Positions 1 through 64,000 of a DNA stretch of 64,000 nt are shown here, one piece after another. This DNA is from Pycnococcus provasolii (lineage: Eukaryota > Chlorophyta > Pseudoscourfieldiophyceae > Pseudoscourfieldiales > Pycnococcaceae). Location: assembly GCA_938743325.2 (NCBI GenBank), contig OW568887.1:186001-250000 (forward strand), written 5' to 3'. Both the position numbers and the translations under genes were made by a program. The first letter of the stretch is position 1. Every line of letters starts with the position of its first letter. Under the pieces are notes generated by a model. The model saw only the letters and a program-made list of their open reading frames with translations. It ran no database searches and was not told the DNA's origin.

Positions 1-12
1 TTACCCCCAAAA

Positions 13-1632
13 CTAGGACGTCGTTCCCCACGCTGGCTGCTTTGTCATCGCAAGTAAACGTGCCCACATCCTACCACGAATGTCAACCTTGCGTGGCTTC
101 TCCACCACTGTTTCGATGGGAACCCAGACGTAGTGGCCGTTAACCAGTCCAGTCGTGACACCCGAGCAGCCTGAGAACGCCGCATGCACTGCACCCTGGG
201 CAAGGATCTGACAGTACAGCTTGTCAGCTGGATTGGTGCTAGCAGCTCGGATGATATAGCTTGGATCAATGTATTTGACATCCGCATGACTTCCAGTGCT
301 CTTGAAGTGCGCCTTGATGGCGTCGCGGATGTAGGGACCAATGTCCTGCAGAATAGGATTTCCCGATGCGTCCGTCTTCACGTCGTAGCCATTGTTGTGA
401 TTGTTGCCGAGCAAGTCTTGGCCGGCACCCTCCGCGACGACGACAACGGCGTGTCCTCGACGATGCACGACCTGCTCGATGTGATGCAATGCTCCATCCA
501 TCTCAAAGGGCACCTCGGGAGTGAGACAGAGATCCACCTCGCCGCTCGCCATGCTCGCATACATAGCGATGTAGCCGCTCTGACGTCCCATGAGCTTGAC
601 GACACCCACACCATTCCTTGCAGAAGTCGCCTCCACATTCGCGGCGTATATTGCCGACACCGCCTGCTCGACAGCCGTCTCAAATCCAAAGCAGCGGTCA
701 ATTAGCAGAATGTCATTGTCAATGCTCTTCGGAATGCCGATAACGCAGCACTTTGGATTCTCTCGCTTTCGAAGTTCGCGGTGAATGGCCAGCGCAGCCC
801 TGTTGCCACCATTGCCGCCAATCACAAACACCATGTCCAAGTGCATTTTCTCGATCTGATCTGCGATGGCTGGAATGTCAGCACCTCCTCTGCTCGTGCC
901 TAACAGAGTGCCTCCCCTCTCTTGGATCCCATCAACTGCGAGGTAGTTGAGATGAGCAGGAGGCATGGAGTGATCGAGGAATCCGCCAAGCCCGTAGTAA
1001 ATTCCCAGGATCGTGCTGTCGTTGTGCTCTCCCACGCCGTAGTCTTCGAGCGATAGCACCAGTTGGCGCACCACGTCATTCAAGCCGGGGCATAGCCCAC
1101 CGCATGTCACGATGGCACATCGCACCGTCGAAGGATCGTGGTAGATCGTCTTTCGAGGACCACTGCGTAAGGCATACTTTGGAATGGGCATGCAGGTCTC
1201 CTCGTCGAGGAAGATGCCACCCTGGCCACACGAAGCTCCCGCGCTCTCCTGACTAGCGTATTCGAGGCTGTGAATCACGATACGGTCGTTGTCACTGCAG
1301 AAACCGATGCCACCGTTGTTGTCGACGGTGAATGGCGATGGGCGTGGTTCGAGCGTCGCGCGCAGCGTCTCGATTTGCAAGACTTCTTCGTCGTAGATCG
1401 TGAATCCGTCGTTCATTATGTCTTGTTCGTCATCGTCATCCTCACCATCAATTGAGGAGCCTGGATTGAGATCCCGCGGCAAGGAACGTGCGCTGAGAAG
1501 ACCGCCGATATTATTGTTGACATGATGATGACGGCTGTGACCACCGTCGTCGTGACGAAGGTGACGACGACGACGACATATCGCCGACCTCCTCCTGAGG
1601 CTGAGGCTGACGCGCGACGATGCTGACGTCAT
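13..1632 (-). CDS. PFK: ATP-dependent 6-phosphofructokinase, plant type, with altered GGDGT motif
   Basis: Phosphorylates fructose 6-phosphate to the 1,6-bisphosphate in glycolysis. Counted from the first ATG (539 aa), the family signatures are GGLCPG near 178, LLGTSRGG near 243, PKSIDND near 301 (with the catalytic Asp) and MGRQSGY near 348. The phosphate-donor loop reads GGNGG near 272, where ATP enzymes usually have GGDGT/S and pyrophosphate enzymes GGDD. The Gly that marks ATP use is kept, but the Mg-binding Asp is Asn. A Lys precedes SIDND, as in plant PFKs. The first 60 residues are rich in Arg, Ser and His and could be an organelle transit peptide. The gene is divergent from the ankyrin gene, with a telomere-like array between them. 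The family is certain; donor and activity are open because of the D-to-N change. Confidence 0.93.
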   Translation of the reverse strand: MTSASSRVSLSLRRRSAICRRRRHLRHDDGGHSRHHHVNNNIGGLLSARSLPRDLNPGSSIDGEDDDDEQDIMNDGFTIYDEEVLQIETLRATLEPRPSPFTVDNNGGIGFCSDNDRIVIHSLEYASQESAGASCGQGGIFLDEETCMPIPKYALRSGPRKTIYHDPSTVRCAIVTCGGLCPGLNDVVRQLVLSLEDYGVGEHNDSTILGIYYGLGGFLDHSMPPAHLNYLAVDGIQERGGTLLGTSRGGADIPAIADQIEKMHLDMVFVIGGNGGNRAALAIHRELRKRENPKCCVIGIPKSIDNDILLIDRCFGFETAVEQAVSAIYAANVEATSARNGVGVVKLMGRQSGYIAMYASMASGEVDLCLTPEVPFEMDGALHHIEQVVHRRGHAVVVVAEGAGQDLLGNNHNNGYDVKTDASGNPILQDIGPYIRDAIKAHFKSTGSHADVKYIDPSYIIRAASTNPADKLYCQILAQGAVHAAFSGCSGVTTGLVNGHYVWVPIETVVEKPRKVDIRGRMWARLLAMTKQPAWGTTS

Positions 1633-1742
1633 CAATCCGCGGGATGCACTCGAGTGCGTGACGTTTTAGATGCAGGTATGCAAAAAGATGGCGGCTCGGA
1701 TAGGGACGACGTTTCGAAATTAGAGGGAATTCTCATTCCCTC

Positions 1743-1760
1743 TAACCCTAACCCTAACCC
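1743..1760. repeat. Telomere-like CCCTAA array in the PFK/ankyrin divergent promoter
   Basis: Three CCCTAA units on the plus strand, about 110 bp upstream of the PFK start and 140 bp upstream of the ankyrin gene start. On the PFK coding strand it reads TTAGGG. It is one of many such short arrays near gene starts in the window. Confidence 0.8.
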
Positions 1761-1900
1761 GTTCCGTCCCTCCTCCACTGCCAGCCAGAGACATATATTC
1801 AAACGTGATTCCCGCGGATCGTCGTGACAGACGACGACGACGATCTTCACAACGACGACGACAACTGATGAATTGAACGACAGTACTTAGACGACCATCC

Positions 1901-3003
1901 ATGCCAACAAAGTACTCGCGCAGGGATGCGAGGAAGAAGGACGACAATGGGTGCCTTCCGCTGCATCGGGCGGCTATTGACAATGATATCACCAAAATAC
2001 GCAAACTCGTCAACGTCTACGCTGAAGGCATTCGTACGAAAGACAACGACGGCGATCTTCCCCTTCATTGTGCAGTAGATTGTCGTTGTGCGCCCGTGGA
2101 GGTGGTGAATTATCTCGTCGAGGACTCGAGGCGTATCCCGATGGAGTGAATGTGAAAAACAACGACGGCGATCTTCCCCTTCACCGTGCAGTATCTTGTC
2201 ATTGTGCGCCGTTCGAGGTAATCAAGTACCTCGTCGAGACGACCCCTAATGGAGTTTACGCGAAAAACAACGACGGCGATCTTCCCCTTCACTGTGCGGC
2301 AAACATAGGCAGGACCTTAGAGATAGTCAAATGCCTCGTCGAAGCTTACGCAGATGGCGTTCGTGAGAAAACCAACAACGGATGCCTTCCCTTGCATTGT
2401 TGTGCGGTGTCATCAGGCTGCAACGTAGATCCCGTGCATATGGCAGCACGCAAAAATAGGCTCTTGGAGGTGGTGAAGTATCTCGTAGAAGCATACCCAG
2501 ATGGCGTTCGTGAGAAAGCCATCTGGACGGATTTGGACGGACATTTTGACGGTGGGCAACTTCCTGTGCATGCTGCAGCATACGGTGGTGCGCCCTTGGA
2601 GATAGTCAAGTATCTTGTCGAGGCGTTTCCTAAAAGTCTACGTGTAAAAGACATCGTCGGGAGGCGTCCACTCGATGCTGCCAAGTTCCAAGATGCTCCA
2701 CCAGACGTGATTGCGTACCTCGAGAGTCGCGAGGCGTGCGCCAACTGCGGTCGGACCTTACGCGATGTCAAGGCCAATGGCGGGAAGCTGCGCGTGTGCT
2801 CGGGGTGCTCGGGGTCCGCGGCGCCAACGCTGTACTGCAGCACCGCTTGTCAGAAGGCGGCTTGGCCGCAACACAAGCGCGAGTGTCGCGGGTGTCGCTC
2901 TAAGCAAGCCGTCGGAGATCGATCGACCAACGAGAAGGAGCTCGATGTCTGCGCTGGCGCCTCCGTCGCCGAGGAAGGAGGGCATGTACCCCAAAGCGGG
3001 TAG
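1901..3003 (+). pseudogene. Ankyrin-repeat protein with C-terminal MYND zinc finger, interrupted by a frameshift
   Basis: Ankyrin repeats with the recurring core NNDGDLPLHxA run from the ATG at 1901 and continue to about 2730. A C-terminal MYND finger follows (CxxC, CxxC, YCS..CQ..W..HK..C, about 2740-2885). The frame that starts at 1901 stops at 2149, and the rest lies in another frame. Around 2117-2130 an extra 8 bp (gactcgag, close to the preceding gtcgag) separates YLVE from AYPDG; without it the ankyrin consensus would run straight through. The repeats are also very similar at DNA level. Ankyrin/MYND proteins are usually protein-interaction modules. It may be a recent pseudogene, a strain-specific null, or an assembly error; an 8-bp intron is not credible. 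The downstream frame has no early ATG. Confidence 0.75.
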
Positions 3004-3099
3004 GGCGGCGCCGGCGGAGGCGACGAAGGAGGCGACGACGGCGCGAGCGACGGCGGAGGCGGAATTGATTTATTGATATTTAATTGAAATAAACAACAT

Positions 3100-4350
3100 T
3101 TACTGACATTTTTGCTTCTCTCGCCGCTCAATCTCTGCGCGCAGCTCCGCAAATGCAGTTCGCCGTCGCTGAGACTCTTCCCGTGCCGACGGCGACGGCA
3201 TGGGGATGCCCGCGCCTGCACCAGCCTTCACAGGCGCCACATCCTCATCCATGTCGTCGTCCATCATCGCGGAGTCCGATGCAGAGCACAGCTGTTCACC
3301 GCGCTCGACGCACTCCGCCGCGCACGCGAGCGACTCCTCCGTAGCCTCCTCGTCGCCCGCGCCGTCCGACTGCCGCAGATGGCAAACGCCAAGCACGTAC
3401 CAGACATCCGCCTCGCCGTCATCCACCTCGACGAGACGCTCGAGGAGCGCGGTCGCATCCGCGAGCTCGCCCACCTCGACGAGCAGCTTCGCGCACGCGA
3501 AGTGCGATTCGAAGCTGTTGTACACATCCTCCTCGGAGATGCTCGCGGGTGGCGAGCGTCGTTTCATGCACTCCGCGATACAAGTTCGTGCGGCGGCAGA
3601 GTCGCCCTGCGTGAGGCGCAGCGACGCGAGCGCCTGCCACGGTTCTGGGTTGGACGTGTCTGTCGCCGCCGCCTCCTCGAGTAGTGCTTGCACTTCGCCG
3701 TCCGCGCGCTGCATAGCCTGCGCGTCGGGCGCGTCATCCTCAAACGCGTGCGCCTGCAGAACAGCCTCCGCGAGGCTGCTCAGCGCGACGCTGAGTTCGG
3801 CGCTGACGTCTGCCGCCTTCCCCGTTTTGCTGCTTTGCGCGAGCGCGCGTAGCATGTCGACGCCTTTCCGTAGGCTGGCAGCGCCGTGCTCGACGTTTCC
3901 TTCGCTGACGAGCAGTTGTCCGAGCGCCATGTACTTTTCGTGTCCGACTTCAGGTGCGATTGCGATTGCGTGTCTGAACGCCGCTTCGGCGAGTTGGCTT
4001 TGTCCCGTTTCCGCGAGAAGTGCACCAAGTTCCTCCATGGTCTCCGCATCTTGCGGCGCGAGGTTGACAGCCAACTTGAGGTCCGAGATTGCGCCCACGA
4101 CATCACCCATGGCAGCTCTTTGCGCGGCGCGTGTGCGCAACGCAGTAGTCGCCACCCCTCCGTCTCCAGACGCTGCCAGAGACAAAGACGAACCACCACC
4201 AGCAAGCTTACCAACTTGCGCATGAGCATGAGACTGAGCCTGATGAGCATGAGCCTGATGAGCCTGATGAGCCTGAGACGAAGCTCCACGGGATGATGGG
4301 GAAGCCTCTTGGGAAGCCTGCTTCTTCATGCGACTAGACGGCTTACCCAT
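3100..4350 (-). CDS. ACL4: TPR protein resembling Acl4, assembly chaperone of ribosomal protein uL4
   Basis: A 416-aa protein starting MGKPSSRMKKQ, with a His/Ala/Gln-rich low-complexity stretch near residues 20-50 and then tetratricopeptide repeats. The repeats include a segment around DVYNSFESHFACAKLL and DVWYVLGVCHLRQSD. An acidic tail with DDDMDEDVAP and a charged C-terminus follow. This layout matches plant and fungal proteins annotated as the dedicated chaperone that holds free uL4 (Rpl4) before ribosome assembly; that assignment is from memory. The frame is open for 58 more codons upstream, but that part encodes VSVSVSVS from a GCTAAC hexamer repeat and runs into the divergent promoter, so the ATG at 4350 was chosen. 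It converges on the ankyrin gene and diverges from FPGS. Confidence 0.65.
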   Translation of the reverse strand: MGKPSSRMKKQASQEASPSSRGASSQAHQAHQAHAHQAQSHAHAQVGKLAGGGSSLSLAASGDGGVATTALRTRAAQRAAMGDVVGAISDLKLAVNLAPQDAETMEELGALLAETGQSQLAEAAFRHAIAIAPEVGHEKYMALGQLLVSEGNVEHGAASLRKGVDMLRALAQSSKTGKAADVSAELSVALSSLAEAVLQAHAFEDDAPDAQAMQRADGEVQALLEEAAATDTSNPEPWQALASLRLTQGDSAAARTCIAECMKRRSPPASISEEDVYNSFESHFACAKLLVEVGELADATALLERLVEVDDGEADVWYVLGVCHLRQSDGAGDEEATEESLACAAECVERGEQLCSASDSAMMDDDMDEDVAPVKAGAGAGIPMPSPSAREESQRRRTAFAELRAEIERREKQKCQ

Positions 4351-4380
4351 GCTAACGCTAACGCTAACGCTAACGCTAAT
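4351..4380. repeat. GCTAAC hexamer array directly upstream of the Acl4-like start codon
   Basis: Four GCTAAC units plus GCTAAT abut the ATG at 4350. On the coding strand this is a TTAGCG-phase hexamer repeat, a variant of the TTAGGG arrays seen before other genes. About 150 bp further away (near 4525-4541) there are two CCCTAAA-like units. Confidence 0.8.
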
Positions 4381-4693
4381 ATGTAGTGATACGGTACTGA
4401 TTTGACAAATAAATAAATGTAGGGCGTGTTGCGGGGATGAATGGCGGCGGAATGATTGGCGTGAGTGCGAACCCCGTTTGGGAAAAGGTCGGTGGAAAAC
4501 CAAGGGGTCGTTTCGGGGTTTCATTCTAAACCCTAAACCCTACTTTTTAGTTTTCTCGTTCGGCCTTTCGCTCTTATTATCGGCTTACAGTATCCCTGTT
4601 TGTTGCCTGTTTGTGGTGTCATTATTCTCATTTCCGCCGCCGCCATCAAGCCAACTTCGCCTATACGCCATATTTATTGTTCATTCTCTTAAT

Positions 4694-6301
4694 ATGGATG
4701 CCGCACTTTCTTCTCTCTCAACGTTGATCAGTGGTAAGCGTCGTTCGGAAAAAGGTTCTAAGAATTGGTCAGAAGCGTTTGGGATGATGGATGCGTACAT
4801 TTCCGGTTTACATTTGTCCTCGTGTGTGAGCAATATCTCAGAGAGAGCCATACACGTCGCAGGTACGAAAGGGAAAGGATCCACGTGTGCGATGTGTGAA
4901 TCGATCCTCCGTCACTCTTTAAGGGGGAATAATAAGAATAACAATAAGAATAATAATAATACACCAAAAACCGGGTTATTCACATCGCCACACCTCGTTG
5001 ATGTTCGTGAACGTATCCGAATCAACGGTGCACCTGTTGCCGAAGACATTTTTCTTCAACACTTCTGGGAACTTTTTCACGCATGCGAACGTCTCGCCGA
5101 CGAACACGATAAGTCGAACGACGTTTCATCCTCCTCCTCGGGGGGTGCTTTGCCCATGCCGGCGTACTTCAGATTCATGACGCTTCTCGCGCTGAAAATC
5201 TTCGACGCAGAGAACGTCGACGTCGCCATCTTTGAAGTCGGGCTAGGGGGAAGACTCGACGCCACGAACGTTCTGCCGAAACCTCTCGTCACCGCCGTCA
5301 CGCCACTCGGATACGACCACATGGAACTACTAGGACACACGCTAGGCGCAATCGCGCGAGAAAAGGCGGGCATCTTCAAAAAGGGCGTGCCGGCGTTCAC
5401 CGTGCACCAAGAAGACGACGCCATGGAAAGCCTGCGTGCACGTGCGGCTGAACTTGACATACCTCTGTACATGCCGCCGAGCTTGCCTGACGACGTCGTC
5501 GTCGGACTCGCTGGCCAGCACCAGCGTGTGAACGCCGCACTCGCCGTCGCGCTGTGCCTCACGTGGGAAGCGCGAAACAAGCACGCCGAAGATGTCAAGG
5601 CTGGAGACGAAGCGCCGTCGTATTTGAACGAGCCAATCACGCCAGAATACCGAGAAGGACTTCAGGCGGCACGCTGGCCTGGCCGAGCGCAGGTGGAGGA
5701 CGACGAACCCGATCCAACTGGCGTTGGGTCAGATCTCACATTTTACCTCGACGGCGCGCACACGCCCGAAAGCATTGCGGCGTGTGCCGACTGGTTCGTG
5801 GATGTTGCCGCCAAGGCGCCATCGCCGACGCCAACGCGTGTGCTCCTGTTCAACTGCCAAGAAGAACGCACGCCCTTGGCTCTGCTACAGCCTCTGCACG
5901 AGCGCGTCGCGCAGGGCAATGTGATGTTCGATCGCGCGATGTTCGTTCCGCCAGACTCATCCACGGCAAGCCTCAAGAAGGACGGCATGCCCAAAGATGC
6001 CCTGACGTGGCAGCAGAACCTTGGAGCGGCTTGGCAAGGATGCGCACTGGGAAGCGGAGGAACGCAGCCGTCGAGCTCCTCCATCGCCGTGATGTCGACG
6101 CATGCGGAAGCGGCGGCGTCTTTGGCTTCCACCTCCCTGCCACGCTCGTCGCCTTGTGTTGTTCCGAGCCTGGGCGAGGCGATAGAGGCGCTGCGACTGT
6201 ACGCGAGAGGTGGAGGGGATCGGAGAAAAAAGGTTGAGGTATTAGTGACAGGGAGCCTCTACTTGGTTGGCGATGTCCTTCGCTTGCTAAAGCGCCTGTA
6301 G
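4694..6301 (+). CDS. FPGS: Folylpolyglutamate synthase / dihydrofolate synthase family
   Basis: Adds glutamates to folates using ATP, which retains folates in the cell. The 535-aa product has the P-loop GTKGKGS at 57-63, TSPHLVDVRERIRING at 98-112, the EVGLGGRLDATNV block near 181, PLGYDHMELLG near 204 and the C-terminal-domain motif DGAHTPES. A short Asn/Lys-rich insert (near 79-89) follows the P-loop helix. The frame is open for 72 codons upstream but that part is hydrophobic intergenic-type sequence, and the ATG at 4694 begins where family similarity begins. It is divergent from the Acl4-like gene and ends about 50 bp from the convergent U-box gene. FolD, another one-carbon/folate enzyme, is 38 kb away in the window; no linkage is implied. 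Confidence 0.93.
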   Translation: MDAALSSLSTLISGKRRSEKGSKNWSEAFGMMDAYISGLHLSSCVSNISERAIHVAGTKGKGSTCAMCESILRHSLRGNNKNNNKNNNNTPKTGLFTSPHLVDVRERIRINGAPVAEDIFLQHFWELFHACERLADEHDKSNDVSSSSSGGALPMPAYFRFMTLLALKIFDAENVDVAIFEVGLGGRLDATNVLPKPLVTAVTPLGYDHMELLGHTLGAIAREKAGIFKKGVPAFTVHQEDDAMESLRARAAELDIPLYMPPSLPDDVVVGLAGQHQRVNAALAVALCLTWEARNKHAEDVKAGDEAPSYLNEPITPEYREGLQAARWPGRAQVEDDEPDPTGVGSDLTFYLDGAHTPESIAACADWFVDVAAKAPSPTPTRVLLFNCQEERTPLALLQPLHERVAQGNVMFDRAMFVPPDSSTASLKKDGMPKDALTWQQNLGAAWQGCALGSGGTQPSSSSIAVMSTHAEAAASLASTSLPRSSPCVVPSLGEAIEALRLYARGGGDRRKKVEVLVTGSLYLVGDVLRLLKRL

Positions 6302-6352
6302 ATGTAAACAACTTATGAAATAAAATCATTTTTTTTTAAATGTTCAATTCTT

Positions 6353-7633
6353 TTACATGCGATTACGGCTTTTGCCGACGTCGGCAGCGCGGTTGATGCG
6401 CGTAGACGCATCCACGAGCCGCGTGTGGTTTCCAGTGCAAGCAAACACAACACGACGATTCGACACCTCATCCTTAAGATTCAGACACCAGCGCCGCGCA
6501 GGTGCGCGAGCCGTGTTCACGCCGTCGTCGTCGTCGCCGTCGTCACGGGATGTCTTTGATTTTAAGTTGGTATATATTCTGCTGGCTGTATTCTGCGGCA
6601 GATCGTCGGGCATCGGATTGGCCGTGTCGGATCCAAGCGTCGCTTGCTCGACGACGCTCACGTCGCCAAACGCGCCTCGGCGCACGGGCATTGGCCACGG
6701 CGTGCCGATTGCGCGGAAAGTTCGCCTTAGCTCGTACGCCACTCCCTGAGGCTGCATGGCATCTTTCATGATGGACAGGTCGCTCGACAGGCACGTACCG
6801 GTGAACAAGCTCGTCGACTCACGCAGCATCATCACGCCGACGAACCAGAACGGGAGCGAGAAGAGCATGAATGGCAGTGGCGCGCGTGCGGCGTGCGCCT
6901 GGCACGTCCACAGGAAGACGAACGCGAGCCAGAAGAAAGCGAATGCTCCGCTGGCGACAGTATCTACGATGGCGCACTGGCTTGGAAAGTGCGCCTTTAA
7001 CAGGGTATTTTCGCTTTCCTGGAAGAAGGATGGCGTTCTCGCCGCAGCGTTGGCGTGTTCGACGGCGACCCAGTCTCTTCCGCACCACCCAACGGCGCAC
7101 GCCACGGCGACGCAGGCAACCGTGATGGCTGTTCTGGCGTTCTCAGCGGGCCACCATCGAAGCCACATGCGCTGCACATTGTTCAGTATGGGGTTCGAGC
7201 GTGACGTTGACGTGGTTGGCGCATCTTCCTCGACGGGAGGGAGAGAACGCGTCGTCCACCCCGTCGGCGTGTAGTTCGGGTGTGCGTCTAGAAACGCGAC
7301 CACCTCTCTTCTTTTGTCTCTGTTGGGCACAAGCGAGAAGTCAGGAGGAAGAGTCACGTTCGTGCGCGGGTCTCTGAGCGGTCTCGACGATGCTTTCGCG
7401 CTGCTGATGAGTGCTTTGACCGCCGATCTTTCGTACGTGTTTCCAGATGGTATGAGCACGACGGGGTCACGGAACACCAAGTGCGTGATGGGACACGTCA
7501 ACGACAACGGCTCGTCCACCACCACCACTGGTGCTGATGCTTCTGATACATTGTCAGCACCGGCACCGCCGACATTGTTGTTCTTCGAGGCCTCCGGTAA
7601 ATCCGCGTTGGCGAAGTCAACAGAATCCGCCAT
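6353..7633 (-). CDS. U-box domain protein with C-terminal membrane segments (probable E3 ubiquitin ligase)
   Basis: The 426-aa protein has a U-box at about 43-118 (LTCPITHLVFRDPVV, NTYERSAV, the LxPN-type core and a following helix). Three hydrophobic segments follow at about 168-186, 222-244 and 254-270. U-boxes recruit ubiquitin-charged E2 enzymes, so this is probably a membrane-anchored E3 ligase. The region after the membrane segments (about 150 residues) has no domain I recognise. The start ATG is at 7633, 40 bp from a telomere-like array on the promoter side. Substrate and membrane are unknown. Confidence 0.8.
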   Translation of the reverse strand: MADSVDFANADLPEASKNNNVGGAGADNVSEASAPVVVVDEPLSLTCPITHLVFRDPVVLIPSGNTYERSAVKALISSAKASSRPLRDPRTNVTLPPDFSLVPNRDKRREVVAFLDAHPNYTPTGWTTRSLPPVEEDAPTTSTSRSNPILNNVQRMWLRWWPAENARTAITVACVAVACAVGWCGRDWVAVEHANAAARTPSFFQESENTLLKAHFPSQCAIVDTVASGAFAFFWLAFVFLWTCQAHAARAPLPFMLFSLPFWFVGVMMLRESTSLFTGTCLSSDLSIMKDAMQPQGVAYELRRTFRAIGTPWPMPVRRGAFGDVSVVEQATLGSDTANPMPDDLPQNTASRIYTNLKSKTSRDDGDDDDGVNTARAPARRWCLNLKDEVSNRRVVFACTGNHTRLVDASTRINRAADVGKSRNRM

Positions 7634-7670
7634 AAGAGAGAAAAATTAGAAAATGAACAAGTGACGCGAC

Positions 7671-7704
7671 AACCGTAACCCTAACCGTAACCCTAACCCT
7701 AATC
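7671..7704. repeat. Telomere-like CCCTAA/CCGTAA array upstream of the U-box gene
   Basis: Alternating aaccgt and aaccct units on the plus strand, reading TTAGGG/TTACGG on the U-box coding strand, 40-70 bp from its ATG. The rest of 7705-8214 shows no gene that I can support. Confidence 0.8.
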
Positions 7705-8214
7705 CTGTTTCCCTGAGAACCCTAATCCACGAACACACACCACCCAGGATTCCAGGAACCTATCGGCTATCGTAGATTCGTAGTCCACTGGTCTGCGGCG
7801 AGATGGCCACGGACGACGCCTTAAGTTGGTCTATTACAGCAATACATACATATACACGGTGATGTCCACTCTAAGTCAAATTAAAGGTAAACGAGGTCTA
7901 CGTGGCTCCGTGTTTCTTCTATCGTCGACGGCACGACACTCCCTTGGGGGGTCCTTCACGTTTTCTTGTGATGAACGAAACTGCGGCTGGGCAGGATGAT
8001 GGGGACAGGGACAGGGACTCTGATGAAAGCTCACGAGCTGGTTCGTCCTTGTCTTCGGGGCCGCGAACGCCAACGACGCCTGCTGGACCCCCGGCGCATC
8101 GCCTTTGCGATCGCCGACTTCGACAGAGACGAAACAAACGCAGTTCACAACACGCATAGGCCATATGACAGCCTTAACCTTTGCGAACCTTGGAAATTGA
8201 AAAGCGAGGGAGGA

Positions 8215-9014
8215 ATGGCACCACCTCCGAACAAAATGTGGACTTCGCAGTGGCAGCAGGCGAAGCGCACGGTCGTCGAAAGAATCAGGCAGTACCTCGC
8301 CTCAGGGCGAAAGAGAAAGGACTTCGTGTCAACCGACCGCGCGAGGTGCCGACTCATGTACAAGGAAGTGAAGACATTCAAATGCGTCGTCGACAGCTTC
8401 GAAACGGTCGCGCACTCGCTGCGCTACGCGAACGACGCGTTCTTCCAGGAGCTGGCAACCACGCTTGAGTCGAACCTTCCCGTGCCTTTCGAGTTCAGGT
8501 GTACACATGCGCTTGCTCGGCAGACAGGTGTACCTCGGCCTTGAGGACTCCGTGCTCCGTCCCATCGGCCAGTGGAAAAAGCGTATTTCGCATCTGCCAA
8601 GAGGCGCATGGTTGAGCTTGATGCTCGACGACTGACGCTCGACTTCCACCGACGCGCGGCAGAGACACTGCTCGCCGAGTACAACAAGCTGCGCATTAAG
8701 CCTGTTGATTCGCGTGGTGCTAGGAAGGAGCGCCTGGATGCTCGCATGCGCTCGATGCGTGAGAGGTGGCGCGTGCGTGATGCCAAACACCGCGCGGTCT
8801 TGTGTCGTACGCATCGTGCGAAGCCTCGGCGTACGCGGAGCTGCGCTACCTCACATGCACGGCTCCTAACTTGCGTGCGTCGCTCTGCTCCGCCATCGCC
8901 GTGCAGGGATCCGGCTTCTCTCTCGCGCGCACGATCATGACGCACCGTGTCCAGGATAGGCGTCAGCTGCCCCCTCACTCACCGTATAAGATGACGACGG
9001 TGCACTCCTCGTGA
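8215..9014 (+). pseudogene. Decayed BAR-domain protein gene
   Basis: Three successive frames encode pieces that read like one BAR (membrane-curving coiled-coil) domain. First MAPPPNKMWTSQWQQAKR onward with FVSTDRARCRLMYKEVKTF; then LEDSVLRPIGQWKKRI (near 8542-8583), the BAR hallmark of a VLxPxxxW block; then SAKRRMVELDARRLTLDFHR (near 8590-8650); then CEASAYAELRYLTC and a C-terminal helix to 9014. The frame changes near 8495, 8585 and 8800, with no room for introns at the second one. At least three frameshifts in 0.8 kb indicate a dead gene. The open frame extends upstream to 7996 without BAR character. Neighbouring genes are intact, which argues against general sequencing error. Confidence 0.6.
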
Positions 9015-9100
9015 GCTGATATGAGACTTGACTATTTGACACCACGAGCGGAGACCCAGGACGAAACGGATGCCAAAAATTGTCAAGTGGTTACAACATA

Positions 9101-10186
9101 TCAAAGGTACACACGCAATGGCTTTATGCGTATCTTCTGTCGACATTCCGGGCACTCGCGTGTCGTATTCCACTGACGTAACGCGCACTCATAACATGTC
9201 TTCGCGTGACCGCAAGACAGCACGGCGCGCTTGTTATCCTCCATCTCGTCGAAGCACACGTTGCACTCACGTGCGCGTGCAGCAGCTTCCTCCTCCTCCT
9301 CGCGCTTGCGCTTCCGTGCAGCCTCCTCCTCCTCACGCTTGCGCTTCCGTGCAGCCTCCTCCTCCTCCTCTTCGCGCTTGCGCTTCCGTATGCGCTCCTC
9401 CTCCTCCGCCCTCCTGCGCTCCGCCTCGCGCTCCTCCTCCTCTTCCTTCCTGCGCTTCGCCTCGCGCTCCTCCTCCTCCATCCGGCCAACGTCCCTGAGC
9501 GTCACGAGCCGGTCGACGAGCTTCTTCCTCAGTTGGTTCTTCACCGGAAGTCGCAACCTCCGCTCGATCCCCACAATCTCGTCAGCCAAGATGAGGTGTG
9601 GAGATTGAGCGGCGGCTGCGACTTCCCAAGCTCGCGCCGCGCGATAGCCGTCCAGCGAAAGCGAGAAAACCGCGAGTGCCGCGCCACTCCAAGCGCTGCG
9701 ATTGTCGTACAAGACGACGACGTCTGCGGCGGCGCCAATAGAGTCGAGTAACTCACGACGACTTGGTTCCTGTGGCGGGTATAGCAACACCATTGGCGGC
9801 CACGCTATCCGCACGCTATAGTCGGCTGAAGCACGTGACACCGACGCTGACGCCGACGCCGACGCCGATGACGCGGCGCGTTGCGGTCGCACACAAGTCG
9901 CGCGTGAGACGGAACTCTGCGTCGCGTCGCGGCATTTGAGCAGGTCGATGGCGACGTAGATCGCAGTGGCGCCGTGCTGCTTTGATCTCTTTCCCTGCGT
10001 TTTTAACTCTTGAATACTCTTACAGTGCCCAAAAAGCTCACCAAGATTATTAAACCACTTGGTGCACTGCGGACACCTTATCCTGCCTTTGAAGTCTTTC
10101 GACGGTTCGACGGTTTGAAGTCCTCGACGGAATGAATCAAGTATTTCAACATCAAATTCATTAGACCGCGCGTCCACGTCGGCCAT
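9101..10186 (-). CDS. RING-finger protein with a charged coiled coil (probable E3 ubiquitin ligase)
   Basis: Counted from the ATG at 10186 (361 aa). Near residue 37 there is a CPQC...H..C putative zinc motif, followed by a central globular region. About 100 residues of Arg/Glu/Lys-rich coiled coil with REEEE repeats (near 205-305) come next. A C-terminal RING occupies the last 55 residues (CNVC, CGHAKTCYEC, CPEC). The C-terminal RING resembles plant and animal RING proteins that close with PLRVYL-like tails. An in-frame ATG lies 51 codons further upstream, but that extension looks non-coding and runs close to the divergent hydrolase gene. Confidence in ligase function is moderate; targets are unknown. 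Confidence 0.8.
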   Translation of the reverse strand: MADVDARSNEFDVEILDSFRRGLQTVEPSKDFKGRIRCPQCTKWFNNLGELFGHCKSIQELKTQGKRSKQHGATAIYVAIDLLKCRDATQSSVSRATCVRPQRAASSASASASASVSRASADYSVRIAWPPMVLLYPPQEPSRRELLDSIGAAADVVVLYDNRSAWSGAALAVFSLSLDGYRAARAWEVAAAAQSPHLILADEIVGIERRLRLPVKNQLRKKLVDRLVTLRDVGRMEEEEREAKRRKEEEEEREAERRRAEEEERIRKRKREEEEEEAARKRKREEEEAARKRKREEEEEAAARARECNVCFDEMEDNKRAVLSCGHAKTCYECALRQWNTTRECPECRQKIRIKPLRVYL

Positions 10187-10367
10187 GATCCTCCTGAACT
10201 CTTGATGATGGTGCGTGCGCGGGAATGGAATGAAACGCCGTCCTGATGGTGTGCGCGCGGGAATGGAATTCGTTGCCCGTGCTGGAACGAAATCTGCCCC
10301 CCCAGACCCGGGTTCGAAGAATCCGCCCGGCATCATCATCGCCGAAACTTTCCTCCATCCTTGATGA

Positions 10368-11885
10368 ATGTCGTTGACATTGATGTCTGCAGCAAGTTTT
10401 CAAGTCCCTCAGGGTCGTGCTCGTCTTCGTCTTGGTTGTATTCTTGTTCATACCTTTAGCAGAAGTCATTTGAAACAACGTCATTGTCGGGGCCTTGTGT
10501 TCTTGTCATCATCGGCGTCATCATCACACAACTGGTCATCACTTTCAACGGCGACTTCTCAGATTAAGTTAACCTCTCAGATGACGATCTCAAGAACGCT
10601 TTCTGACGTGGCAAAAATAGCACTTCCTGCGACGAATACAGGTATTAGCGTTGCGGCAATCGCCATGGCGTTCGTCGCGTTTATCATTAACAGGTGGAGA
10701 GCCACGGCATGGAGACATCCGACGCTTGTTGTCAGCGGTGGGTCGCGCATAAGACAGATCGTCGAGAGGTGCCCGAGACTACACAAGCCGTTCAGACCGC
10801 CTCTGCTCGCCTTTCATACACTCGCACAGCTTGCACTTCACGCATTCTTTCACGAAAATAAGCGCGCGGACACGGGAAAGCATGCCAGATTCAACAGAGA
10901 AATACGAAAACTCGACGACGGGGGCGAGGTGGGCTTCGACTGGCTCGACGATAGCAGCTTCAACAACAAAGACGTCACGCCGCCTCCTCCTCCTCTACCT
11001 GACACTGCCCCCCTTCTTGTGTGTTTGCATACAATCACCGGAGGCTCGCACGACTTTGCGGGTGCCGCTATGCTCGCACGAACGCGCGGATTTCGCGTCG
11101 TCGTATTTCTGCGACGCGGGCATATTGATAGACCACTCGCCACGCCACGCTTCAACCTACTCGGATGCGTGCACGACCTCCACGCGCAACTCGTTCACGT
11201 GCGAAGTCAGTACCCGCAAGCATCACACGTTGCGTGTCTCTCAAGTTCCGCTGGAACGGGCTTGAGCGTGCGCTACTGCGGCGAAAAGGGAGACGCGTGC
11301 TTGATTGATGCGCTCGTGTGCACGTGCCCTGGCTACGACACGACGGAGGGTGGTGCGTTTGCTCGGATGCAGCCCATGCTTGGAAGCTACTTGCTCCGAG
11401 GTGTGCGCAAGCTCTTCCTCGAGCCCAACGTGAGCATCTTGAAAGATGTGAAGGGCTTTCAGGCATGCCATGAAGACGTGGATAATATGGCTGACTTTCA
11501 GAGGAACGCGTACCAGCTCGAAGGCTTCGACTCACTCGAATCGTACCATGACGCGACGAACCCAATGGGAGTTGCTTCGGACATTTCCGTTCCCACTCTC
11601 GTAATCAACGCCGAGGATGATCCAGTGTGTGCGAAATCTAACGTGATGGATCACGTGCACCTCTTTTCGAGCGAAGATAACAACGCCAATCGTGCTCTGG
11701 CATTAACTCGTTGGGGAGCTCATTGCTGCTACTTCGAAGGCGACTGGTTGCTACCTCGTGGCTATCGTTGGTGCGACGAGGTTGCTGTGGAATTCCTCCT
11801 AGAAAGCTGTCGCACCACAAATTTACCACCACGCGAGGGTGTTGCACGAGAACAACAGCATCCTGTATCGTCCAGTGTCCTGTAA
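10368..11885 (+). CDS. Alpha/beta hydrolase of the ABHD1/3 (EMB8-like, YheT) family
   Basis: The 505-aa protein has an N-terminal basic/serine-rich stretch and a membrane segment near 85-107, then an alpha/beta hydrolase fold. The fold has PLLVCLHTITGGSHDF near 215, a nucleophile elbow CLSSSAG near 290-296, the acid-strand motif VINAEDDP and the His motif WGAHCCYFEG. The elbow normally reads GxSxG; here the first Gly is Ser, leaving S-S-S-A-G with the Ser at about 294 as likely nucleophile. The family hydrolyses lipid esters at membranes; the substrate cannot be told. The gene is divergent from the RING gene and converges closely on the lumenal aldo/keto reductase-like gene. Confidence 0.82.
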   Translation: MSLTLMSAASFQVPQGRARLRLGCILVHTFSRSHLKQRHCRGLVFLSSSASSSHNWSSLSTATSQIKLTSQMTISRTLSDVAKIALPATNTGISVAAIAMAFVAFIINRWRATAWRHPTLVVSGGSRIRQIVERCPRLHKPFRPPLLAFHTLAQLALHAFFHENKRADTGKHARFNREIRKLDDGGEVGFDWLDDSSFNNKDVTPPPPPLPDTAPLLVCLHTITGGSHDFAGAAMLARTRGFRVVVFLRRGHIDRPLATPRFNLLGCVHDLHAQLVHVRSQYPQASHVACLSSSAGTGLSVRYCGEKGDACLIDALVCTCPGYDTTEGGAFARMQPMLGSYLLRGVRKLFLEPNVSILKDVKGFQACHEDVDNMADFQRNAYQLEGFDSLESYHDATNPMGVASDISVPTLVINAEDDPVCAKSNVMDHVHLFSSEDNNANRALALTRWGAHCCYFEGDWLLPRGYRWCDEVAVEFLLESCRTTNLPPREGVAREQQHPVSSSVL

Positions 11886-11933
11886 TAAAAATTTTTATTC
11901 AAGCAACACACTAACTTACTTATAGTACTTCAA

Positions 11934-13025
11934 TCATGCCCGCTTCCTTAAACGCGCCATCTCATCGTCGGTGAGACTCCAGTCGAACACGTCCAAGTCC
12001 TCCTGGAAATGCGTGCGGCTGCGAGTTTGCGTGCTAAAGCTTGCGCCGCTCTGCACGATAAATCGCAGCGCCACTTGGTATGGGCTCTTGTTGCCGTGCG
12101 CCTCGCCAATCTCGCGGCAAAGAGCAATGTCGGAGCGGCTGAGACGGCTGAGAGGCGACCACGATTGCACGAGAATGCCACGTTCTCGGTTAGCATCTAT
12201 GAATCCAGGAAGCTGGTTCGCAAGAGAGAATGGAAGCTGATTGACGACCGGCGCTGTGCCACCCATCTCCAAAATGACGTCTAGCTGCGCGGGTGTGAAG
12301 TTTGAAACAGCGAGATCGTCGACGAGACCCTGGCTTTTCATCTGCTCAAGTGCTGCCCACTGGCCACGAATGCTTGCGGCGTCCGGACCAGGGTAGTCAA
12401 GCATGATCATGTCAAGCTTTTCGATGCTACCCGCCTTCATCGCGTTCGTGTTATCCTTGCAGCCGCGCTCGCTGAGTGCGAACGCCGCGTCGTAGCCACG
12501 TGCGGAGTTGGACAACACGCTCCCACAAATGTAGATGTCGCTTCTCGGGACGTCACTTTCGCGCACAGCCTTTGCGAATCCGCGCTGGTTGCGTGCTAGC
12601 ACGCTTGCGAAGAAGTTTCTGTATCCCACCTCAAGCGCGACGAGCGTCAGCTGCCTCGCCGTCTCGTCGTCGTATACCTGCAGTCCAAACGACGCGAGCG
12701 GGAACGCCGCTCCGTTGCTGAGCTTGACTCGTTCTCCCCCGACGAGATTCGCAAGAGGAGCAGCAGCCCATGCCGGTTTTGTATATGGAAAGGTAGAAGC
12801 ACCACCTAGGACAGCAGCACTTACAGATGCAGATCCACCAAGCCCCAGCAGAGCTTCCCTTCGAGTAGGATTCACCGATGACTGATCCGATGACTGATGA
12901 GCGGAGCATACGACATGAAAAGTACGAGTACGACTAGGAAGACGAAGACGAAGACGACGCGAAGGTGAAGATGAAGATGAAGATGTGGAGAACCTTATGT
13001 GGTGATGTGTCTTCATGGCCATCAT
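11934..13025 (-). CDS. Aldo/keto reductase-fold protein, predicted thylakoid lumen, lacking the catalytic tetrad
   Basis: The 363-aa protein starts with a transit peptide rich in Arg and Ser. A twin-arginine signal follows: TRREALLGLGG, a hydrophobic stretch and an AxA-type site ending PAWAA near residue 87, pointing to the thylakoid lumen by the Tat route. The mature part follows the AKR pattern: VKLSNGAAFPLASFGLQVYD, LEVGYRNFF, IEKLDMIMLDYPGP, GLVDDLAVSNF, VVNQLPFSL and LVQSWSPLSRL. The catalytic Asp, Tyr, Lys and His expected in GYRxxDTA..Y, TKL and LIHWP are all replaced (GYRNFFA..., ICGSVLS, MLDYP). It is probably a binding or structural pseudoenzyme. Fold confidence is high; function is unknown. 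Confidence 0.82.
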   Translation of the reverse strand: MMAMKTHHHIRFSTSSSSSSPSRRLRLRLPSRTRTFHVVCSAHQSSDQSSVNPTRREALLGLGGSASVSAAVLGGASTFPYTKPAWAAAPLANLVGGERVKLSNGAAFPLASFGLQVYDDETARQLTLVALEVGYRNFFASVLARNQRGFAKAVRESDVPRSDIYICGSVLSNSARGYDAAFALSERGCKDNTNAMKAGSIEKLDMIMLDYPGPDAASIRGQWAALEQMKSQGLVDDLAVSNFTPAQLDVILEMGGTAPVVNQLPFSLANQLPGFIDANRERGILVQSWSPLSRLSRSDIALCREIGEAHGNKSPYQVALRFIVQSGASFSTQTRSRTHFQEDLDVFDWSLTDDEMARLRKRA

Positions 13026-13119
13026 GCGATTTAAATAATACCGTATTATAAATATGGATTTATCGTATGTTGGGATGCATTCTCAGCCTCACAATCAAAT
13101 CACCCTTAGGGGGAGGAGA

Positions 13120-13315
13120 TGTTCCGTTTATTATTAGGGGTTAGGAGAAGAGAAGCTCAGTTCAGTTTATTAGGGGTTAGGCGAGAAGAGAAGTTCAGTT
13201 TATTAGGGGTTAGGCGAGAAGAGAAGTTCAGTTTATTAGGGGTTAGGCGAGAATGAAGGCGAGAAGTGAAGTTCAGTTTATTAGGGGTTAGGCGAGTGAG
13301 AAGTTTAGGGGTTAG
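13120..13315. repeat. 33-bp minisatellite containing TTAGGGGTTAGG
   Basis: About five to six head-to-tail copies of a 33-bp unit with the core ttattaggggttaggcgag followed by aagagaagttcag. The unit length was checked between the perfect central copies; outer copies are imperfect. It lies in the divergent gap between the aldo/keto reductase-like gene and the plastid hypothetical. The gap 13026-13427 holds nothing else I can support, apart from a T-rich tract near the downstream start. Confidence 0.85.
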
Positions 13316-13427
13316 GGCTTGGTTGTGATGTTTCATTTTTCATTTTTGTTGGTGTGTGTGGATAAGACGGCGGTGATTACTTTTGTTTTTTTCGTTTTTC
13401 TTCTTCTTCTTCTTCTTGACGACGATA

Positions 13428-14432
13428 ATGCTCGCGCGTGCATCATGCGTGCGCATGTCAGCGCCTCCTAGGGGCTTGCAATGTCTGCCAGTGTCTCTGA
13501 GTAGGGCTCACAAATGCACACAAGTCACTCGCGCGTCGAACAGCTCGTCGTCTGCGCCTGACGATGGTCAGGCGGCGTCGCAGAAAGACGAACTGCGCCA
13601 AGTCATCGCGGAAGCCACGCCGGCGCCGGCAGAAGCGACGCAGGAGGACTTCTCGCGGTTTCTCAAGGTGGTCTCGAGCCAGTCCTGGGAAGATGTCGAG
13701 GCGGGCGTGCGATCGTTGGCGAAGCAAAACGCGCTCACGGAGGGCGTGCTGACCGCGGGAAGTGCTGTGCTGAACTCGGCAATCGAAAGAGAAGAAGATG
13801 AGCGCATCGTCGAAAGCCTCAGGCGTGTGCTGGGGCACATGATCAGCGAGTACGAAAGACTGAACGCGCCGCCAGACCTCGTTGCCATCATGGAAATTGC
13901 GGCAGCCATAGGAGCGGACGATGCGGCGGAGGCGGAGGCGCTTGCGATGAAGGCGCTCGGGGGTACCGACGCGCAGACTGCCGAGACTTCTGGAACGCTC
14001 CGCGAGGAGCCACAGGGTGAGACGCCAGAGGAGCTGTGGCAGGATGCTCTCACGAAGGCGTCGGCGCAGCTTGCCGCGGCGGCAGAATCGAGCTCGGGCA
14101 TGGTTATGCTCGGCAAGCGCGGAAGCTTCGCGCTGTCCGAAAAGACGGCGGGTGACGGCGCGAAGTGCACCGAGGAGAGCTTGCTCGATGCGATGCCTTC
14201 AATCTTTTCGCTCATGGAGGAGCAGGATGCGCAGTTCGAGTCGTCGGCAGGCGGCGACACGTCGCCCGAGGTGGAAGCTTTTCGCGCGGAGCGCGTCGCC
14301 ATCCACCGCCGTGTTGTCACGCTTCGTGCTCACCTCGTGCGCGAGAAAATCAAGCGCGAGGAGGAGAACGAAAAAGGCGAAAAAAGCGAAGGCGCGCCCC
14401 CGTCGCCGTTCGAGGATCAAGCGGTCGAGTGA
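13428..14432 (+). CDS. Plastid-targeted protein of unknown function
   Basis: The 334-aa product starts MLARASCVRMSAPPRG and has a Ser/Arg/Ala-rich N-terminus without acids for about 45 residues, a typical plastid transit peptide. The rest is acidic, mostly helical and Ala/Glu-rich, with SRFLKVVSSQSWEDVEAGV and LRRVLGHMISEYERLNAPPD as the most protein-like segments, and a charged Lys/Glu tail. I do not recognise the family. The frame extends 15 codons upstream through a TTC-repeat tract (poly-Phe), so the ATG at 13428 was chosen. It converges on the BLOC1S2 gene with a gap of only about 30 bp. Confidence 0.7.
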   Translation: MLARASCVRMSAPPRGLQCLPVSLSRAHKCTQVTRASNSSSSAPDDGQAASQKDELRQVIAEATPAPAEATQEDFSRFLKVVSSQSWEDVEAGVRSLAKQNALTEGVLTAGSAVLNSAIEREEDERIVESLRRVLGHMISEYERLNAPPDLVAIMEIAAAIGADDAAEAEALAMKALGGTDAQTAETSGTLREEPQGETPEELWQDALTKASAQLAAAAESSSGMVMLGKRGSFALSEKTAGDGAKCTEESLLDAMPSIFSLMEEQDAQFESSAGGDTSPEVEAFRAERVAIHRRVVTLRAHLVREKIKREEENEKGEKSEGAPPSPFEDQAVE

Positions 14433-14463
14433 ACGGTGCGGTAAGTAACTAAGAATTACACAA

Positions 14464-14925
14464 CTAAAGGAGCAGAGACATTCCCGGCGGACTGACCTTT
14501 GCGACACGCGTTTCGAGTTGTCTCAAATAAGTTTCGAGTCGCGTGCATAGCGCCTCCAGCTCGCCGACTTGTCTGTCCACTTCGTCAATAGAGGTCCCTG
14601 ACGCGAGTTCTTGCAGCGCCTCTGTTTTTGCGTCAACTAATTGCTCGACGGTGTCTGCAGCAGTTTTCGCTGACTCAGCTGCGGCGCGATAAACAGCCGC
14701 CGCTTGGTTGTTCATGTTTGTGAGTGCGCGGTACTCGTGCGACGCTGTCGTGAGTTCTGCCCGGTACGCCGCCATGGATTCGTCAAGCAGAGGCGTAAGC
14801 AGGCTACTGAGCACGGAAGTTTGGCGTGTATCGACAGGCAACGAGTCCAGACGACGCTGAACAACTTCAGGATTCTGAGAAGGTGATGACGACGATGGGG
14901 AAGGCGATGACGACGATGGCGACAT
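14464..14925 (-). CDS. BLOC1S2: BLOC1S2-like subunit of BLOC-1/BORC lysosome-related complexes
   Basis: The 153-aa protein has a Ser/Pro-rich start and then helices matching the BLOS2 pattern: MAAYRAELTTASHEYRALTN (compare animal MxxYLxGELxATSEDYKLLEN), a middle helix, and a final coiled coil IDEVDRQVGELEALCTRLET. BLOS2 is shared by BLOC-1 and BORC, which act in endosome and lysosome positioning and sorting. Length is normal for the family. The start ATG is at 14925; a TTAGGG array lies about 75 bp upstream. Confidence 0.65.
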   Translation of the reverse strand: MSPSSSSPSPSSSSPSQNPEVVQRRLDSLPVDTRQTSVLSSLLTPLLDESMAAYRAELTTASHEYRALTNMNNQAAAVYRAAAESAKTAADTVEQLVDAKTEALQELASGTSIDEVDRQVGELEALCTRLETYLRQLETRVAKVSPPGMSLLL

Positions 14926-14997
14926 AATTATTACAGTAAAGTTTATGATGCTCCCGATGGGGAAAGGGAACGAGGGAAGTGATTCGGGGTGGATTGG

Positions 14998-15041
14998 AGT
15001 TAGGGTTAGGGTTAGGGTTACGGGTTACGGGTTAGGGTTAG
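14998..15041. repeat. TTAGGG/TTACGGG array in the BLOC1S2/methyltransferase-like divergent promoter
   Basis: Three TTAGGG units, two TTACGGG variants and two further TTAGGG units, reading forward on the methyltransferase-like coding strand. The remainder of 14926-15306 contains a run of CACAC/CGCAC repeats near 15070 and AT-rich sequence just before the downstream gene. Confidence 0.85.
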
Positions 15042-15306
15042 CATTAGGGTATTGGTAGTTTACCTCCGCACCACACCACACCGCACCGCACACAGGTGAC
15101 TTTTTTGCGATTATTGCGCCGACCGACATTCTAAATAATCTTTCTGCTGCTACCTATATATGGCTTATTATGGCTCTTATTAGGTGAAGGTGCATAAATG
15201 TGCATAAATAAATAAGTTTAAGTGCTCTCTTTTTTTATCTTCTGTGTGTTCTTGTGTGTTTCTTGTGGAAGATAATACTGTATCACTTATTATAGGATTG
15301 GATACG

Positions 15307-16596
15307 ATGAGAATTCATCGTCAAAATCTTAGGCATACATGCTCTTGTGCATTATCTGTGTATCCTGCTGGGACCCAGTGGCGTCGCAGCACTCCTCGTA
15401 GGTTTGGAGTGAGTTTGGTTAAGACGCGTGCTTTGGAGGTGATTAACACTCTTAGAGTCACTGTTAGTTGTGGTAATAATAATTGGAGGAGTAGGTCTTC
15501 GCTTCGTGAACTGACTCACTCTCTGGAAGACCGTTACCTCCGTTCCCTCTCCTCGTCTGGACGCGTGTTGGACCAGCCGCCACAATCCGCTCTTGTGCAC
15601 GATACATACGTGACGCGTTATCGGCGAAATGACAAGCACAAACGACTCGCGAACGATACCGTCGCGACCTTCGTCAAGCAAACAAATAACACAGACGCAA
15701 CACAGATATCGGACATGTCCGCGCTCGTCCTGGATGGACCAGAGGCAATCACCGCCGAAACACTTCTGCGTGCAGGCTTAAGACCAGAAAATATACTCGT
15801 GCCGAATCCAAGCACCGCCGTCGTCACGACGCTTCGAAGCACGCATCAAGTTCACGCGTGGGCAGGCACGGTGGAAGCCTACCTCAAGGAGACGCGAAGA
15901 AGAAGACAACACCAACACGACCTCGTGTGGCTTGACTTTATGAAGAGCCTGTCGACGCACCGCGACGCTATTTGTGACGCTGTGCACGTGGTGAAACCTG
16001 GCGGCCTGCTTGCGTTCACGCTGTCTCTCAGGGAAGGTGCGCCGGACGTCGTCGGACATAGCCGCGCAAAGGCGGTCGCTGACGCCATCACCACCGTGGA
16101 GGAGGAGGCATTCCGTGCAGGGCTTGAGCTGAGCTCGATTCACGGCAAGGGACTGTCCGACTTCGTGCGTGGCTGCGGTGTGGACATTGCCGCCGGCGTG
16201 GATATCGCCAGCGCGCTGAACGCGCGTGACATTGGTGCCATCGCCTCTTCCCTCGATGCATGGGCGGATCGCGACGACATCGACGCACCTCCCCGTCTGA
16301 TTGACGCGGCGAGACGCGCTGCAGCCGCAGTCCCTCGTGACGTCGTCAGCGCGGTGTGGACCCCGGACGGCAACCCCTGCGCATCGCTCACTTCTGACGG
16401 CGGCAAGGCGGTCGCCGATGCTGACGCGAGGCGCGTCGTGCGTGTCGCTCAAGCGGTGACATCCTTCACCGCTCCCGGCGTCGTCGATGCCTCCCTGACG
16501 TCGAAGAAGAACTGCAGAAGCTACGCCGGGAGCGTGCACTTGTACGTGGGCCAGATGGCGTTTTACGCTTTTCAAGTCAAAACAAGAGCCAGATGA
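15307..16596 (+). CDS. Rossmann-like, methyltransferase-like protein of uncertain function
   Basis: The 429-aa product begins MRIHRQNLRHTCSC, with a basic N-terminus that could be an organelle transit peptide. Its centre looks like the later strands of an SAM-methyltransferase fold: SALVLDGPEAITAETLLRAG, ENILVPNPS, HQVHAWAGT, HDLVWLDFM, then VVKPGGLLAFTLSLREG. The canonical GxGxG loop is not visible. The C-terminal 150 residues are Ala/Asp-rich without a domain I recognise. The longer frame upstream lacks an ATG. Similar folds occur in tRNA/rRNA enzymes and in viral proteins; I cannot choose among them. Confidence 0.6.
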   Translation: MRIHRQNLRHTCSCALSVYPAGTQWRRSTPRRFGVSLVKTRALEVINTLRVTVSCGNNNWRSRSSLRELTHSLEDRYLRSLSSSGRVLDQPPQSALVHDTYVTRYRRNDKHKRLANDTVATFVKQTNNTDATQISDMSALVLDGPEAITAETLLRAGLRPENILVPNPSTAVVTTLRSTHQVHAWAGTVEAYLKETRRRRQHQHDLVWLDFMKSLSTHRDAICDAVHVVKPGGLLAFTLSLREGAPDVVGHSRAKAVADAITTVEEEAFRAGLELSSIHGKGLSDFVRGCGVDIAAGVDIASALNARDIGAIASSLDAWADRDDIDAPPRLIDAARRAAAAVPRDVVSAVWTPDGNPCASLTSDGGKAVADADARRVVRVAQAVTSFTAPGVVDASLTSKKNCRSYAGSVHLYVGQMAFYAFQVKTRAR

Positions 16597-16810
16597 AAAG
16601 AAAAACCTGTAAGATAAGTTATGAATAGCAGTACAAGACCATGAATTACTCCCTCTGGTAGTTCGTTTTTGCGGTTATTTTGGCTGAGGTTTTCTTCTCT
16701 TTTGGTTCTGGAGGATCGACCAACGGTCTCCATCGCCCTCTGGTGACCTCCACCAGGATCCTCCTCCTCCCCCACCTCCCAGGTGCCTGGTTTCGTCATT
16801 CCTTCTCGCC

Positions 16811-18769
16811 ATGCCCAAGGCTCGTGGTGGCGGTGGTGGCGGTGGCGGTGGCGCTGCTGCTCCTGCTCGTCTCCCTGCGTTATCTGCTGGTACTTCTCTC
16901 ACAGATGTTGGTGCGAATCTGCTGGATCCCATGTTCACGCTTGGCACATACCACGGTCGTTACCACCATCCCCCAGACGTTTCTAACGTGCTCGACCGAG
17001 CGAAAAAAGCTGGAGTGGAACGTATGATTGTTACGGCGGGATGTCTGTCGGAAGCACGTGAGGCGATCGCGTTCTGCGAAGAGCACGACCCGGCTGGCAC
17101 ATTCCTCTTCTGCACCGCGGGCGTGCACCCCACGCGCGTCGAAGTGGAATTCGAGGGTCAGACGGCGCAGGCCACCTTGGAGCAGTGGGACGAGTTCCTT
17201 CACGAGCACGTGCCGCAAGGGCGCATCGTCGCGCTCGGCGAGTGCGGGCTCGACGACGCGAGGCTGCAGTTCGCAAGTCAGGAAAGCCAGGACAGATGGT
17301 TGCTTCCACAGCTTAAACTAGCGAGAAAGCACAAGCTTCCGCTGTTCTTGCACATGAGAGGTTGTGACGACGACGAGGATGAGAACGCGACGGAGCCGTG
17401 TCCCGCGGCTGTGCGACTCGTGGATGCCATTCGTGCATCCCGGTCATCCTCCGGCGAGGAGCTGCTCCCGCACGGTGCAGTGTGCCACAGCTTCACCGGA
17501 ACGCGCGCGGATCTCGACCACCTGCTCAGTGTGGCTGGCATGACAATTGGGCTGAACGGGTGCTCGCTTCGCACGGAGCTGAACGTGCGTGTGGCGGCTG
17601 CCGTTCCTATCGACAGACTTATGCTCGAGACGGATTGTCCATGGTGCGAGCTCAAGCCTACTCACGCGTCGCGTGCGCTGTTGACTGCGACTGCGGCGCA
17701 GATGAGGGATCATGACGCGATGACGTACGTGAAGAAAGAAAAGTGGAGAAGCGACGCTCTCGTCAAAGGTCGCTGCGAGCCCATTCACATCATTCATGTC
17801 TTGCATGCCGTAGCTGCCGCACGACGCAAATATGCGGTAAGTGATTCGACCATGTCCTCAGACGAGACATGCGCGGTGCAATCGAGCGTCGAGGAACACG
17901 CTGCATACGTCGCGATGGCTGTGAATACAACGACGACTGCGGTGTTCTTTTCGAAGGGAGGTTCTCGTTCGAAGAAACCAATCTGCAAGACACCCTTATC
18001 CTTGAAGGTGGACGTGGACGTGCCACCGCCGCTGCACGACGTGGAACGCCTGGAGACGCCGACGGCAACGGACGTGGACCGCGACTTTGGTGCGCTGCTG
18101 AAAGACCGGCGCGGCATATCGCCGACGCTGGTTGTGTCCGTGCCCCCACCGGCGCCCGTACTTGAGGAGGACGTGACGCGCCTGGAGACGCCGACGGCAA
18201 CGGACGTGGACCGCGTCTTTGGCGAGCTGCTGAAAGACCGGCGCGGCATATCGCCGACGCTGGTTGTGTCCGTGCCCCCACCGGCGCCTGTGCATGAGGA
18301 GGACGTGACGCGCCTGGAGACGCCGACGGCAACGGACGTGGACCGCGACTTTGGCGCGCTGCTGAAAGACCGTCGCGGCATATCGCCGACGCTGGTTGTG
18401 TCCGTGCCCCCACCGGCGCCCGTACTTGAGGAGGACGTGACGCGCCTGGAGACGCCGACGGCAACGGACGTGGACCGCGACTTTGGCGCGCTGCTGAAAG
18501 ACCGTCGCGGCATATCACCAACGCTGGTTGTGTCCGTGCCCCCACCGGCGCCTGTGCATGAGGAGGACGTGACGCGCCTGGAGACTCCAACGGCAGTCCA
18601 GGTGGACCGCGACTTTGGCGCCTTACTGGAGGAGAAGAAGGACGAGGAGGAGGACACCACCACCGCCGCCGCCGCCAACAACAACAACAGCAGCAGCAGC
18701 AGCAGCAGCGGCATGCTGCCAACACCAAGCTATTTGTGTGCTCTGCTTGCAAGATGGCTGCACTTGTAA
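16811..18769 (+). CDS. TATDN1: TATDN1-type TatD metal-dependent deoxyribonuclease with 44-residue repeat tail
   Basis: Residues about 28-340 match eukaryotic TATDN1 closely. They include TDVGANLLDPMFTLGTYHGR, TAGVHPTR, GRIVALGECGLD (metal-binding Glu), LPLFLHMRG (His), CHSFTGT (His), GLNGCSLRTELN, LMLETDCPWCELKPTHAS (Asp) and the closing RCEPIHIIHVL. TatD enzymes are Mg-dependent 3'-5' nucleases or phosphoesterases. A poly-Gly run follows the N-terminal MPKAR. After a linker there are five copies of a 44-residue unit (starts at 18049, 18181, 18313, 18445 and 18577; period 132 bp) with LETPTATDVDRDFGALL and PTLVVSVPPPAPV. The tail ends in Asn/Ser runs and a hydrophobic closing segment. Normal TATDN1 is about 300 aa, so the tail doubles it. 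Confidence 0.92.
   Translation: MPKARGGGGGGGGGAAAPARLPALSAGTSLTDVGANLLDPMFTLGTYHGRYHHPPDVSNVLDRAKKAGVERMIVTAGCLSEAREAIAFCEEHDPAGTFLFCTAGVHPTRVEVEFEGQTAQATLEQWDEFLHEHVPQGRIVALGECGLDDARLQFASQESQDRWLLPQLKLARKHKLPLFLHMRGCDDDEDENATEPCPAAVRLVDAIRASRSSSGEELLPHGAVCHSFTGTRADLDHLLSVAGMTIGLNGCSLRTELNVRVAAAVPIDRLMLETDCPWCELKPTHASRALLTATAAQMRDHDAMTYVKKEKWRSDALVKGRCEPIHIIHVLHAVAAARRKYAVSDSTMSSDETCAVQSSVEEHAAYVAMAVNTTTTAVFFSKGGSRSKKPICKTPLSLKVDVDVPPPLHDVERLETPTATDVDRDFGALLKDRRGISPTLVVSVPPPAPVLEEDVTRLETPTATDVDRVFGELLKDRRGISPTLVVSVPPPAPVHEEDVTRLETPTATDVDRDFGALLKDRRGISPTLVVSVPPPAPVLEEDVTRLETPTATDVDRDFGALLKDRRGISPTLVVSVPPPAPVHEEDVTRLETPTAVQVDRDFGALLEEKKDEEEDTTTAAAANNNNSSSSSSSGMLPTPSYLCALLARWLHL
18049..18640 (+). 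repeat. 132-bp in-frame tandem repeat, five copies, alternating as 264-bp dimers
   Basis: Starts at 18049, 18181, 18313, 18445 and 18577, each exactly 132 bp apart and nearly identical. Units alternate between PAPVLEED and PAPVHEED at their junctions, so the array looks like it grew by duplicating a two-unit block. The second unit has DRVFGELL instead of DRDFGALL. Confidence 0.9.
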
Positions 18770-18829
18770 ATCATGATTTTCGTTCCGAAGAAGAATGTAG
18801 AAGAAAAAAGGCAAAAATCAGTAATTACT

Positions 18830-19513
18830 TTACTGCTCCGTCTCAGACGGCCTGGTCTTTCCCTCCCACGTCGCCTGCCACTGCTTATCGTAGAACGTCG
18901 CCTCGTCGCTGAGCTCCTTGTAGACGTCGAGGTCCTTATCGCTGCGAACGAAGAGGCAGAAGAGCACGGTTCCGAGCGTCGCGATCTGTCCGAGCGGGCT
19001 CGTCAGCTGGTCGACAAGGCGCACGTGGAAGACGAGGTCAACGAGAAGTGCGACGGTGAATCCGACCATGGTGGCACGTCCGTTGATAAGCTCCGCCTCG
19101 GGAAGGTGGAAGCGGCGCACCCACACGGACGTGGGGATCTCGCTGAGGTCGAAGGTGACTGGCGTGGTGTCGGAGATGGGTTCCGGCGACACCTCGAGCC
19201 AGCGGCGGCGCACCACCTCGGCATCGATGACGGCATCCCAGTTCGTCTCACCGTCCGCGTTGGCGAACTGCGCGATGTCCCAGGTTCCGTTAACGAATCG
19301 TGGGTCATTGAAGCGTTGCCCAGGTTTCATGACAACTTTCGCATTCGAGGCATCTTTTCCTAAAGCCTTATCTCCCTTGAGCGTTCCACCCTTTTCGAGC
19401 GGCGACACCTTGCGCGCTCGCGTCTCGACGGCGGCACGCGGACGAATGGACGAACGCAACGACGGGCGAGCAACAGAGGGACGGGCATTTGAGAGTTTCA
19501 TCATGGTTGACAT
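18830..19513 (-). CDS. LIL3: Light-harvesting-like protein LIL3
   Basis: LIL3 anchors geranylgeranyl reductase and protochlorophyllide reductase in thylakoids for chlorophyll synthesis. The 227-aa product starts with a basic transit peptide. It then shows family blocks: DPRFVNGTWDIAQF, NWDAVIDAEVVRRRWLE, PVTFDLSEIPTSVWVRRFHL, the chlorophyll-binding helix PEAELINGRATMVGF, a second membrane helix, and the closing ATFYDKQWQATWEGK. The ATG at 19513 (MSTMMKLSN) was preferred to one 13 codons upstream. It converges on TATDN1 across about 60 bp. LIL3 is a strong sign of a green plastid lineage. Confidence 0.93.
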   Translation of the reverse strand: MSTMMKLSNARPSVARPSLRSSIRPRAAVETRARKVSPLEKGGTLKGDKALGKDASNAKVVMKPGQRFNDPRFVNGTWDIAQFANADGETNWDAVIDAEVVRRRWLEVSPEPISDTTPVTFDLSEIPTSVWVRRFHLPEAELINGRATMVGFTVALLVDLVFHVRLVDQLTSPLGQIATLGTVLFCLFVRSDKDLDVYKELSDEATFYDKQWQATWEGKTRPSETEQ

Positions 19514-20061
19514 TATTTTATTTCTTTCTAAAATGGGAAAGGGAAGTGACAAGTCGAGACGAGACTTAGGGAGACGCGAAAGGAAAGGAAGTCCGCCGAC
19601 AGACCTCTAGCTAGAGTTCCTTCCCCCTCAGGCCTCAGGGAGGAACGTGTCCCGTGTTGTCGTTGTCAGAACAACAAAATGCACGCAGAGGATCCCCGTC
19701 CGGATAGGACAGAATCACCAAAGAGTGGGAGAGGAGGGGGAAACAGGGATCCCCAATCTCTTCGGAGGATTTTTTCCGATCATTTCATTTCACGTGCAGG
19801 ATCCTCTTCCCTTTCATCAGCCTTTTGGCTTTTTAGTTTTTATGTACCAAACGGTTCGGGTTTCCGATTCGAGAATTCCGTTTCGGGGTTCCGTTTCGGG
19901 GTTTCTTTCGGGAATTCTGTTTTTCGGGGTTTTCTTTCTTTGAAAATTATAACGCTCATCAACCAGTCAACTATCGGCGTCCGTCCGGTGGACATACATT
20001 TCTGATTTCTTCAAGAGTCACTCAAGTCACTCCTCCTCCAGTCCTTCAATCAACTAATTAC
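19514..20061. other. Divergent gap between LIL3 and the R-SNARE gene
   Basis: No gene is supported. From about 19879 to 19935 there are four imperfect copies of tttcggggtt, a G-rich repeat unlike the TTAGGG arrays. The rest is mixed sequence with a T-rich stretch, and presumably includes both promoters. Confidence 0.5.
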
Positions 20062-20949
20062 ATGTCCGTGCTTTACGCGTTCGTAGGTGCGATCCCACAA
20101 CAACAACAACAACAACAACAACAACATGGTGTGGTGAATCCAGCATCATCGTCGTCATCTAGCAATACGCAAAGCGGAGGAGGTGTTGTGTGGTGCGATG
20201 CTGTACACAATCGCAGCACCAGTAACGCCGACGCTAATGCTGCTTCGTCGAAACTGCCGTCGAAAAGCCGGTCGACATCTTCGCATATGCAGCAGAAAAA
20301 CTACTACTACCGAAACTCTGCAATGCAAATGCTCGGCAAACTAAGCATCTCAGATGGTCCCTCTGCAAATTATCCAACCGCCGCCGCAGCAGCAACAACA
20401 ACGCAGAGGTACGCGTTCGAAATCGACGCATCCAAAATGGCGCACGTCTTGTTGAAACATCGCGTCGCGTACGGCGTCGTGTGCACGCCAAACACGCCGG
20501 AAAGTGTCACAACTGGACTGCTCGCGACGATGCGACGGTCCTTCGAAAACGAATTTGATGCCGAGGAAATCGCACAAATCTGTACGATGAACGATGCAGC
20601 AGCTACCGCATCCACGCGAAGCTTTCTACCTACCTTGCAGAATCTCATCGACAGCACACCCACGGATGCGCCACTGAATGAAGTCAAGTCGCACATCGCA
20701 GAGGTCAAACAGGTCATGACAGACAACATCGAGAAGGTGCTCGCACGAGGAGAGCAGCTCGAGGTGGTCGCAGCAAAGGCGGACAATCTCACCGCACATG
20801 CACGCGACTTTCACATACGAGGTCGCTCGCTACGTCGACGCATGTGGTGGAAAGAGATGAAGTACAAGCTGCTCATTGCACTTGCGATCATTCTTCTCCT
20901 GCTGATCATCTTCTTTTGGGCGTGTGGTGGAGTGAAGTGTGTGACGTGA
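20062..20949 (+). CDS. VAMP7-type R-SNARE with a Gln-rich insert in the longin domain
   Basis: Longin R-SNAREs drive vesicle fusion with endosome, vacuole or plasma membrane. The 295-aa product has the longin start MSVLYAFVGA, a poly-Gln run at 13-21 followed by about 60 low-complexity residues, then the rest of the longin domain (YAFEIDASKMAHVLLKHRVAYGVV). The R-SNARE helix VKQVMTDNIEKVLARGEQLE carries the zero-layer Arg in the usual place. MWWKEMKYKL and a C-terminal membrane anchor near 269-289 close the protein. Usual length is about 220 aa, so the insert accounts for the excess. The insert comes from CAA and Ser-codon repeats. The family is certain; the exact class (VAMP71 or VAMP72) is not. 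Confidence 0.92.
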   Translation: MSVLYAFVGAIPQQQQQQQQQHGVVNPASSSSSSNTQSGGGVVWCDAVHNRSTSNADANAASSKLPSKSRSTSSHMQQKNYYYRNSAMQMLGKLSISDGPSANYPTAAAAATTTQRYAFEIDASKMAHVLLKHRVAYGVVCTPNTPESVTTGLLATMRRSFENEFDAEEIAQICTMNDAAATASTRSFLPTLQNLIDSTPTDAPLNEVKSHIAEVKQVMTDNIEKVLARGEQLEVVAAKADNLTAHARDFHIRGRSLRRRMWWKEMKYKLLIALAIILLLLIIFFWACGGVKCVT

Positions 20950-21147
20950 TTTTACTAAAAAAATGCGTAACACAAAAAAATCACCCAAAAAGGCATCAGA
21001 CTCTTTCGAATGTTTGTGCTGTTGTTTTTCTTTGGTATGTTTTTGGTTGCTGTTGCTGCTTTTTTTTTGTTTTTGTCGTTGTTCGTTGTTCCATTGAGTC
21101 GTCATCCCCAAAAAGAACGAAAAAAGAGAAGAGTAAAAAAAGAAACC

Positions 21148-22218
21148 TTAACGTCCACCGGGCAGCTGCAGAAGTCCCGTTGCGCCACCGGGAGGCAGCA
21201 CCTCGACACCACGTGCCTGCATCGCCGCCTTCGTTGGCAGCTGGCTCTTCTTCCATCCGTTGAATCCACCCTTGATCACGTACACCTGTCCAAAGCCCAT
21301 GGATGAAAGGCGCTTCGCGATGTTCGACGCCTTGCTTCCGTTGGAGTCAAGCAGGAGGATCTGCGTTCCTCGCGTGACGCGCTTGAGTCCCGCGACGCGC
21401 ATGGCAGCGACGCCATCCTCGACGGAGTTGACATCCTTAAACTGTCCGCGAAGGGCTCCAGACTCGATTCCGCTCGGCACGCGGTTCACCTTTCCGCTTG
21501 CGGCGCGCGGCACGTCCGGCAGTCCGGAGCCAGCCACCTCGGAGTCTCCGCGGATGTCGACGAGAACGGCGTTGCTCTCCGTCACGAGCACGTCAAGCGC
21601 CTGCAGGGCAGTGTACTCGCCGGCGTAGCCTCGCGCAGCGACGCTGAGCGCGCCGAGCAGGCTGGGCGCGGCGAGGTAGAGCACGACCGCGGCGCCGGCG
21701 TAGACGGCAAGGTCCTGCGGCTCCTGCTCGGAGAGCGCGGCGACGACACCCTGCAGAACTCCGACCGTCTTCTCGACCGCCGGTCCGGCGACGGTGACGG
21801 TCTTGCTCGCGACGTCCGTGACGGTCGCGGTGTCGACACCCTGGTCAGCGAGCGCCTTGATCGCCGCCTCTCCGGCGGGCTTCGCCGCGGCGACAATTTT
21901 CGTGGCTGCGTCAGAGACGACGGGTGCGGCAGCGTCCAAAGACGACTTCACGACAGGCGACGCCTCTTCAAGTGCCTTGGATGCCTGTTCGATCGCACTG
22001 GATGTGAGTGGCGCAGCTTTTTCTGAGAGCGACGACACCAGACCACCTGTTCCTGAAACGATGTCCGCAAACTTAGCAGCAGCCCCACTTGAGGCGGCAA
22101 ACGCAGGGGCCGGGGTCCCCACAAGAAGGAGAGAAGACCCACCGACTACACCAGCAGGGGCAAGACGGATAGGCAAAGGTGCACGAGGCTTGACAGACAT
22201 GCGAGACGCGAGAGCCAT
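21148..22218 (-). CDS. CAS: Thylakoid calcium-sensing receptor CAS with rhodanese-like domain
   Basis: CAS is a thylakoid membrane protein that links calcium to photoprotection and CO2 responses in algae and plants. The 356-aa product has a transit peptide and a cleavage site near AFAASS (about 41). An Ala-rich, low-complexity N-terminal domain with repeated acidic residues follows. One membrane helix lies at about 169-192 and a C-terminal rhodanese-like domain at about 205-325 (AVLVDIRGDSE, ILLLDSNGSKASNIAKRL, VYVIKGGFNGWKKS). The rhodanese active Cys is absent, as expected for CAS. It converges on the SNARE gene. Confidence 0.88.
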   Translation of the reverse strand: MALASRMSVKPRAPLPIRLAPAGVVGGSSLLLVGTPAPAFAASSGAAAKFADIVSGTGGLVSSLSEKAAPLTSSAIEQASKALEEASPVVKSSLDAAAPVVSDAATKIVAAAKPAGEAAIKALADQGVDTATVTDVASKTVTVAGPAVEKTVGVLQGVVAALSEQEPQDLAVYAGAAVVLYLAAPSLLGALSVAARGYAGEYTALQALDVLVTESNAVLVDIRGDSEVAGSGLPDVPRAASGKVNRVPSGIESGALRGQFKDVNSVEDGVAAMRVAGLKRVTRGTQILLLDSNGSKASNIAKRLSSMGFGQVYVIKGGFNGWKKSQLPTKAAMQARGVEVLPPGGATGLLQLPGGR

Positions 22219-23232
22219 TGAGCTTGAATTGTTTGTGATCGCGAGACCGCCGATCGGGAGGGGAACCGCAGCTTGGTGGAAGTTTAGACGGATAGATAGA
22301 TTTGGGGACCCGTGATCGGTGTCTGTGGCTCGCTCCGATCACCCCGGGGGGGGGAGGCGGGTTGAGGGGGGGGTACACCTTTGGTTGGATTGGCTGGGTT
22401 GGATTGGCCACGTGACCACGTCTGGCACCTCCACTGACCTCCACGGTGGAAGCCTAGCTTCATAGTATGGAGGAAACCTACCGGCCGGCGTAGGTGGTCG
22501 TCTCTGGAAACGCGTCTCCCACACGACACACGCGAGCTTGACAGACGCGCAGACAGCAGAGTCAGTTTCTCAGCGCAATACATAGAAAAAACACGGGAAT
22601 TTCCCACTTGATGAGCAGCTCCTTGAGACAAAAAGAAGAGGCAGCAGCTCCACAAACAGCACAAACGGCGTATTCCTAGTCTCTGTGTTGGTCGAATGAT
22701 CGGATCCCGCGGCCTACCAACGCTGTGGGACCCATCATTTTCTCCTCGCCATCCTTTTCTAAGGGATTGCTGCCAAGAAACATGACATCAACGCTGACAT
22801 CAACGTTGTCAAGACAACAACGTTGTCGTTCCCATCAACGTGACATCACCTCTTGCCTTAGTACTACCTGCTGCTTCGAGTTCGAAATTCCTGTTGGAAA
22901 GGGTTGGGGAAAGGGACCTGTGAACCCAAACGCAACCAGGAAAGGAGTGGCAACTGGGCAAGTTTTAGTAGACAAATAAGTGAAGTTGGCGCCGTTCTCG
23001 CCCGCGTGTAAGCTCTCCAAGACTCTTTCACAAGGCTGCGCCGTCGAACCCTGAAGACCCTTTTGCCGCCTGGGACCCGTGGTTTTTTCTTTTTCAGCAT
23101 AATAAGTTACGTACCTTAAGGTTTCAGGTTTCATCCCCATCACTGGGGGTAGGTGTGCAGTTGCTTTTCAGTTGCTTTTCAGTGCCAGGGGTATTCTTTT
23201 CTTAACGTTAAGTTAAGTCACTTTTGGTAAGT
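22219..23232. other. One-kilobase gap between CAS and the TPX2-like gene
   Basis: I see no convincing gene. There are G runs near 22345-22375 and repeated ctgacatcaacg/caacgttg motifs near 22787-22850. A GTAAG near 23008 and a pyrimidine-rich tract ending in CAG at 23097 could bound a 90-bp intron in the 5' leader of the downstream gene. That intron is a guess without transcript data. Confidence 0.4.
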
Positions 23233-25158
23233 ATGTCGCCGTCTCATCAAAGTGGGTCATCAAAAGGGGCATCCTCAGCGTCATCCATGCAGCCTTCTTT
23301 TTCATCAGGAGCTCATTCTTTTAGTTCTCATTCTCATTCTCAGGGGGCCGCTTCCGCTTCTGCTTCTTCTGGGGGCCAGAGTCTTGCTGATCCTAAGGAG
23401 GCGCCTCACACGGAAACCACGGCGTATGTCAAGCTCTGCTTAGCGGCCGACTCAGCTGTCACGCAGCAGCAGACGGAGATGCTACTTAGGCGCATACAAA
23501 CGACGGGGTGCACGGCGGCGAAAATAAGAGTTCTCAGCGCAGCCTCGCTCGCCGCGGGACTTGGCGTGCAGATGAACATCGCGGAGCTGCTCAAGGATGC
23601 CGTGCTCTCTTTCGACGCGTCCATACGGGGAGAAGGCCAATCTCTTACGCCGTCGCCGACTGGAAGTGGGGACAGCAAGCGCAAGTCGACGACGCCAAAA
23701 AGCAGCAGCAGCCGACGCTCGTCGCCAGCCTCTGCAAACAAAACGCCGCTCAGCAACATGAGCAACAAGAGCGGACGCAGCGGCTCGGTGACCGTCAAGG
23801 CGACGTACTTCGATAGCCTCGACGGCGACGACTCCGAATTTGCGCGGCAGAGGCGAAAGCGCGAGGAGGAGGCTGCTGCTGCCAACAACAGCAGCGACGT
23901 CGAGAACACCGCCGACGACGCAGACAATACCTCACCAGCGAACGCCAATAGGAAGAGAACGCCGACGCGTGGACCAGCGAGTGCGCGCCGCTCGCCGCTA
24001 AGCGCGACGTCACCGCTCGACGGTGCGAACGCTCGCAGGAGTGCGGGAACGCCTCGCGTGGACATGAGGACGGGCGAATGCGCGTACATGCGTCCCACGG
24101 AAAGCCGCATGCAGTATGAGACGCAGACGAAAACCGATCTCGAAAATCCTGACCGGCTCAAGGTTCACCCTTATCTCGCCAGCACGCACGCGAACGTGTA
24201 CGACGTGCGCACCATGTCCATCTCGCCGCAGCACGGCGCGCACCGATCCAGCTTCGTTTCTGAGTTTGACAGCAGCAAGAGCATGATGTACGCAATCAGG
24301 GGAAGCAACGTGCTCCGACAGCCAACCACACCAAGGTCGTCAGAACAGAAGCCTTTCAACCTGCACTGCAACGCGCGCGTCTCCTCGCGACTGAAGATGG
24401 AGGAGGAAGAGAGAAAGGCGCGCGAGCGGGAGGAGCGACGCGCCGCGTCCAGCTTCAGGGCAAGCCCGTACAAGAAAAGCGTGGAGCCCAAAATCCCCGT
24501 TCGTCCTCGAAGCGCAGGGCCGACACGTCCCGTCGCGCCAACCCTTGACACGGCGAAACGTTCGAGCGACTGGGTGGAGTTCAAAACGTTTGCCTCGAGC
24601 ATGTTCGAAAGATTTCAGCAGACGAAGCAGATGCACGAGAAGCAGAGAGAGCTCACACGCACGTCCATGGCAGAGGAGAAGATTCGAAAGGCTTCGCAAG
24701 GATTCGATCGACGCACGACTATAGAGAAGGGTGTGATAGCCCCGCCGAAGCTGAGTAGCGAGGATCGCGTCGCACAGCGTGAGGAGTTTGACCGTTACAT
24801 CAAAGAGAAAGAGGACCTTGCGGCGCAGCTAGCGGAGGAGCAGATGCGCTTGAGGGCGCTGGAGGAGGAGCGCGAAGTGAAGGAGCTGCGAAAAAGCCTC
24901 GTGATCAAGGCGACGCCGATTCCGGACTTCTCGATGCCTTTCGTGCCAGGTAAAAGCGAGATGGAGTTGACGAAGGCGGTGGGACCAGAATTGACGACTG
25001 GCAAGAGGTCCATGGACAAGGCGAACAGTGTGGAGAAGAGGCGACAGAAGAACGGATTCCGCGTCGGTGACGGCAGCCCGCCCGAGCCTAGGAACTACCG
25101 CGTGGACATGGTGCCGAGCTTCTTCGCCGAATCGTTGAGGAAGAGTATATTGATGTGA
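23233..25158 (+). CDS. TPX2-like microtubule-associated protein
   Basis: The 641-aa protein has a Ser/His/Gly-rich start, a short helical region and a basic, disordered middle with many Ser, Arg and Lys. Two segments resemble TPX2 family regions: PFNLHCNARVSSRLKMEEEE followed by a charged helix, and EERxxKELRKSLVIKATPIPDF near the C-terminus (ATPIPDFSMPFVPGKS). TPX2 proteins nucleate spindle microtubules and activate Aurora kinase; plant and algal relatives bind microtubules without the Aurora part. The match is motif-level. The first ATG is at 23233; the frame is open slightly further but without ATG. Convergent with the radical-SAM-like gene across about 510 bp. Confidence 0.6.
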   Translation: MSPSHQSGSSKGASSASSMQPSFSSGAHSFSSHSHSQGAASASASSGGQSLADPKEAPHTETTAYVKLCLAADSAVTQQQTEMLLRRIQTTGCTAAKIRVLSAASLAAGLGVQMNIAELLKDAVLSFDASIRGEGQSLTPSPTGSGDSKRKSTTPKSSSSRRSSPASANKTPLSNMSNKSGRSGSVTVKATYFDSLDGDDSEFARQRRKREEEAAAANNSSDVENTADDADNTSPANANRKRTPTRGPASARRSPLSATSPLDGANARRSAGTPRVDMRTGECAYMRPTESRMQYETQTKTDLENPDRLKVHPYLASTHANVYDVRTMSISPQHGAHRSSFVSEFDSSKSMMYAIRGSNVLRQPTTPRSSEQKPFNLHCNARVSSRLKMEEEERKAREREERRAASSFRASPYKKSVEPKIPVRPRSAGPTRPVAPTLDTAKRSSDWVEFKTFASSMFERFQQTKQMHEKQRELTRTSMAEEKIRKASQGFDRRTTIEKGVIAPPKLSSEDRVAQREEFDRYIKEKEDLAAQLAEEQMRLRALEEEREVKELRKSLVIKATPIPDFSMPFVPGKSEMELTKAVGPELTTGKRSMDKANSVEKRRQKNGFRVGDGSPPEPRNYRVDMVPSFFAESLRKSILM

Positions 25159-25668
25159 TTTGCGCGCGGGGCTTTTGTTGACGAGTAATCGCGAACGCTT
25201 AAGGGAAAATGAAACGGTTGTTGGTTGTCTTACAATGGACCAAAGTCTTCTTCTCACCTGCGTCCATTTTACAACCCTTCCACCCACCGCAAGTCGAAAA
25301 AAAATGTCTGAGACGGTAAGGACATGCGCATCATTCTGCAACCTTCACTTTTTTTTTCCGTTATAAAATATTCGTTTTGGGTTGACCAATAGTGAAGTGA
25401 AACATAAAAATGGCGCCGACTTAAAAAAAGTTATGTGCCAGAGCGGGATCCCAGACCTCGACCTATTTATTTTCTCGGAACATTGCAAATATGGGTTCCG
25501 TGGAAAGTGCAAACTGGTCAAATCTGCATTTACTTTACATTACCTCCGACGTTGCGTCGCGCATCTTCCAGAAATGAGTGAAGCTGCGAGGATGATGGCG
25601 GCATGACCAATATGTCGAGCCTGCACAAACGCAAGCGGGCTCGACTACGATTCACAAATGGGGTAGTT
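25159..25668. other. Convergent gap without a supported gene
   Basis: Contains a 74-codon open frame (25382-25606) with no recognisable features, and no telomere-like array. Presumably holds the 3' ends of the TPX2-like and radical-SAM-like genes. Confidence 0.4.
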
Positions 25669-26526
25669 TTACGGGTGGTAGCTGCGCGTGCGAAACGACG
25701 TCGCGCCTAGAGCCTCCGCGAGTGCACGCGTGTTCGCCGTGCTCGCGCCCGGCGCCTCAACGGCGCAACACTCAACGGCCACACCGCGCGTACTAAGCGC
25801 CTCGATCAACGCGCAAATGTTTGCGAATGCGTCCGTTGGTACTGGCACGGCATGCTTCGCTTCGTTCGGGTTCTCCAACGTGTACTGTTCCACGAGTGCG
25901 TCTGTGCACGTCTGGAACGCCTTTGGGTTCTCCGCGCACAGGTTGATGGTCACGTCGCTGATTCGCGCGTCTGCGATGCGTTGCGCGACGTCGTCCGCAC
26001 CCCCGACGTCTGCGGGCAGCATAGTTGTGACAAGTCGAAGAGGCACGCCGTGTCTTCTTTCGTGAATGATGCGCGCGGCATCGCAGATTTCGTCGAGTCG
26101 AAACGTCGGCTCACCAATCCCCGCGAACGTCGCGCCTGTGTCGTTCTCTCCCATCCCAATAACACCTTGATTATTCTCATCCAGCACTTCGTAGTACCTC
26201 TCGACGACGTCCGCCATTTCCGCAGCCGTGGGATCGGACGAGCCGTCGGGGGCGAGCGGGACGAGGCCTGAATCTGACCCGGACGCCAGCAAGGATGGGA
26301 GAAAGGCGGGGCCACGCAGGAGCGGCCACGGGAATCCATTGACCAGGCCGGACGGCTGCAGGTACAGACGTCCACCACCACCACCACCACCACCACCACG
26401 CGAGGACGAACCACCACCACCACCACCACCACCACCACCGCCGCCGAGCACGTACGCGACGCCACGACGCATAGACTGCATAGACCGCAAAGACGACATG
26501 CCTATAGACGACGGCGACTTAGACAT
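25669..26526 (-). CDS. Radical-SAM-fold protein related to the TatD-associated family, without the Cx3Cx2C cluster motif
   Basis: The 285-aa product starts MSKSPSSIGM and has two poly-Gly runs before the fold. The body follows a TatD-associated radical SAM pattern from memory: LYLQPSGLVNGFPWPLLRGP where a CxxxCxxC loop would be expected, TFAGIGEPTFRLDEICDAAR (the GEP motif), then ISDVTINLCAENPKAF, and the closing GATSFRTRSYHP (FRxRxY end). No CxxxCxxC is present, so the iron-sulfur cluster could not bind in the usual way. The nearest ATG is at 26526; the frame is open slightly further upstream without ATG. TATDN1 lies about 7 kb away. Fold assignment is moderate. Confidence 0.6.
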   Translation of the reverse strand: MSKSPSSIGMSSLRSMQSMRRGVAYVLGGGGGGGGGGGGSSSRGGGGGGGGGRLYLQPSGLVNGFPWPLLRGPAFLPSLLASGSDSGLVPLAPDGSSDPTAAEMADVVERYYEVLDENNQGVIGMGENDTGATFAGIGEPTFRLDEICDAARIIHERRHGVPLRLVTTMLPADVGGADDVAQRIADARISDVTINLCAENPKAFQTCTDALVEQYTLENPNEAKHAVPVPTDAFANICALIEALSTRGVAVECCAVEAPGASTANTRALAEALGATSFRTRSYHP

Positions 26527-26578
26527 TATGCCATACAACGCTTTGCTTTGGAAGAAAAGAACGAAGCAAGAGGGAGGG

Positions 26579-26637
26579 CACGCGAACCCGAACCCGAACC
26601 CTAACCCTAACCCACCTCCCTAACCCTAACCCTAAGA
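26579..26637. repeat. CCCGAA/CCCTAA telomere-like array upstream of the radical-SAM-like gene
   Basis: Three CCCGAA-type units, two CCCTAA units, a short break and two further CCCTAA units on the plus strand, reading TTAGGG on the gene's coding strand. It lies 50-110 bp from the ATG at 26526. Confidence 0.85.
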
Positions 26638-26784
26638 GGAACCGAATCGGTTTCGTTCCGAGAGAAATATCTTAACTTAGTCTAGTGAATTGTCTACAGT
26701 AGTCTAAGAAGGACGTGTCGCATCCAGTTTTTTAAGGCTTATTAATAGTGGGATAGAAAATACAGTACAGTACGGGTATGTAGT

Positions 26785-27861
26785 TCACTTCTTCTTATCT
26801 TCTTTCGAGAACGTGCTAATGAGCTGCTCCATCATCTGAATCGTATCAGGCGAGACTTTCGCGGCTTTATCCAACAAAGCACCCTCGTGCATCGTGCTCG
26901 AACGACGTCGGCGACCACGGCGACGAGGCGGTGGAGGGGGGCGGCTGGCGTCGGTGTCGTTTTCGTTTGCGGTGTCGGTGTCGGTGTCGTTTGCGGTGTC
27001 GTTTGCGGTGTCAGTGTCAGTGTCGTTTGCGGTGTCTTTTTGGGTGTCGTTTGCGGTGTCGGCGCTTGCACCCGAAGAAGCGACGATGTCAGGTTCGTCT
27101 AAATGTGCCTCTTCTTCCTCGTCGTGTCGTTGAGGTGGCCCGCTCGACAGAATCGTCGGTGCTTCGCCCTGTGGCACTCTTCTCGCACGCCCCTTTCCGC
27201 CGTCACCCCACCCGCCTGGCACCACGCCCGTATTCTTCCACTTCTCGAGCACGTCAATCACGTCGTCTTCCGGCGTCTGGACATCCTCTCGCACAAACGA
27301 TAACAGGGGTGCTCGTTTCCACTGCAAGCGCTTTGCGACAAACGCCCTCCACTGCGGCAGTGCGTTATGAATGGCGTGCTGCGTCACCTTCTCCTTTCCC
27401 GGCGCGCACGCGTACCTGACGAACGCCTTGGTCGCGTCAGGTGAGACGCGCACTTCCAGCATGCTGAAAAGCAAGCCTCTATTTGCGATTTTGGCGTTCA
27501 CGCTGCTGTTCATCTGCACGGCATCCGCGAGCGCTCTGTATACGTCCGCTCCCTGTCTCTTCTGTCTCGGCGTCGTCGATCCGTTGGCCGTCCACCTCTC
27601 GTTCGACATCTCGTGCATCATTGCGAAAGGACGACCACGTTCTCCAGCCTGTTCTGAACGTCTAAACGCTGCTTCTCCAGAAGGGGGCACATTCTCTGAA
27701 GACACATCTTCTGAGAAACTTCTCTGAAGATACGAACTTCTGGAAAATCCACACACTGCTATGATGTTATGTCCCCTAATAACATCATTCCTTGCTTTTT
27801 TTTGCAAAGAAACAGCAAAAGCAAGAATACTACTACAACGAAAAGAACGACCAGTTAACAT
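26785..27861 (-). CDS. RBFA: Ribosome-binding factor A (RbfA), probably organellar, with repeat-rich tail
   Basis: RbfA assists late small-subunit ribosome assembly. The 358-aa product has an N-terminal extension of about 100 residues, basic and Ser/Arg-rich, fitting mitochondrial or plastid import. The RbfA-like domain runs from about 105 to 205, with ALADAVQMNSSVNAKIANRG, FSMLEVRVSPDATKAFVRYA and RAFVAKRLQWKRAPLLSFVR. After it, a tail contains TANDTDTDTAND repeats (DNA period a multiple of 6, near 26955-27062) and a basic RRRGRRRRS stretch, with a short helical end. The domain match is motif-level but consistent over 100 residues. Confidence 0.72.
   Translation of the reverse strand: MLTGRSFRCSSILAFAVSLQKKARNDVIRGHNIIAVCGFSRSSYLQRSFSEDVSSENVPPSGEAAFRRSEQAGERGRPFAMMHEMSNERWTANGSTTPRQKRQGADVYRALADAVQMNSSVNAKIANRGLLFSMLEVRVSPDATKAFVRYACAPGKEKVTQHAIHNALPQWRAFVAKRLQWKRAPLLSFVREDVQTPEDDVIDVLEKWKNTGVVPGGWGDGGKGRARRVPQGEAPTILSSGPPQRHDEEEEAHLDEPDIVASSGASADTANDTQKDTANDTDTDTANDTANDTDTDTANENDTDASRPPPPPRRRGRRRRSSTMHEGALLDKAAKVSPDTIQMMEQLISTFSKEDKKK
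26955..27062. repeat. In-frame GTGTCGTTTGCG minisatellite in the RbfA tail
   Basis: Repeated gtgtcgtttgcg and gtgtcggtgtcg blocks encoding Thr/Ala/Asn/Asp runs on the minus strand. Copies are imperfect, with one tttttggg interruption. Confidence 0.7.
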
Positions 27862-28071
27862 TCTTCTTCTTAGTCTATTATAATATTATTACGATAGGGA
27901 ACGATGTTTTTAACGCCGCCGCCGCTAGCTAGATGGCGAATCAGGAGTGCCAGGGGCGTGAATCATGCCAGGGGGGCGGAAAGTTTCCCCCAGATGAAAG
28001 ACAGACAGGCCATAGGGCATACCTACCCTAGGGTACCGGTTAGGGTTTCCACGGCAGAGAGTTAGGGTTAG

Positions 28072-28100
28072 GGTTAGGGTTAGGGTTAGGGTTAGGGTTT
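28072..28100. repeat. TTAGGG array upstream of the 2OG oxygenase gene
   Basis: About five perfect TTAGGG units, 70-100 bp upstream of the ATG at 28173 and reading forward on its coding strand. A single TTAGGG lies 30 bp further upstream. The rest of the divergent gap 27862-28172 shows nothing else. Confidence 0.88.
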
Positions 28101-28172
28101 TTGATTTGTTCTTCTTTCTCCAAGCACTCTTAAGACATTCTCCTCCCTCCACCCTTTCATTCCAGGAAAAGT

Positions 28173-30029
28173 ATGTCGTCGACGTCTCAGCAGAAGAACT
28201 TTAAAAGGTTTCTCTTCCCCTTGACCTTGAGAGGCCAAGGAGTTTCTTCTTCGGCAAGTCATGAGGCTCAGGATCAGTCTCCTTTGTCGGATTTGTCTCT
28301 ATTTTTAGTCGAAGGCTCTGAACTTGTCATCGAGGGTCTTTCTTCGTCTGCTGGTGATGATGCTGGTGATGCTACTGCTTCTTCTTCTTGTTTACATGTC
28401 TCTGCTTCTTCAAGGTCTGAACCTAAGTCAAAATCCGCATCCAGGGTCTCTCTCCCTCTGCCAGCTTGCTGCCTACCCGTCGTGGATGTCGCGCAAATCA
28501 TTGTCAAGTACTCGTCGAAGAAAAAAATGATCAAGATTGATGTTCCCATTGTCAACGATTCGGCACATGAACATGAGGAGCACTTGGAGGAGGCGGCCGT
28601 GCACTCACCACCCTTACATGAACCTCAGATACGTGCCGAGGAGGAAGTGGAGAAGGAGAAGGAGAAAAAGCAAAATATCGACATCGATAGCAGCCAAACG
28701 AGTTTGGAACAAGGCGTCGCGGCGCTGCTCTCTGCAGATGCACCTGAGCACATACGCGCGATGCTCGACGACGCACAGGCAAGAGGGCTTGACCGCGTGA
28801 AAGTTGCGCGCGACCTTGCAAGAAGGGCGCTAAACCACGCCGCGGCGGCGCACGGCAGTGACGAGCAACACACGATAGCGGCAGAGTCGGCGGCACCAGC
28901 ACCAGCGCTGCCAGCGCCGCCAGCTGCAGCTCGTCCTGCGCCACCACCGGACGACTCGGCGATCGTGACCCACGCCTGTATGCTGCCACCGCGTGTCACG
29001 TCTCTGCAAAGCCTGAAAAGTAGCGGCAAGCAGAAAGGCAAGGATGCTAAGCCACTGAGACAGATGGCCCTGGTGACGGCGCAGCAGCTTAAGGAGACCA
29101 ACGTAGCGGTTGTGGACGGCTTTCTATCCGCGGAGCAGGTGTCTCGTGTTCGCCGCGAGATTGCGCAGTTGGAGGGCCAGTACGAGAGCGGCGAAATCTG
29201 GGTTGGCAAGAACAGCGACGCCGGCGCGCAGATCTCCGTCGCAAGCGTTCGCGGCGACCGCGTGCTGTGGGTTGATAAGGAAGCGCTCGCGCGAGGGCCA
29301 TTTCACGCGCTGCGCGAGGCTGTTCGCAACATCGACAAGCTCGTCGTTTCAGAGCTGTCGAAGCGCGTGCCGGAGAAGCTTCGCAACGTGAGCGAGAGGT
29401 CGGATCCGATGCTGAGCATCTACCCCGCCGTGGGTGCGCGCTTCCAGAAGCACGTTGACAACACCGCGGAGGATGGCCGCGCTTTGACGGTGTTGTGCTA
29501 CCTGAACGATTCGTGGGAGTCGTCGATGGGCGGGCAGCTTCGCGTGTTTAACAAGCAGGGCAATGCGGTGGACGTGTGCCCCTCCGGCGGGCGTCTGGCA
29601 ATGTTCTATGCGGATGAAGTTCCTCACGAGGTGCTCCCTAGCTACGCAAAGAGGGATGCATTCACGCTCTGGTACTACGACGCTAACGAGAGGGCGAAGG
29701 CTGTCACGCGAAGTGGCGGGGGTCCTGGCGCCGGCGCCGGCGCATTGATGAAGCACCATCCCGAGCTGATGGATCGCCGTCGAGGAGGTGAGATGCAAGC
29801 GCGCGCCTTCTTGAAGTGGCTCATGACGGAAAATCTTTCGGACATCTCTGACGTCGCCGATCGCGTCGGAAAGCTGAGCGACGAAGCGTGCGAGGCTGTG
29901 GGTGCGGTTCTTTTCTCGACGAGTTCAGGAACGGCGGATGACATCCGTGTCGCGCTGCTCGACAACCTCCGTGGAGAGAGCAGCTTCCGCGAGCTAAGGA
30001 GCAGGTTGAGCTCCATGGGACTTGTGTAA
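28173..30029 (+). CDS. Prolyl-4-hydroxylase/EGLN-like 2-oxoglutarate, Fe(II)-dependent oxygenase
   Basis: The 618-aa protein has a long Ser/Glu-rich N-terminus, including a helical segment near 175-225 (TSLEQGVAALLSADAPEHIR). The catalytic domain starts near 305 with NVAVVDGFLSAEQVSRVRRE. The iron ligands are H427 and D429 (KHVDN) and His near 485 (EVPHEVLPSY). The 2OG-binding Arg lies in AKRDAFTLWYYD. LTVLCYLNDSWE and GGQLRVFN are typical of PHD/EGLN enzymes, which hydroxylate prolines in signalling or ribosomal proteins. The C-terminal 100 residues are helical and unassigned. The start ATG is at 28173. The substrate is unknown. Confidence 0.88.
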   Translation: MSSTSQQKNFKRFLFPLTLRGQGVSSSASHEAQDQSPLSDLSLFLVEGSELVIEGLSSSAGDDAGDATASSSCLHVSASSRSEPKSKSASRVSLPLPACCLPVVDVAQIIVKYSSKKKMIKIDVPIVNDSAHEHEEHLEEAAVHSPPLHEPQIRAEEEVEKEKEKKQNIDIDSSQTSLEQGVAALLSADAPEHIRAMLDDAQARGLDRVKVARDLARRALNHAAAAHGSDEQHTIAAESAAPAPALPAPPAAARPAPPPDDSAIVTHACMLPPRVTSLQSLKSSGKQKGKDAKPLRQMALVTAQQLKETNVAVVDGFLSAEQVSRVRREIAQLEGQYESGEIWVGKNSDAGAQISVASVRGDRVLWVDKEALARGPFHALREAVRNIDKLVVSELSKRVPEKLRNVSERSDPMLSIYPAVGARFQKHVDNTAEDGRALTVLCYLNDSWESSMGGQLRVFNKQGNAVDVCPSGGRLAMFYADEVPHEVLPSYAKRDAFTLWYYDANERAKAVTRSGGGPGAGAGALMKHHPELMDRRRGGEMQARAFLKWLMTENLSDISDVADRVGKLSDEACEAVGAVLFSTSSGTADDIRVALLDNLRGESSFRELRSRLSSMGLV

Positions 30030-30229
30030 ATAGATAGCCCTGTGTATATAGTCTACTGTACTTTACTTTACGACAACAACGACGACAACAACAGAAAAGC
30101 GCTCTACATATTAGAACCTTCGGTGGTGAATGGGAGTGGTGTGAATAGACGGCCGTTGGACGAAGTATGAAGTCCGTTCCATTTTACTGCATGAGCGATA
30201 TTTCATATTTGTATGCCACTGTGTTTCGT

Positions 30230-30943
30230 TCACCCGAATAGGCCACCAGACTTGATTCCCAGCTCCGCTTCCTTCGCCTTGATTCTGTCCGCGAGCTCGT
30301 TGTAGCGTGCCTGCACAGGGTTCGAGCTCTTAAGCTGCGATGCGGCGATGACGTCGTCGACGTCGCCGTAGTTGATGCCGAGTTCCTTGCACTTCTTCTC
30401 GCAGTCGTCGATGCGAACGCGCAGTCGCAGCTGTCCGAGGTAGTACGACTTTCCTCGAACGGGTTCGCCCACCTTCGGCGGCTTCCAGTCCCCGACGAGA
30501 TACCACTTGTCCTCCGCTTCCTGTCCCGGCTGAACGAGCAGGTCGTCGTGTCGGATTCCTCGTTTGTCGAGATCTTCTTTGGACGCCTCGATCTTGTATT
30601 CCATCGCCGTCATCGCCCCTGAGAAGGTGACAACGCGAACGACTAAGATGATGACACCTGCAAGAAATCCTTCGGGAAGGAGGTCATCCGAGAACTCCTG
30701 TCCAAGAAACTCCGTCGCGAGCGCTGAAGGAGGCGCGATCCAAGACGCCGCCCCTAAAAGTCCACCAACAAAAGGTACTACTGAGAGCGCTTTGGAAGAA
30801 GAAGACAACAACTGTGCATGGAAACGTCGACTGGCATCACCACCATGATCACCATGATCACTATCACAAGGATCACGAGCACGATCACAAGCACGTACAA
30901 GACGACGAGGAGCAGACAAGCGAGGCAAAACTGACAAGGACAT
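30230..30943 (-). CDS. Plastid membrane protein of unknown function
   Basis: The 237-aa product has a transit-type N-terminus and an AxA-type site near PSALATEF (about 75). One hydrophobic helix follows near 92-110 (EGFLAGVIILVVRVV), then a charged soluble part containing WYLVGDWKPP and SYYLGQLRLRVRIDDCEKKC. The combination suggests a thylakoid or lumenal-side protein. A His/Asp-rich short segment (SDHGDHGGD) lies in the transit region. I do not recognise the family. It converges on the oxygenase gene with about 200 bp between. Confidence 0.68.
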   Translation of the reverse strand: MSLSVLPRLSAPRRLVRACDRARDPCDSDHGDHGGDASRRFHAQLLSSSSKALSVVPFVGGLLGAASWIAPPSALATEFLGQEFSDDLLPEGFLAGVIILVVRVVTFSGAMTAMEYKIEASKEDLDKRGIRHDDLLVQPGQEAEDKWYLVGDWKPPKVGEPVRGKSYYLGQLRLRVRIDDCEKKCKELGINYGDVDDVIAASQLKSSNPVQARYNELADRIKAKEAELGIKSGGLFG

Positions 30944-31766
30944 GGCGAGTTCACACGAATAAGAATAATCCGGAGAGGGGGGGGGGGCACAGATTCTTGT
31001 TACCCGGTAGGAAGAGGCGAGTCGGAGGAGGGGCCCCGGGGGAGGGGAGCGATCGACTGATCGAGAATATCAGGAAAGGAGAAGATCTTCCCCCCAGTCT
31101 GCCAGTGCCCGGGAGGTGGGAAGGAAGGGGGGAAGTTGAGAAATCTCAGGATGAAGGCGCTTCCTTTCCCGTTCCCCCTCCCCCTCCAGCAACTCTCCAG
31201 GAAGACCAGGAGGAGTTTCTGAGGGGAGATTTTAGGCAGGGGTTTATTCGGGGTTTGGATGATTATTCGGGGTTTGGAGTTCAAGGTCTTGATCGACCTT
31301 CTTGATCGACCTTCTTGATCGAACCTTCTTGATCGGCGACCTGTAGGAAGGTATTTTATTGGCGGACCACACCACAACCCAGACCCCACAGGATTCATTC
31401 GCGAAACCTTTAGGAGCCACAAACGTCTTCCTTTACATTTGTAACCCTCTTGTAATAACCGCCTTTCCCTTGTTTTTTTCTATAGATTATTCCCATCACC
31501 AACTTCATCACTTCATCCCTTTTTTTTTTTTTTTAATCAAGTGATTCGTTGCTGTTCGTTGCGTTGTCTCTATTCGTCTTTTTTTGTTAAGCACGATTTC
31601 TCGTTACTCTCCTTCTCATTATTTTGGTTTTAATTGGTCACATTTCGTGAGATCTCATTCTCAGTCTTTTCAGCCTTTTCAGTCTTTTCAGGCTTTTCAG
31701 TCGTATTCATCTTCACTATTTATTTCAACGTCATCATCAACGTCATCATCAACAAAGAGAAATCAT
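30944..31766. other. Divergent gap between the plastid membrane protein and cytochrome b5 reductase
   Basis: Contains a polyguanine run near 30978 and purine-rich stretches. Near 31285-31335 there are three imperfect copies of cttgatcgaccttcttgatcg. A long T run lies near 31510 and Phe/Ser-rich open frame sequence precedes the reductase ATG. No gene or telomere-like array is seen. The last 180 bp could encode an N-terminal extension only from a non-ATG codon. Confidence 0.45.
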
Positions 31767-32597
31767 ATGACGACTTCTGCTGTTGCGATGCCACCTCCTG
31801 AGGGACTTGAGTATGCATCGAAGTGCTTCTTTCCTACCGAATGGCACGGTGTACCTCTCACCAACGTCAAGCAGTACAACCATGACAGCAAGATCTTCTC
31901 ATTCGGACTCCCGGAAGGACGGTCGCTCGACCTACCCGTGTGCGCGTGCCTGCTCCTCCAAGGAAAGGACAAGGAAGGAAACGACGCCGTCAGACCGTAC
32001 ACGCCCATGAGCAGCAACGACGTCGTCGGACGTTTCGACCTGCTTGTTAAGGTGTACGAACAGGGCGTTATCAGCCAGTACCTGAACAACCTTGCGATTG
32101 GAAGCCTCGTGCCGTTCAAGCACATCCCCTTCAACATCAAGGCGCAGTACCCGTTCGGCAAGAAGACTCTCACCATGATCTCTGGTGGCACAGGAATCAC
32201 GCCCATGTTCCAAGCGCTGCAGTGTCTATGCCTGACGCCCGGCGACGAGACAAAGATCACGCTGCTGTATGGAAACAAGTCTGTGGACGATATCCTGCTT
32301 CGCGCCGAGCTCGACGACCTCGCGTCAAAGTCGAACGGACGTCTGAACGTCGTGCACGTCGTCGGAACGCGTCCGGACGAGCCTCCGATTGAAGGTTGGG
32401 ATGGCGAGTTGGGCTGGGTGGATGCCGCTAAAATCGAAAAGTACGGCTATCCTCCGTCTGACGACACGCTCGTCATGGTGTGTGGGTTGCCTGCGATGTA
32501 CGACGTGTTCTGCGGCCCGCGGACGGAGCCTGAGTTGAAGGAGGGTACTGTGTTGCACAAGCTCGGGTACACGACCACCATGGTTGCAAAATTCTAA
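31767..32597 (+). CDS. NADH-cytochrome b5 reductase family flavoprotein
   Basis: Moves electrons from NADH through FAD to cytochrome b5. The 276-aa product has the FAD motif RPYTPMSS, PFGKKTLTMISGGTGITPMF for the NAD-binding domain, the pyridine-nucleotide strand ITLLYGNKS and the closing LVMVCGLPAMYDVFCGP. It ends LGYTTTMVAKF, like the family. The frame is open 61 codons further upstream without ATG, with a Ser/Phe/Gln-rich sequence that could be an organelle targeting region if translation began at a non-ATG codon or in an upstream exon. The ATG at 31767 was chosen. Confidence 0.9.
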   Translation: MTTSAVAMPPPEGLEYASKCFFPTEWHGVPLTNVKQYNHDSKIFSFGLPEGRSLDLPVCACLLLQGKDKEGNDAVRPYTPMSSNDVVGRFDLLVKVYEQGVISQYLNNLAIGSLVPFKHIPFNIKAQYPFGKKTLTMISGGTGITPMFQALQCLCLTPGDETKITLLYGNKSVDDILLRAELDDLASKSNGRLNVVHVVGTRPDEPPIEGWDGELGWVDAAKIEKYGYPPSDDTLVMVCGLPAMYDVFCGPRTEPELKEGTVLHKLGYTTTMVAKF

Positions 32598-32706
32598 TTC
32601 TACGATAGGATACTCTATGACATTCATGTAACTAACCTGTGCAACGCGCGCACAAGTCAAACACTGTTGATTCGATGATTTTGAGAACGAATCGTTTTCT
32701 TGCTTG

Positions 32707-32757
32707 GGGTATTTAGGGTTAGGGTATTCGAGTTAGGGCTAGGGTTAGGGTATTCGG
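32707..32757. repeat. TTAGGG-type array upstream of SecE
   Basis: Broken runs of ttagggttaggg, ttagggctagggttaggg and tattcgggtt on the plus strand, 130-180 bp upstream of the SecE start, reading forward on its coding strand. Units are mixed with TATTCG spacers. Confidence 0.75.
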
Positions 32758-32884
32758 GTTCCTCTGGGGCCATCCACCTGGGCCATTATTCCCCCTTATC
32801 CGAATGAAGTGTGCCTGTGGTTATTTTCCTCTTGTCGTTTTCTGCATCCCCTCCGAAACTCGCTCTTTCTCTTTCCCTCGCGCA

Positions 32885-33535
32885 ATGGCGCCTTCCTCCA
32901 TGACGATGCCTCGGGGGATTGGGTGCGGATCGCGAACTCGTTCAACTCGTCTTCCACTTCACGCTCGTGTGGGTCGCCCTGTGGTGTGTTTGAGTCGTGT
33001 CTTTACTCGCCCTGTGTGTGGTGTACCAGTGGTGTTTCCTGTGAGTGGTGGTTTGCGTCCTTCACGTGGTGTACCAGCAGCCCAGGCTTACCAATCATCA
33101 CTTAGGAGGTGTGGTAACGCTGGCTCTTTTTGTAATTCTCAAGCTCAGAGGGGACTCGTTTGGAAGACCTTGTGTCGAGCGAGCAGTGATGCAGGCTCGG
33201 AGGGTAAGTCTGATGATGCAAGCAGTGATAACGACAAAGTGGCGACGGCCTCGGAAGAGAAGCAGGACTCGTCTCCTGAAGACGGTGCGCTCGACCTCGA
33301 CGCTGTCGAGCCGGTGATTCCCCTGGGCATGGACGGAGACAGACCGGCAGAAGGAGGTGGGCCGGCGGAATACTTTAAGGGTGTCGCGGAGGAAGCGAAG
33401 CTGATCGAGTGGCCGTCGCCCATCAACGCGCTCACGCGAACCGCGCTCGTCATCGCGGTTGTCGCCGGAAGCGCAATCATCCTAACGGGCGTCAACTCGA
33501 TCCTGTCGGAGACTTCAAAGACGATTTTCTCGTAG
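32885..33535 (+). CDS. SECE: Plastid SecE preprotein translocase subunit
   Basis: SecE clamps SecY in the thylakoid Sec translocon. The product (216 aa from ATG 32885, MAPSSMTMPRG) has a long Ser/Arg/Val-rich transit peptide and then an acidic linker. The conserved SecE end follows: YFKGVAEEAKLIEWPSPI, then a single membrane helix (ALVIAVVAGSAIILTGVNSI). Only this end is family-specific, as usual for SecE. An in-frame ATG 27 codons upstream (32804) is possible but its sequence is less transit-like. The telomere-like array lies upstream. Confidence 0.78.
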   Translation: MAPSSMTMPRGIGCGSRTRSTRLPLHARVGRPVVCLSRVFTRPVCGVPVVFPVSGGLRPSRGVPAAQAYQSSLRRCGNAGSFCNSQAQRGLVWKTLCRASSDAGSEGKSDDASSDNDKVATASEEKQDSSPEDGALDLDAVEPVIPLGMDGDRPAEGGGPAEYFKGVAEEAKLIEWPSPINALTRTALVIAVVAGSAIILTGVNSILSETSKTIFS

Positions 33536-34339
33536 TAACGCCGTTGTGCACCAAAATAATGACACACGACAATTTTCCAAGTTGGTAAATCGCTGCGTTG
33601 TCCTCCTCGGCGTTTCTGAAAAAGAATTGTGTGATATTACAAGTATTCAACTCTCAAAGCCAAACTTTTGCCGCTGTCTGCGCTCTCGTAGCATCTTATT
33701 GCCTATGCCCTCGTTCCAGCCAAGATTTACACCTTTCGGCAGCTTCGTGCTTACGTACCCGACGGTATGCAACTCTTTCGGAGCACTGCGACCACTGCCA
33801 AGCTTCTTGCTGCGAGCTTGCTTGTTTCCTTTCACGGTGCGGTGTATTGGTGCGAGCTTGCTGGCGCGTGCGCTGACGTGATCGTGTGTCACGGCAAGAA
33901 GTGCTCTCCTTGGAGCTTGCGTCACCGTCGTCGCAAGCTCCCCACGCGCCACTATCGTTTGGCAGCTTGCTAACCTTAGGAGCAGGACGACAGCGGCCAC
34001 CAGGACGTTGCATATTGAAGGAGGACGCGTGCGAGCCGAAAGACGCATCCAAACCAACCAAACCAACGTCTGTCAATGGCCAAATGCCAAGCCTGTGAAC
34101 TAACCTTAACACGCAGTAAACCAGTAAAAGCTAACCTTATTTCGCATGCACGGCCTGGCCTGTTGTTTTTCGTCGGCTGAGAACAGCGAGACACACCAAC
34201 CACCACACCACGCCCACAAGACAGACAGAAATGGGGGCACCAATACCGACTTTAACACGCGGCCTCCGTGGTGCTCTGCAGAACTCAGAACTCATCAGAA
34301 GGGAAAAAGAATAAGACGCGAGCGCTAACCCTAACCCTA
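33536..34339. other. Gap without a supported gene
   Basis: Contains repeated gcgagcttgct motifs near 33820-33960 and a 68-codon frame (33767-33973) with a signal-peptide-like start and several Cys, which I could not support as a gene. A CCCTAA array lies at the end (34326-34344). It falls within the tail of the weak gene that follows. Confidence 0.45.
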
Positions 34340-35088
34340 ACCAGGTGCCCTATTGTTCGGTCGAATAAAGGTGTATGTAGCACTTGGTATGTACGATACA
34401 ATTGTTCCGTGACGTTTGACCACACTGTAGTCTAAGGAAAAGCAAGCAAGCTGAAAACCACGAAGAAAAAACGAGTACGTATGTCGCCACCTCTCTAAAG
34501 GTACGGGTAGTCTAAGGTTAGGAAGGTCGCAACACACAAGTAAACACACGTAACCACTATTACATGCTTGGGCTGCGGCGAAACGTAGCTTTTTCAGTTC
34601 GCGTACTCGACGGTCGTGCTCGTCATCGAAATTCATCATCGAAGAATCAGCATGCGCAAGCTGCGGATCGTCCGTCATCTCATCGGCTACTGCGCGCGAC
34701 CTCGACATTTGAACAATCCGGTTGAGTACCCACGGAGGTGTCGGCGCGTTGAGGGGGATTGCGAAGACGCGCGCGAGCGCGACGTCCTCCGCGTGACCAC
34801 CAAGCACCGACGATGCATTTGTAACTGCGAACAACACCTCGCCGCCGAGTGGGCTGACGATTTCCTCCATGAACTTCTTGAATAGAATTGGTTCTTGATG
34901 ATGTCGCGCGATAATAAGTTCCAGTCAAGCCGCGCTAGTAGTTTGTCGTCGCCTCGATTAGGAAGCTGACAACAAACGATACCGTCTTCGGGCATCCGTA
35001 CTCGCATTTGAAGCCACGCCGCATCGCTGCCTTGAAGTTGCTCTGCACGCGGGAGTAGCAGCTCCACGGTTGGTCCCGGGGTACACAT
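34340..35088 (-). pseudogene. Possible gene split by a frameshift, beside a Mutator-like insertion
   Basis: From the ATG at 35088 a frame runs MCTPGPTVELLLPRAEQL..., protein-like up to LLSRDIIKNQF near 34890. A second frame then runs KKFMEEIVSPLGGEVLFAV and on to 34340, also protein-like. Neither frame matches a family I know. A one- or two-base shift near 34880 would join them. The first ATG is only about 70 bp from the left end of the transposon at 35160, with a CCCTAA-like box (aacccaaaccctaacc, about 35134-35149) between. It may be a real gene disabled in its promoter, or chance open frames. Confidence 0.4.
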
Positions 35089-35150
35089 GTAAACACGACC
35101 GGGATCCCCAGCCCTGGAGCAGGTAAAAAAGTAACCCAAACCCTAACCGA

Positions 35151-36179
35151 GGGGAATCCAAGGGCATATTAATCCGTGGGCAGGTCACTTACGACTTCCC
35201 CGTTGAAGCCTCACTTGACAACAGGGGTTTGGCGATTTCTGTTTTTCGGGTTTATTGTTTCTCTGGCTCGGACATTCTCCTCCGACAATGGCGGGTCAAC
35301 AGGTGCGTTGCTCTTACATTTCTCAGGGTTGTGAACAATCTGTTCAGTGAAAGAGCAATTCCGTCTAACAGAAATGTCTGTACCTGTGTGTTGAACACGC
35401 GTGCAAAGTTTGGGCCAGGGTTTATTGACAGTTTTTTTTTTTTTTTATCTAACATAAACTCATCCACACACGACAACTTACACATAGAACCTTGATAAAG
35501 CTGCGAAGGAAAAAAAAGGTGTAAAACGTACAAGGGTTGTGGCGAACATGGCAAAAGCGAGGGCAGCCTTAGGAAGCGGCCGTTCGAATGAAGCGGCCGC
35601 AGTTGACCGTTCCGTAAAGAAGTCGTGCTCTGGGTTCACGGAGGCAGACTTTAAAACGGATGACATGAAAAAGGCGTTTCGACATCACTGCGTTGCTATT
35701 GTCAGCGACCACATTTGGGCATTTGCAGAGGGCGGAGGGCTTTGGGGAACGCAGAGTGGAGATTGGATCGTCGGGCGAACGGACGAAGGTGCTATTAAGT
35801 TGTCCACGTGTACAGCGGGCACGCTTTGCGCGTCCGGTGGGACACGTTGTATGGCATGCTCATCTAAAAGAGCCACCTTGCACAACTCGGTGACGCGCTT
35901 GGCTGGCCATTTGACAAATGGGCCGCCTGCAAATATGGCGCACAACGCCATACTTAGGAATAAAATCTTGAGTGCTCTTTCACTGAACAGATTGTTCACA
36001 ACCCTGAGAAATGTAAGAGCAACGCACCTGTTGACCCGCCATTGTCGGAGGAGAATGTCCGAGCCAGAGAAACAATAAACCCGAAAAACAGAAATCGCCA
36101 AACCCCTGTTGTCAAGTGAGGCTTCAACGGGGAAGTCGTAAGTGACCTGCCCACGGATTAATATGCCCTTGGGGAATCC
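35151..36179. mobile_element. Non-autonomous Mutator-like (MULE) DNA transposon with target-site duplication
   Basis: A 1011-bp element (35160-36170) has terminal inverted repeats of 198 bp (35160-35357 and 35973-36170) that are identical wherever I compared them base by base. It is flanked by a 9-bp direct repeat, ggggaatcc, at 35151-35159 and 36171-36179. A 9-bp target duplication with long inverted repeats is the Mutator hallmark. The inner 615 bp hold a T run near 35435 and an open frame (see next entry). No transposase is present, so it would depend on one elsewhere. Identical ends indicate recent insertion. Confidence 0.9.
35548..36078 (+). CDS. Uncharacterised open frame inside the Mutator-like element
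   Basis: A 176-codon frame from ATG 35548, starting MAKARAALGSGRSNEAA. Its first 140 residues include DHIWAFAEGGGLWGTQSGDW and a Cys-rich stretch (CTAGTLCASGGTRCMACS), which is more protein-like than chance sequence. The last 35 residues are read from the right inverted repeat. It could be a captured host gene fragment (Pack-MULE style), a decayed element gene, or a non-coding frame. No family recognised. Confidence 0.35.
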   Translation: MAKARAALGSGRSNEAAAVDRSVKKSCSGFTEADFKTDDMKKAFRHHCVAIVSDHIWAFAEGGGLWGTQSGDWIVGRTDEGAIKLSTCTAGTLCASGGTRCMACSSKRATLHNSVTRLAGHLTNGPPANMAHNAILRNKILSALSLNRLFTTLRNVRATHLLTRHCRRRMSEPEKQ

Positions 36180-36467
36180 TTCCCCCGAATGGGAATCCCC
36201 TCGAGGCCGTCGTCACTCGACGTTCCCTTCCCCCTGGTAAGTACCCATTCTCCGCATCGTAATATGTGACAATCAGGTGTTGGCGATGCCGGCATGCGCT
36301 CTTCGCTTCGCCTCTCTTCGCTTCATGGGTCCCAGGACGGTATGGATGGGTATGCGTGCGCCCATGGGTACCCCCATAGGCGGCATTGGATTCCTCAACG
36401 ACCTGTGTCTGTGTGTGTGTTCAGGTTGAAGCTTGTGAGCTGTGAGATTTATTTGTTCTCGATTTGA

Positions 36468-39400
36468 ATGATGTCCTCTCGACCTGTGTTATCTGCTCAT
36501 GGTCATGGGTGCCGCCGCTTCGTAAGTGCGCTGCAGCTCATGCGTGTTTTCTTGTGCGGGTGCGTGCTCGTGCTCACGACAAGCGTATGCCAACTGCAAA
36601 TAGGCGGCGCGCACGCTGCCGAGTCGTCGGGCGTTGACACAACCGCTTCAGCAACCACCATAACGATGCCAAACGACCACCAAACGATACCGAACCTAAG
36701 CAACAACAACGACGACAGCGGCAACAACAACGTCGTGTCAGCAGTCACGGGGACGTTGGTCATTACGCTTGCTCCGGCGAGCATTCCTTACGCCAACCTC
36801 GTACTGAACGCGCCGACGAACGAAGACGCGAGAAATGCTGGGGCGGGCGCCGCACGAGATGGCTTGGCGGCGTCCATCGCAAGGGCAATAGGTGCAACAA
36901 GTGCGAACGCCGTGCGACTCGCAGACCGCACAGGACTCGCTAGACCGACGAGTGGATGGGCCATCACCATCGCCAAGGCGGCGCTTGGAATACCGCAGAC
37001 GCAACAGGAGGGACAAACGCAGCAGCTTTGGGAGGTGCCAATCTACGTCACCGCGTGGTTCACGGACTTAAACAGTGCTGAGGCGGCAAAGGCAGCAATG
37101 GACGAAGGGGCTGTGCGCCTCGCGCTGATGGCATACCCACCATTCGCGTTCTCGCTCGCCACCGCACGGTCACACTCCTTTCGTGGAACGGCGCTGGAGG
37201 TGGCGAAATTGCAAACAGAACCGATGGCCAAATCGGCAATGTCGTCACAGCCGCTTCCTGTGCTCCTCCTGGCAAACACGACAACTACTGTGTTGTCTCA
37301 CACAAAAGCAGCCGAAACATCGAAAAGCGTGAGCACTGCAGCGACGCTAGGTGCGCTCGCCACTTGCGATCCACTAGCACCAAAATTCCCAAAGTGCATT
37401 GGTCCCTGCATCATGCCAATCGCCGCGTCGTCGTCGTCGTCGACGTCGCACGCACTGGACGACATCTTTGTCTCCAACTACTACGGCCTACCGACACTCA
37501 CGGAGCAGCGTGCAAATATGACGCTCACTGCGGAAGCGCTTCCGGGTGGGCCATCTGCGCTTGCCTGTCCTTCCATGGAGGCTGGATGCTGTGACACGCG
37601 AAGGCGATGCCCACCCGCACGAAGTTACGGTGCCGCCGCGGCGTGGTCACTCGTATCTGAAGGGCAGCACGCAGTTTGCGTATCTTTCAGCAACTCCTCG
37701 AATGCCACGCACGAAGTGCTGACCTTGATGCCCTACGAGTGTGCGCACCACTTCGGCAGCGAGCTCGGCGTGCCCAGTCGCACCGACGAAGATCTGGCGC
37801 TCGTCATCGCCGCTGAGGACGCCTCGTTTGCAATGGCAGATTATGATGCTGCGGGTACGTGGCGTGCAATGTGGCGCTCTCGTTGCATGGCGGACGTAAA
37901 CCCGACGTGCCCTGAGAGGCTAGCGCACGAAGCTTGTGAGAATGGCGACTTACCTGAGCAGGTTGCTGCGGCGTTGAGGCAGGTTGCATCGGAGGCGTTG
38001 GTGGTGATGTCCACTCCACGGCATAACAATGAAACAAGCTGGAAAATTCCTCACCACGTCAGCGAGATGTCCGCATACCCGTACGACATCGTGGCAGCGG
38101 AACAAGAACAGCGAGCTCAAATTCGCATGGCCCACAACCTCAATGCACCAGAGCAAAATGCTCTCGCAGCGGCGCTGTCGTCGTCGGTGTCGTCGTCTGC
38201 TGTATCGTCAAATATAACACAGACGAAGGACTTGAGCGTCACAGTTGAGCAGGTTGACGACGACGACGACAACAACAACAACAATAACGTTACCATGCTC
38301 TGGGCACCCATCCCGGACTTTCAAGATTTTGCCGTCATCGTTGGTGAGACGACTGCTGCCGCGATGGAGGAGATTCGTCGCGAGAATGCAACTTTCGATA
38401 TCATGAGTGGTGGCACGACTGCAGTCGCACTTGCGGAGATTGAGCGTGAAGGTGGACATCTGATGTACAACGTGACGGAGGCGGAGGCTAGGCTTGTAGC
38501 AGCCGTGGAAGATACGCGATTCTATGACGCACAGGTGGAATATCGCAGCTTGATGCCGCATCTCACATCCACGACGGATGTGCAGCGCGTTAATGCCATG
38601 GTGAATGCCGCGGCTGACGGCTATCCACTGTCTACCGCCCTCTCCGAAGGCCAGTACAGTAGTCTCGTCGACTTCGCAGCACCTGATGCCGAATTAATGG
38701 AGGTTGAGCTGCTCAACTTTCAGGAGCATGATCCAATTCTGGTGCATATGACAAGTGGTATTAGTAGCGTTGGCGCAGAAATGACAACAACAACGACGAT
38801 GACTGAGGATATTACTGGTGATCGGGCACAAACGATTCAAACAAATGCAACATTCCAATCGATAATCGTAGCAGTTGGCTCAATCGCGCTGATGTTGGTT
38901 TTGGCTGCGGCGGCGATTTTTGCCGTTTATCGTCGTCGCCGACATCGACGCCAAAGAATTGCGGGAGAATTACCGACGAGCGCTGAACGCTCACCTGCCG
39001 TGCAGAGGGCGCTCATGGCTGCGGAAAAGCTTGGTGCACACAGCAAAAATACTTGCGATCATGACGACGATTTGTCATGGAAAGCGTATGTTAAGAGCGC
39101 GCTTGCCGCACGCACCGCACCAACTCACCGTCCTGCGGCAATCAGCGAGGCAACTTCGCACTTCAACTCCGCTCGCCTTCTGCCCGTCGTTTCCAACGGT
39201 CGCTACGGACGTCTGCCAGCGTACAAGGGAACGCTGCGTGACAAAACGGCTGTGCACGTGTTGATTGTGGAGGAGGAGAAACGATTTCCAGGCCTTTTCG
39301 AAGCGCATGCAGGATGGTGGTGTCGTCTCCGTCATGCCCATCTTGCGAGGTGGTATGGCGTATGCCTTGACGTCCCCGCGGCTGCTCTCCGCTCGTCATC

Positions 39401-40079
39401 CTCTACATCTCGTCATGGTGCAGCCGCAGCGATCATCGAGGCTTGCGAGAACGGAAGCCTTCGATCGCGCATTCGCGACTCACCTGCACTTGGATTCCGA
39501 GCCCGTGTTCGTGCGCTGACAGGCGTTGCAAAGGCGTTAAGCGAGATTCACAGTTGCGCGCGCGCTATGGGACGAGTCGGACCTCCATGCTTACACTCTT
39601 CTTTGGCCAAGCTTGCGCATGGCGTGCACGGACGGGTTAGGAGCGATTGCATCGTATTCGGCGCTGGTGATGTGGTGAAATTGGTGCCGCCGGTGGATCC
39701 CCCGGGTGGAGCTGTTGAGCTGCCTGACGCCGCAGCCTACCGTCGCCAAGCTGGAGGAGGCAGCAACAACAGCGGCAGTGCGATGGAAGCGGCGGAGGCG
39801 GACGACCTCTTCGCGTTGGGTGTGGTGATGGTGGAGGCCATTACAGGCCTGCCCGCGGTGGAGCGTGCAGGTGGTCGGCGTCGGCGCCTCGCCGACCACT
39901 GGTTGGCGCAGGGGGGGAGGTTTGGGGAGCGACCACCTCTTGTGGACCCGCGTGTGCAACGCGAGACGCCAGCTGTGGAGGAAATGGCGCTCATCCGCCT
40001 GGGCGACGTTGCGCTGCGATGCCTCCAAGGCGGGGTGGTGGCTTTTGAAGTTGCTGGAGAACTTACAAAACTTCTGTAA
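36468..40079 (+). CDS. Single-pass receptor-like protein with an intracellular pseudokinase domain
   Basis: The 1203-aa protein has an N-terminal signal (hydrophobic near 23-42, MRVFLCGCVLVLTTSVCQLQ) and a roughly 750-residue extracellular part with Asn-glycosylation sites and a Cys-rich block near 305-490 (CDPLAPKFPKCIGPC, CCDTRRRC). One membrane helix lies near 799-821 followed by a basic stop-transfer RRRRHRR. The C-terminal 300 residues have a protein-kinase pattern: a Gly-poor loop, VHVLIVEEEKRF, HAHLARWYGVC, an alphaD-like ACENGSLRSRI, and DDLFALGVVMVEAITG. Key residues are missing: no Lys in VAIK position, HRD reads LHSSL, and DFG reads GAGD. It is therefore probably a signalling pseudokinase. 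The ATG is at 36468. No known ligand domain seen. Confidence 0.75.
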   Translation: MMSSRPVLSAHGHGCRRFVSALQLMRVFLCGCVLVLTTSVCQLQIGGAHAAESSGVDTTASATTITMPNDHQTIPNLSNNNDDSGNNNVVSAVTGTLVITLAPASIPYANLVLNAPTNEDARNAGAGAARDGLAASIARAIGATSANAVRLADRTGLARPTSGWAITIAKAALGIPQTQQEGQTQQLWEVPIYVTAWFTDLNSAEAAKAAMDEGAVRLALMAYPPFAFSLATARSHSFRGTALEVAKLQTEPMAKSAMSSQPLPVLLLANTTTTVLSHTKAAETSKSVSTAATLGALATCDPLAPKFPKCIGPCIMPIAASSSSSTSHALDDIFVSNYYGLPTLTEQRANMTLTAEALPGGPSALACPSMEAGCCDTRRRCPPARSYGAAAAWSLVSEGQHAVCVSFSNSSNATHEVLTLMPYECAHHFGSELGVPSRTDEDLALVIAAEDASFAMADYDAAGTWRAMWRSRCMADVNPTCPERLAHEACENGDLPEQVAAALRQVASEALVVMSTPRHNNETSWKIPHHVSEMSAYPYDIVAAEQEQRAQIRMAHNLNAPEQNALAAALSSSVSSSAVSSNITQTKDLSVTVEQVDDDDDNNNNNNVTMLWAPIPDFQDFAVIVGETTAAAMEEIRRENATFDIMSGGTTAVALAEIEREGGHLMYNVTEAEARLVAAVEDTRFYDAQVEYRSLMPHLTSTTDVQRVNAMVNAAADGYPLSTALSEGQYSSLVDFAAPDAELMEVELLNFQEHDPILVHMTSGISSVGAEMTTTTTMTEDITGDRAQTIQTNATFQSIIVAVGSIALMLVLAAAAIFAVYRRRRHRRQRIAGELPTSAERSPAVQRALMAAEKLGAHSKNTCDHDDDLSWKAYVKSALAARTAPTHRPAAISEATSHFNSARLLPVVSNGRYGRLPAYKGTLRDKTAVHVLIVEEEKRFPGLFEAHAGWWCRLRHAHLARWYGVCLDVPAAALRSSSSTSRHGAAAAIIEACENGSLRSRIRDSPALGFRARVRALTGVAKALSEIHSCARAMGRVGPPCLHSSLAKLAHGVHGRVRSDCIVFGAGDVVKLVPPVDPPGGAVELPDAAAYRRQAGGGSNNSGSAMEAAEADDLFALGVVMVEAITGLPAVERAGGRRRRLADHWLAQGGRFGERPPLVDPRVQRETPAVEEMALIRLGDVALRCLQGGVVAFEVAGELTKLL

Positions 40080-40158
40080 AGAACACCTAAATCACATTCT
40101 CTTTTATTCACACGGAAAAACAAATAAAATATTCGAAATTAAAATTAAAAGTCGTCGA

Positions 40159-42255
40159 TTAATGCGTTAGCTTCAATCCTCCCGGTGTCTTCGACATCGT
40201 GAGCGCAGTCTCGCGAGGTGGTGGGCCGCCAAGTGCACCCTCCACTGCGTCAGGTCGTACCGGTTCGAACGCCGCAACCTCCAGCGGGCCGACATCTAGC
40301 TGGAAGTCACCTGGCACTGCCGACTCCAGTCCATGATATGCGTAAGCGCGTGAGTTGGAGACGCTCATGCGCCTATTTCGGCGAATCACCAGTGCCACTA
40401 ATGTGCCGCAGCCTGCACACATGATTAAGGCGCCAACAATCAAGGGCAACATATGCTTATTTGTCTCCGGCGGTGACGGATCAATCTTTCGGCCATCGTC
40501 GTCAGACTTATCGATTGAAGTACCACCACTTTTAGCGTCAGCAGATCCGCTCCCGGGTACGGTCGTGGTACTGTCCGTAGACGATGGAGTGGCTGCCGTG
40601 GTGGTGACACTTGTTGTTGACGTCGTTGTGGGAGCTGCTGTGGTGGTTGTAGACGTCGTCATGGTTAGGGTCGTTGTCGTGGTCGTCGGGGGAGGAGGGG
40701 GAGGTGGAGGCGGTGGTGGCACAGGTGGTTGCGAAGGTGGCATAGCCTCGCTCGTTGATGTTGTCGTGGTGGGCGGTGGGGATGGTGGCGGTGAAGCAAT
40801 GGTTGTGGTCGTCGTGTCAACGTCCGGCTCTTCCGCGTTGCTGACTTTGAGGTACTTCCACGGCTTGTCCATATCAATGTCGTCCCACCGTGCCACCTCA
40901 ACGAAAGGGTCGGCACCTTCCGGGCCATCGTCGTCCATGAGCAGCGCCATTGACGTGGGAAAACGATCCGCGCGATCCGGCGTTCCTTCGAACGTCCTGA
41001 ACACCACGCAGCGCACACGATCGGATCTTTTCAAGTGAAAGGCGAGTGACGCGCCACCATCTTCCGTCTCATACACGTACGCGCGGGCCTCGTGTTGTCC
41101 ATAGTGGCCTGAGCCGTGGCCGCTGCCGGAAGCGCTGCCACTGCCGGAGCCGCTGCCAAACTTCGCATTATAGACGGTGCCATGGCCTTTTACCTTCCAC
41201 GGTATGTGCGCACTCGGGTCATCGCTGTACGCGATGCTTGTGACTGCAAGCGGCCTGCTACTGCAGTCGTCGCTCGAGTACAGGCCAACGTGGTCAACGT
41301 CCCAGAGTCGCATGCCCACATGGTCGCCCTCGTGCTCTATTGCGTCGGCACCGTGCCTGGAAACAACCTTCCACCAGCTCGCCGTTCCGTCGTCGTCGTC
41401 GTCGTGGTCGTCGTCGTGGTCGTGGTCGTCTGCATTGCCGTCGTCTCGACCATCGTCGCCGTCGTCCACATCAGGCTTCGGCGGCGGGCTAGGTGGTGGT
41501 GCCGCCGCGTGCAGAACGCACGACGGACACTTCAGCAATATTTTGAACTCGTTCGTCTTGTACTTCTCGACTGTGTCCTTCACCGCAAACTCGCCGCGGC
41601 ATATTTCGAATCCACCAAAATTGTCGTCGCGCAGCGGGAAAGGGTCGTGCTCCTTCAGCATACAGCGCAGGCACCACCCGTCGCTGTCTTGCGTGAACTT
41701 ACCGACGACTTTGTTTGTGAATGTGTACTCGTGCCTCACCTTGTCCACTTCGTTCAGCTTGACGTCTTGCATTCCGTGTTTTGGAAAGCACTGCATGTAC
41801 ACTTCCGGCGCACCTTGCAGCGGTAGTTCGTGCGTTTGAAAGATTGTGATGGTTGCCAAGAGGAGGGAGGCGGTCGTGTTGTCATTATTATTGGAACCAC
41901 CCTCACCACCCTCACCAGATAAGTCGTCCTGGAACGGGTCGAGTGGTGAATCCAGAGGGGGACCACCAGGGCGACCAGGCGCGCCATACACATCGTCGGA
42001 GGCGTCTTGCATATCACGTGGTTTCGTGTCGTCCACCGGAGTTTGGCCAAGTACCACCTTAAGGCCAAACTTACCAAAGATAGCAAACACAAACACAAAC
42101 ACAAACAAAACGAAATTTAAAGAAAGGGAACCAAAAAGAGAGCGTCCACCAAAAAGAGAGCGAGAGCGAGAGCGAGAGCACCTTAAAGGCCGACGAGAAG
42201 GAGCACACGAAACAACACGAGAAGGATGAGGGGGCGCCATCACCACCACCACCAT
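40159..42255 (-). CDS. Cell-surface protein with a DUF7705-like Cys region and a discoidin-like domain
   Basis: The 698-aa product has an N-terminal hydrophobic signal (near 45-65). Residues about 125-245 (TIFQTHELPLQGAPEVYMQC, CLRCMLKEHDPFPL, GGFEICRGEF) match plant DUF7705-type surface proteins, from memory. An Asp/His-rich acidic stretch follows. A domain like F5/8-C (discoidin) comes next: VGLYSSDDCSSRPLAVTSI, then ASLAFHLKRSDRVRCVVFRT. A Pro/Thr-rich linker (PPPPP and TTTTT runs) leads to one membrane helix near 603-625 and a short cytoplasmic tail. Probably a plasma-membrane or extracellular-matrix protein. A second ATG (MAPPHPSR) lies 5 codons downstream. Confidence 0.68.
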   Translation of the reverse strand: MVVVVMAPPHPSRVVSCAPSRRPLRCSRSRSRSLFGGRSLFGSLSLNFVLFVFVFVFAIFGKFGLKVVLGQTPVDDTKPRDMQDASDDVYGAPGRPGGPPLDSPLDPFQDDLSGEGGEGGSNNNDNTTASLLLATITIFQTHELPLQGAPEVYMQCFPKHGMQDVKLNEVDKVRHEYTFTNKVVGKFTQDSDGWCLRCMLKEHDPFPLRDDNFGGFEICRGEFAVKDTVEKYKTNEFKILLKCPSCVLHAAAPPPSPPPKPDVDDGDDGRDDGNADDHDHDDDHDDDDDGTASWWKVVSRHGADAIEHEGDHVGMRLWDVDHVGLYSSDDCSSRPLAVTSIAYSDDPSAHIPWKVKGHGTVYNAKFGSGSGSGSASGSGHGSGHYGQHEARAYVYETEDGGASLAFHLKRSDRVRCVVFRTFEGTPDRADRFPTSMALLMDDDGPEGADPFVEVARWDDIDMDKPWKYLKVSNAEEPDVDTTTTTIASPPPSPPPTTTTSTSEAMPPSQPPVPPPPPPPPPPPTTTTTTLTMTTSTTTTAAPTTTSTTSVTTTAATPSSTDSTTTVPGSGSADAKSGGTSIDKSDDDGRKIDPSPPETNKHMLPLIVGALIMCAGCGTLVALVIRRNRRMSVSNSRAYAYHGLESAVPGDFQLDVGPLEVAAFEPVRPDAVEGALGGPPPRETALTMSKTPGGLKLTH

Positions 42256-42420
42256 CAATCAATCACCGAGGCACCGAGGATTCGGATTCGGATGATGATG
42301 GCGAAATCTTTCGGCGAAATCAGGGCCCCGGCCCCGGGGGGAAGAGGGATTGATATTTGAGGGGAGCGCGCGCCCGGCATTTATTTTATTTGCCCCTGGG
42401 TGGGGGGGGGGCTCAAAGAA

Positions 42421-43680
42421 AAAAATGAACAAAAAGGAATCTGCTGTGCTGGACTCCTTCTTGTTGTTGTTGGTCGACCCAGGTGGGGGGCCCGCGACGG
42501 TTTGGTGTTACACAAGAACAGTTGTAGTTGGGGATACGGCGTGGAATGAACCGGACGCAACGGGGGTTGGTGGGCCCCTGGCTAGCGGTAATTTAAGGCA
42601 CCACTACGATAGCGCTCAAGAAGATGAGGGCCCACCGGAAGCGTCAGCGTCGCTTGCACTAACCACTGCCACCACCCCGAGCGTTGAAGACGCGGTGGAT
42701 GTCGTCTTGAGGGCGACGGGCACGAGCCCCACTGCGGTTAAATTGGACGAGACGAAGAAGAGGCAAATTGCGGAGCAAATTGCAGCGGTGGTGAACAAAA
42801 TCAACACAACGAGAAACAGATCCTATGCAAGGCATTGGCACGCTTTTTCACAATGGATGACTAGTACGGCTAGTGCGGAGGAGAGCATTTTCGTGCCATG
42901 CGCACCGCCGGGTACAGTTTGGGTAAAAGTACCGGATGCGTCGTCGTGGTTTGCCAATCACGCAGACCCATTCAAATAGAGCCTAGAGACGCCGTAAAAC
43001 GCGTGCGTAATTGGTACTACCGCAAGTACCCTAACCTGAAAATTCATACAGTGTTGGGCCCTCTCGCACCTTCGTTGCACAAGTTGCGACATACGCACGG
43101 AGCGAGCGGTCAAGCTGTGCGCATGGGTATTGAGACATCAAAGCAGTACCTCCAAGCTAAGTTGCAAGGCAAAAATCAAAAAAATGGTGGCGAGGTCATC
43201 AACCTATCACCAGCCGATTTCGCGCTGGCGTTGCGCCGTTTTCGACTCTTCGAGTTCCGAGCCGCGCCAAGAACATCCTTGACCTCAAGGGCAAGCGAGT
43301 TTCGCGGAGTTGCTGAGGTTCCAAGGAGGAGCGTGTGGTGCGAGCTCGTTTTCGACTTTTCGAGTTCCGAGCCGCGCCAAGAACATCCTTGACCTCAAGG
43401 GCAAGCGAATTTCGCGGAGTTGCTGAGGTTCCAAGGAAGTGTGTGTGTTTGGGAACCGGTCCAGCGGATCGAGCATCTGGGCTTGGAACTGGACACCGTG
43501 GCTGGCACCTTTCGAGTGAGCGAACGCAAGCTCGAGAAGCAAAGAAGAAGTCTAAGCCCGCTCCAAAATATTTGGTGGGTCAAGTGATAGAACACCTTTT
43601 GGACCGTCCTGCTCTTGATCTAGCTCTCTTCTCTTCGAGAAACACCTTGAGCTGAATGCGGCCGATGTTAATCGGCCTAC
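42421..43680 (+). mobile_element. Fossil tyrosine-recombinase retroelement (DIRS-like), broken
   Basis: Two fragments of such an element lie in the same orientation. One (roughly 42760-43180) has the core-binding pattern RSYARHWHAFSQWM and an LRHTH box typical of tyrosine recombinases. The other (roughly 43400-43580) reads like the end of a reverse transcriptase of the DIRS group, with RIEHLGLELD and FRVSERKLEK. The element is in pieces with several breaks, and appears old. No intact ends were found here, though paired direct repeats lie 2 kb downstream. The family call rests on motifs and is moderate. Confidence 0.55.
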
Positions 43681-43794
43681 GACAGTGCGCTTTTTCCCTG
43701 ACACGCGATTTGCATACACTTACCTGATGAATTTCAGCTAATAATATCAGGAAAAATAATCATAGTTAATTAAAAATTCTTTTTGTGTGGAACT

Positions 43795-44943
43795 TTACTT
43801 GCCACGTCCCCCGGCCAGCCACGCGCCCACCGCAGCTGCCGCGACCGTGCGCGCGAGCGAGATGGCGCGCTTCTTCCACCCAGGCTGCGACGACGACGAC
43901 GACGACGACCCCGTCCCTTCGATGTCACGCTTGCCACCCTCGAGTGTATTTTGCAGCAGCATGGCGATGGTCATAGGACCGACACCACCAGGTACGGGAG
44001 TCACCGCGGCAGCCACCTGCTTGGCACCCGCAAAGTCGACGTCGCCGACGAGGCGATATCCCGTCTTTTTCGTCTTGTCCTCAACACCGTTCGTGCCAAC
44101 GTCAATCACCACGCACCCAGGCTTGAGCCACTCCTTCTTGATGAGTTCCGTCTTTCCCGCAGCGGCGATGACGATGTCCGCGCGGCGGACGATACTCGCC
44201 ATGTCCTGCGTCGCGCTGTGCACGATGGTGACCGAGGCGTCCCGCTTCAAGAGGAGCATCGCCGCGGGCAGTCCGACGATGTTGCTCCTTCCAACAACGA
44301 CGGCGTTCGCACCCTTGATTTTGATATTGTTCCTTTCGAGCAGCTGCATGCACCCAAACGGCGTGCACGGGATGAAGAGCGGCTCGCGTCCCTTCATGCA
44401 CAGCCTTCCAATGTTCAGCGGGTGGAAGCCGTCGACGTCTTTCTCGATGGAGATTTCCGCGAGCACGGCGCTTTCGTCGATGTGCTTGGGCAGAGGAAGC
44501 TGCACGAGGATACCGTGCACGCTCTTGTCGCTGTTGAAGTCGCGCACAACCTTCAAGAGTTCCTCTTGGCTGACTGTGTCCGGCAAGCACTTCTCGAAGG
44601 ATACGATTCCCACGTCCGCGCACGCCTTTTTCTTCATACGCACGTACGTCTGCGAGTCTTTGCGCGCTCCCACAATAACGACAGCAAGTCCCGGCACACG
44701 TCCATATCGATCTTTCAGCCTAGAAACTTCGGACGCGATTTCACCTTGGATGGTTTTCGCGACAGCCTTTCCATCGATGACACGATCTTTGATGAAAGGC
44801 GTCAGAGAAGCGTCGGACGAGACCAGAGAGGACGACGAACCGCCACTCCCACCACTACTCATAGGTGCAGGCGAAGGCGCGCCAGAAGCCTCACCATCAA
44901 AGGACGCCCACGAGTGCGTGCGGGACGGGGACGACGAAGACAT
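43795..44943 (-). CDS. FOLD: Bifunctional methylenetetrahydrofolate dehydrogenase/cyclohydrolase FolD
   Basis: Interconverts methylene-, methenyl- and formyl-tetrahydrofolate with NADP. From ATG 44943 (382 aa): GLAVVIVGARKDSQTYVRMK holds the catalytic Tyr and Lys pattern, GILVQLPLPKHI, KDVDGFHPLNIGRL, FIPCTPFGCMQLL, ANAVVVGRSNIVGLPAAMLL, the NADP motif and TPVPGGVGPMTIAML. The protein ends in a Ser-rich segment and a hydrophobic tail (LARTVAAAAVGAWL). The frame is open to about 45312, with in-frame ATG at 45273. A transit peptide could start there, but the GC-rich sequence (GGGCCCGGGCCCC) around 45030 looks intergenic. I favour the shorter start, with uncertainty. Confidence 0.92.
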   Translation of the reverse strand: MSSSSPSRTHSWASFDGEASGAPSPAPMSSGGSGGSSSSLVSSDASLTPFIKDRVIDGKAVAKTIQGEIASEVSRLKDRYGRVPGLAVVIVGARKDSQTYVRMKKKACADVGIVSFEKCLPDTVSQEELLKVVRDFNSDKSVHGILVQLPLPKHIDESAVLAEISIEKDVDGFHPLNIGRLCMKGREPLFIPCTPFGCMQLLERNNIKIKGANAVVVGRSNIVGLPAAMLLLKRDASVTIVHSATQDMASIVRRADIVIAAAGKTELIKKEWLKPGCVVIDVGTNGVEDKTKKTGYRLVGDVDFAGAKQVAAAVTPVPGGVGPMTIAMLLQNTLEGGKRDIEGTGSSSSSSSQPGWKKRAISLARTVAAAAVGAWLAGGRGK

Positions 44944-45382
44944 ACTTCTGCGATCAAAATTTCTACTTGCGATCGAACAATGTGATCGGCGCAGGAAAAC
45001 CAAAGGCTGAGATTGAGCCAGTATCCCGGGGGCCCGGGCCCCTTCCCCTTCCCCTTCTTCGAGGCCGCGAGGGGCCTGTGCCAATCTTTCGTCCCTTACC
45101 TTGGCGCGTAGATAATGCGACTCCGCCGACGCGTATCCCACCACCTGCATTCCGTTACGCAAGGCTGCCGTTAAGCCGCTACCGCAAACGCCAGGTCCCT
45201 CCACTACCAAGCGGCTCGAGACAGGATGGTCAGCGCGGCGCAGATGTCGAATCGCGTGCATCTGGAGAGCCATAAAAGCGCGGATAGATGACAGGGGGTT
45301 TGTCACCACCACCGTTCTTCTTCTTACCTTATCAAGGCTCAGTAGTCCGACAGTAGCAAAGTTGCGCCGTACAGCTTTATCC

Positions 45383-46251
45383 TGTGAGGTGAACCCCTAA
45401 ACGGGATACGCCGAACTGCCAAAACCCCCAACAGGGAGGTGGTCACGTGATTCATCAGCCCCCCTTATAACGGGCAGTGCCCACTATGAGGAGGTTATCA
45501 CGTGATCCCCCTCTCTCGAGGGACCTCCCTTAGTATCCTCCGTGTAACTCAACCACTCTTAACTTTTACTTAAGGTGTGTCTACCGTAGGCTTGGCGGTC
45601 TTACGTGTAGTGAAAGAGGACGGCTTGAGCTCGCCGCCACACTAGCTAGTGTTGGAAGTCCGCACACATAATACTTAAGTTTTAAAAGAGTAACTAAACA
45701 AATCGCTTAAGAATTACCTTACGAATCAACCTTCTTCGAATCAACAATGGAGTTAGAAGAGGAAGAGCTTTACGACGGCAACCTCAGCATCGGAGTTCAA
45801 CGCGCGCTTCCCTACTGACACGAGTTTCTTTTCCTCTCAGCTTGAGGTTTTTCTTCTCAGATACGCTTACTTCTCACGGATTTTTGACTGCTCTGCGGGG
45901 TGGTGTGTGAGGTGAACCCCTAAACGGGATACGCCGAACTGCCAAAACCCCCAACAGGGACCACAAGCACGTAAAAGCTTGCCCGAGTGAAGGGCACCGG
46001 TGTAACCGGGCCTCCCCCTCTTACCTCAGCCCACTCTTGGCACCGGGCCCTTCCCCCGGGGCCACCTTATTCCTAAGTCCTAACTGTCTCTTCTCCTCCC
46101 CTGCTGACGCGTTGCCGCCACCTCCTTCCATCGGCCGCGCAGCGCCTCTTTCTCTTAACCCCCAAACACATCAAACACATCAGTGCACCCTCCGGGCATG
46201 ACAGGCGGTCTTACGTGTAGTGAAAGAGGACGGCTTGAGCTCGCCGCCACA
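45383..46251. repeat. Paired direct repeats in order A-B-A'-B', possible retroelement remnants
   Basis: Repeat A (55 bp, ggtgaacccctaaacgggat...) occurs at 45383-45437 and again at 45906-45960. Repeat B (48 bp, ggcggtcttacgtgtagtga...) occurs at 45594-45641 and 46204-46251. Both pairs are direct and identical over these lengths in my comparison, with unequal spacers. Interleaved direct repeats recall split direct repeats of tyrosine-recombinase retroelements such as PAT/DIRS, and a fossil of that group lies 2 kb upstream. This link is an inference. The flanks also hold two CACGTGAT boxes (45440 and 45500). Confidence 0.75.
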
Positions 46252-46672
46252 TATCCCAAAGATTGTACTTGCTCCTTAGCCCGTCGTAGTGGCGTAATTG
46301 CGTTGATTCGCTCCGGCCGGTCTTGCCCTCGGGCTCCTCCTGTATGGCCGCAAGGATTAAGCTTGACACGTCGCGCTGAGTGCGGATTATCGCGTGAAAT
46401 GCACCGTCAAAAGACTCCATCGTGTCATCAGAGGAATTAAGGCGGTTCCGCACATAATCGATGAAAACCTGCGCGTCCGTGCACGTGAGCTTGGAGTTCA
46501 CGGCAACACGAGCTACGACTGTCTCGTGCGTATGCATGGAATCTGTGGCTAGGATCCTGCCGTTTGATCCCCCCCTCCAAGCGAGCTCGGGAAAACTCGT
46601 ACTTTTTTGGTGACACGGGTCCCCTCCAACGTCGGATCCCCGTTCCAAAACCTGCGGGCACCGGGGGGCCAT
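46211..46672 (-). other. Unassigned open frame overlapping repeat B'
   Basis: A 154-codon frame with its ATG at 46672, ending in repeat B'. It contains KLTCTDAQVFIDYVRNRLNS and a charged, helical remainder. It might be a gag-like remnant or chance. No family recognised. The rest of 44944-46820 shows no other gene. Confidence 0.3.
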
Positions 46673-46820
46673 CTGCCCAGGCCAATCGTCATCCAAAAGG
46701 GGAAATCGATTCGGTGCACAATTTACCTTATTAGTAGACGAAACGCCCCAACAACGCGCGATCGTGTCGTTTGGTTTTCCCCATCAAATCGAAATTAGTT
46801 TATTCTTTGTTTTTTTCGTG

Positions 46821-48272
46821 ATGGCGCCGTGTTCATCTATCTTTTCATGGCGTCGTCCTACTCCTGGGGTGTACGTTCTACGGTCTAAGTCAACTCTTCT
46901 TCGTCGTTCTTATAATCTTGTGTGTCTCCACCATCATCCTCGTCATCATCATCATCCTAATCCTAATCAAATCTCGTTCCAACCGTCCTCGTTTTTTCGG
47001 AGTTTTCGGATCAGCTCGTCGTCTTCGTCAGCATCGAGGACGACGACCACAGTGCTGACGTCCACAGAGGAGCACAGCACCTCGTCTTCGTCTTCGTCTT
47101 CGTCTTCGTCTTCCTCATCGTCTTCATCACCACGAACACGAACAAATAACGCGTCTCCTCCGACAACAACCACAGAGGTGGCTGAGTGGAGAAAACTCGT
47201 ACGGTGGTCGAAAATCAAACGACGCAGGGAAGGGGGGGGCAACGGAGGCATGTCCGACGCACTGCGCAGAACATCCAAAGTCGTCGTATTCGGAGGAGGA
47301 AGCTTCGGAACCGCCATGGCGTCCGTGCTCGGGCAAAACAAGGCGTCGTTACAGGTGGTCTTGGTGCTTCGAGACGAGGCGCTGTGCAAAGACATCAACG
47401 AGAAATGCATCAACTCAAGGTACCTGCCCGACTACGAACTTCCGCCGAACGTTTCAGCTACCACGGACATCGAAGCCGCCGTCGAAGGGGCGCAGTATGC
47501 CGTGCACGCCGTCCCCGTGCAGGCATCAAGGGCATTCTTCACCAAAAACAAGGCGCATATCGCACCCACACTTCCCATCATATGCCTCTCGAAGGGACTC
47601 GAGGTGAGCAGCGGACTGACCATGGCAGACCTTATCGCGGAGTGCCTTGGAGAACAGCAGCCACTCGCCATCATGTCAGGACCGAGCTTCGCCGTCGAGG
47701 TGATGCAGCAGAAACCCACCAGCGTTGTCGCGGCGAGCACGGACGTCGCGCTCGCCAAGACGTGCCAGCAGCTGTTCGCATGCCCTTACCTTCGCGTGAA
47801 CCAGAGCAACGACGTCCTTGGAGTGGAAATTGCGGGAGCGCTGAAAAATGTGCTTGCCATCGCCGCTGGAATCGTCGACGGCATGGAACTCGGGCACAAT
47901 GCCATGGCGGCAATCGTGCAGCAAGGGTGCAGCGAGATTAGGTGGCTTGCCACCGCCATGGGTGCGGAGCCCACCACAATCTTCGGCCTGGCTGGTGTCG
48001 GCGACATCATGCTGACGTGCTTCGTGAACCTTTCGCGAAACAGAACAGTGGGCGTTAGGCTTGGCAAGGGAGAAAAGCTCGAAGACATCCTCGCCTCGTC
48101 GTCGCAGGTGGCGGAGGGTGTTGCCACCGCGTCGTCCGTGCTCGCTCTTGCACAAGAGTACCGCGTGTCTCTCCCTGTTCTCACCGCTGTTGCCACCGTG
48201 GTCGCGGGAAAGATTTCGCCACGTGAGGCTGTGTATGAGATAATGATGCTCCCGCAAATCGCGGAGAGATGA
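46821..48272 (+). CDS. NAD(+)-dependent glycerol-3-phosphate dehydrogenase, plastid-type
   Basis: Makes glycerol 3-phosphate from dihydroxyacetone phosphate for lipid synthesis. From the first ATG (46821, 483 aa) a basic, Ser/Tyr/His-rich N-terminus and a long poly-Ser run (TCT/TCG repeats near 47085-47130) precede the enzyme. Family blocks are VVVFGGGSFGTAMASVLG, HAVPVQASRAFF, IICLSKGLE, MSGPSFAVEVMQ, EIAGALKNVLAIAAGI (catalytic Lys), NAMAAIVQQG, GLAGVGDIMLTCF and SRNRTVGVRLGKG. This matches the bacterial-type GpsA/GPD domain. Upstream frame without ATG is ignored. Confidence 0.94.
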   Translation: MAPCSSIFSWRRPTPGVYVLRSKSTLLRRSYNLVCLHHHPRHHHHPNPNQISFQPSSFFRSFRISSSSSSASRTTTTVLTSTEEHSTSSSSSSSSSSSSSSSSPRTRTNNASPPTTTTEVAEWRKLVRWSKIKRRREGGGNGGMSDALRRTSKVVVFGGGSFGTAMASVLGQNKASLQVVLVLRDEALCKDINEKCINSRYLPDYELPPNVSATTDIEAAVEGAQYAVHAVPVQASRAFFTKNKAHIAPTLPIICLSKGLEVSSGLTMADLIAECLGEQQPLAIMSGPSFAVEVMQQKPTSVVAASTDVALAKTCQQLFACPYLRVNQSNDVLGVEIAGALKNVLAIAAGIVDGMELGHNAMAAIVQQGCSEIRWLATAMGAEPTTIFGLAGVGDIMLTCFVNLSRNRTVGVRLGKGEKLEDILASSSQVAEGVATASSVLALAQEYRVSLPVLTAVATVVAGKISPREAVYEIMMLPQIAER

Positions 48273-48380
48273 TCCGCCAACTCCACTTTCGACCCAACTA
48301 TTTCTTGTAATGACGTTGAGAGAGTGAATATTTTCTTGTTGTTTTACACGACGTGGTAGAATGAAATGTTTTAGGGTCTC

Positions 48381-49769
48381 TCAACCCAAATTTGCAAGGC
48401 AAAGGATGCTTTGTGTCGGTGCCGCACTACGGCAAAGAGGACACTCTGGCTTGTGACGGCACCACTCGACGATGCAAGTAAAGCAGAACACGTGCCCACA
48501 GCTCGTCGCTGCAGGCTGCGTTCGCTCATTTAAGCACAACGCACATCGACCATATGCTGACGACGCGGGTGAGAGCGGCATGCCGGTGCTTCCTCCTCCT
48601 CCGCCGCCGCCGCCTCGGCTGCTCGCTTTCAGGCTCGCCGCGGCGCAGCCCGCGAGAACTGGCGTGCTCCCTATGTGCGTAATCACGGCTCCAGCACCAT
48701 TCCCATCCACGAGCTGACGGGTCGACGAGGACGAGCTTGCATTTGACGCCGCGGGTGGCAGAAGAGCCGCCGCCGCGGCTCGGCTGGCAACACGAAGCAC
48801 GCTCAGGCTTAGTTGCAGGCCAAGCATGAGGCCAAGCACATAGTACGCCGGCCGTGCGACACGCGGTGGCACCGAAGGGCTGCCTGGTGCTGGTGGCACC
48901 GCTGGAGCGCCAGTCGCGCCGCCGTGGCCCAGGAAGACGCGCACGACACCGCTCATGCGATCTGATAGCAGGTAGTAGCGTCCGTACATGTAAAAGAGCA
49001 TGAGGTGGAAGCGTAGCGCCGCCGCCGTCGCACCCTCGACGTACGGTTCTGCGCTGGCAAGCACGCGTACGCCAGCGTCCCACGCGCGATGTGCCAGGCC
49101 ATCAGCAGCCGACGCCTCGGCGCTTCCCCGCTCCCCCGCGGTGCCGTTATCCGCGCTGCTCTCTTCGTCCTCTCGCTGCCGCTGTCTCCTCGCGGCACTC
49201 CTTTGCACCACCGCGAGCGCGTACGGCCCTAGCGCGCGCATCAAGATGGCAGACACCCTCCTCGCCGCACTCGGCGCCGCGCCCGTCAGCGATGTAGACG
49301 CAGCGACGGGTGCGAGTTCACAGAACTCCTCACCAAGTGTCTGCCCCGCACGGTCACAGCTTCCGTAGAACAGCACGCTGGCTATCATTCTCGTCTCCAG
49401 CCTGTACGCGCTAGCACGTGTCACGCCGAGTACACGCACGACGACATCGTCGACAGCGCGCGCAAACTCCTCGAGGTGCGCGGCGTCCTTCTGCATGGCG
49501 CGCACGGTTAGCGGTTGCGGCGCTGACGGAAACGGCGCGCATTGGGGCAGGCGTAATCGATTAGTGACCGCGTGTACCCCGAGGGGCGCGTTCCCTCCTA
49601 ACCCCGTGCCTAAGGAGGCGTCGCCGGAGGAAGTGGACACGCCTGGCGCCACCACCCCACCCCCAGCTCCTCCCACCCCACCCCCAGCCGCGTCATTCCG
49701 AACCGATGGTGAACCAGGCACTGACGCGGCATCAAGGGCAGCAGGCACCGCCATACTCACCACCTGCAT
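48381..49769 (-). CDS. PEX10: Peroxisome biogenesis protein PEX10 (RING E3 ligase)
   Basis: PEX10, with PEX2 and PEX12, ubiquitinates the import receptor PEX5 on the peroxisome membrane. The 462-aa product starts MQVVSMAVPAALD. It has the PEX2/10/12 helical region with RFHLMLFYMYGRYYLLSDRM and two membrane segments (near PAYYVLGLMLGLQLSLSVL), a Ser/Gly-rich linker and a C-terminal RING (CALC, CGHVFCFTC, CPLC). The frame continues upstream into NPNPNPNP, which is a translation of the telomere-like array and not protein. The start is therefore the ATG at 49769. Confidence 0.86.
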   Translation of the reverse strand: MQVVSMAVPAALDAASVPGSPSVRNDAAGGGVGGAGGGVVAPGVSTSSGDASLGTGLGGNAPLGVHAVTNRLRLPQCAPFPSAPQPLTVRAMQKDAAHLEEFARAVDDVVVRVLGVTRASAYRLETRMIASVLFYGSCDRAGQTLGEEFCELAPVAASTSLTGAAPSAARRVSAILMRALGPYALAVVQRSAARRQRQREDEESSADNGTAGERGSAEASAADGLAHRAWDAGVRVLASAEPYVEGATAAALRFHLMLFYMYGRYYLLSDRMSGVVRVFLGHGGATGAPAVPPAPGSPSVPPRVARPAYYVLGLMLGLQLSLSVLRVASRAAAAALLPPAASNASSSSSTRQLVDGNGAGAVITHIGSTPVLAGCAAASLKASSRGGGGGGGGSTGMPLSPASSAYGRCALCLNERTQPAATSCGHVFCFTCIVEWCRHKPECPLCRSAAPTQSILCLANLG

Positions 49770-49888
49770 GAACGTCAACGTCTCTTTGAGCTGGGGGGAA
49801 ATGGAACACACGACGGGGAGGGAGGGAACGACGCGCACAAGCGAGGAGAGGGGAGAGGGGAGAGGGGAGCGCGAAAAGAGAGGCGGGC

Positions 49889-49962
49889 GATTAGGGTTAG
49901 GGTTAGGGTTAGGGTTAGGGTTAGGGCTAGGGTTAGCCCCTCTGGTTAGGGTTAGGGCTAGC
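49889..49962. repeat. TTAGGG array upstream of PEX10
   Basis: Six TTAGGG/TTAGGGC units followed by further TTAGGG and CTAGGG units on the plus strand, 120-190 bp from the PEX10 ATG. In this case the coding strand of PEX10 reads CCCTAA. Downstream, 49965-50365 holds no gene; a GTCTCT/GTCTCTA microsatellite lies at about 50280-50310. Confidence 0.88.
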
Positions 49963-50365
49963 AACTATGTATCGTAGTATCCTATGGTTCGCTTCTGTTC
50001 TGTTCGTCTACATTGTTCTTAGACTACGGTACTGTACTGTAAATGGCAGTTGTTTCGGAGTTGTGAAGAACTTATTGTTTTTTTATAGTTATCAACATAC
50101 TTACCCGAATAGTTTCAATAATGGTGTTTCTTTTTACTCACTCTTACTCTCTCTCCAGGCAAAAATTGTGTGCAATTTTATTTGGTTTTCGTTTTTTTTA
50201 TAATTTTTTTTTCGTTGGCGCAGTGCGTCAGCTCCGCGCGCGCTCTCGTCACCATCTCACGCCTCCAAAAGAAATCTCCGTCTCTGTCTCTGTCTCTATC
50301 TCTGTCTCTTAAGGATGAAGGGCTCTTAATGGCCGGCCGCGCGACTGCCGCCAACGCACGCCATT

Positions 50366-53300
50366 TTATGCGATATGCGCGACAATCACAAGAGCGCCAG
50401 CAAGCGCCAACGCGCACCCGAGGTTACGCGCACGGTCGCCCGACGTCGGCGTTTTATCTGACCCTGGTGAGAAGACGCCCGCTTTCTTTTCCAAATCCGC
50501 TCTGGACGGCGCCTTGTAGGCCTGTTTCGGCGGAGGCGGCGGAGAGAAGGGCGGGCTTGGCGTCATCTTGAGCGTATTCACCGGCTTGTCGGAAATCGAC
50601 GTCGTCGTCTTGATCACAACGCCCGTGCCCGTTTCCAACGTCGTCTGGGATGTCGTCGAAGTCTCTAGCGACTTCGCGGATGTGGGTTCGAAACTAGTAG
50701 CCAAGACCTGGATTCCGCCAGGCACCGCGATGCCGTAGTTGTCCATCCGCGCCTTCAAGCCCTCGAGGCTGGCATCGGATGCTGCAAAAATCAGCATCGT
50801 GCGGATTGCATCCGTATTGCTAAGCGGGGTGTGAATGCTGAATTGGTACGTGTTCGTGTCAAGGTCCGACAGGAAAAGGCCAACATCCTTAGATTTCACA
50901 CCCGTACTGAAGAGGATTGCGACGATGGCTGCCAAGAACTTCTTTTCCAAATCCGCGTCTTGCTTTGCAGCGTCCGATAATCCGACCATCATTTTGACCG
51001 TACCGATCGCAAAGTTCATCACTTCCGTCGTGGTTGACGTCGTCACTCCCGGCGGAGGTGACGGAGGAGGAGGCAGAAAAATCGGCGGCGGCGACGGCGG
51101 CGGCGACGGCGGCGGCGGTGGAGGAGGGGGGGGAGGAGGAGGGGACGGCGGCGGCGATGGCGGTGGAGGTGGGAAATTCCGATCCAAGTTCGAGTCCACC
51201 GTGAGTTCAACCTTATCGTACGTGTAGTTCTTCGTTGTAACGTTGAGCCTGGGGATGATCGATAGCACGGTTTCATCCCATCCAACGGTCGGCATGACAA
51301 GCTCAACCGACCGCGCGACACGCGCCGTCGTGTACAGCTCCATCATAAGCTCGAGGATAGGCTCCTCTTCTTTGTTCTCGTACAGGGGCTGCTTCTGTAC
51401 AAGATACAAAATATCCTGCTCACGAATGCCGTAGTTTTCAAGTCCTTGCTGCGTCGCCTTCTGAAGCTCGCTTATGAAGTAGTCAATCGTGTAACCCTCG
51501 TCCATTTTAAAGTCAATGAATGAATACGTCATCGTCATATTATGGCAGCGGCATTCCTCAGGCTCAATAAATAAAGGCGGGAGCACCATGTCAACGAGCG
51601 TAAGGGCTGACAGACTACCCTTAAAATAATCAAAAATGCGATTCGAGAAACGATCGCTCAGCATTCCTCCAGCATCATTCACGTCAACCTTATTTGTGGC
51701 CATGATGGTGTAGTTTAGGTGAACAGCTGGGCCTGAACGGCGCAAAGAAGCAGAGTAGTTGCCGTATTCCTCCGCGCTTAATATCCGAACTTGATTGGTC
51801 TCCATCTTGATGCTGCGCTTGAACTTCGGCAGGCCAGTCTTCTCGTCCTTTAAACCCGGCTGCTGCGGATCGCCCATCTGCTCGCCGAGGTAGTTCGCAA
51901 CGTTCTTCGTGAACTCTTTATCATACCCATCTTCCATTATGTCCTTCGCTGTGTACCCTCCAAGAACCATGTCCAGCTGAACGATGTACGTCAGCTTGAA
52001 ACGCGGCGGCGGCGGCGGCGAAGGGGACATTGGCGGGTTCGGCGGCGGCGGCGGCGGCGAAGGGGGGCTCGGCGGGAACGGTGGCGGGCTCGGCGGCGGC
52101 GGGCTCGGCGGCGGGCAGTTGAAGTAACTGTCCTGGTTTTCATTGTAGCAGAGCGTGACGCACGGCACATCAGGACCTTGGCCAAGCGGATCTTTGCACA
52201 TCTCCACCTTGACTCCGCTGTACTCGAAGTACTTAATATTGATGCTCTTAACCCCCGTTGATCCCTCCGCAATAACATCCTTGGTGATCTTTTCGTGAAG
52301 AGACGCCAGCACGTTCAACTGCACGTACACGTTCAGGCCAATCGACGGGTTAGGCTTTGGCAGGCTCGTCTCCAATTTCCGAATGCTCGACATCGACACA
52401 TCGAAGTGCGTTGTAATCGCCTTATGCATCGCGGCCGTGGAATAATCATCGCTCTTGAGAGCTTCGAGCAAGACGGTAAAATCGATAAGCGCGTACTTGT
52501 CCGCTTCTTTCTTGTACGAAGCAGCGATCTTGTCGGGCGTTGCGATATTCCTCTGCGCCACCTCCCTCGTCTTTTCCGCGTGAGTCTTCTCTGCAAAAAC
52601 TCGCACCCAGACATTTTCCACCAAATTGGATTTGGCATTCAGCAGCTTCCTTCCCAGCGTCGAGCCGCCTTGCTCCACTTGGTTGTCGTAGAATTCCACG
52701 ATGATCTTATCCTCAGACACGCTGCCGTTGAGGGCGTCCGCGGCGAACGACGTCACGAAGGCGTTGTCGTTGAAGTCCGTCTTGTTGATTCCAGCCGCCG
52801 CGAGCGACACGAGGAATCCGAGCTCCTCCTCCTCAGAGCACTTCGAGTCCGTGCAGTACCCCGACACGCAGTCGTAAGCATCGACGCACGACTCGCCAAC
52901 CTCCTTGCGCGGCGCGCAGGTTCCGTTCGCCGCGGAACCTTTGTTGCAGTACGTGAACTCGAAGTCGACACGGCACTGCTTGGAGGTCTCGCACGGCTTC
53001 GGCGTCTGGCACGTCGTCGTTTCGTCCGAGAAAGTAGTCATGCCGCAGATTTCGGACGCGCACTGGCCCGCCATCGCGACGTCGCACTCCTCGCCGTCGT
53101 CGTGCTTGTAGTAGCAAGCGCCCATCCCCACAGCGCAGTAGGTGTGCGCGTACTCGCACGGCGTCTCCGCGTCGCACTTTGGCCTCTCGGGCATGCAATA
53201 GCCCGTCGACGCGTCGCAGATATCCGTCAAGCACGCCTCGTGGTTAGCTCCCCACCACTCGCTGCAAGTCCCGTTGTACTTGTCGCCAAGCTTGGGCTCG

Positions 53301-54079
53301 CAAATACCGTCGTAGCTGCCCTCGTCGGGCGTATGGCAGTATGTGAATTCGCGCGTGCAATGAGGAGGGGTGGTATCAACGTTGCAATCCGGCGGTGCCA
53401 CGCACTTTTGCGATTCGCAGATACCCGAGTCACACTCGAAGTTCCTGGCACACGTAACGCCAGCGGCGTACATAGCCTGGCAAGTTCCACCTGCCTTGTA
53501 GACATCTGCTCCGTAATATAAGTCGCCAGAGCAAAACAAGCCCCCATCCCACTTCTCCACGTCGTACATTTGGTACAACTCACCCTCACCAATGTGGCAC
53601 TCCTCATCTGATTTGCACCTGTAGTTGGGCGCGCACACGCCAGGATACACGGTTGGCATTGTTGTGGGGCTGGTGGGAGGCATCGTCGAGTTGGTCGAGT
53701 TGGTCGAGTTGGTCGAGTTGGTCGAGATGGTCGAGTTGGTGGCGTTGGCGGCGGCAGTGGTGGTGGTGGTGGTGGTGGTGGTGTTGACGACCGCCGGCGG
53801 TGGAGGCGCCGACTTCCACGTCAAGCAAATCTTGGATTCGCAATCCATGTCGCGGAAGCACCCACCATTGAACTTGACGGAGTACGGCGGCATCGTCGTC
53901 GTCGTCGTCGTCGTCGTCGGAGGCATCGTTGTTGCGTTTGTCGAGTTCGAGGGCATCGTTGTTGCGTTTGTCGAGTTCGCGGGCGTTGTTTGCGCAGCGC
54001 ATAGCTCCAAGCTTGCGGCGATCAGCACGAGCGCCACGGCGGCGGCCGATCTGCGTGCGAAACGAGCCATGGCTGGCAT
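50366..54079 (-). CDS. Large secreted Cys- and Pro-rich glycoprotein with C-terminal anchor
   Basis: The 1237-aa product starts with a signal peptide (MPAMARFARRSAAAVALVLI, cleavage near LCAAQ). Thr- and Asn-rich repeats (NSTNATT, NSTNSTN) follow and look heavily glycosylated. Around 150-460 there are many Cys in CxxxxxC patterns like Cys-rich secreted modules (CVDAYDCVSGYCTDSKC). Two polyproline linkers (PPSPPPP, about 653-690 and 968-1006) separate folded parts that include repeated hydrophobic-charged segments (LTYIVQLDMVLGGYTAKDIM). The last 20 residues are hydrophobic and could be a membrane or GPI-anchor signal. It resembles extracellular-matrix proteins of green algae, but I recognise no named family. 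The ATG is at 54079. Confidence 0.72.
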   Translation of the reverse strand: MPAMARFARRSAAAVALVLIAASLELCAAQTTPANSTNATTMPSNSTNATTMPPTTTTTTTTMPPYSVKFNGGCFRDMDCESKICLTWKSAPPPPAVVNTTTTTTTTTAAANATNSTISTNSTNSTNSTNSTMPPTSPTTMPTVYPGVCAPNYRCKSDEECHIGEGELYQMYDVEKWDGGLFCSGDLYYGADVYKAGGTCQAMYAAGVTCARNFECDSGICESQKCVAPPDCNVDTTPPHCTREFTYCHTPDEGSYDGICEPKLGDKYNGTCSEWWGANHEACLTDICDASTGYCMPERPKCDAETPCEYAHTYCAVGMGACYYKHDDGEECDVAMAGQCASEICGMTTFSDETTTCQTPKPCETSKQCRVDFEFTYCNKGSAANGTCAPRKEVGESCVDAYDCVSGYCTDSKCSEEEELGFLVSLAAAGINKTDFNDNAFVTSFAADALNGSVSEDKIIVEFYDNQVEQGGSTLGRKLLNAKSNLVENVWVRVFAEKTHAEKTREVAQRNIATPDKIAASYKKEADKYALIDFTVLLEALKSDDYSTAAMHKAITTHFDVSMSSIRKLETSLPKPNPSIGLNVYVQLNVLASLHEKITKDVIAEGSTGVKSINIKYFEYSGVKVEMCKDPLGQGPDVPCVTLCYNENQDSYFNCPPPSPPPPSPPPFPPSPPSPPPPPPNPPMSPSPPPPPRFKLTYIVQLDMVLGGYTAKDIMEDGYDKEFTKNVANYLGEQMGDPQQPGLKDEKTGLPKFKRSIKMETNQVRILSAEEYGNYSASLRRSGPAVHLNYTIMATNKVDVNDAGGMLSDRFSNRIFDYFKGSLSALTLVDMVLPPLFIEPEECRCHNMTMTYSFIDFKMDEGYTIDYFISELQKATQQGLENYGIREQDILYLVQKQPLYENKEEEPILELMMELYTTARVARSVELVMPTVGWDETVLSIIPRLNVTTKNYTYDKVELTVDSNLDRNFPPPPPSPPPSPPPPPPPPPPPPSPPPSPPPIFLPPPPSPPPGVTTSTTTEVMNFAIGTVKMMVGLSDAAKQDADLEKKFLAAIVAILFSTGVKSKDVGLFLSDLDTNTYQFSIHTPLSNTDAIRTMLIFAASDASLEGLKARMDNYGIAVPGGIQVLATSFEPTSAKSLETSTTSQTTLETGTGVVIKTTTSISDKPVNTLKMTPSPPFSPPPPPKQAYKAPSRADLEKKAGVFSPGSDKTPTSGDRARNLGCALALAGALVIVAHIA

Positions 54080-55538
54080 CGTGAGTCTTTCTTTGTGTAC
54101 TTCCTACGGGAAGAAAGCTGGCTCGCTTCGTCGAGGATGCCTGTGTGAAAGCCCGTCGCGAGCTCAGCAGGAAACCTCTTGAGCAGGGAGTGAGCGCTGC
54201 TTAAGTCGTGAGGCTCACTGAGCTTACACTGGTCAGCTGAAGAGGTCGACTAAGTACTACTCACTGTGTACACCTGTAGTAAAAGAAACACACACAGGGT
54301 GCGAGCGAGTGAGTGCAGCGAGCGACACACACACACACACGAGATACACACACACCAAAGAGATACAAGCTCTCCCGATGCGGGGAAGCACGAGAATACG
54401 AGCCTGGGCTGCGGCGTCCGTCGGCCAGAGGAGGCGGAGCAGGGAGGAGGGAGGAGGAGAGCTGTGCGCTGCCGCTGCGCTGCGATCGAGACGCACAGGC
54501 TCCAAAGCTCGCAAAGGAACGGACGACGTGCTTCTTCGAGCTTCCCACAGCGACGTAGGAAGGGTGATACCGACTGGCTTAAGCTGTGGGCTCGGCTGTG
54601 GGCTTGCTTGCTGCGCATCGCATCGCCTCGCATCGCATCGACGACGCTTCTCTTCTCTGGTGTCTGGTACTAGCGTAGCGTCGACGCCAATTCGTCATAG
54701 GCAATGCAATTGGTCGCGCGAATTCCTCTCTCGTTTTCTTTAGGATTTTTCGTCGAATTTCGCGAGGTTTTTCGACCATGTTTTGTTTGAGTCGAGAGAA
54801 ATGCTTGATTCGTCAAGTTCGCGTCTTGCCCCACCTCAAGGTGGCTTGGAATGGTGGCCGCTCATCGACTACGCAGTCCCCATGGGAGCACCAAACCCCC
54901 AAAACGAAAAAGTCACTTTCCTTCTTCGGTGGGATCTTGTCCGTCTTCGATCTGTATGGTAGAACTACTATGGTGCATGTTGTTGCTGGTGGAGGGGGAG
55001 GAGGGGGAGTTGCACAATGCAGACCCGCACGCTGGCTCCCAGCCTAAAATCGACTGAACACGCTGAACACCCTTTACAGTCTAAGAATTTAGTCGGCCAA
55101 GTGACGAAATATCCCAACACTACGATAAGTTAGTCCTGTTTCTACCAGGCACCACCTCCAGGAAGTCAGTTATGAATAGAAGAATAACGATCCAGGAAGA
55201 ACCCAAGGCAAGGCGCTCGAGGCTCAAGGCAGCAAGGCTCCCACGCCAAACGCTCATCACCCGCCAAACGAAGAATGCATGAGTTTAGGGAACTTCTAGA
55301 AACATGAAGCGAGCTGTGCGCCTGTGCAGTGTGCAGTCCCGTTCTTCCTGAACAGGGTCCGAAGAACAGGGAGAACGAGAACGGGCAGAGCGAGGGAGAC
55401 AAACCCCTAAACAAAACTGGGAAGTTGTGTCGAAACTTTCATGTCGAAACCCCTAAACGCGGGCTTTTGGGTTCGGGTCTATTTTTCAAGTCTCGCTGAC
55501 GCGTCAGTCAGTCACGTTGTTGGGACGCAGATCACGTC
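54080..55538. other. Long gap without a supported gene
   Basis: Contains CACACACACA near 54325, GCATC/GCATCG repeats near 54613-54640, and a 90-codon frame at 54778-55047 with a poly-Gly run that I could not support as a gene. AAACCCCTAAAC motifs (near 55405 and 55450) lie just before the PP2C start and resemble a telo-box. Confidence 0.45.
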
Positions 55539-57359
55539 ATGTCCACGAAGTCAACGTCGTCGTGTGTTAATCAACTTGTTGTCGGCACGGGCAAGAGTGT
55601 GAAGAAAGGTGAAGATACCTTCACCTATGAAACTTCTCTCTCGTTAGCTAGTCCTGGGGGGACTAGTCTTGGCCTTCATGACGCTCCAAAGGCTTCCTCG
55701 TTTGGTGATTCGTCGTCGTCAGCTTCCTTGGGGGGTCTTGACGACTCTTTCGAGCGTCTACACTACTTTGGCGTATTCGACGGACACGGGGGGAGACACG
55801 CGGCGCAGTTCTGCGCAAACTCCAACTGGGGACTCGCACCGCGAACACTTCAACACCTGAAAAAAACGTTAGCTTTAGCAGAAGCTAATGAAAAGGTAGG
55901 GTTAGGGAGTGAAAATGGTGACCGCGGGGATATCATCTCGTCGTCGTCGGAAAATGGGGAAACACACGGCTTGTTGAAACACCTGCCGCGCGCACTCACG
56001 TCCGCGTTCGTTGAGGCGGATGCGGCGTTCAACGAAAAAAGTCAACCAAGCGGAACCACCGCGACGCTCGCGTTCGTGCACGAGAGAATACGAAAGGATA
56101 CGCTCAACGGAGACAGAATAGAAAGCTGCGAGAGGAGCGTCGTCGTCGCGAACGTTGGCGACTCCATGTGCTACCTCGACGACGGCGCGCACGTCACGGC
56201 GCTCTCAACAGACCACCGCGTCGAGAACTCGGAGGAAGAGCGCAAGCGCGTTATCGCCGCAGGAGGGGAAATCGGACGCGCGGCCGTTGAGGGTAAGGCG
56301 TGCGGACCACCGCGCGTGTGGCCAGGAGGCTTGCAGATGAGCCGGACAATAGGAGACGGAAACTGCGCAGACTCTAGCATCGTCGTGCCGCATCCGTCCG
56401 TGACGACGCGCGCCCTTCCCAACGACGGCGCACGGCTCATCTTCGCATCCGACGGATTGTGGGATGCGCTCAGCGGAAAGACGGCGGCACGCGCAGTTCG
56501 CAAAATGCCACCCGGACATGCGGCAAGGCATCTTGTCAAGGCGGCGCTCAAGGCGCGCGGCGACCGCGACGATATCACCGTGATTGTCGTCGACGTGCCG
56601 CCCAACCCACCGACACCGACGACGACGACGACGGCCGCCGCTCCGCTGGCTGCAAGCACGAATGGAACTCCTGCTGTAGCGACGGCGGGAGCTCCCGTGG
56701 AGATGGCGACGAGCGCGGACGATGTGCCGGATTGGGTGCGCGCTGAGCAGGCGATCTTGATGGGAAACTTTGAGATGATGGCAAAGACAATGCCTGCACA
56801 AGAAGACACGCAGTGGGAGACGGTTCCGTTTCGCAGCAAAAATGCAGTCAGCGCTGCCATCGCCGAAGCGCAGTCGCAAGATGGCGAGGATCGTGTCGAA
56901 TCGGAGGCGGACGGCAGCAGTCGTGGCGGACGCGGGCGTGGTGGCCGTGGTGGCCGAGGTGCGCGCGGCGGCGGACGTGGTCGTGGCGGTCGTGGCGGCG
57001 ATCGTGCCAAGCCCAACGCTGCCATCGCCGAAGTGCAGTCGCAAGATGGCAAGGATCATGTCGTCGAGCCGGAGGCGGACGGCAGCGGTCGTGGCGGGCG
57101 CGGGCGTGGTGGCCGTGGTGGCCGAGGTGCGCGCGGCGGTGGACGTGGTCGTGGCGGTCGTGGCGGCGATCGTGCCAAGCCTGCCCCCCCAGATGTCGTT
57201 GAGACGACGCCTGCCAGCGAGGGTGGTGCCGGGCGAGAGGCGGACGTCGGCGGTCGTGGCGGTGGCGGCCGTGGTGGTGGTCGTGGCGGTCGCGGTCGCG
57301 GTCGTGGCGTTCGCGGTCGCGGTCGCGGTCGTGGCCAGGAGGATGGTAAAATACTGTGA
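55539..57359 (+). CDS. PP2C-type protein phosphatase with C-terminal RGG/RG domain
   Basis: Metal-dependent Ser/Thr phosphatase. The catalytic domain runs from about 20 to 355, with FGVFDGHGGRHAAQF (D81-G85), QPSGTTATLAFV, VVANVGDSMCYL, GLQMSRTIGDGN, LIFASDGLWDALSG and RGDRDDITVIVVD, all metal-binding Asps being present. A Thr/Ala-rich linker and a short helix follow. From about 460 to the end there is an Arg-Gly-rich domain (SRGGRGRGGRGGRGARGGG type), which usually binds RNA. A 165-bp unit (from 56853 and 57018) is duplicated in this tail. The fusion suggests a phosphatase acting on RNA-bound or ribonucleoprotein targets; that is an inference. Confidence 0.92.
   Translation: MSTKSTSSCVNQLVVGTGKSVKKGEDTFTYETSLSLASPGGTSLGLHDAPKASSFGDSSSSASLGGLDDSFERLHYFGVFDGHGGRHAAQFCANSNWGLAPRTLQHLKKTLALAEANEKVGLGSENGDRGDIISSSSENGETHGLLKHLPRALTSAFVEADAAFNEKSQPSGTTATLAFVHERIRKDTLNGDRIESCERSVVVANVGDSMCYLDDGAHVTALSTDHRVENSEEERKRVIAAGGEIGRAAVEGKACGPPRVWPGGLQMSRTIGDGNCADSSIVVPHPSVTTRALPNDGARLIFASDGLWDALSGKTAARAVRKMPPGHAARHLVKAALKARGDRDDITVIVVDVPPNPPTPTTTTTAAAPLAASTNGTPAVATAGAPVEMATSADDVPDWVRAEQAILMGNFEMMAKTMPAQEDTQWETVPFRSKNAVSAAIAEAQSQDGEDRVESEADGSSRGGRGRGGRGGRGARGGGRGRGGRGGDRAKPNAAIAEVQSQDGKDHVVEPEADGSGRGGRGRGGRGGRGARGGGRGRGGRGGDRAKPAPPDVVETTPASEGGAGREADVGGRGGGGRGGGRGGRGRGRGVRGRGRGRGQEDGKIL
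56853..57182 (+). repeat. 165-bp in-frame duplication in the RGG tail
   Basis: Two copies starting at 56853 and 57018, each encoding AAIAEVQSQDG-like sequence, an acidic spacer, the RGG block and DRAKP. The copies differ at a few positions, such as EAQ/EVQ and EDRVESE/KDHVVEPE. Confidence 0.85.
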
Positions 57360-57722
57360 GTTTTGTATATGGGACGTCTAATAATAAAATATTTGGGATT
57401 CATGAATACATTAAAGTAAAGTGCAGCTCTGCTCGTCCCTACTCTTTCACATACTTTCACATACAACTCTTCACGGTCGCCACAGCTGGTCGCCACAGCA
57501 TAAGAACGGATTTGTAAATTTGATTTGTCACAAACAAAGGCCGTTCCAGTTCAATTTTTCACACACACGGCTCCACCAACCCTGGGGGAAGCGTCCTTCG
57601 GGTTAGGGTTAGGGTTCGGGTTCGAAGAAGTGTTTAGGGGTTCGGGTTGCCCTCTCCTTTTCTACTCTTAACTCCCTTGGCGCTTCCCCCCATTCCCAAC
57701 TATTGAAGCAAGCTCCGCCGCG
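57360..57722. other. Gap with a TTAGGG array before the small membrane-protein gene
   Basis: A TTAGGGTTAGGGTTCGGG array lies at about 57602-57650, 70-120 bp upstream of the next start and reading forward on its coding strand. Nothing else recognised. Confidence 0.7.
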
Positions 57723-58322
57723 ATGCTCCGCCGCTTTGATCATGGAAGCCGTGGACTTCAGAAGCAGGCTCTGCTGCTCCTCCATAGAGGCTTTTCTACG
57801 AGAGGGTTCGCGTCGTCGTCGTCGTCAATGTCATCGTCAATGTCGTCGTCAGTTTCTTTGCATGCTTCCAAGCCTTGGTCGCGTCTTCCTTCTGGCGTTA
57901 AAAAGCAAGATGGTGGTGCCGGTTTGAAGAACAACGTCGGAGTGGGGTGGGAAACGCACGCATTCACGTTTGTGGTGTCCGGCATATTCGTGTACTACTT
58001 TCGTGACTCGATCTCGTACGCCCTCGCGTCTGAGCAAACGCGCCGGCGCCGCGACGACGCAAAGTGGAGAAAAAAAATTGACGGTGCACCCGACGAAGTG
58101 AAGCAGATGAGAAGAGATGCCGTCGCGAACGTCGTCAACGGAACGCACAGCTTCGCAATGCACCGCGACCCATTCACAGGGATGTCGCCGGAAGACATCG
58201 TCAAGTTCGTTGACGTCGTCAGAAAAGAGGAGGGCATCTCGTCGGGTGACGGCGATGACCCGTACGAAGGTTTGTCACCGGAGGAAATTAACAAACTCAT
58301 CGAGCAACGTAGCTCGAAGTGA
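57723..58322 (+). CDS. Small membrane protein with mitochondrial-type N-terminus, unknown function
   Basis: The 199-aa product starts MLRRFDHGSRGLQKQ and is basic and Ser-rich for about 60 residues, consistent with import into mitochondria. One hydrophobic helix (AFTFVVSGIFVYYF, near 78-94) is followed by a Lys/Arg helix and an acidic C-terminus with two similar segments (GMSPEDIVKFVD and GLSPEEINKLIE). I do not recognise the family. Convergent with the ZNRD2-like gene. Confidence 0.7.
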   Translation: MLRRFDHGSRGLQKQALLLLHRGFSTRGFASSSSSMSSSMSSSVSLHASKPWSRLPSGVKKQDGGAGLKNNVGVGWETHAFTFVVSGIFVYYFRDSISYALASEQTRRRRDDAKWRKKIDGAPDEVKQMRRDAVANVVNGTHSFAMHRDPFTGMSPEDIVKFVDVVRKEEGISSGDGDDPYEGLSPEEINKLIEQRSSK

Positions 58323-58375
58323 TGTCGCGCTTATTAGTTCGTAACATGTGTGTAAAACAGCTTTTTACTCTTCAC

Positions 58376-59407
58376 TCATGAGATTGCGCGCGCGCACTGG
58401 ATCGCACGCGCCACCTCCGCCAAGCTTGCCGCCAGCTTTCCCATACGCTCGACGTCAGTCTCCTCCTCCAGCGCGGCACGCACAACCTCCAGCTTCTTCA
58501 CAAGCGTGTACGCGCTTCGCGTGGCGTACGCCTTGATGGACTGACCAAGTTTCTCCTCGTACCCTTGCTGCTGCTGCTGCTTTCCCGGAGCCGTCGCCGC
58601 CTCTGTCGCCGTCGGCCTTGGCGGTGTTGCAGCCGCACTGGGAACACTATCCATACCTGCGTGTAGTTCGTCCGCGGGAAGAGGCTGGTAGTATTGGCGT
58701 GATGCCAGGCTATCGTAGAATTTGCTGCGTGCCATATCCCACTGCCGCTCTTGTTCGTCGTAGTCGACATCATCTTCGTTGTCATCTTCGAAATCGTCTT
58801 TCTTTTGTTCGAGCTGCCGCGTCTTTTGTGTCGTCGGTGGTGCGGCCGACGTCGCCGACGCCGACAAGGTGTTCGCTTTCCTGAGGTCGATGGTTCCCGG
58901 CACTGGCACTGGTAAGGCGGGCACAGTATGTTCCGTGACGACAGGCATGTCGCACCCGCAGCAGAACTTTGTTGTTTTGTCTCGGCTTCGAACGAGCGGG
59001 CAGTATCCACAGCTGTCCATGGGGCAGTGTTCGTCAATCAAGGCCCAACCCTGTAGCATTTTCGCCGCGATGAGTTCCGCCGCGGATTCTCGCGCCAGTT
59101 TGGCCTGTACGTGTTGAGGCGGCGGCGCGAGGCGCGGCACCACAGACACTGTCGTCTCTTCACGTTCACGGGTTGTCTCCGCACTCACAGACTTGTGCGG
59201 CGAGGGCGCAGATGGTCCAGCCACATTCGATGTGGCAACACACTCGCGTGTATCCCGGTTACACTTCGCGCAGAGGTACTTGGAGGCGTCCCGTGAGCGC
59301 ACGAGAGGCGTGTGGCACGCTGGCACAGGGCACACGTCACCAAGCAGCGTCCATCCCCCGAGCATCAGAGACGCGAGCGACTGCGACGTTGACGGAGGCG
59401 ACGACAT
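58376..59407 (-). CDS. ZNRD2/SSSCA1-like protein with two zinc-ribbon modules
   Basis: The 343-aa product has two copies of the ZNRD2 (Sjogren autoantigen p27) zinc module. The first is LMLGGWTLLGDVCPVPACHT with CxxxxC and CAKC; the second is MLQGWALIDEHCPMDSCGYC with CCGC. Linkers are low complexity. The C-terminal helix region (KLGQSIKAYATRSAYTLVKK) matches the family's end. The human protein has one module, so the tandem copy is a difference. ZNRD2 is linked to kinetochore/midbody function and, in recent annotations, is poorly defined. The ATG is at 59407. Confidence 0.78.
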   Translation of the reverse strand: MSSPPSTSQSLASLMLGGWTLLGDVCPVPACHTPLVRSRDASKYLCAKCNRDTRECVATSNVAGPSAPSPHKSVSAETTREREETTVSVVPRLAPPPQHVQAKLARESAAELIAAKMLQGWALIDEHCPMDSCGYCPLVRSRDKTTKFCCGCDMPVVTEHTVPALPVPVPGTIDLRKANTLSASATSAAPPTTQKTRQLEQKKDDFEDDNEDDVDYDEQERQWDMARSKFYDSLASRQYYQPLPADELHAGMDSVPSAAATPPRPTATEAATAPGKQQQQQGYEEKLGQSIKAYATRSAYTLVKKLEVVRAALEEETDVERMGKLAASLAEVARAIQCARAIS

Positions 59408-59547
59408 ACTTCACTTCACGTGAGAAACAAAAACGTGAGAAATGACGGGCAGCACCGACCGGGGATGGCGCGACCGGTGCACCCTCACATTCAGGAAAAA
59501 CAATTGACGACGCGACAAATTCCATCCCAAGAAAGAAAACACCCGAT

Positions 59548-59592
59548 TCGTAACCCTAGCCCTAACCCTAACCCTAACCCTAACCCTACGGC
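59548..59592. repeat. CCCTAA array upstream of the ZNRD2-like gene
   Basis: One CCCTAG and about five CCCTAA units on the plus strand, 140-185 bp from the ATG at 59407, reading TTAGGG on the coding strand. The remaining 59593-60327 holds no gene I can support. Confidence 0.88.
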
Positions 59593-60327
59593 CCTACCTT
59601 TCCTGCGAGAGAGAGGAGTGCAAAGTCCGGCAAATGATGAGCGTGAGTTTCACAAGGGAGAGAGAGTGAGTGCTTGACTACGATAGTTCTTACGTGATTC
59701 AATGATGATAGTTCTTAGAAATGCACTTGACCGATCATTTCTCATCACTTCATTGATGAGCAGGAAACGTCGTGGAAAGCTCCCTTGAGGTACCCGGTAT
59801 GTACATACTGTAAGTAACTCGCAGAGTCGCAGTATCATCCCACTTCGCAGTGCAAGGCCGCACACGATTTGTCGCGAACAAGTGAACAACTGAAGGCCCT
59901 TGAAGGTTGAATTCTCGTTGTTGATGAATTCGCTTAAGGTTAAAAGCAATTCCAACTTTGACAGTTTGAGGAACGCGACTACAGTAAAGCCTCGCTGGTA
60001 AAGGAAGTACTAAACTTTAGTCTATCGTCCGGCGAGTGTTGTGCCTCTCGACTCTCGAGGGGTGGTGTTGTTGTGCCTCGCTCGCTCGCTCCTTCGCAAC
60101 TCCTTCGCTCAATCCTTCGCTCAACAATCGCTCGAACTCAACCATGGAGGAGACCAGTCAGTCGAAAGAAAGTGATTCCCACCACCATAACCTCACCACC
60201 ATTCCTCGATCGGGATCAACCATCCATCTGTCAGTCCCGTCTGATCAGTCCCCCCAAACCAAACCTTCCTTTCTGAAGTGAAATAAAACTAGGATTGGAG
60301 CTCCCCAATATTATTGGTGTCGGCATC

Positions 60328-62598
60328 ATGTCGTCCGGCGGTGATGGTGATGGCGATGGCGGTGATTCGGAAGATATTCTTATGGCGTTGACGTCCATGC
60401 TTGAGACGAAGTCTGCTGAAGTGTTTAGTCTTCGGTCCCTGCTAGAAGAACTCAAGAATAAACTTGTGGTGGCAGAATCCCTCGTGCAGGAGAAGGAGTT
60501 AGCATTGGCGGATAATGCGGCCGCATTATCCAAACAACTCGCGTCAGAAAATGAAGCCTTGGAAGAACAACGGGCGGCGATGACGAAACGAATTAAGGCG
60601 AGTGAAGTCGCGATGCAGGAAGCACAAGAAGCTTGCGAAGTGACAGTTCAAGAACTCAAGCACAAACAACAAGAGGAAATCGACGTCATACAAGAAGAAC
60701 TCGACGCGCTCAAGGAGGCGAAGAAAAGAACAGAGGAGGCGATGATGCAAACAGCACAGGCACTCGAGGAGGTACGCGGTCAACTCGCGTCAGTCGCCGT
60801 CGAACGTGACGAAACTCTACAGCGTACCGACGAACTCGAGAAGTCGCACGCAGACTTGCACACCAGGCTCACAGACATGACGAAACAATGTGAGGGCAAG
60901 GCGCATGAACTTGAAAGCGAGATGACGCGGCGTGCCACGCTCGAGAAGGATGTGGCGGCTCAAGAGGAGCAAATAACGACGGTGAAGGCATTCGTCGACG
61001 AGCTCAGCGCGACGATGCACAACCTCGAGCAGAGCAAGAAGGATGCGGACAAGCGAGCCACGGACGCCGAGGCGAGGTGCGAAGAGCTGTCAGCCGAGCT
61101 CGACACTGCGAACTCGAACTCGCAGGAAACACAACGAAGCCACGAAAGCCTCACGACACGCGTGAGCGAGCTCGAGGCTGACAGGCAGAGCGTCGACGAG
61201 CAGCGCCGCGACGCGCTGGAGAAGCTCAAGGCGAGCGAGGCGAAGACGTCGCGTGTCGAGCGGCAGCTGAAGGATAAGGAGGATGAGCTTGCAACGATGA
61301 AGGCATTCGTCGACGAGCTCAGCGCGACGATGCACAACCTCGAGCAGAGCAAGAAGGATGCGGACAAGCGAGCCACGGACGCCGAGGCGAGGTGCGAAGA
61401 GCTGTCAACCGAGCTCGGCACTGCGAACTCGAACTCGCAGGAAACACAACGAAGCCACGAAAGCCTCACGACACGCGTGAGCGAGCTCGAGGCTGACAGG
61501 CAGAGCGTCGACGAGCAGCGCCGCGACGCGCTGGAGAGGCTCAAGGCGAGCGAGGCGAAGTACGAGGAGGAGATGGCAAGGAGAAAAGAGCCATCGCGTG
61601 TCGAGCGGCAGCTGAAGGATAAGGAGGATGAGCTTGCAACGATGAAGGCATTCGTCGACGAGCTCAGCGCGACGATGCACAACCTCGAGCAGAGCAAGAA
61701 GGATGCGGACAAGCGAGCCACGCACGCCGAGGCGAAGTGCGAAGAGCTGTCAACCGAGCTCGACACTGCGAACTCGAACTCGCAGGAAACACAACGAAGC
61801 CACGAAAGCCTCACGACACGCGTGAGCGAGCTCGAGGCTGACAGGCAGAGCGTCGACGAGCAGCGCCGCGACGCGCTGGAGAAGCTCAAGGCGAGCGAGG
61901 CGAAGTACGAGGAGGAGATGGCAAGGAGAAAAGAGCCATCGCGTGTCGAGCGGCAGCTGAAGGATAAGGAAGATGAGCTTGCAACGATGAAGGCATTCGT
62001 CGACGAGCTCAGCGCGACGATGCACAACCTCGAGCAGAGCAAGAAGGATGCGGACAAGCGAGCCACGCACGCCGAGGCGAGGTGCGAAGAGCTGTCAAGC
62101 GAGCTCGACATTGCGAACCAGAAAAATGAGAAAGTATCTCTCAGCCTTTCGCAAACAAGGGGGATGCTACGAAGAGAAGAGCGCATGGATCGAGAAGACA
62201 AAAACATGCGTGGCAATTCCGCATCGACTGGTGTATCGACTCATGATGTCGCACACGCAACGACACAGACGCATGGGTCATCCGCGAGGGCAAGATCGCC
62301 AAGGCACACACACGAGACTGCATCGTCACATCTAACAAGGCGCGTGGCAGAACTTGAGGAGCAGTGTCGCGCGCTTCAGATGAGTGAGGCGGCGGCACGT
62401 GTCGAGCTAAGTCGCGAGATTCAGGGTCATGAGGACTTGAAGCTTATGATGCGCCACAGGGCTTACATTGCCGAGCACGACTGCGAAAAGCTTGCAGCGG
62501 TGCGAGCTTTGGACTATCTCAACGAGGAGCTCTTGCAGACCACACTCCAGCTTGAAAAAGCGCGTGCAGAAAAGTCCGCGCCATCCCTGTGGAGCTAA
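60328..62598 (+). CDS. Long coiled-coil protein with nearly identical 105-115-residue repeats
   Basis: The 756-aa product (first ATG 60328, MSSGGDGDGDGG) is almost all coiled coil, with heptads rich in Glu, Lys, Leu and Arg. From about residue 220 to 594 it has four repeats beginning KAFVDELSATMHNLEQSKKD, starting at 60988, 61303, 61648 and 61993. The spacing is 315, 345 and 345 bp; the first repeat lacks a 10-residue YEEEMARRKE-type segment. The C-terminal part has a SHLTRRVAELEEQCRALQMS coiled coil and a short end. Such proteins are often centrosomal, flagellar or cytoskeletal scaffolds. No specific family can be named. Confidence 0.85.
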   Translation: MSSGGDGDGDGGDSEDILMALTSMLETKSAEVFSLRSLLEELKNKLVVAESLVQEKELALADNAAALSKQLASENEALEEQRAAMTKRIKASEVAMQEAQEACEVTVQELKHKQQEEIDVIQEELDALKEAKKRTEEAMMQTAQALEEVRGQLASVAVERDETLQRTDELEKSHADLHTRLTDMTKQCEGKAHELESEMTRRATLEKDVAAQEEQITTVKAFVDELSATMHNLEQSKKDADKRATDAEARCEELSAELDTANSNSQETQRSHESLTTRVSELEADRQSVDEQRRDALEKLKASEAKTSRVERQLKDKEDELATMKAFVDELSATMHNLEQSKKDADKRATDAEARCEELSTELGTANSNSQETQRSHESLTTRVSELEADRQSVDEQRRDALERLKASEAKYEEEMARRKEPSRVERQLKDKEDELATMKAFVDELSATMHNLEQSKKDADKRATHAEAKCEELSTELDTANSNSQETQRSHESLTTRVSELEADRQSVDEQRRDALEKLKASEAKYEEEMARRKEPSRVERQLKDKEDELATMKAFVDELSATMHNLEQSKKDADKRATHAEARCEELSSELDIANQKNEKVSLSLSQTRGMLRREERMDREDKNMRGNSASTGVSTHDVAHATTQTHGSSARARSPRHTHETASSHLTRRVAELEEQCRALQMSEAAARVELSREIQGHEDLKLMMRHRAYIAEHDCEKLAAVRALDYLNEELLQTTLQLEKARAEKSAPSLWS
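60988..62110 (+). repeat. Tandem repeat of 315-345 bp, four copies, in the coiled-coil gene
   Basis: Copies start at 60988, 61303, 61648 and 61993 and are nearly identical at DNA level, with differences at single sites such as GCC/ACC in the SAEL/STEL position. Low divergence indicates recent duplication or ongoing homogenisation. Confidence 0.92.
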
Positions 62599-64000
62599 GT
62601 TGTAATCTAGACAATATTTATTATTTTCAACCATCGACGGACACCAGTTGCACCCACCGGCAGGTCCATCCAAACCCCGAATTGACTCAGAGTAAATTGT
62701 TCCGCGACGAGTAATAAGAGGTCCTTTTTTTAATAAGTCCGAGTAAGAGGTTCCTCCTCCTCAGGCAGTCAGGACTCCTCCTCCTCAAAATACCTTAAAC
62801 GGAGCCAACAACAAAATACGGGTGGTGCGGGATCTGCACTAAAAAACTTACTACGTCAGGGCTCTGCGAACGTTCGTTCACCACTACAAGCACCTGACAG
62901 ACTGAGCAAATCATTGATCACGAGTCACGACCGTCGTCACTCGTCAGCTCGAACCCGAACCCGAACCCGAAGTCCCGATTAACCCGACCCCTATAAACCC
63001 GAACCCTCTTCGGATTCGAATAGGATAGGACAGCTTCCTTGGAGACCGTTCCGAGAAAAAAGTCTCCATGGCGCTTGCATGGCGACAGATCTTCGTGGCC
63101 AATCGTCGTGTCCGAGAAAACAAGAAAAAAGTGTCCAAGAATAAAAACTATTATGATCGTTCGTGCCTTGCGCCTGACAATACGACAACGGTGTGTGTGT
63201 GTTGTTCCCTTTTGTTTGTTTGTTTGTTCATTCTTTGTTTGTGTGTAATTGCCGTATTTATTGGAGTCAGGATTAGCGCGTCAGCAAGTGTGGCTGGAAT
63301 ACTAGTGACACCAATTCACAACAGCCGCAGCAGCGACAACAACAACAGCAACGAATACACCACCACTATAACAGGAACGGCTAACGCCTAACGAGATCAA
63401 CATCAACAACTACTACCACTCCTGCTGCATGCTTCACGATGGGTGGAAATGCATTCTTGCGGTTCAGTAGTAGTGTGGCAGCCGGCGCCCTCATCCTCAA
63501 CCAGGTGGCTCGTGCGCAAGATTGCGTGAAGACCTGTATTTGCGCTGGCATCGTGGATGAAGTGGATGGATCAGGAGGATGTACATATGGAATCTCATCT
63601 GTTTTAGTAATATTATTTTTAATTTGATGCTCCACTTTTACATTTCCTCGTAGGTTATCCAATCTCTGTTGTAGTAGATTTGCTACATCTCCGTCGCTGT
63701 CCGATGATTTCGCCGCGCGTTGTAACAAGTCAGCCACTGCAGTGTTTGGTATGCCGTTACCAGTGTTGCGTTTCATTTCATCAATCTGCTGACGTTGTTG
63801 TCGCAGCTCTTCATTCATGGTATTGGTGCGCTGCTGTTGCTCATCCAGTTGTCGGTGTAGAACGTCGGTAATCTCCGCGAGTGTGCGTGTAGATTGCTGT
63901 GAATTGCGCAATTCTCCTATTCCATATGACAATCTGTCATATGGGATTCCAAACTACCCACAGCCCTCCATCTATGTTCCAACTAACACCAGAGCCAGTG
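62599..64000. other. Terminal region without a supported gene
   Basis: CCCGAA repeats lie near 62952-62972, with further AACCCG units to 63005. Antisense to the end, 63381-63929 is an open frame with a Gln/Glu-rich coiled coil (LAEITDVLHRQLDEQQQ) but no in-frame ATG near its start before a stop; it could be a 3' exon of a gene extending off the window. T and GTTTG runs lie near 63210-63245. Confidence 0.4.

Follow-up and report, generated by a model that had tools for sequence, protein, structure and literature searches.

Short tandem TTAGGG arrays close to gene starts in a 64-kb window of the Pycnococcus provasolii genome

Introduction

In Arabidopsis, 9.7% of genes have one or several telo-boxes within 500 bp upstream (PMC3022908), and moss telo-boxes are reported to peak immediately upstream of the transcription start site (PMC12616469). 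The available part of a brown-alga report describes no telo-box enrichment at ribosomal-protein promoters (PMC3212954). Regarding origin, Gaspin et al. (2010) proposed that, in promoters prone to recombination, telomerase uses free 3′ ends as its substrate (PMC3022908), and work on horse and human interstitial telomeric sequences (ITSs) links short ITSs to double-strand-break repair and telomerase (PMC7215372). Some green algae are described as having TTAGGG telomeres (PMC7046594, PMC12636532). Our literature search, drawing on parts of the published texts, did not turn up any description of TTAGGG arrays near chlorophyte promoters. Here we analyze such arrays in a 64-kb stretch of Pycnococcus provasolii DNA, which is referred to as the window.

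Results

Telomere-type hexamers in the window are concentrated in tandem arrays

Arrays were scored on both strands of the window as 18-mer matches to (TTAGGG)n. Eleven arrays have at least 16 of 18 matches. Together with the GCTAAC array at 4351 (15/18), they form a working set of 12 with edges set by hand (Table 1). A thirteenth candidate at 62950–62971, also with 15/18 matches, was excluded because it lies beyond the last gene model. Simulated sequence (40 Markov-2 and 40 Markov-4 runs) gave no array at 16/18; at 15/18, the mean was 0.03 (largest 1) for Markov-2 and 0.58 (largest 3) for Markov-4. All ten arrays listed by the initial annotation are present at the positions it gave, and the hexamer variants that it described within arrays were found as TTAGCG, TTACGG, and TTCGGG units.

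Exact TTAGGG occurs 67 times on either strand of the window, while shuffles give 11.5 (sd 3.3). Fourteen of these copies are isolated, a number at about chance level and not clearly in excess, given that 11.5 is the expectation for all copies. The surplus is carried by the tandem arrays, and dispersed single telo-boxes were rejected as a description of it. Plant-type TTTAGGG arrays were rejected as well, as the window has no exact two-unit match; with one or two mismatches allowed, there are four matches against 0.09 expected, two of which represent one overlapping site at 4524–4544.

The 12 arrays correspond to approximately one per 5.3 kb. All are noncoding under the hand-made gene models, and that of the TPR gene is so only with the start at 4350; it becomes coding if the upstream in-frame ATG at 4524 is used. 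No chromosome end was recognized in the window. As in short ITSs, the telomere-type hexamers are in tandem, above chance, and apparently internal, their position being judged from the flanking genes.

Table 1. Telomere-type arrays in the window and one TTAGGG-bearing minisatellite
Feature	Coordinates	Strand	Composition	Context
Array	1742–1760	Minus		Gap between PFK-like (ATG 1632, minus) and ankyrin/MYND (ATG 1902, plus) genes; at most 150 bp from both; TTAGGG reads on minus
Variant array	4351–4379	Minus	GCTAAC ×4.8 on plus, equal to TTAGCG on minus; no perfect TTAGGG unit	Adjoins chosen ATG 4350 of TPR gene
Array	7671–7706	Minus	3 perfect units, 2 TTACGG units	37 bp upstream of ATG 7633 (U-box gene, minus)
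Array	14999–15050	Plus		Antisense to its nearest start, ATG 14925 (BLOC1S2-like gene, minus); ATG 15307 (G12, plus) is on the other side of the gap
Array	26585–26637	Minus	TTCGGG variants	58 bp upstream of ATG 26526 (G18, minus)
Array	28061–28099	Plus	6 perfect TTAGGG units	73 bp upstream of ATG 28173 (plus) of the 2OG-oxygenase gene, which is divergent from an RbfA-like gene (RbfA match below Pfam's cut-off)
Degenerate array	32713–32751	Plus		52 bp upstream of ATG 32804 (SecE-like gene, plus)
Array	34325–34342	Minus		Absent from initial annotation; nearest modelled start 2.1 kb away
Weak array (16/18)	35131–35149	Minus		Absent from initial annotation; nearest modelled start 1.3 kb away; next to an inserted terminal-inverted-repeat element
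Longest array	49889–49962	Plus	8 perfect units	Antisense to PEX10-like gene (minus); 119 bp upstream of its ATG 49769
Array	57597–57622	Plus	TTCGGG variants	100 bp upstream of ATG 57723 (G32, plus)
Array	59549–59590	Minus		141 bp upstream of ATG 59407 (autoantigen-p27-like gene, minus)
33-bp minisatellite (13131–13253) with flanks	13106–13317	Plus	8 TTAGGG copies	Divergent gap between AKR gene and G10; not counted as an array

Arrays lie close to modelled start codons

We modelled 32 genes without a gene predictor, with starts set by hand and mostly placed at the first in-frame ATG. Six ORF regions without gene support (7975–8544, 22284–22787, 35488–36078, 42299–42979, 54222–54743, and 63381–63953) were left out, and shorter or overlapping ORFs were likewise excluded from the gene count. 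Ten of the 12 arrays are within 150 bp of a modelled ATG, compared with a null mean of 3.3 (p = 0.00025 to 0.0004, all gaps). The enrichment over randomized placement sought by the initial annotation is hence present in the window (p of about 0.0003), and the upstream position that it assigned to the arrays applies to these ten, but not to the two arrays whose distance to every modelled start exceeds 1.3 kb. Because one array serves two genes, 11 of the 32 genes have an array within 150 bp of their start.

When arrays were kept in their own gaps, the ten within 150 bp compare with 6.8 expected (p = 0.006), and the same test gave p = 0.08 at 75 bp and p = 0.10 at 100 bp. In non-convergent gaps shorter than 1 kb, all nine arrays are near starts at the 150-bp cut-off with 5.4 expected (p = 0.010); in those shorter than 650 bp, so are all eight, with 5.7 expected (p = 0.066). 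At other cut-offs, the two short-gap tests gave p values of 0.12 and 0.14 (100 bp) and of 0.05 and 0.21 (200 bp). The data thus support an excess of arrays near gene starts, as in telo-boxes, with the evidence declining when gaps are short (p = 0.01 to 0.2) or the cut-off is changed.

Other tandem repeats served as controls. Fifteen of 43, a set including four from convergent gaps, are within 150 bp of an ATG (p = 0.17), showing no start bias, and the difference from the telomere-type arrays is significant (10/12 versus 15/43, Fisher p = 0.007). TTAGGG also ranks first among hexamers in the 150-bp upstream regions, being found in those of 14 of the 32 genes. Among the 14 isolated copies, five are in modelled coding DNA and four are within 150 bp of a start; by simple arithmetic, area alone would place 2.4 of the nine noncoding copies there.

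Convergent gaps and strand are not discriminating

The initial annotation had also argued from the absence of arrays in convergent gaps. The 11 such gaps total only 1,434 bp and hold no array where 0.79 would be expected, an outcome occurring 44% of the time (P(0) = 0.44). Gap length alone accounts for the absence, and we dropped this argument for lack of power. One convergent gap carries a single TTAGGG at 48371.

TTAGGG is sense to the nearest start in eight of the ten start-proximal arrays (p = 0.11), in four of the five arrays in tandem gaps, and in eight of all 12 when 34325–34342 and 35131–35149 are included. The earlier statement that most arrays read TTAGGG on the coding strand agrees with these counts, but the bias is not significant, and the PEX10-like array is not the sole exception, as the BLOC1S2-like array at 14999 is another. 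A significant bias (9/10, p = 0.02) was reached only by giving the latter array to the farther gene, and was rejected.

Comparison with outside sequences

Scanning a viral collection for TTAGGG ×4 gave 17 stretches, in 15 of which the array is inside a stop-to-stop ORF of at least 120 aa. Of ten ORFs compared with Pfam, taken from six of these 17 stretches, three matched (AAA, ParB N, and HNH). We consider the viral matches not informative. A scan of prokaryote genomes gave 106 stretches. The one inspected closely (L031) looks eukaryotic, and others with low ORF coverage or contig-end arrays may be eukaryotic too. Against 123 outside loci, neither the window's gene models (tblastn, E 1e-5) nor the whole window (blastn, E 1e-10) had a match, and one scan confirmed no relative of the CAS-like protein among viral contigs.

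Discussion

We favor, with about even confidence, the explanation that the arrays are short ITSs, seeded where promoter DNA is open and later modified by slippage. Telomerase or end-joining repair would act on breaks or exposed 3′ ends where promoter-proximal DNA is accessible, adding a few TTAGGG units, and replication slippage would then expand and shorten the arrays and homogenize their variants. Clustering near start codons would arise because open DNA breaks more often and purifying selection clears coding DNA. Some arrays may secondarily bind telomere-repeat proteins and influence transcription. As variants are repeated locally and one array is wholly TTAGCG, slippage fits better than selection for one motif. 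Two arrays are away from modelled genes, one of them beside a transposon insertion site, strand use is not significantly fixed, and the TTAGGG surplus is carried by tandem arrays, which also count for a short-ITS origin. On the other side, tandem repeats of other kinds show no start bias within this noncoding DNA, so simple tolerance is insufficient and insertion itself must favor telomeric repeats in particular. In addition, isolated noncoding copies near starts are slightly above the area expectation (4 versus 2.4), and the array density seems high for passive insertion.

A promoter function is possible on the present sequence evidence. The initial annotation went further in stating that the arrays act like a promoter element; the start-proximal excess agrees with this, but the claim exceeds the evidence, given the powerless convergent-gap argument, the strand p value, and single motifs near chance. 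It is tenable, though somewhat doubtful, that the arrays are selected elements. Clustered TTAGGG of either orientation would then be the binding site of a Tbf1- or TRF-like telomere-repeat-binding protein of the Myb type, which would exclude nucleosomes and open single and divergent promoters. The stronger start bias of telomeric arrays relative to other repeats and the top rank of TTAGGG upstream of genes would fit such selection. Saccharomyces cerevisiae Tbf1 is reported to need no orientation or spacing of clustered TTAGGG (PMC2834713), so that the weak strand bias is no objection, and a role in excluding nucleosomes is described for Tbf1 and Rap1 (PMC6410037). Selection is opposed by the near-chance number of isolated copies, the TPR array without a canonical unit, the 21 of 32 genes with no array within 150 bp of their start, and the lack of an obvious common function among genes with arrays. 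Moreover, TRB proteins are reported as arising within streptophyte algae (PMC12616469), and hence TRB is not expected in a chlorophyte. Unlikely in our estimate is the broader proposal that the arrays are a standard core-promoter module. At perhaps one gene in three, a telomere-binding protein would use them as a platform free of nucleosomes, telomere proteins would also serve as general transcription regulators genome-wide, and telomerase would go on supplying new sites.

The locally repeated variants would also suit an ordinary hexanucleotide microsatellite, telomeric by coincidence, noncoding because coding DNA excludes it, and having no start preference. Gap length explains the empty convergent gaps for such a repeat, and the weaker enrichment in short gaps and at other cut-offs points the same way. 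Nevertheless, the 150-bp tests (p = 0.006 in own gaps and p = 0.0003 in all gaps) oppose the uniform placement that other repeats fit, which makes this explanation improbable. We give very little credence to a transcribed 5′ UTR element whose coding strand is the G-rich one and which acts via a G-quadruplex or R-loop. It would account for the prevailing sense orientation, and at least four GGG runs are present in eight of the 12 arrays with 6-bp flanks included, but the strand bias is not significant and two arrays, the longest among them, are clearly antisense.

Thousands of interstitial telomeric arrays would lie beside genes in a small eukaryotic genome if the density in the window, with ten of 12 arrays near starts, were typical of the whole. 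Such a genome would provide a good test bed for whether telomerase seeds regulatory DNA, for telo-box origin, and for cross-talk between telomere proteins and transcription. Even if neutral, the arrays would still be markers of breaks and open chromatin.

Among known systems, the S. cerevisiae Tbf1 sites resemble the arrays on the sequence side in being clustered TTAGGG without an orientation or spacing rule (PMC2834713), but the genes near the arrays are heterogeneous, unlike those of yeast Tbf1 or general regulatory factor sites. The Candida albicans palindrome TTAGGG-N6-CCCTAA has no match in the window with spacers of 2–10 bases. Plant telo-boxes share with the arrays a telomere-unit sequence enriched in 5′ regions. 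They differ in consisting of about one unit, whereas the excess here lies in tandem TTAGGG, not TTTAGGG, arrays near 11 of 32 genes, and in their ribosomal-protein gene link, which is not visible here. Mammalian ITSs are much sparser than the arrays in the window. Mammalian short ITSs are likewise described as short tandem TTAGGG-like stretches at internal sites (PMC7215372), while the arrays here lie near gene starts and are dense, with 12 in 64 kb.

Gene content of the window

The window has a G+C content of 56% across its 64,000 bases and is tightly packed with genes, most of which appear to be single ORFs. The 32 modelled genes comprise 45,517 bp of coding DNA and leave 18,483 bp noncoding. 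Eukaryotic-type Pfam matches are found among them (Pex2/Pex12 with RING, synaptobrevin, TPX2, and BLOC1 subunit 2), and proline-serine-rich proteins are also encoded, a trait that likewise points to a green alga. Individual features are listed in the table.

Coordinates and properties of individual features (window positions, except L031)
Position	Feature	Observation or reading
1685-1695	Longer YY1-like match	
1720-1745	Inverted repeat beside PFK array	11-nt arms, 4-nt loop; one arm extends into the array
1902-3003	Ankyrin/MYND gene	Apparent start 1902; frame broken at about 2120-2150, which a short intron, a sequencing error, or decay of the gene might explain
7975-9040	Region without long open frame	One 189-aa plus-strand ORF excepted; possibly a remnant of a gene or of a mobile element
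18047-18621	132-bp tandem repeat in TatD-like coding sequence	4.4 copies, 94% match
18830-19513	Gene of presumably LIL3-like product	No match of the protein among solved structures
21148-22218	Rhodanese-like protein gene	Best solved-structure match 8tfs_A, 'rhodanese domain-containing protein'; product presumably akin to CAS, a thylakoid protein of plants and green algae
35151-35159, 36171-36179	9-bp direct repeat	Flanks the 1,011-bp element
35160-36170	1,011-bp element, presumably Mutator-like	Two mutually identical 198-bp terminal inverted repeats; 10 bp from telomere-like array 35131-35149; probably a recent insertion; no Pfam match for its 196-aa ORF
43237-43437	110-bp direct repeat outside gene models	1.8 copies, 97% match
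L031, 1-6531	TTAGGG-array stretch from a scan of prokaryote genome records, titled Planctomycetota bacterium ARS68	1,311-aa ORF with reverse transcriptase domain (RVT_1, E 1.1e-11); three arrays, two of which continue into identical sequence, as if a retroelement were linked to telomeric repeats; looks eukaryotic despite its title

Composition of the telomere-like arrays

All ten TTAGGG/CCCTAA arrays listed in the initial annotation are present at their sites. An 18-mer scan gave 11 arrays with at least 16/18 matches, and the GCTAAC array at 15/18 was added, making 12. Simulated sequence contained none at 16/18; at 15/18 the two simulation models averaged 0.03 and 0.58 arrays. Exact TTAGGG copies number 67 in the window versus 11.5 expected. 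Segmentation, which tolerates one mismatch at most and hence leaves a small and censored sample of variants, resolved the 12 arrays into 42 perfect and 19 one-mismatch units (five TTAGCG, four TTACGG, four TTCGGG, three CTAGGG, and three others). Unit positions 2 and 6 are unchanged in all 19. Certain variant units recur inside an array, which fits slippage.

Placement relative to start codons

With the TPR start taken as 4350, directly adjoining its array, none of the 12 arrays overlaps modelled coding sequence; if the upstream ATG at 4524 is used instead, that array falls in coding sequence. For ten arrays the distance to a start codon is below 150 bp (0 to 141 bp), and 11 of the 32 genes have an array that close. 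Random noncoding placement yields 3.3 arrays within 150 bp (p=0.0004 and 0.00025 in two runs). The upstream enrichment proposed earlier is borne out in part; two arrays lie 1.3 and 2.1 kb from modelled starts, and the effect weakens without long gaps, which may harbour mobile DNA or genes missed by the models. With gaps limited to those under 1 kb, p is 0.010 at 150 bp, 0.12 at 100 bp, and 0.048 at 200 bp; for gaps under 650 bp, the respective values are 0.066, 0.14, and 0.21. Shuffling arrays inside their own gaps gives 0.006 at 150 bp, 0.08 at 75 bp, and 0.10 at 100 bp, all cut-offs having been picked post hoc on data already seen. Other tandem repeats in gaps have no such bias (15 of 43 within 150 bp, p=0.17; 10/19 when only non-convergent gaps shorter than 1 kb are counted, p=0.78), and differ from the telomeric ones (Fisher p=0.007). 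Start-proximity is probably real, and greater for telomere-like than for other repeats.

The absence of arrays from convergent gaps, put forward as a contrast, has no statistical power: the 11 gaps total 1,434 bp, in which one would expect 0.79 arrays, and 44% of simulations place none there. Nor did a coding-strand preference of TTAGGG hold up: it applies to 8/10 start-proximal arrays relative to the nearest start (p=0.11; those of the BLOC1S2-like and PEX10-like genes are antisense) and to 4/5 in tandem gaps alone.

CCCTAA/TTAGGG is the most frequent hexamer of the 150-bp upstream regions, occurring upstream of 14 of 32 genes versus 4.7 expected (Markov-2), though divergent neighbours can have one copy in common and the 14 are not independent. 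By z-score it comes third, and it is about seven times as dense there as in the remaining noncoding DNA. Outside the arrays and the 33-bp minisatellite, 14 isolated copies remain versus 11.5 expected for all copies window-wide; the signal therefore resides chiefly in arrays. Five of the 14 copies are in modelled coding DNA and nine noncoding, four of the latter within 150 bp of a start; single boxes may have a weak preference for starts. The hexamers ATGGCG and GATGGC, which we take to be YY1-like, each occur in 6/32 of the 150-bp upstream regions, where 1.3 would be expected (z about 3.5).

Origin of the arrays

Telomeric repeats may insert preferentially into open promoter DNA, where slippage would then reshape them. 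Gaspin et al. propose that telomerase acts on free 3' ends in promoters (PMC3022908), and another report ties short interstitial telomeric sequences to break repair (PMC7215372). Alternatively, the arrays could be selected promoter elements, kept as binding sites, a less likely reading with precedents in plant telo-boxes with TRB (PMC12616469) and in yeast Tbf1, which uses clustered TTAGGG irrespective of orientation (PMC2834713). Since single boxes have no clear excess, one array lacks any canonical unit, and two arrays are away from modelled genes, we favour insertion bias with slippage, which is about as likely as not, over selection. The array density is remarkable under either.

Comparison with green-algal genomes

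Two reports give the Pycnococcus provasolii genome as 22.7 Mb with 11,297 genes (PMC8209157) and as 32.2 Mb, its chromosomes having 55.5 to 58.0% G+C (PMC11130579). Telomeres of some green algae are TTAGGG, according to two others (PMC7046594, PMC12636532). Chloropicon primus has 57.5% G+C, 0.50 genes per kb, and the telomere unit CCTAAAAA (PMC6731263); it resembles the window in G+C and gene density, whereas CCTAAAAA differs from the TTAGGG of the window arrays, a difference that would tell against this species only on condition that arrays and telomere share their unit.
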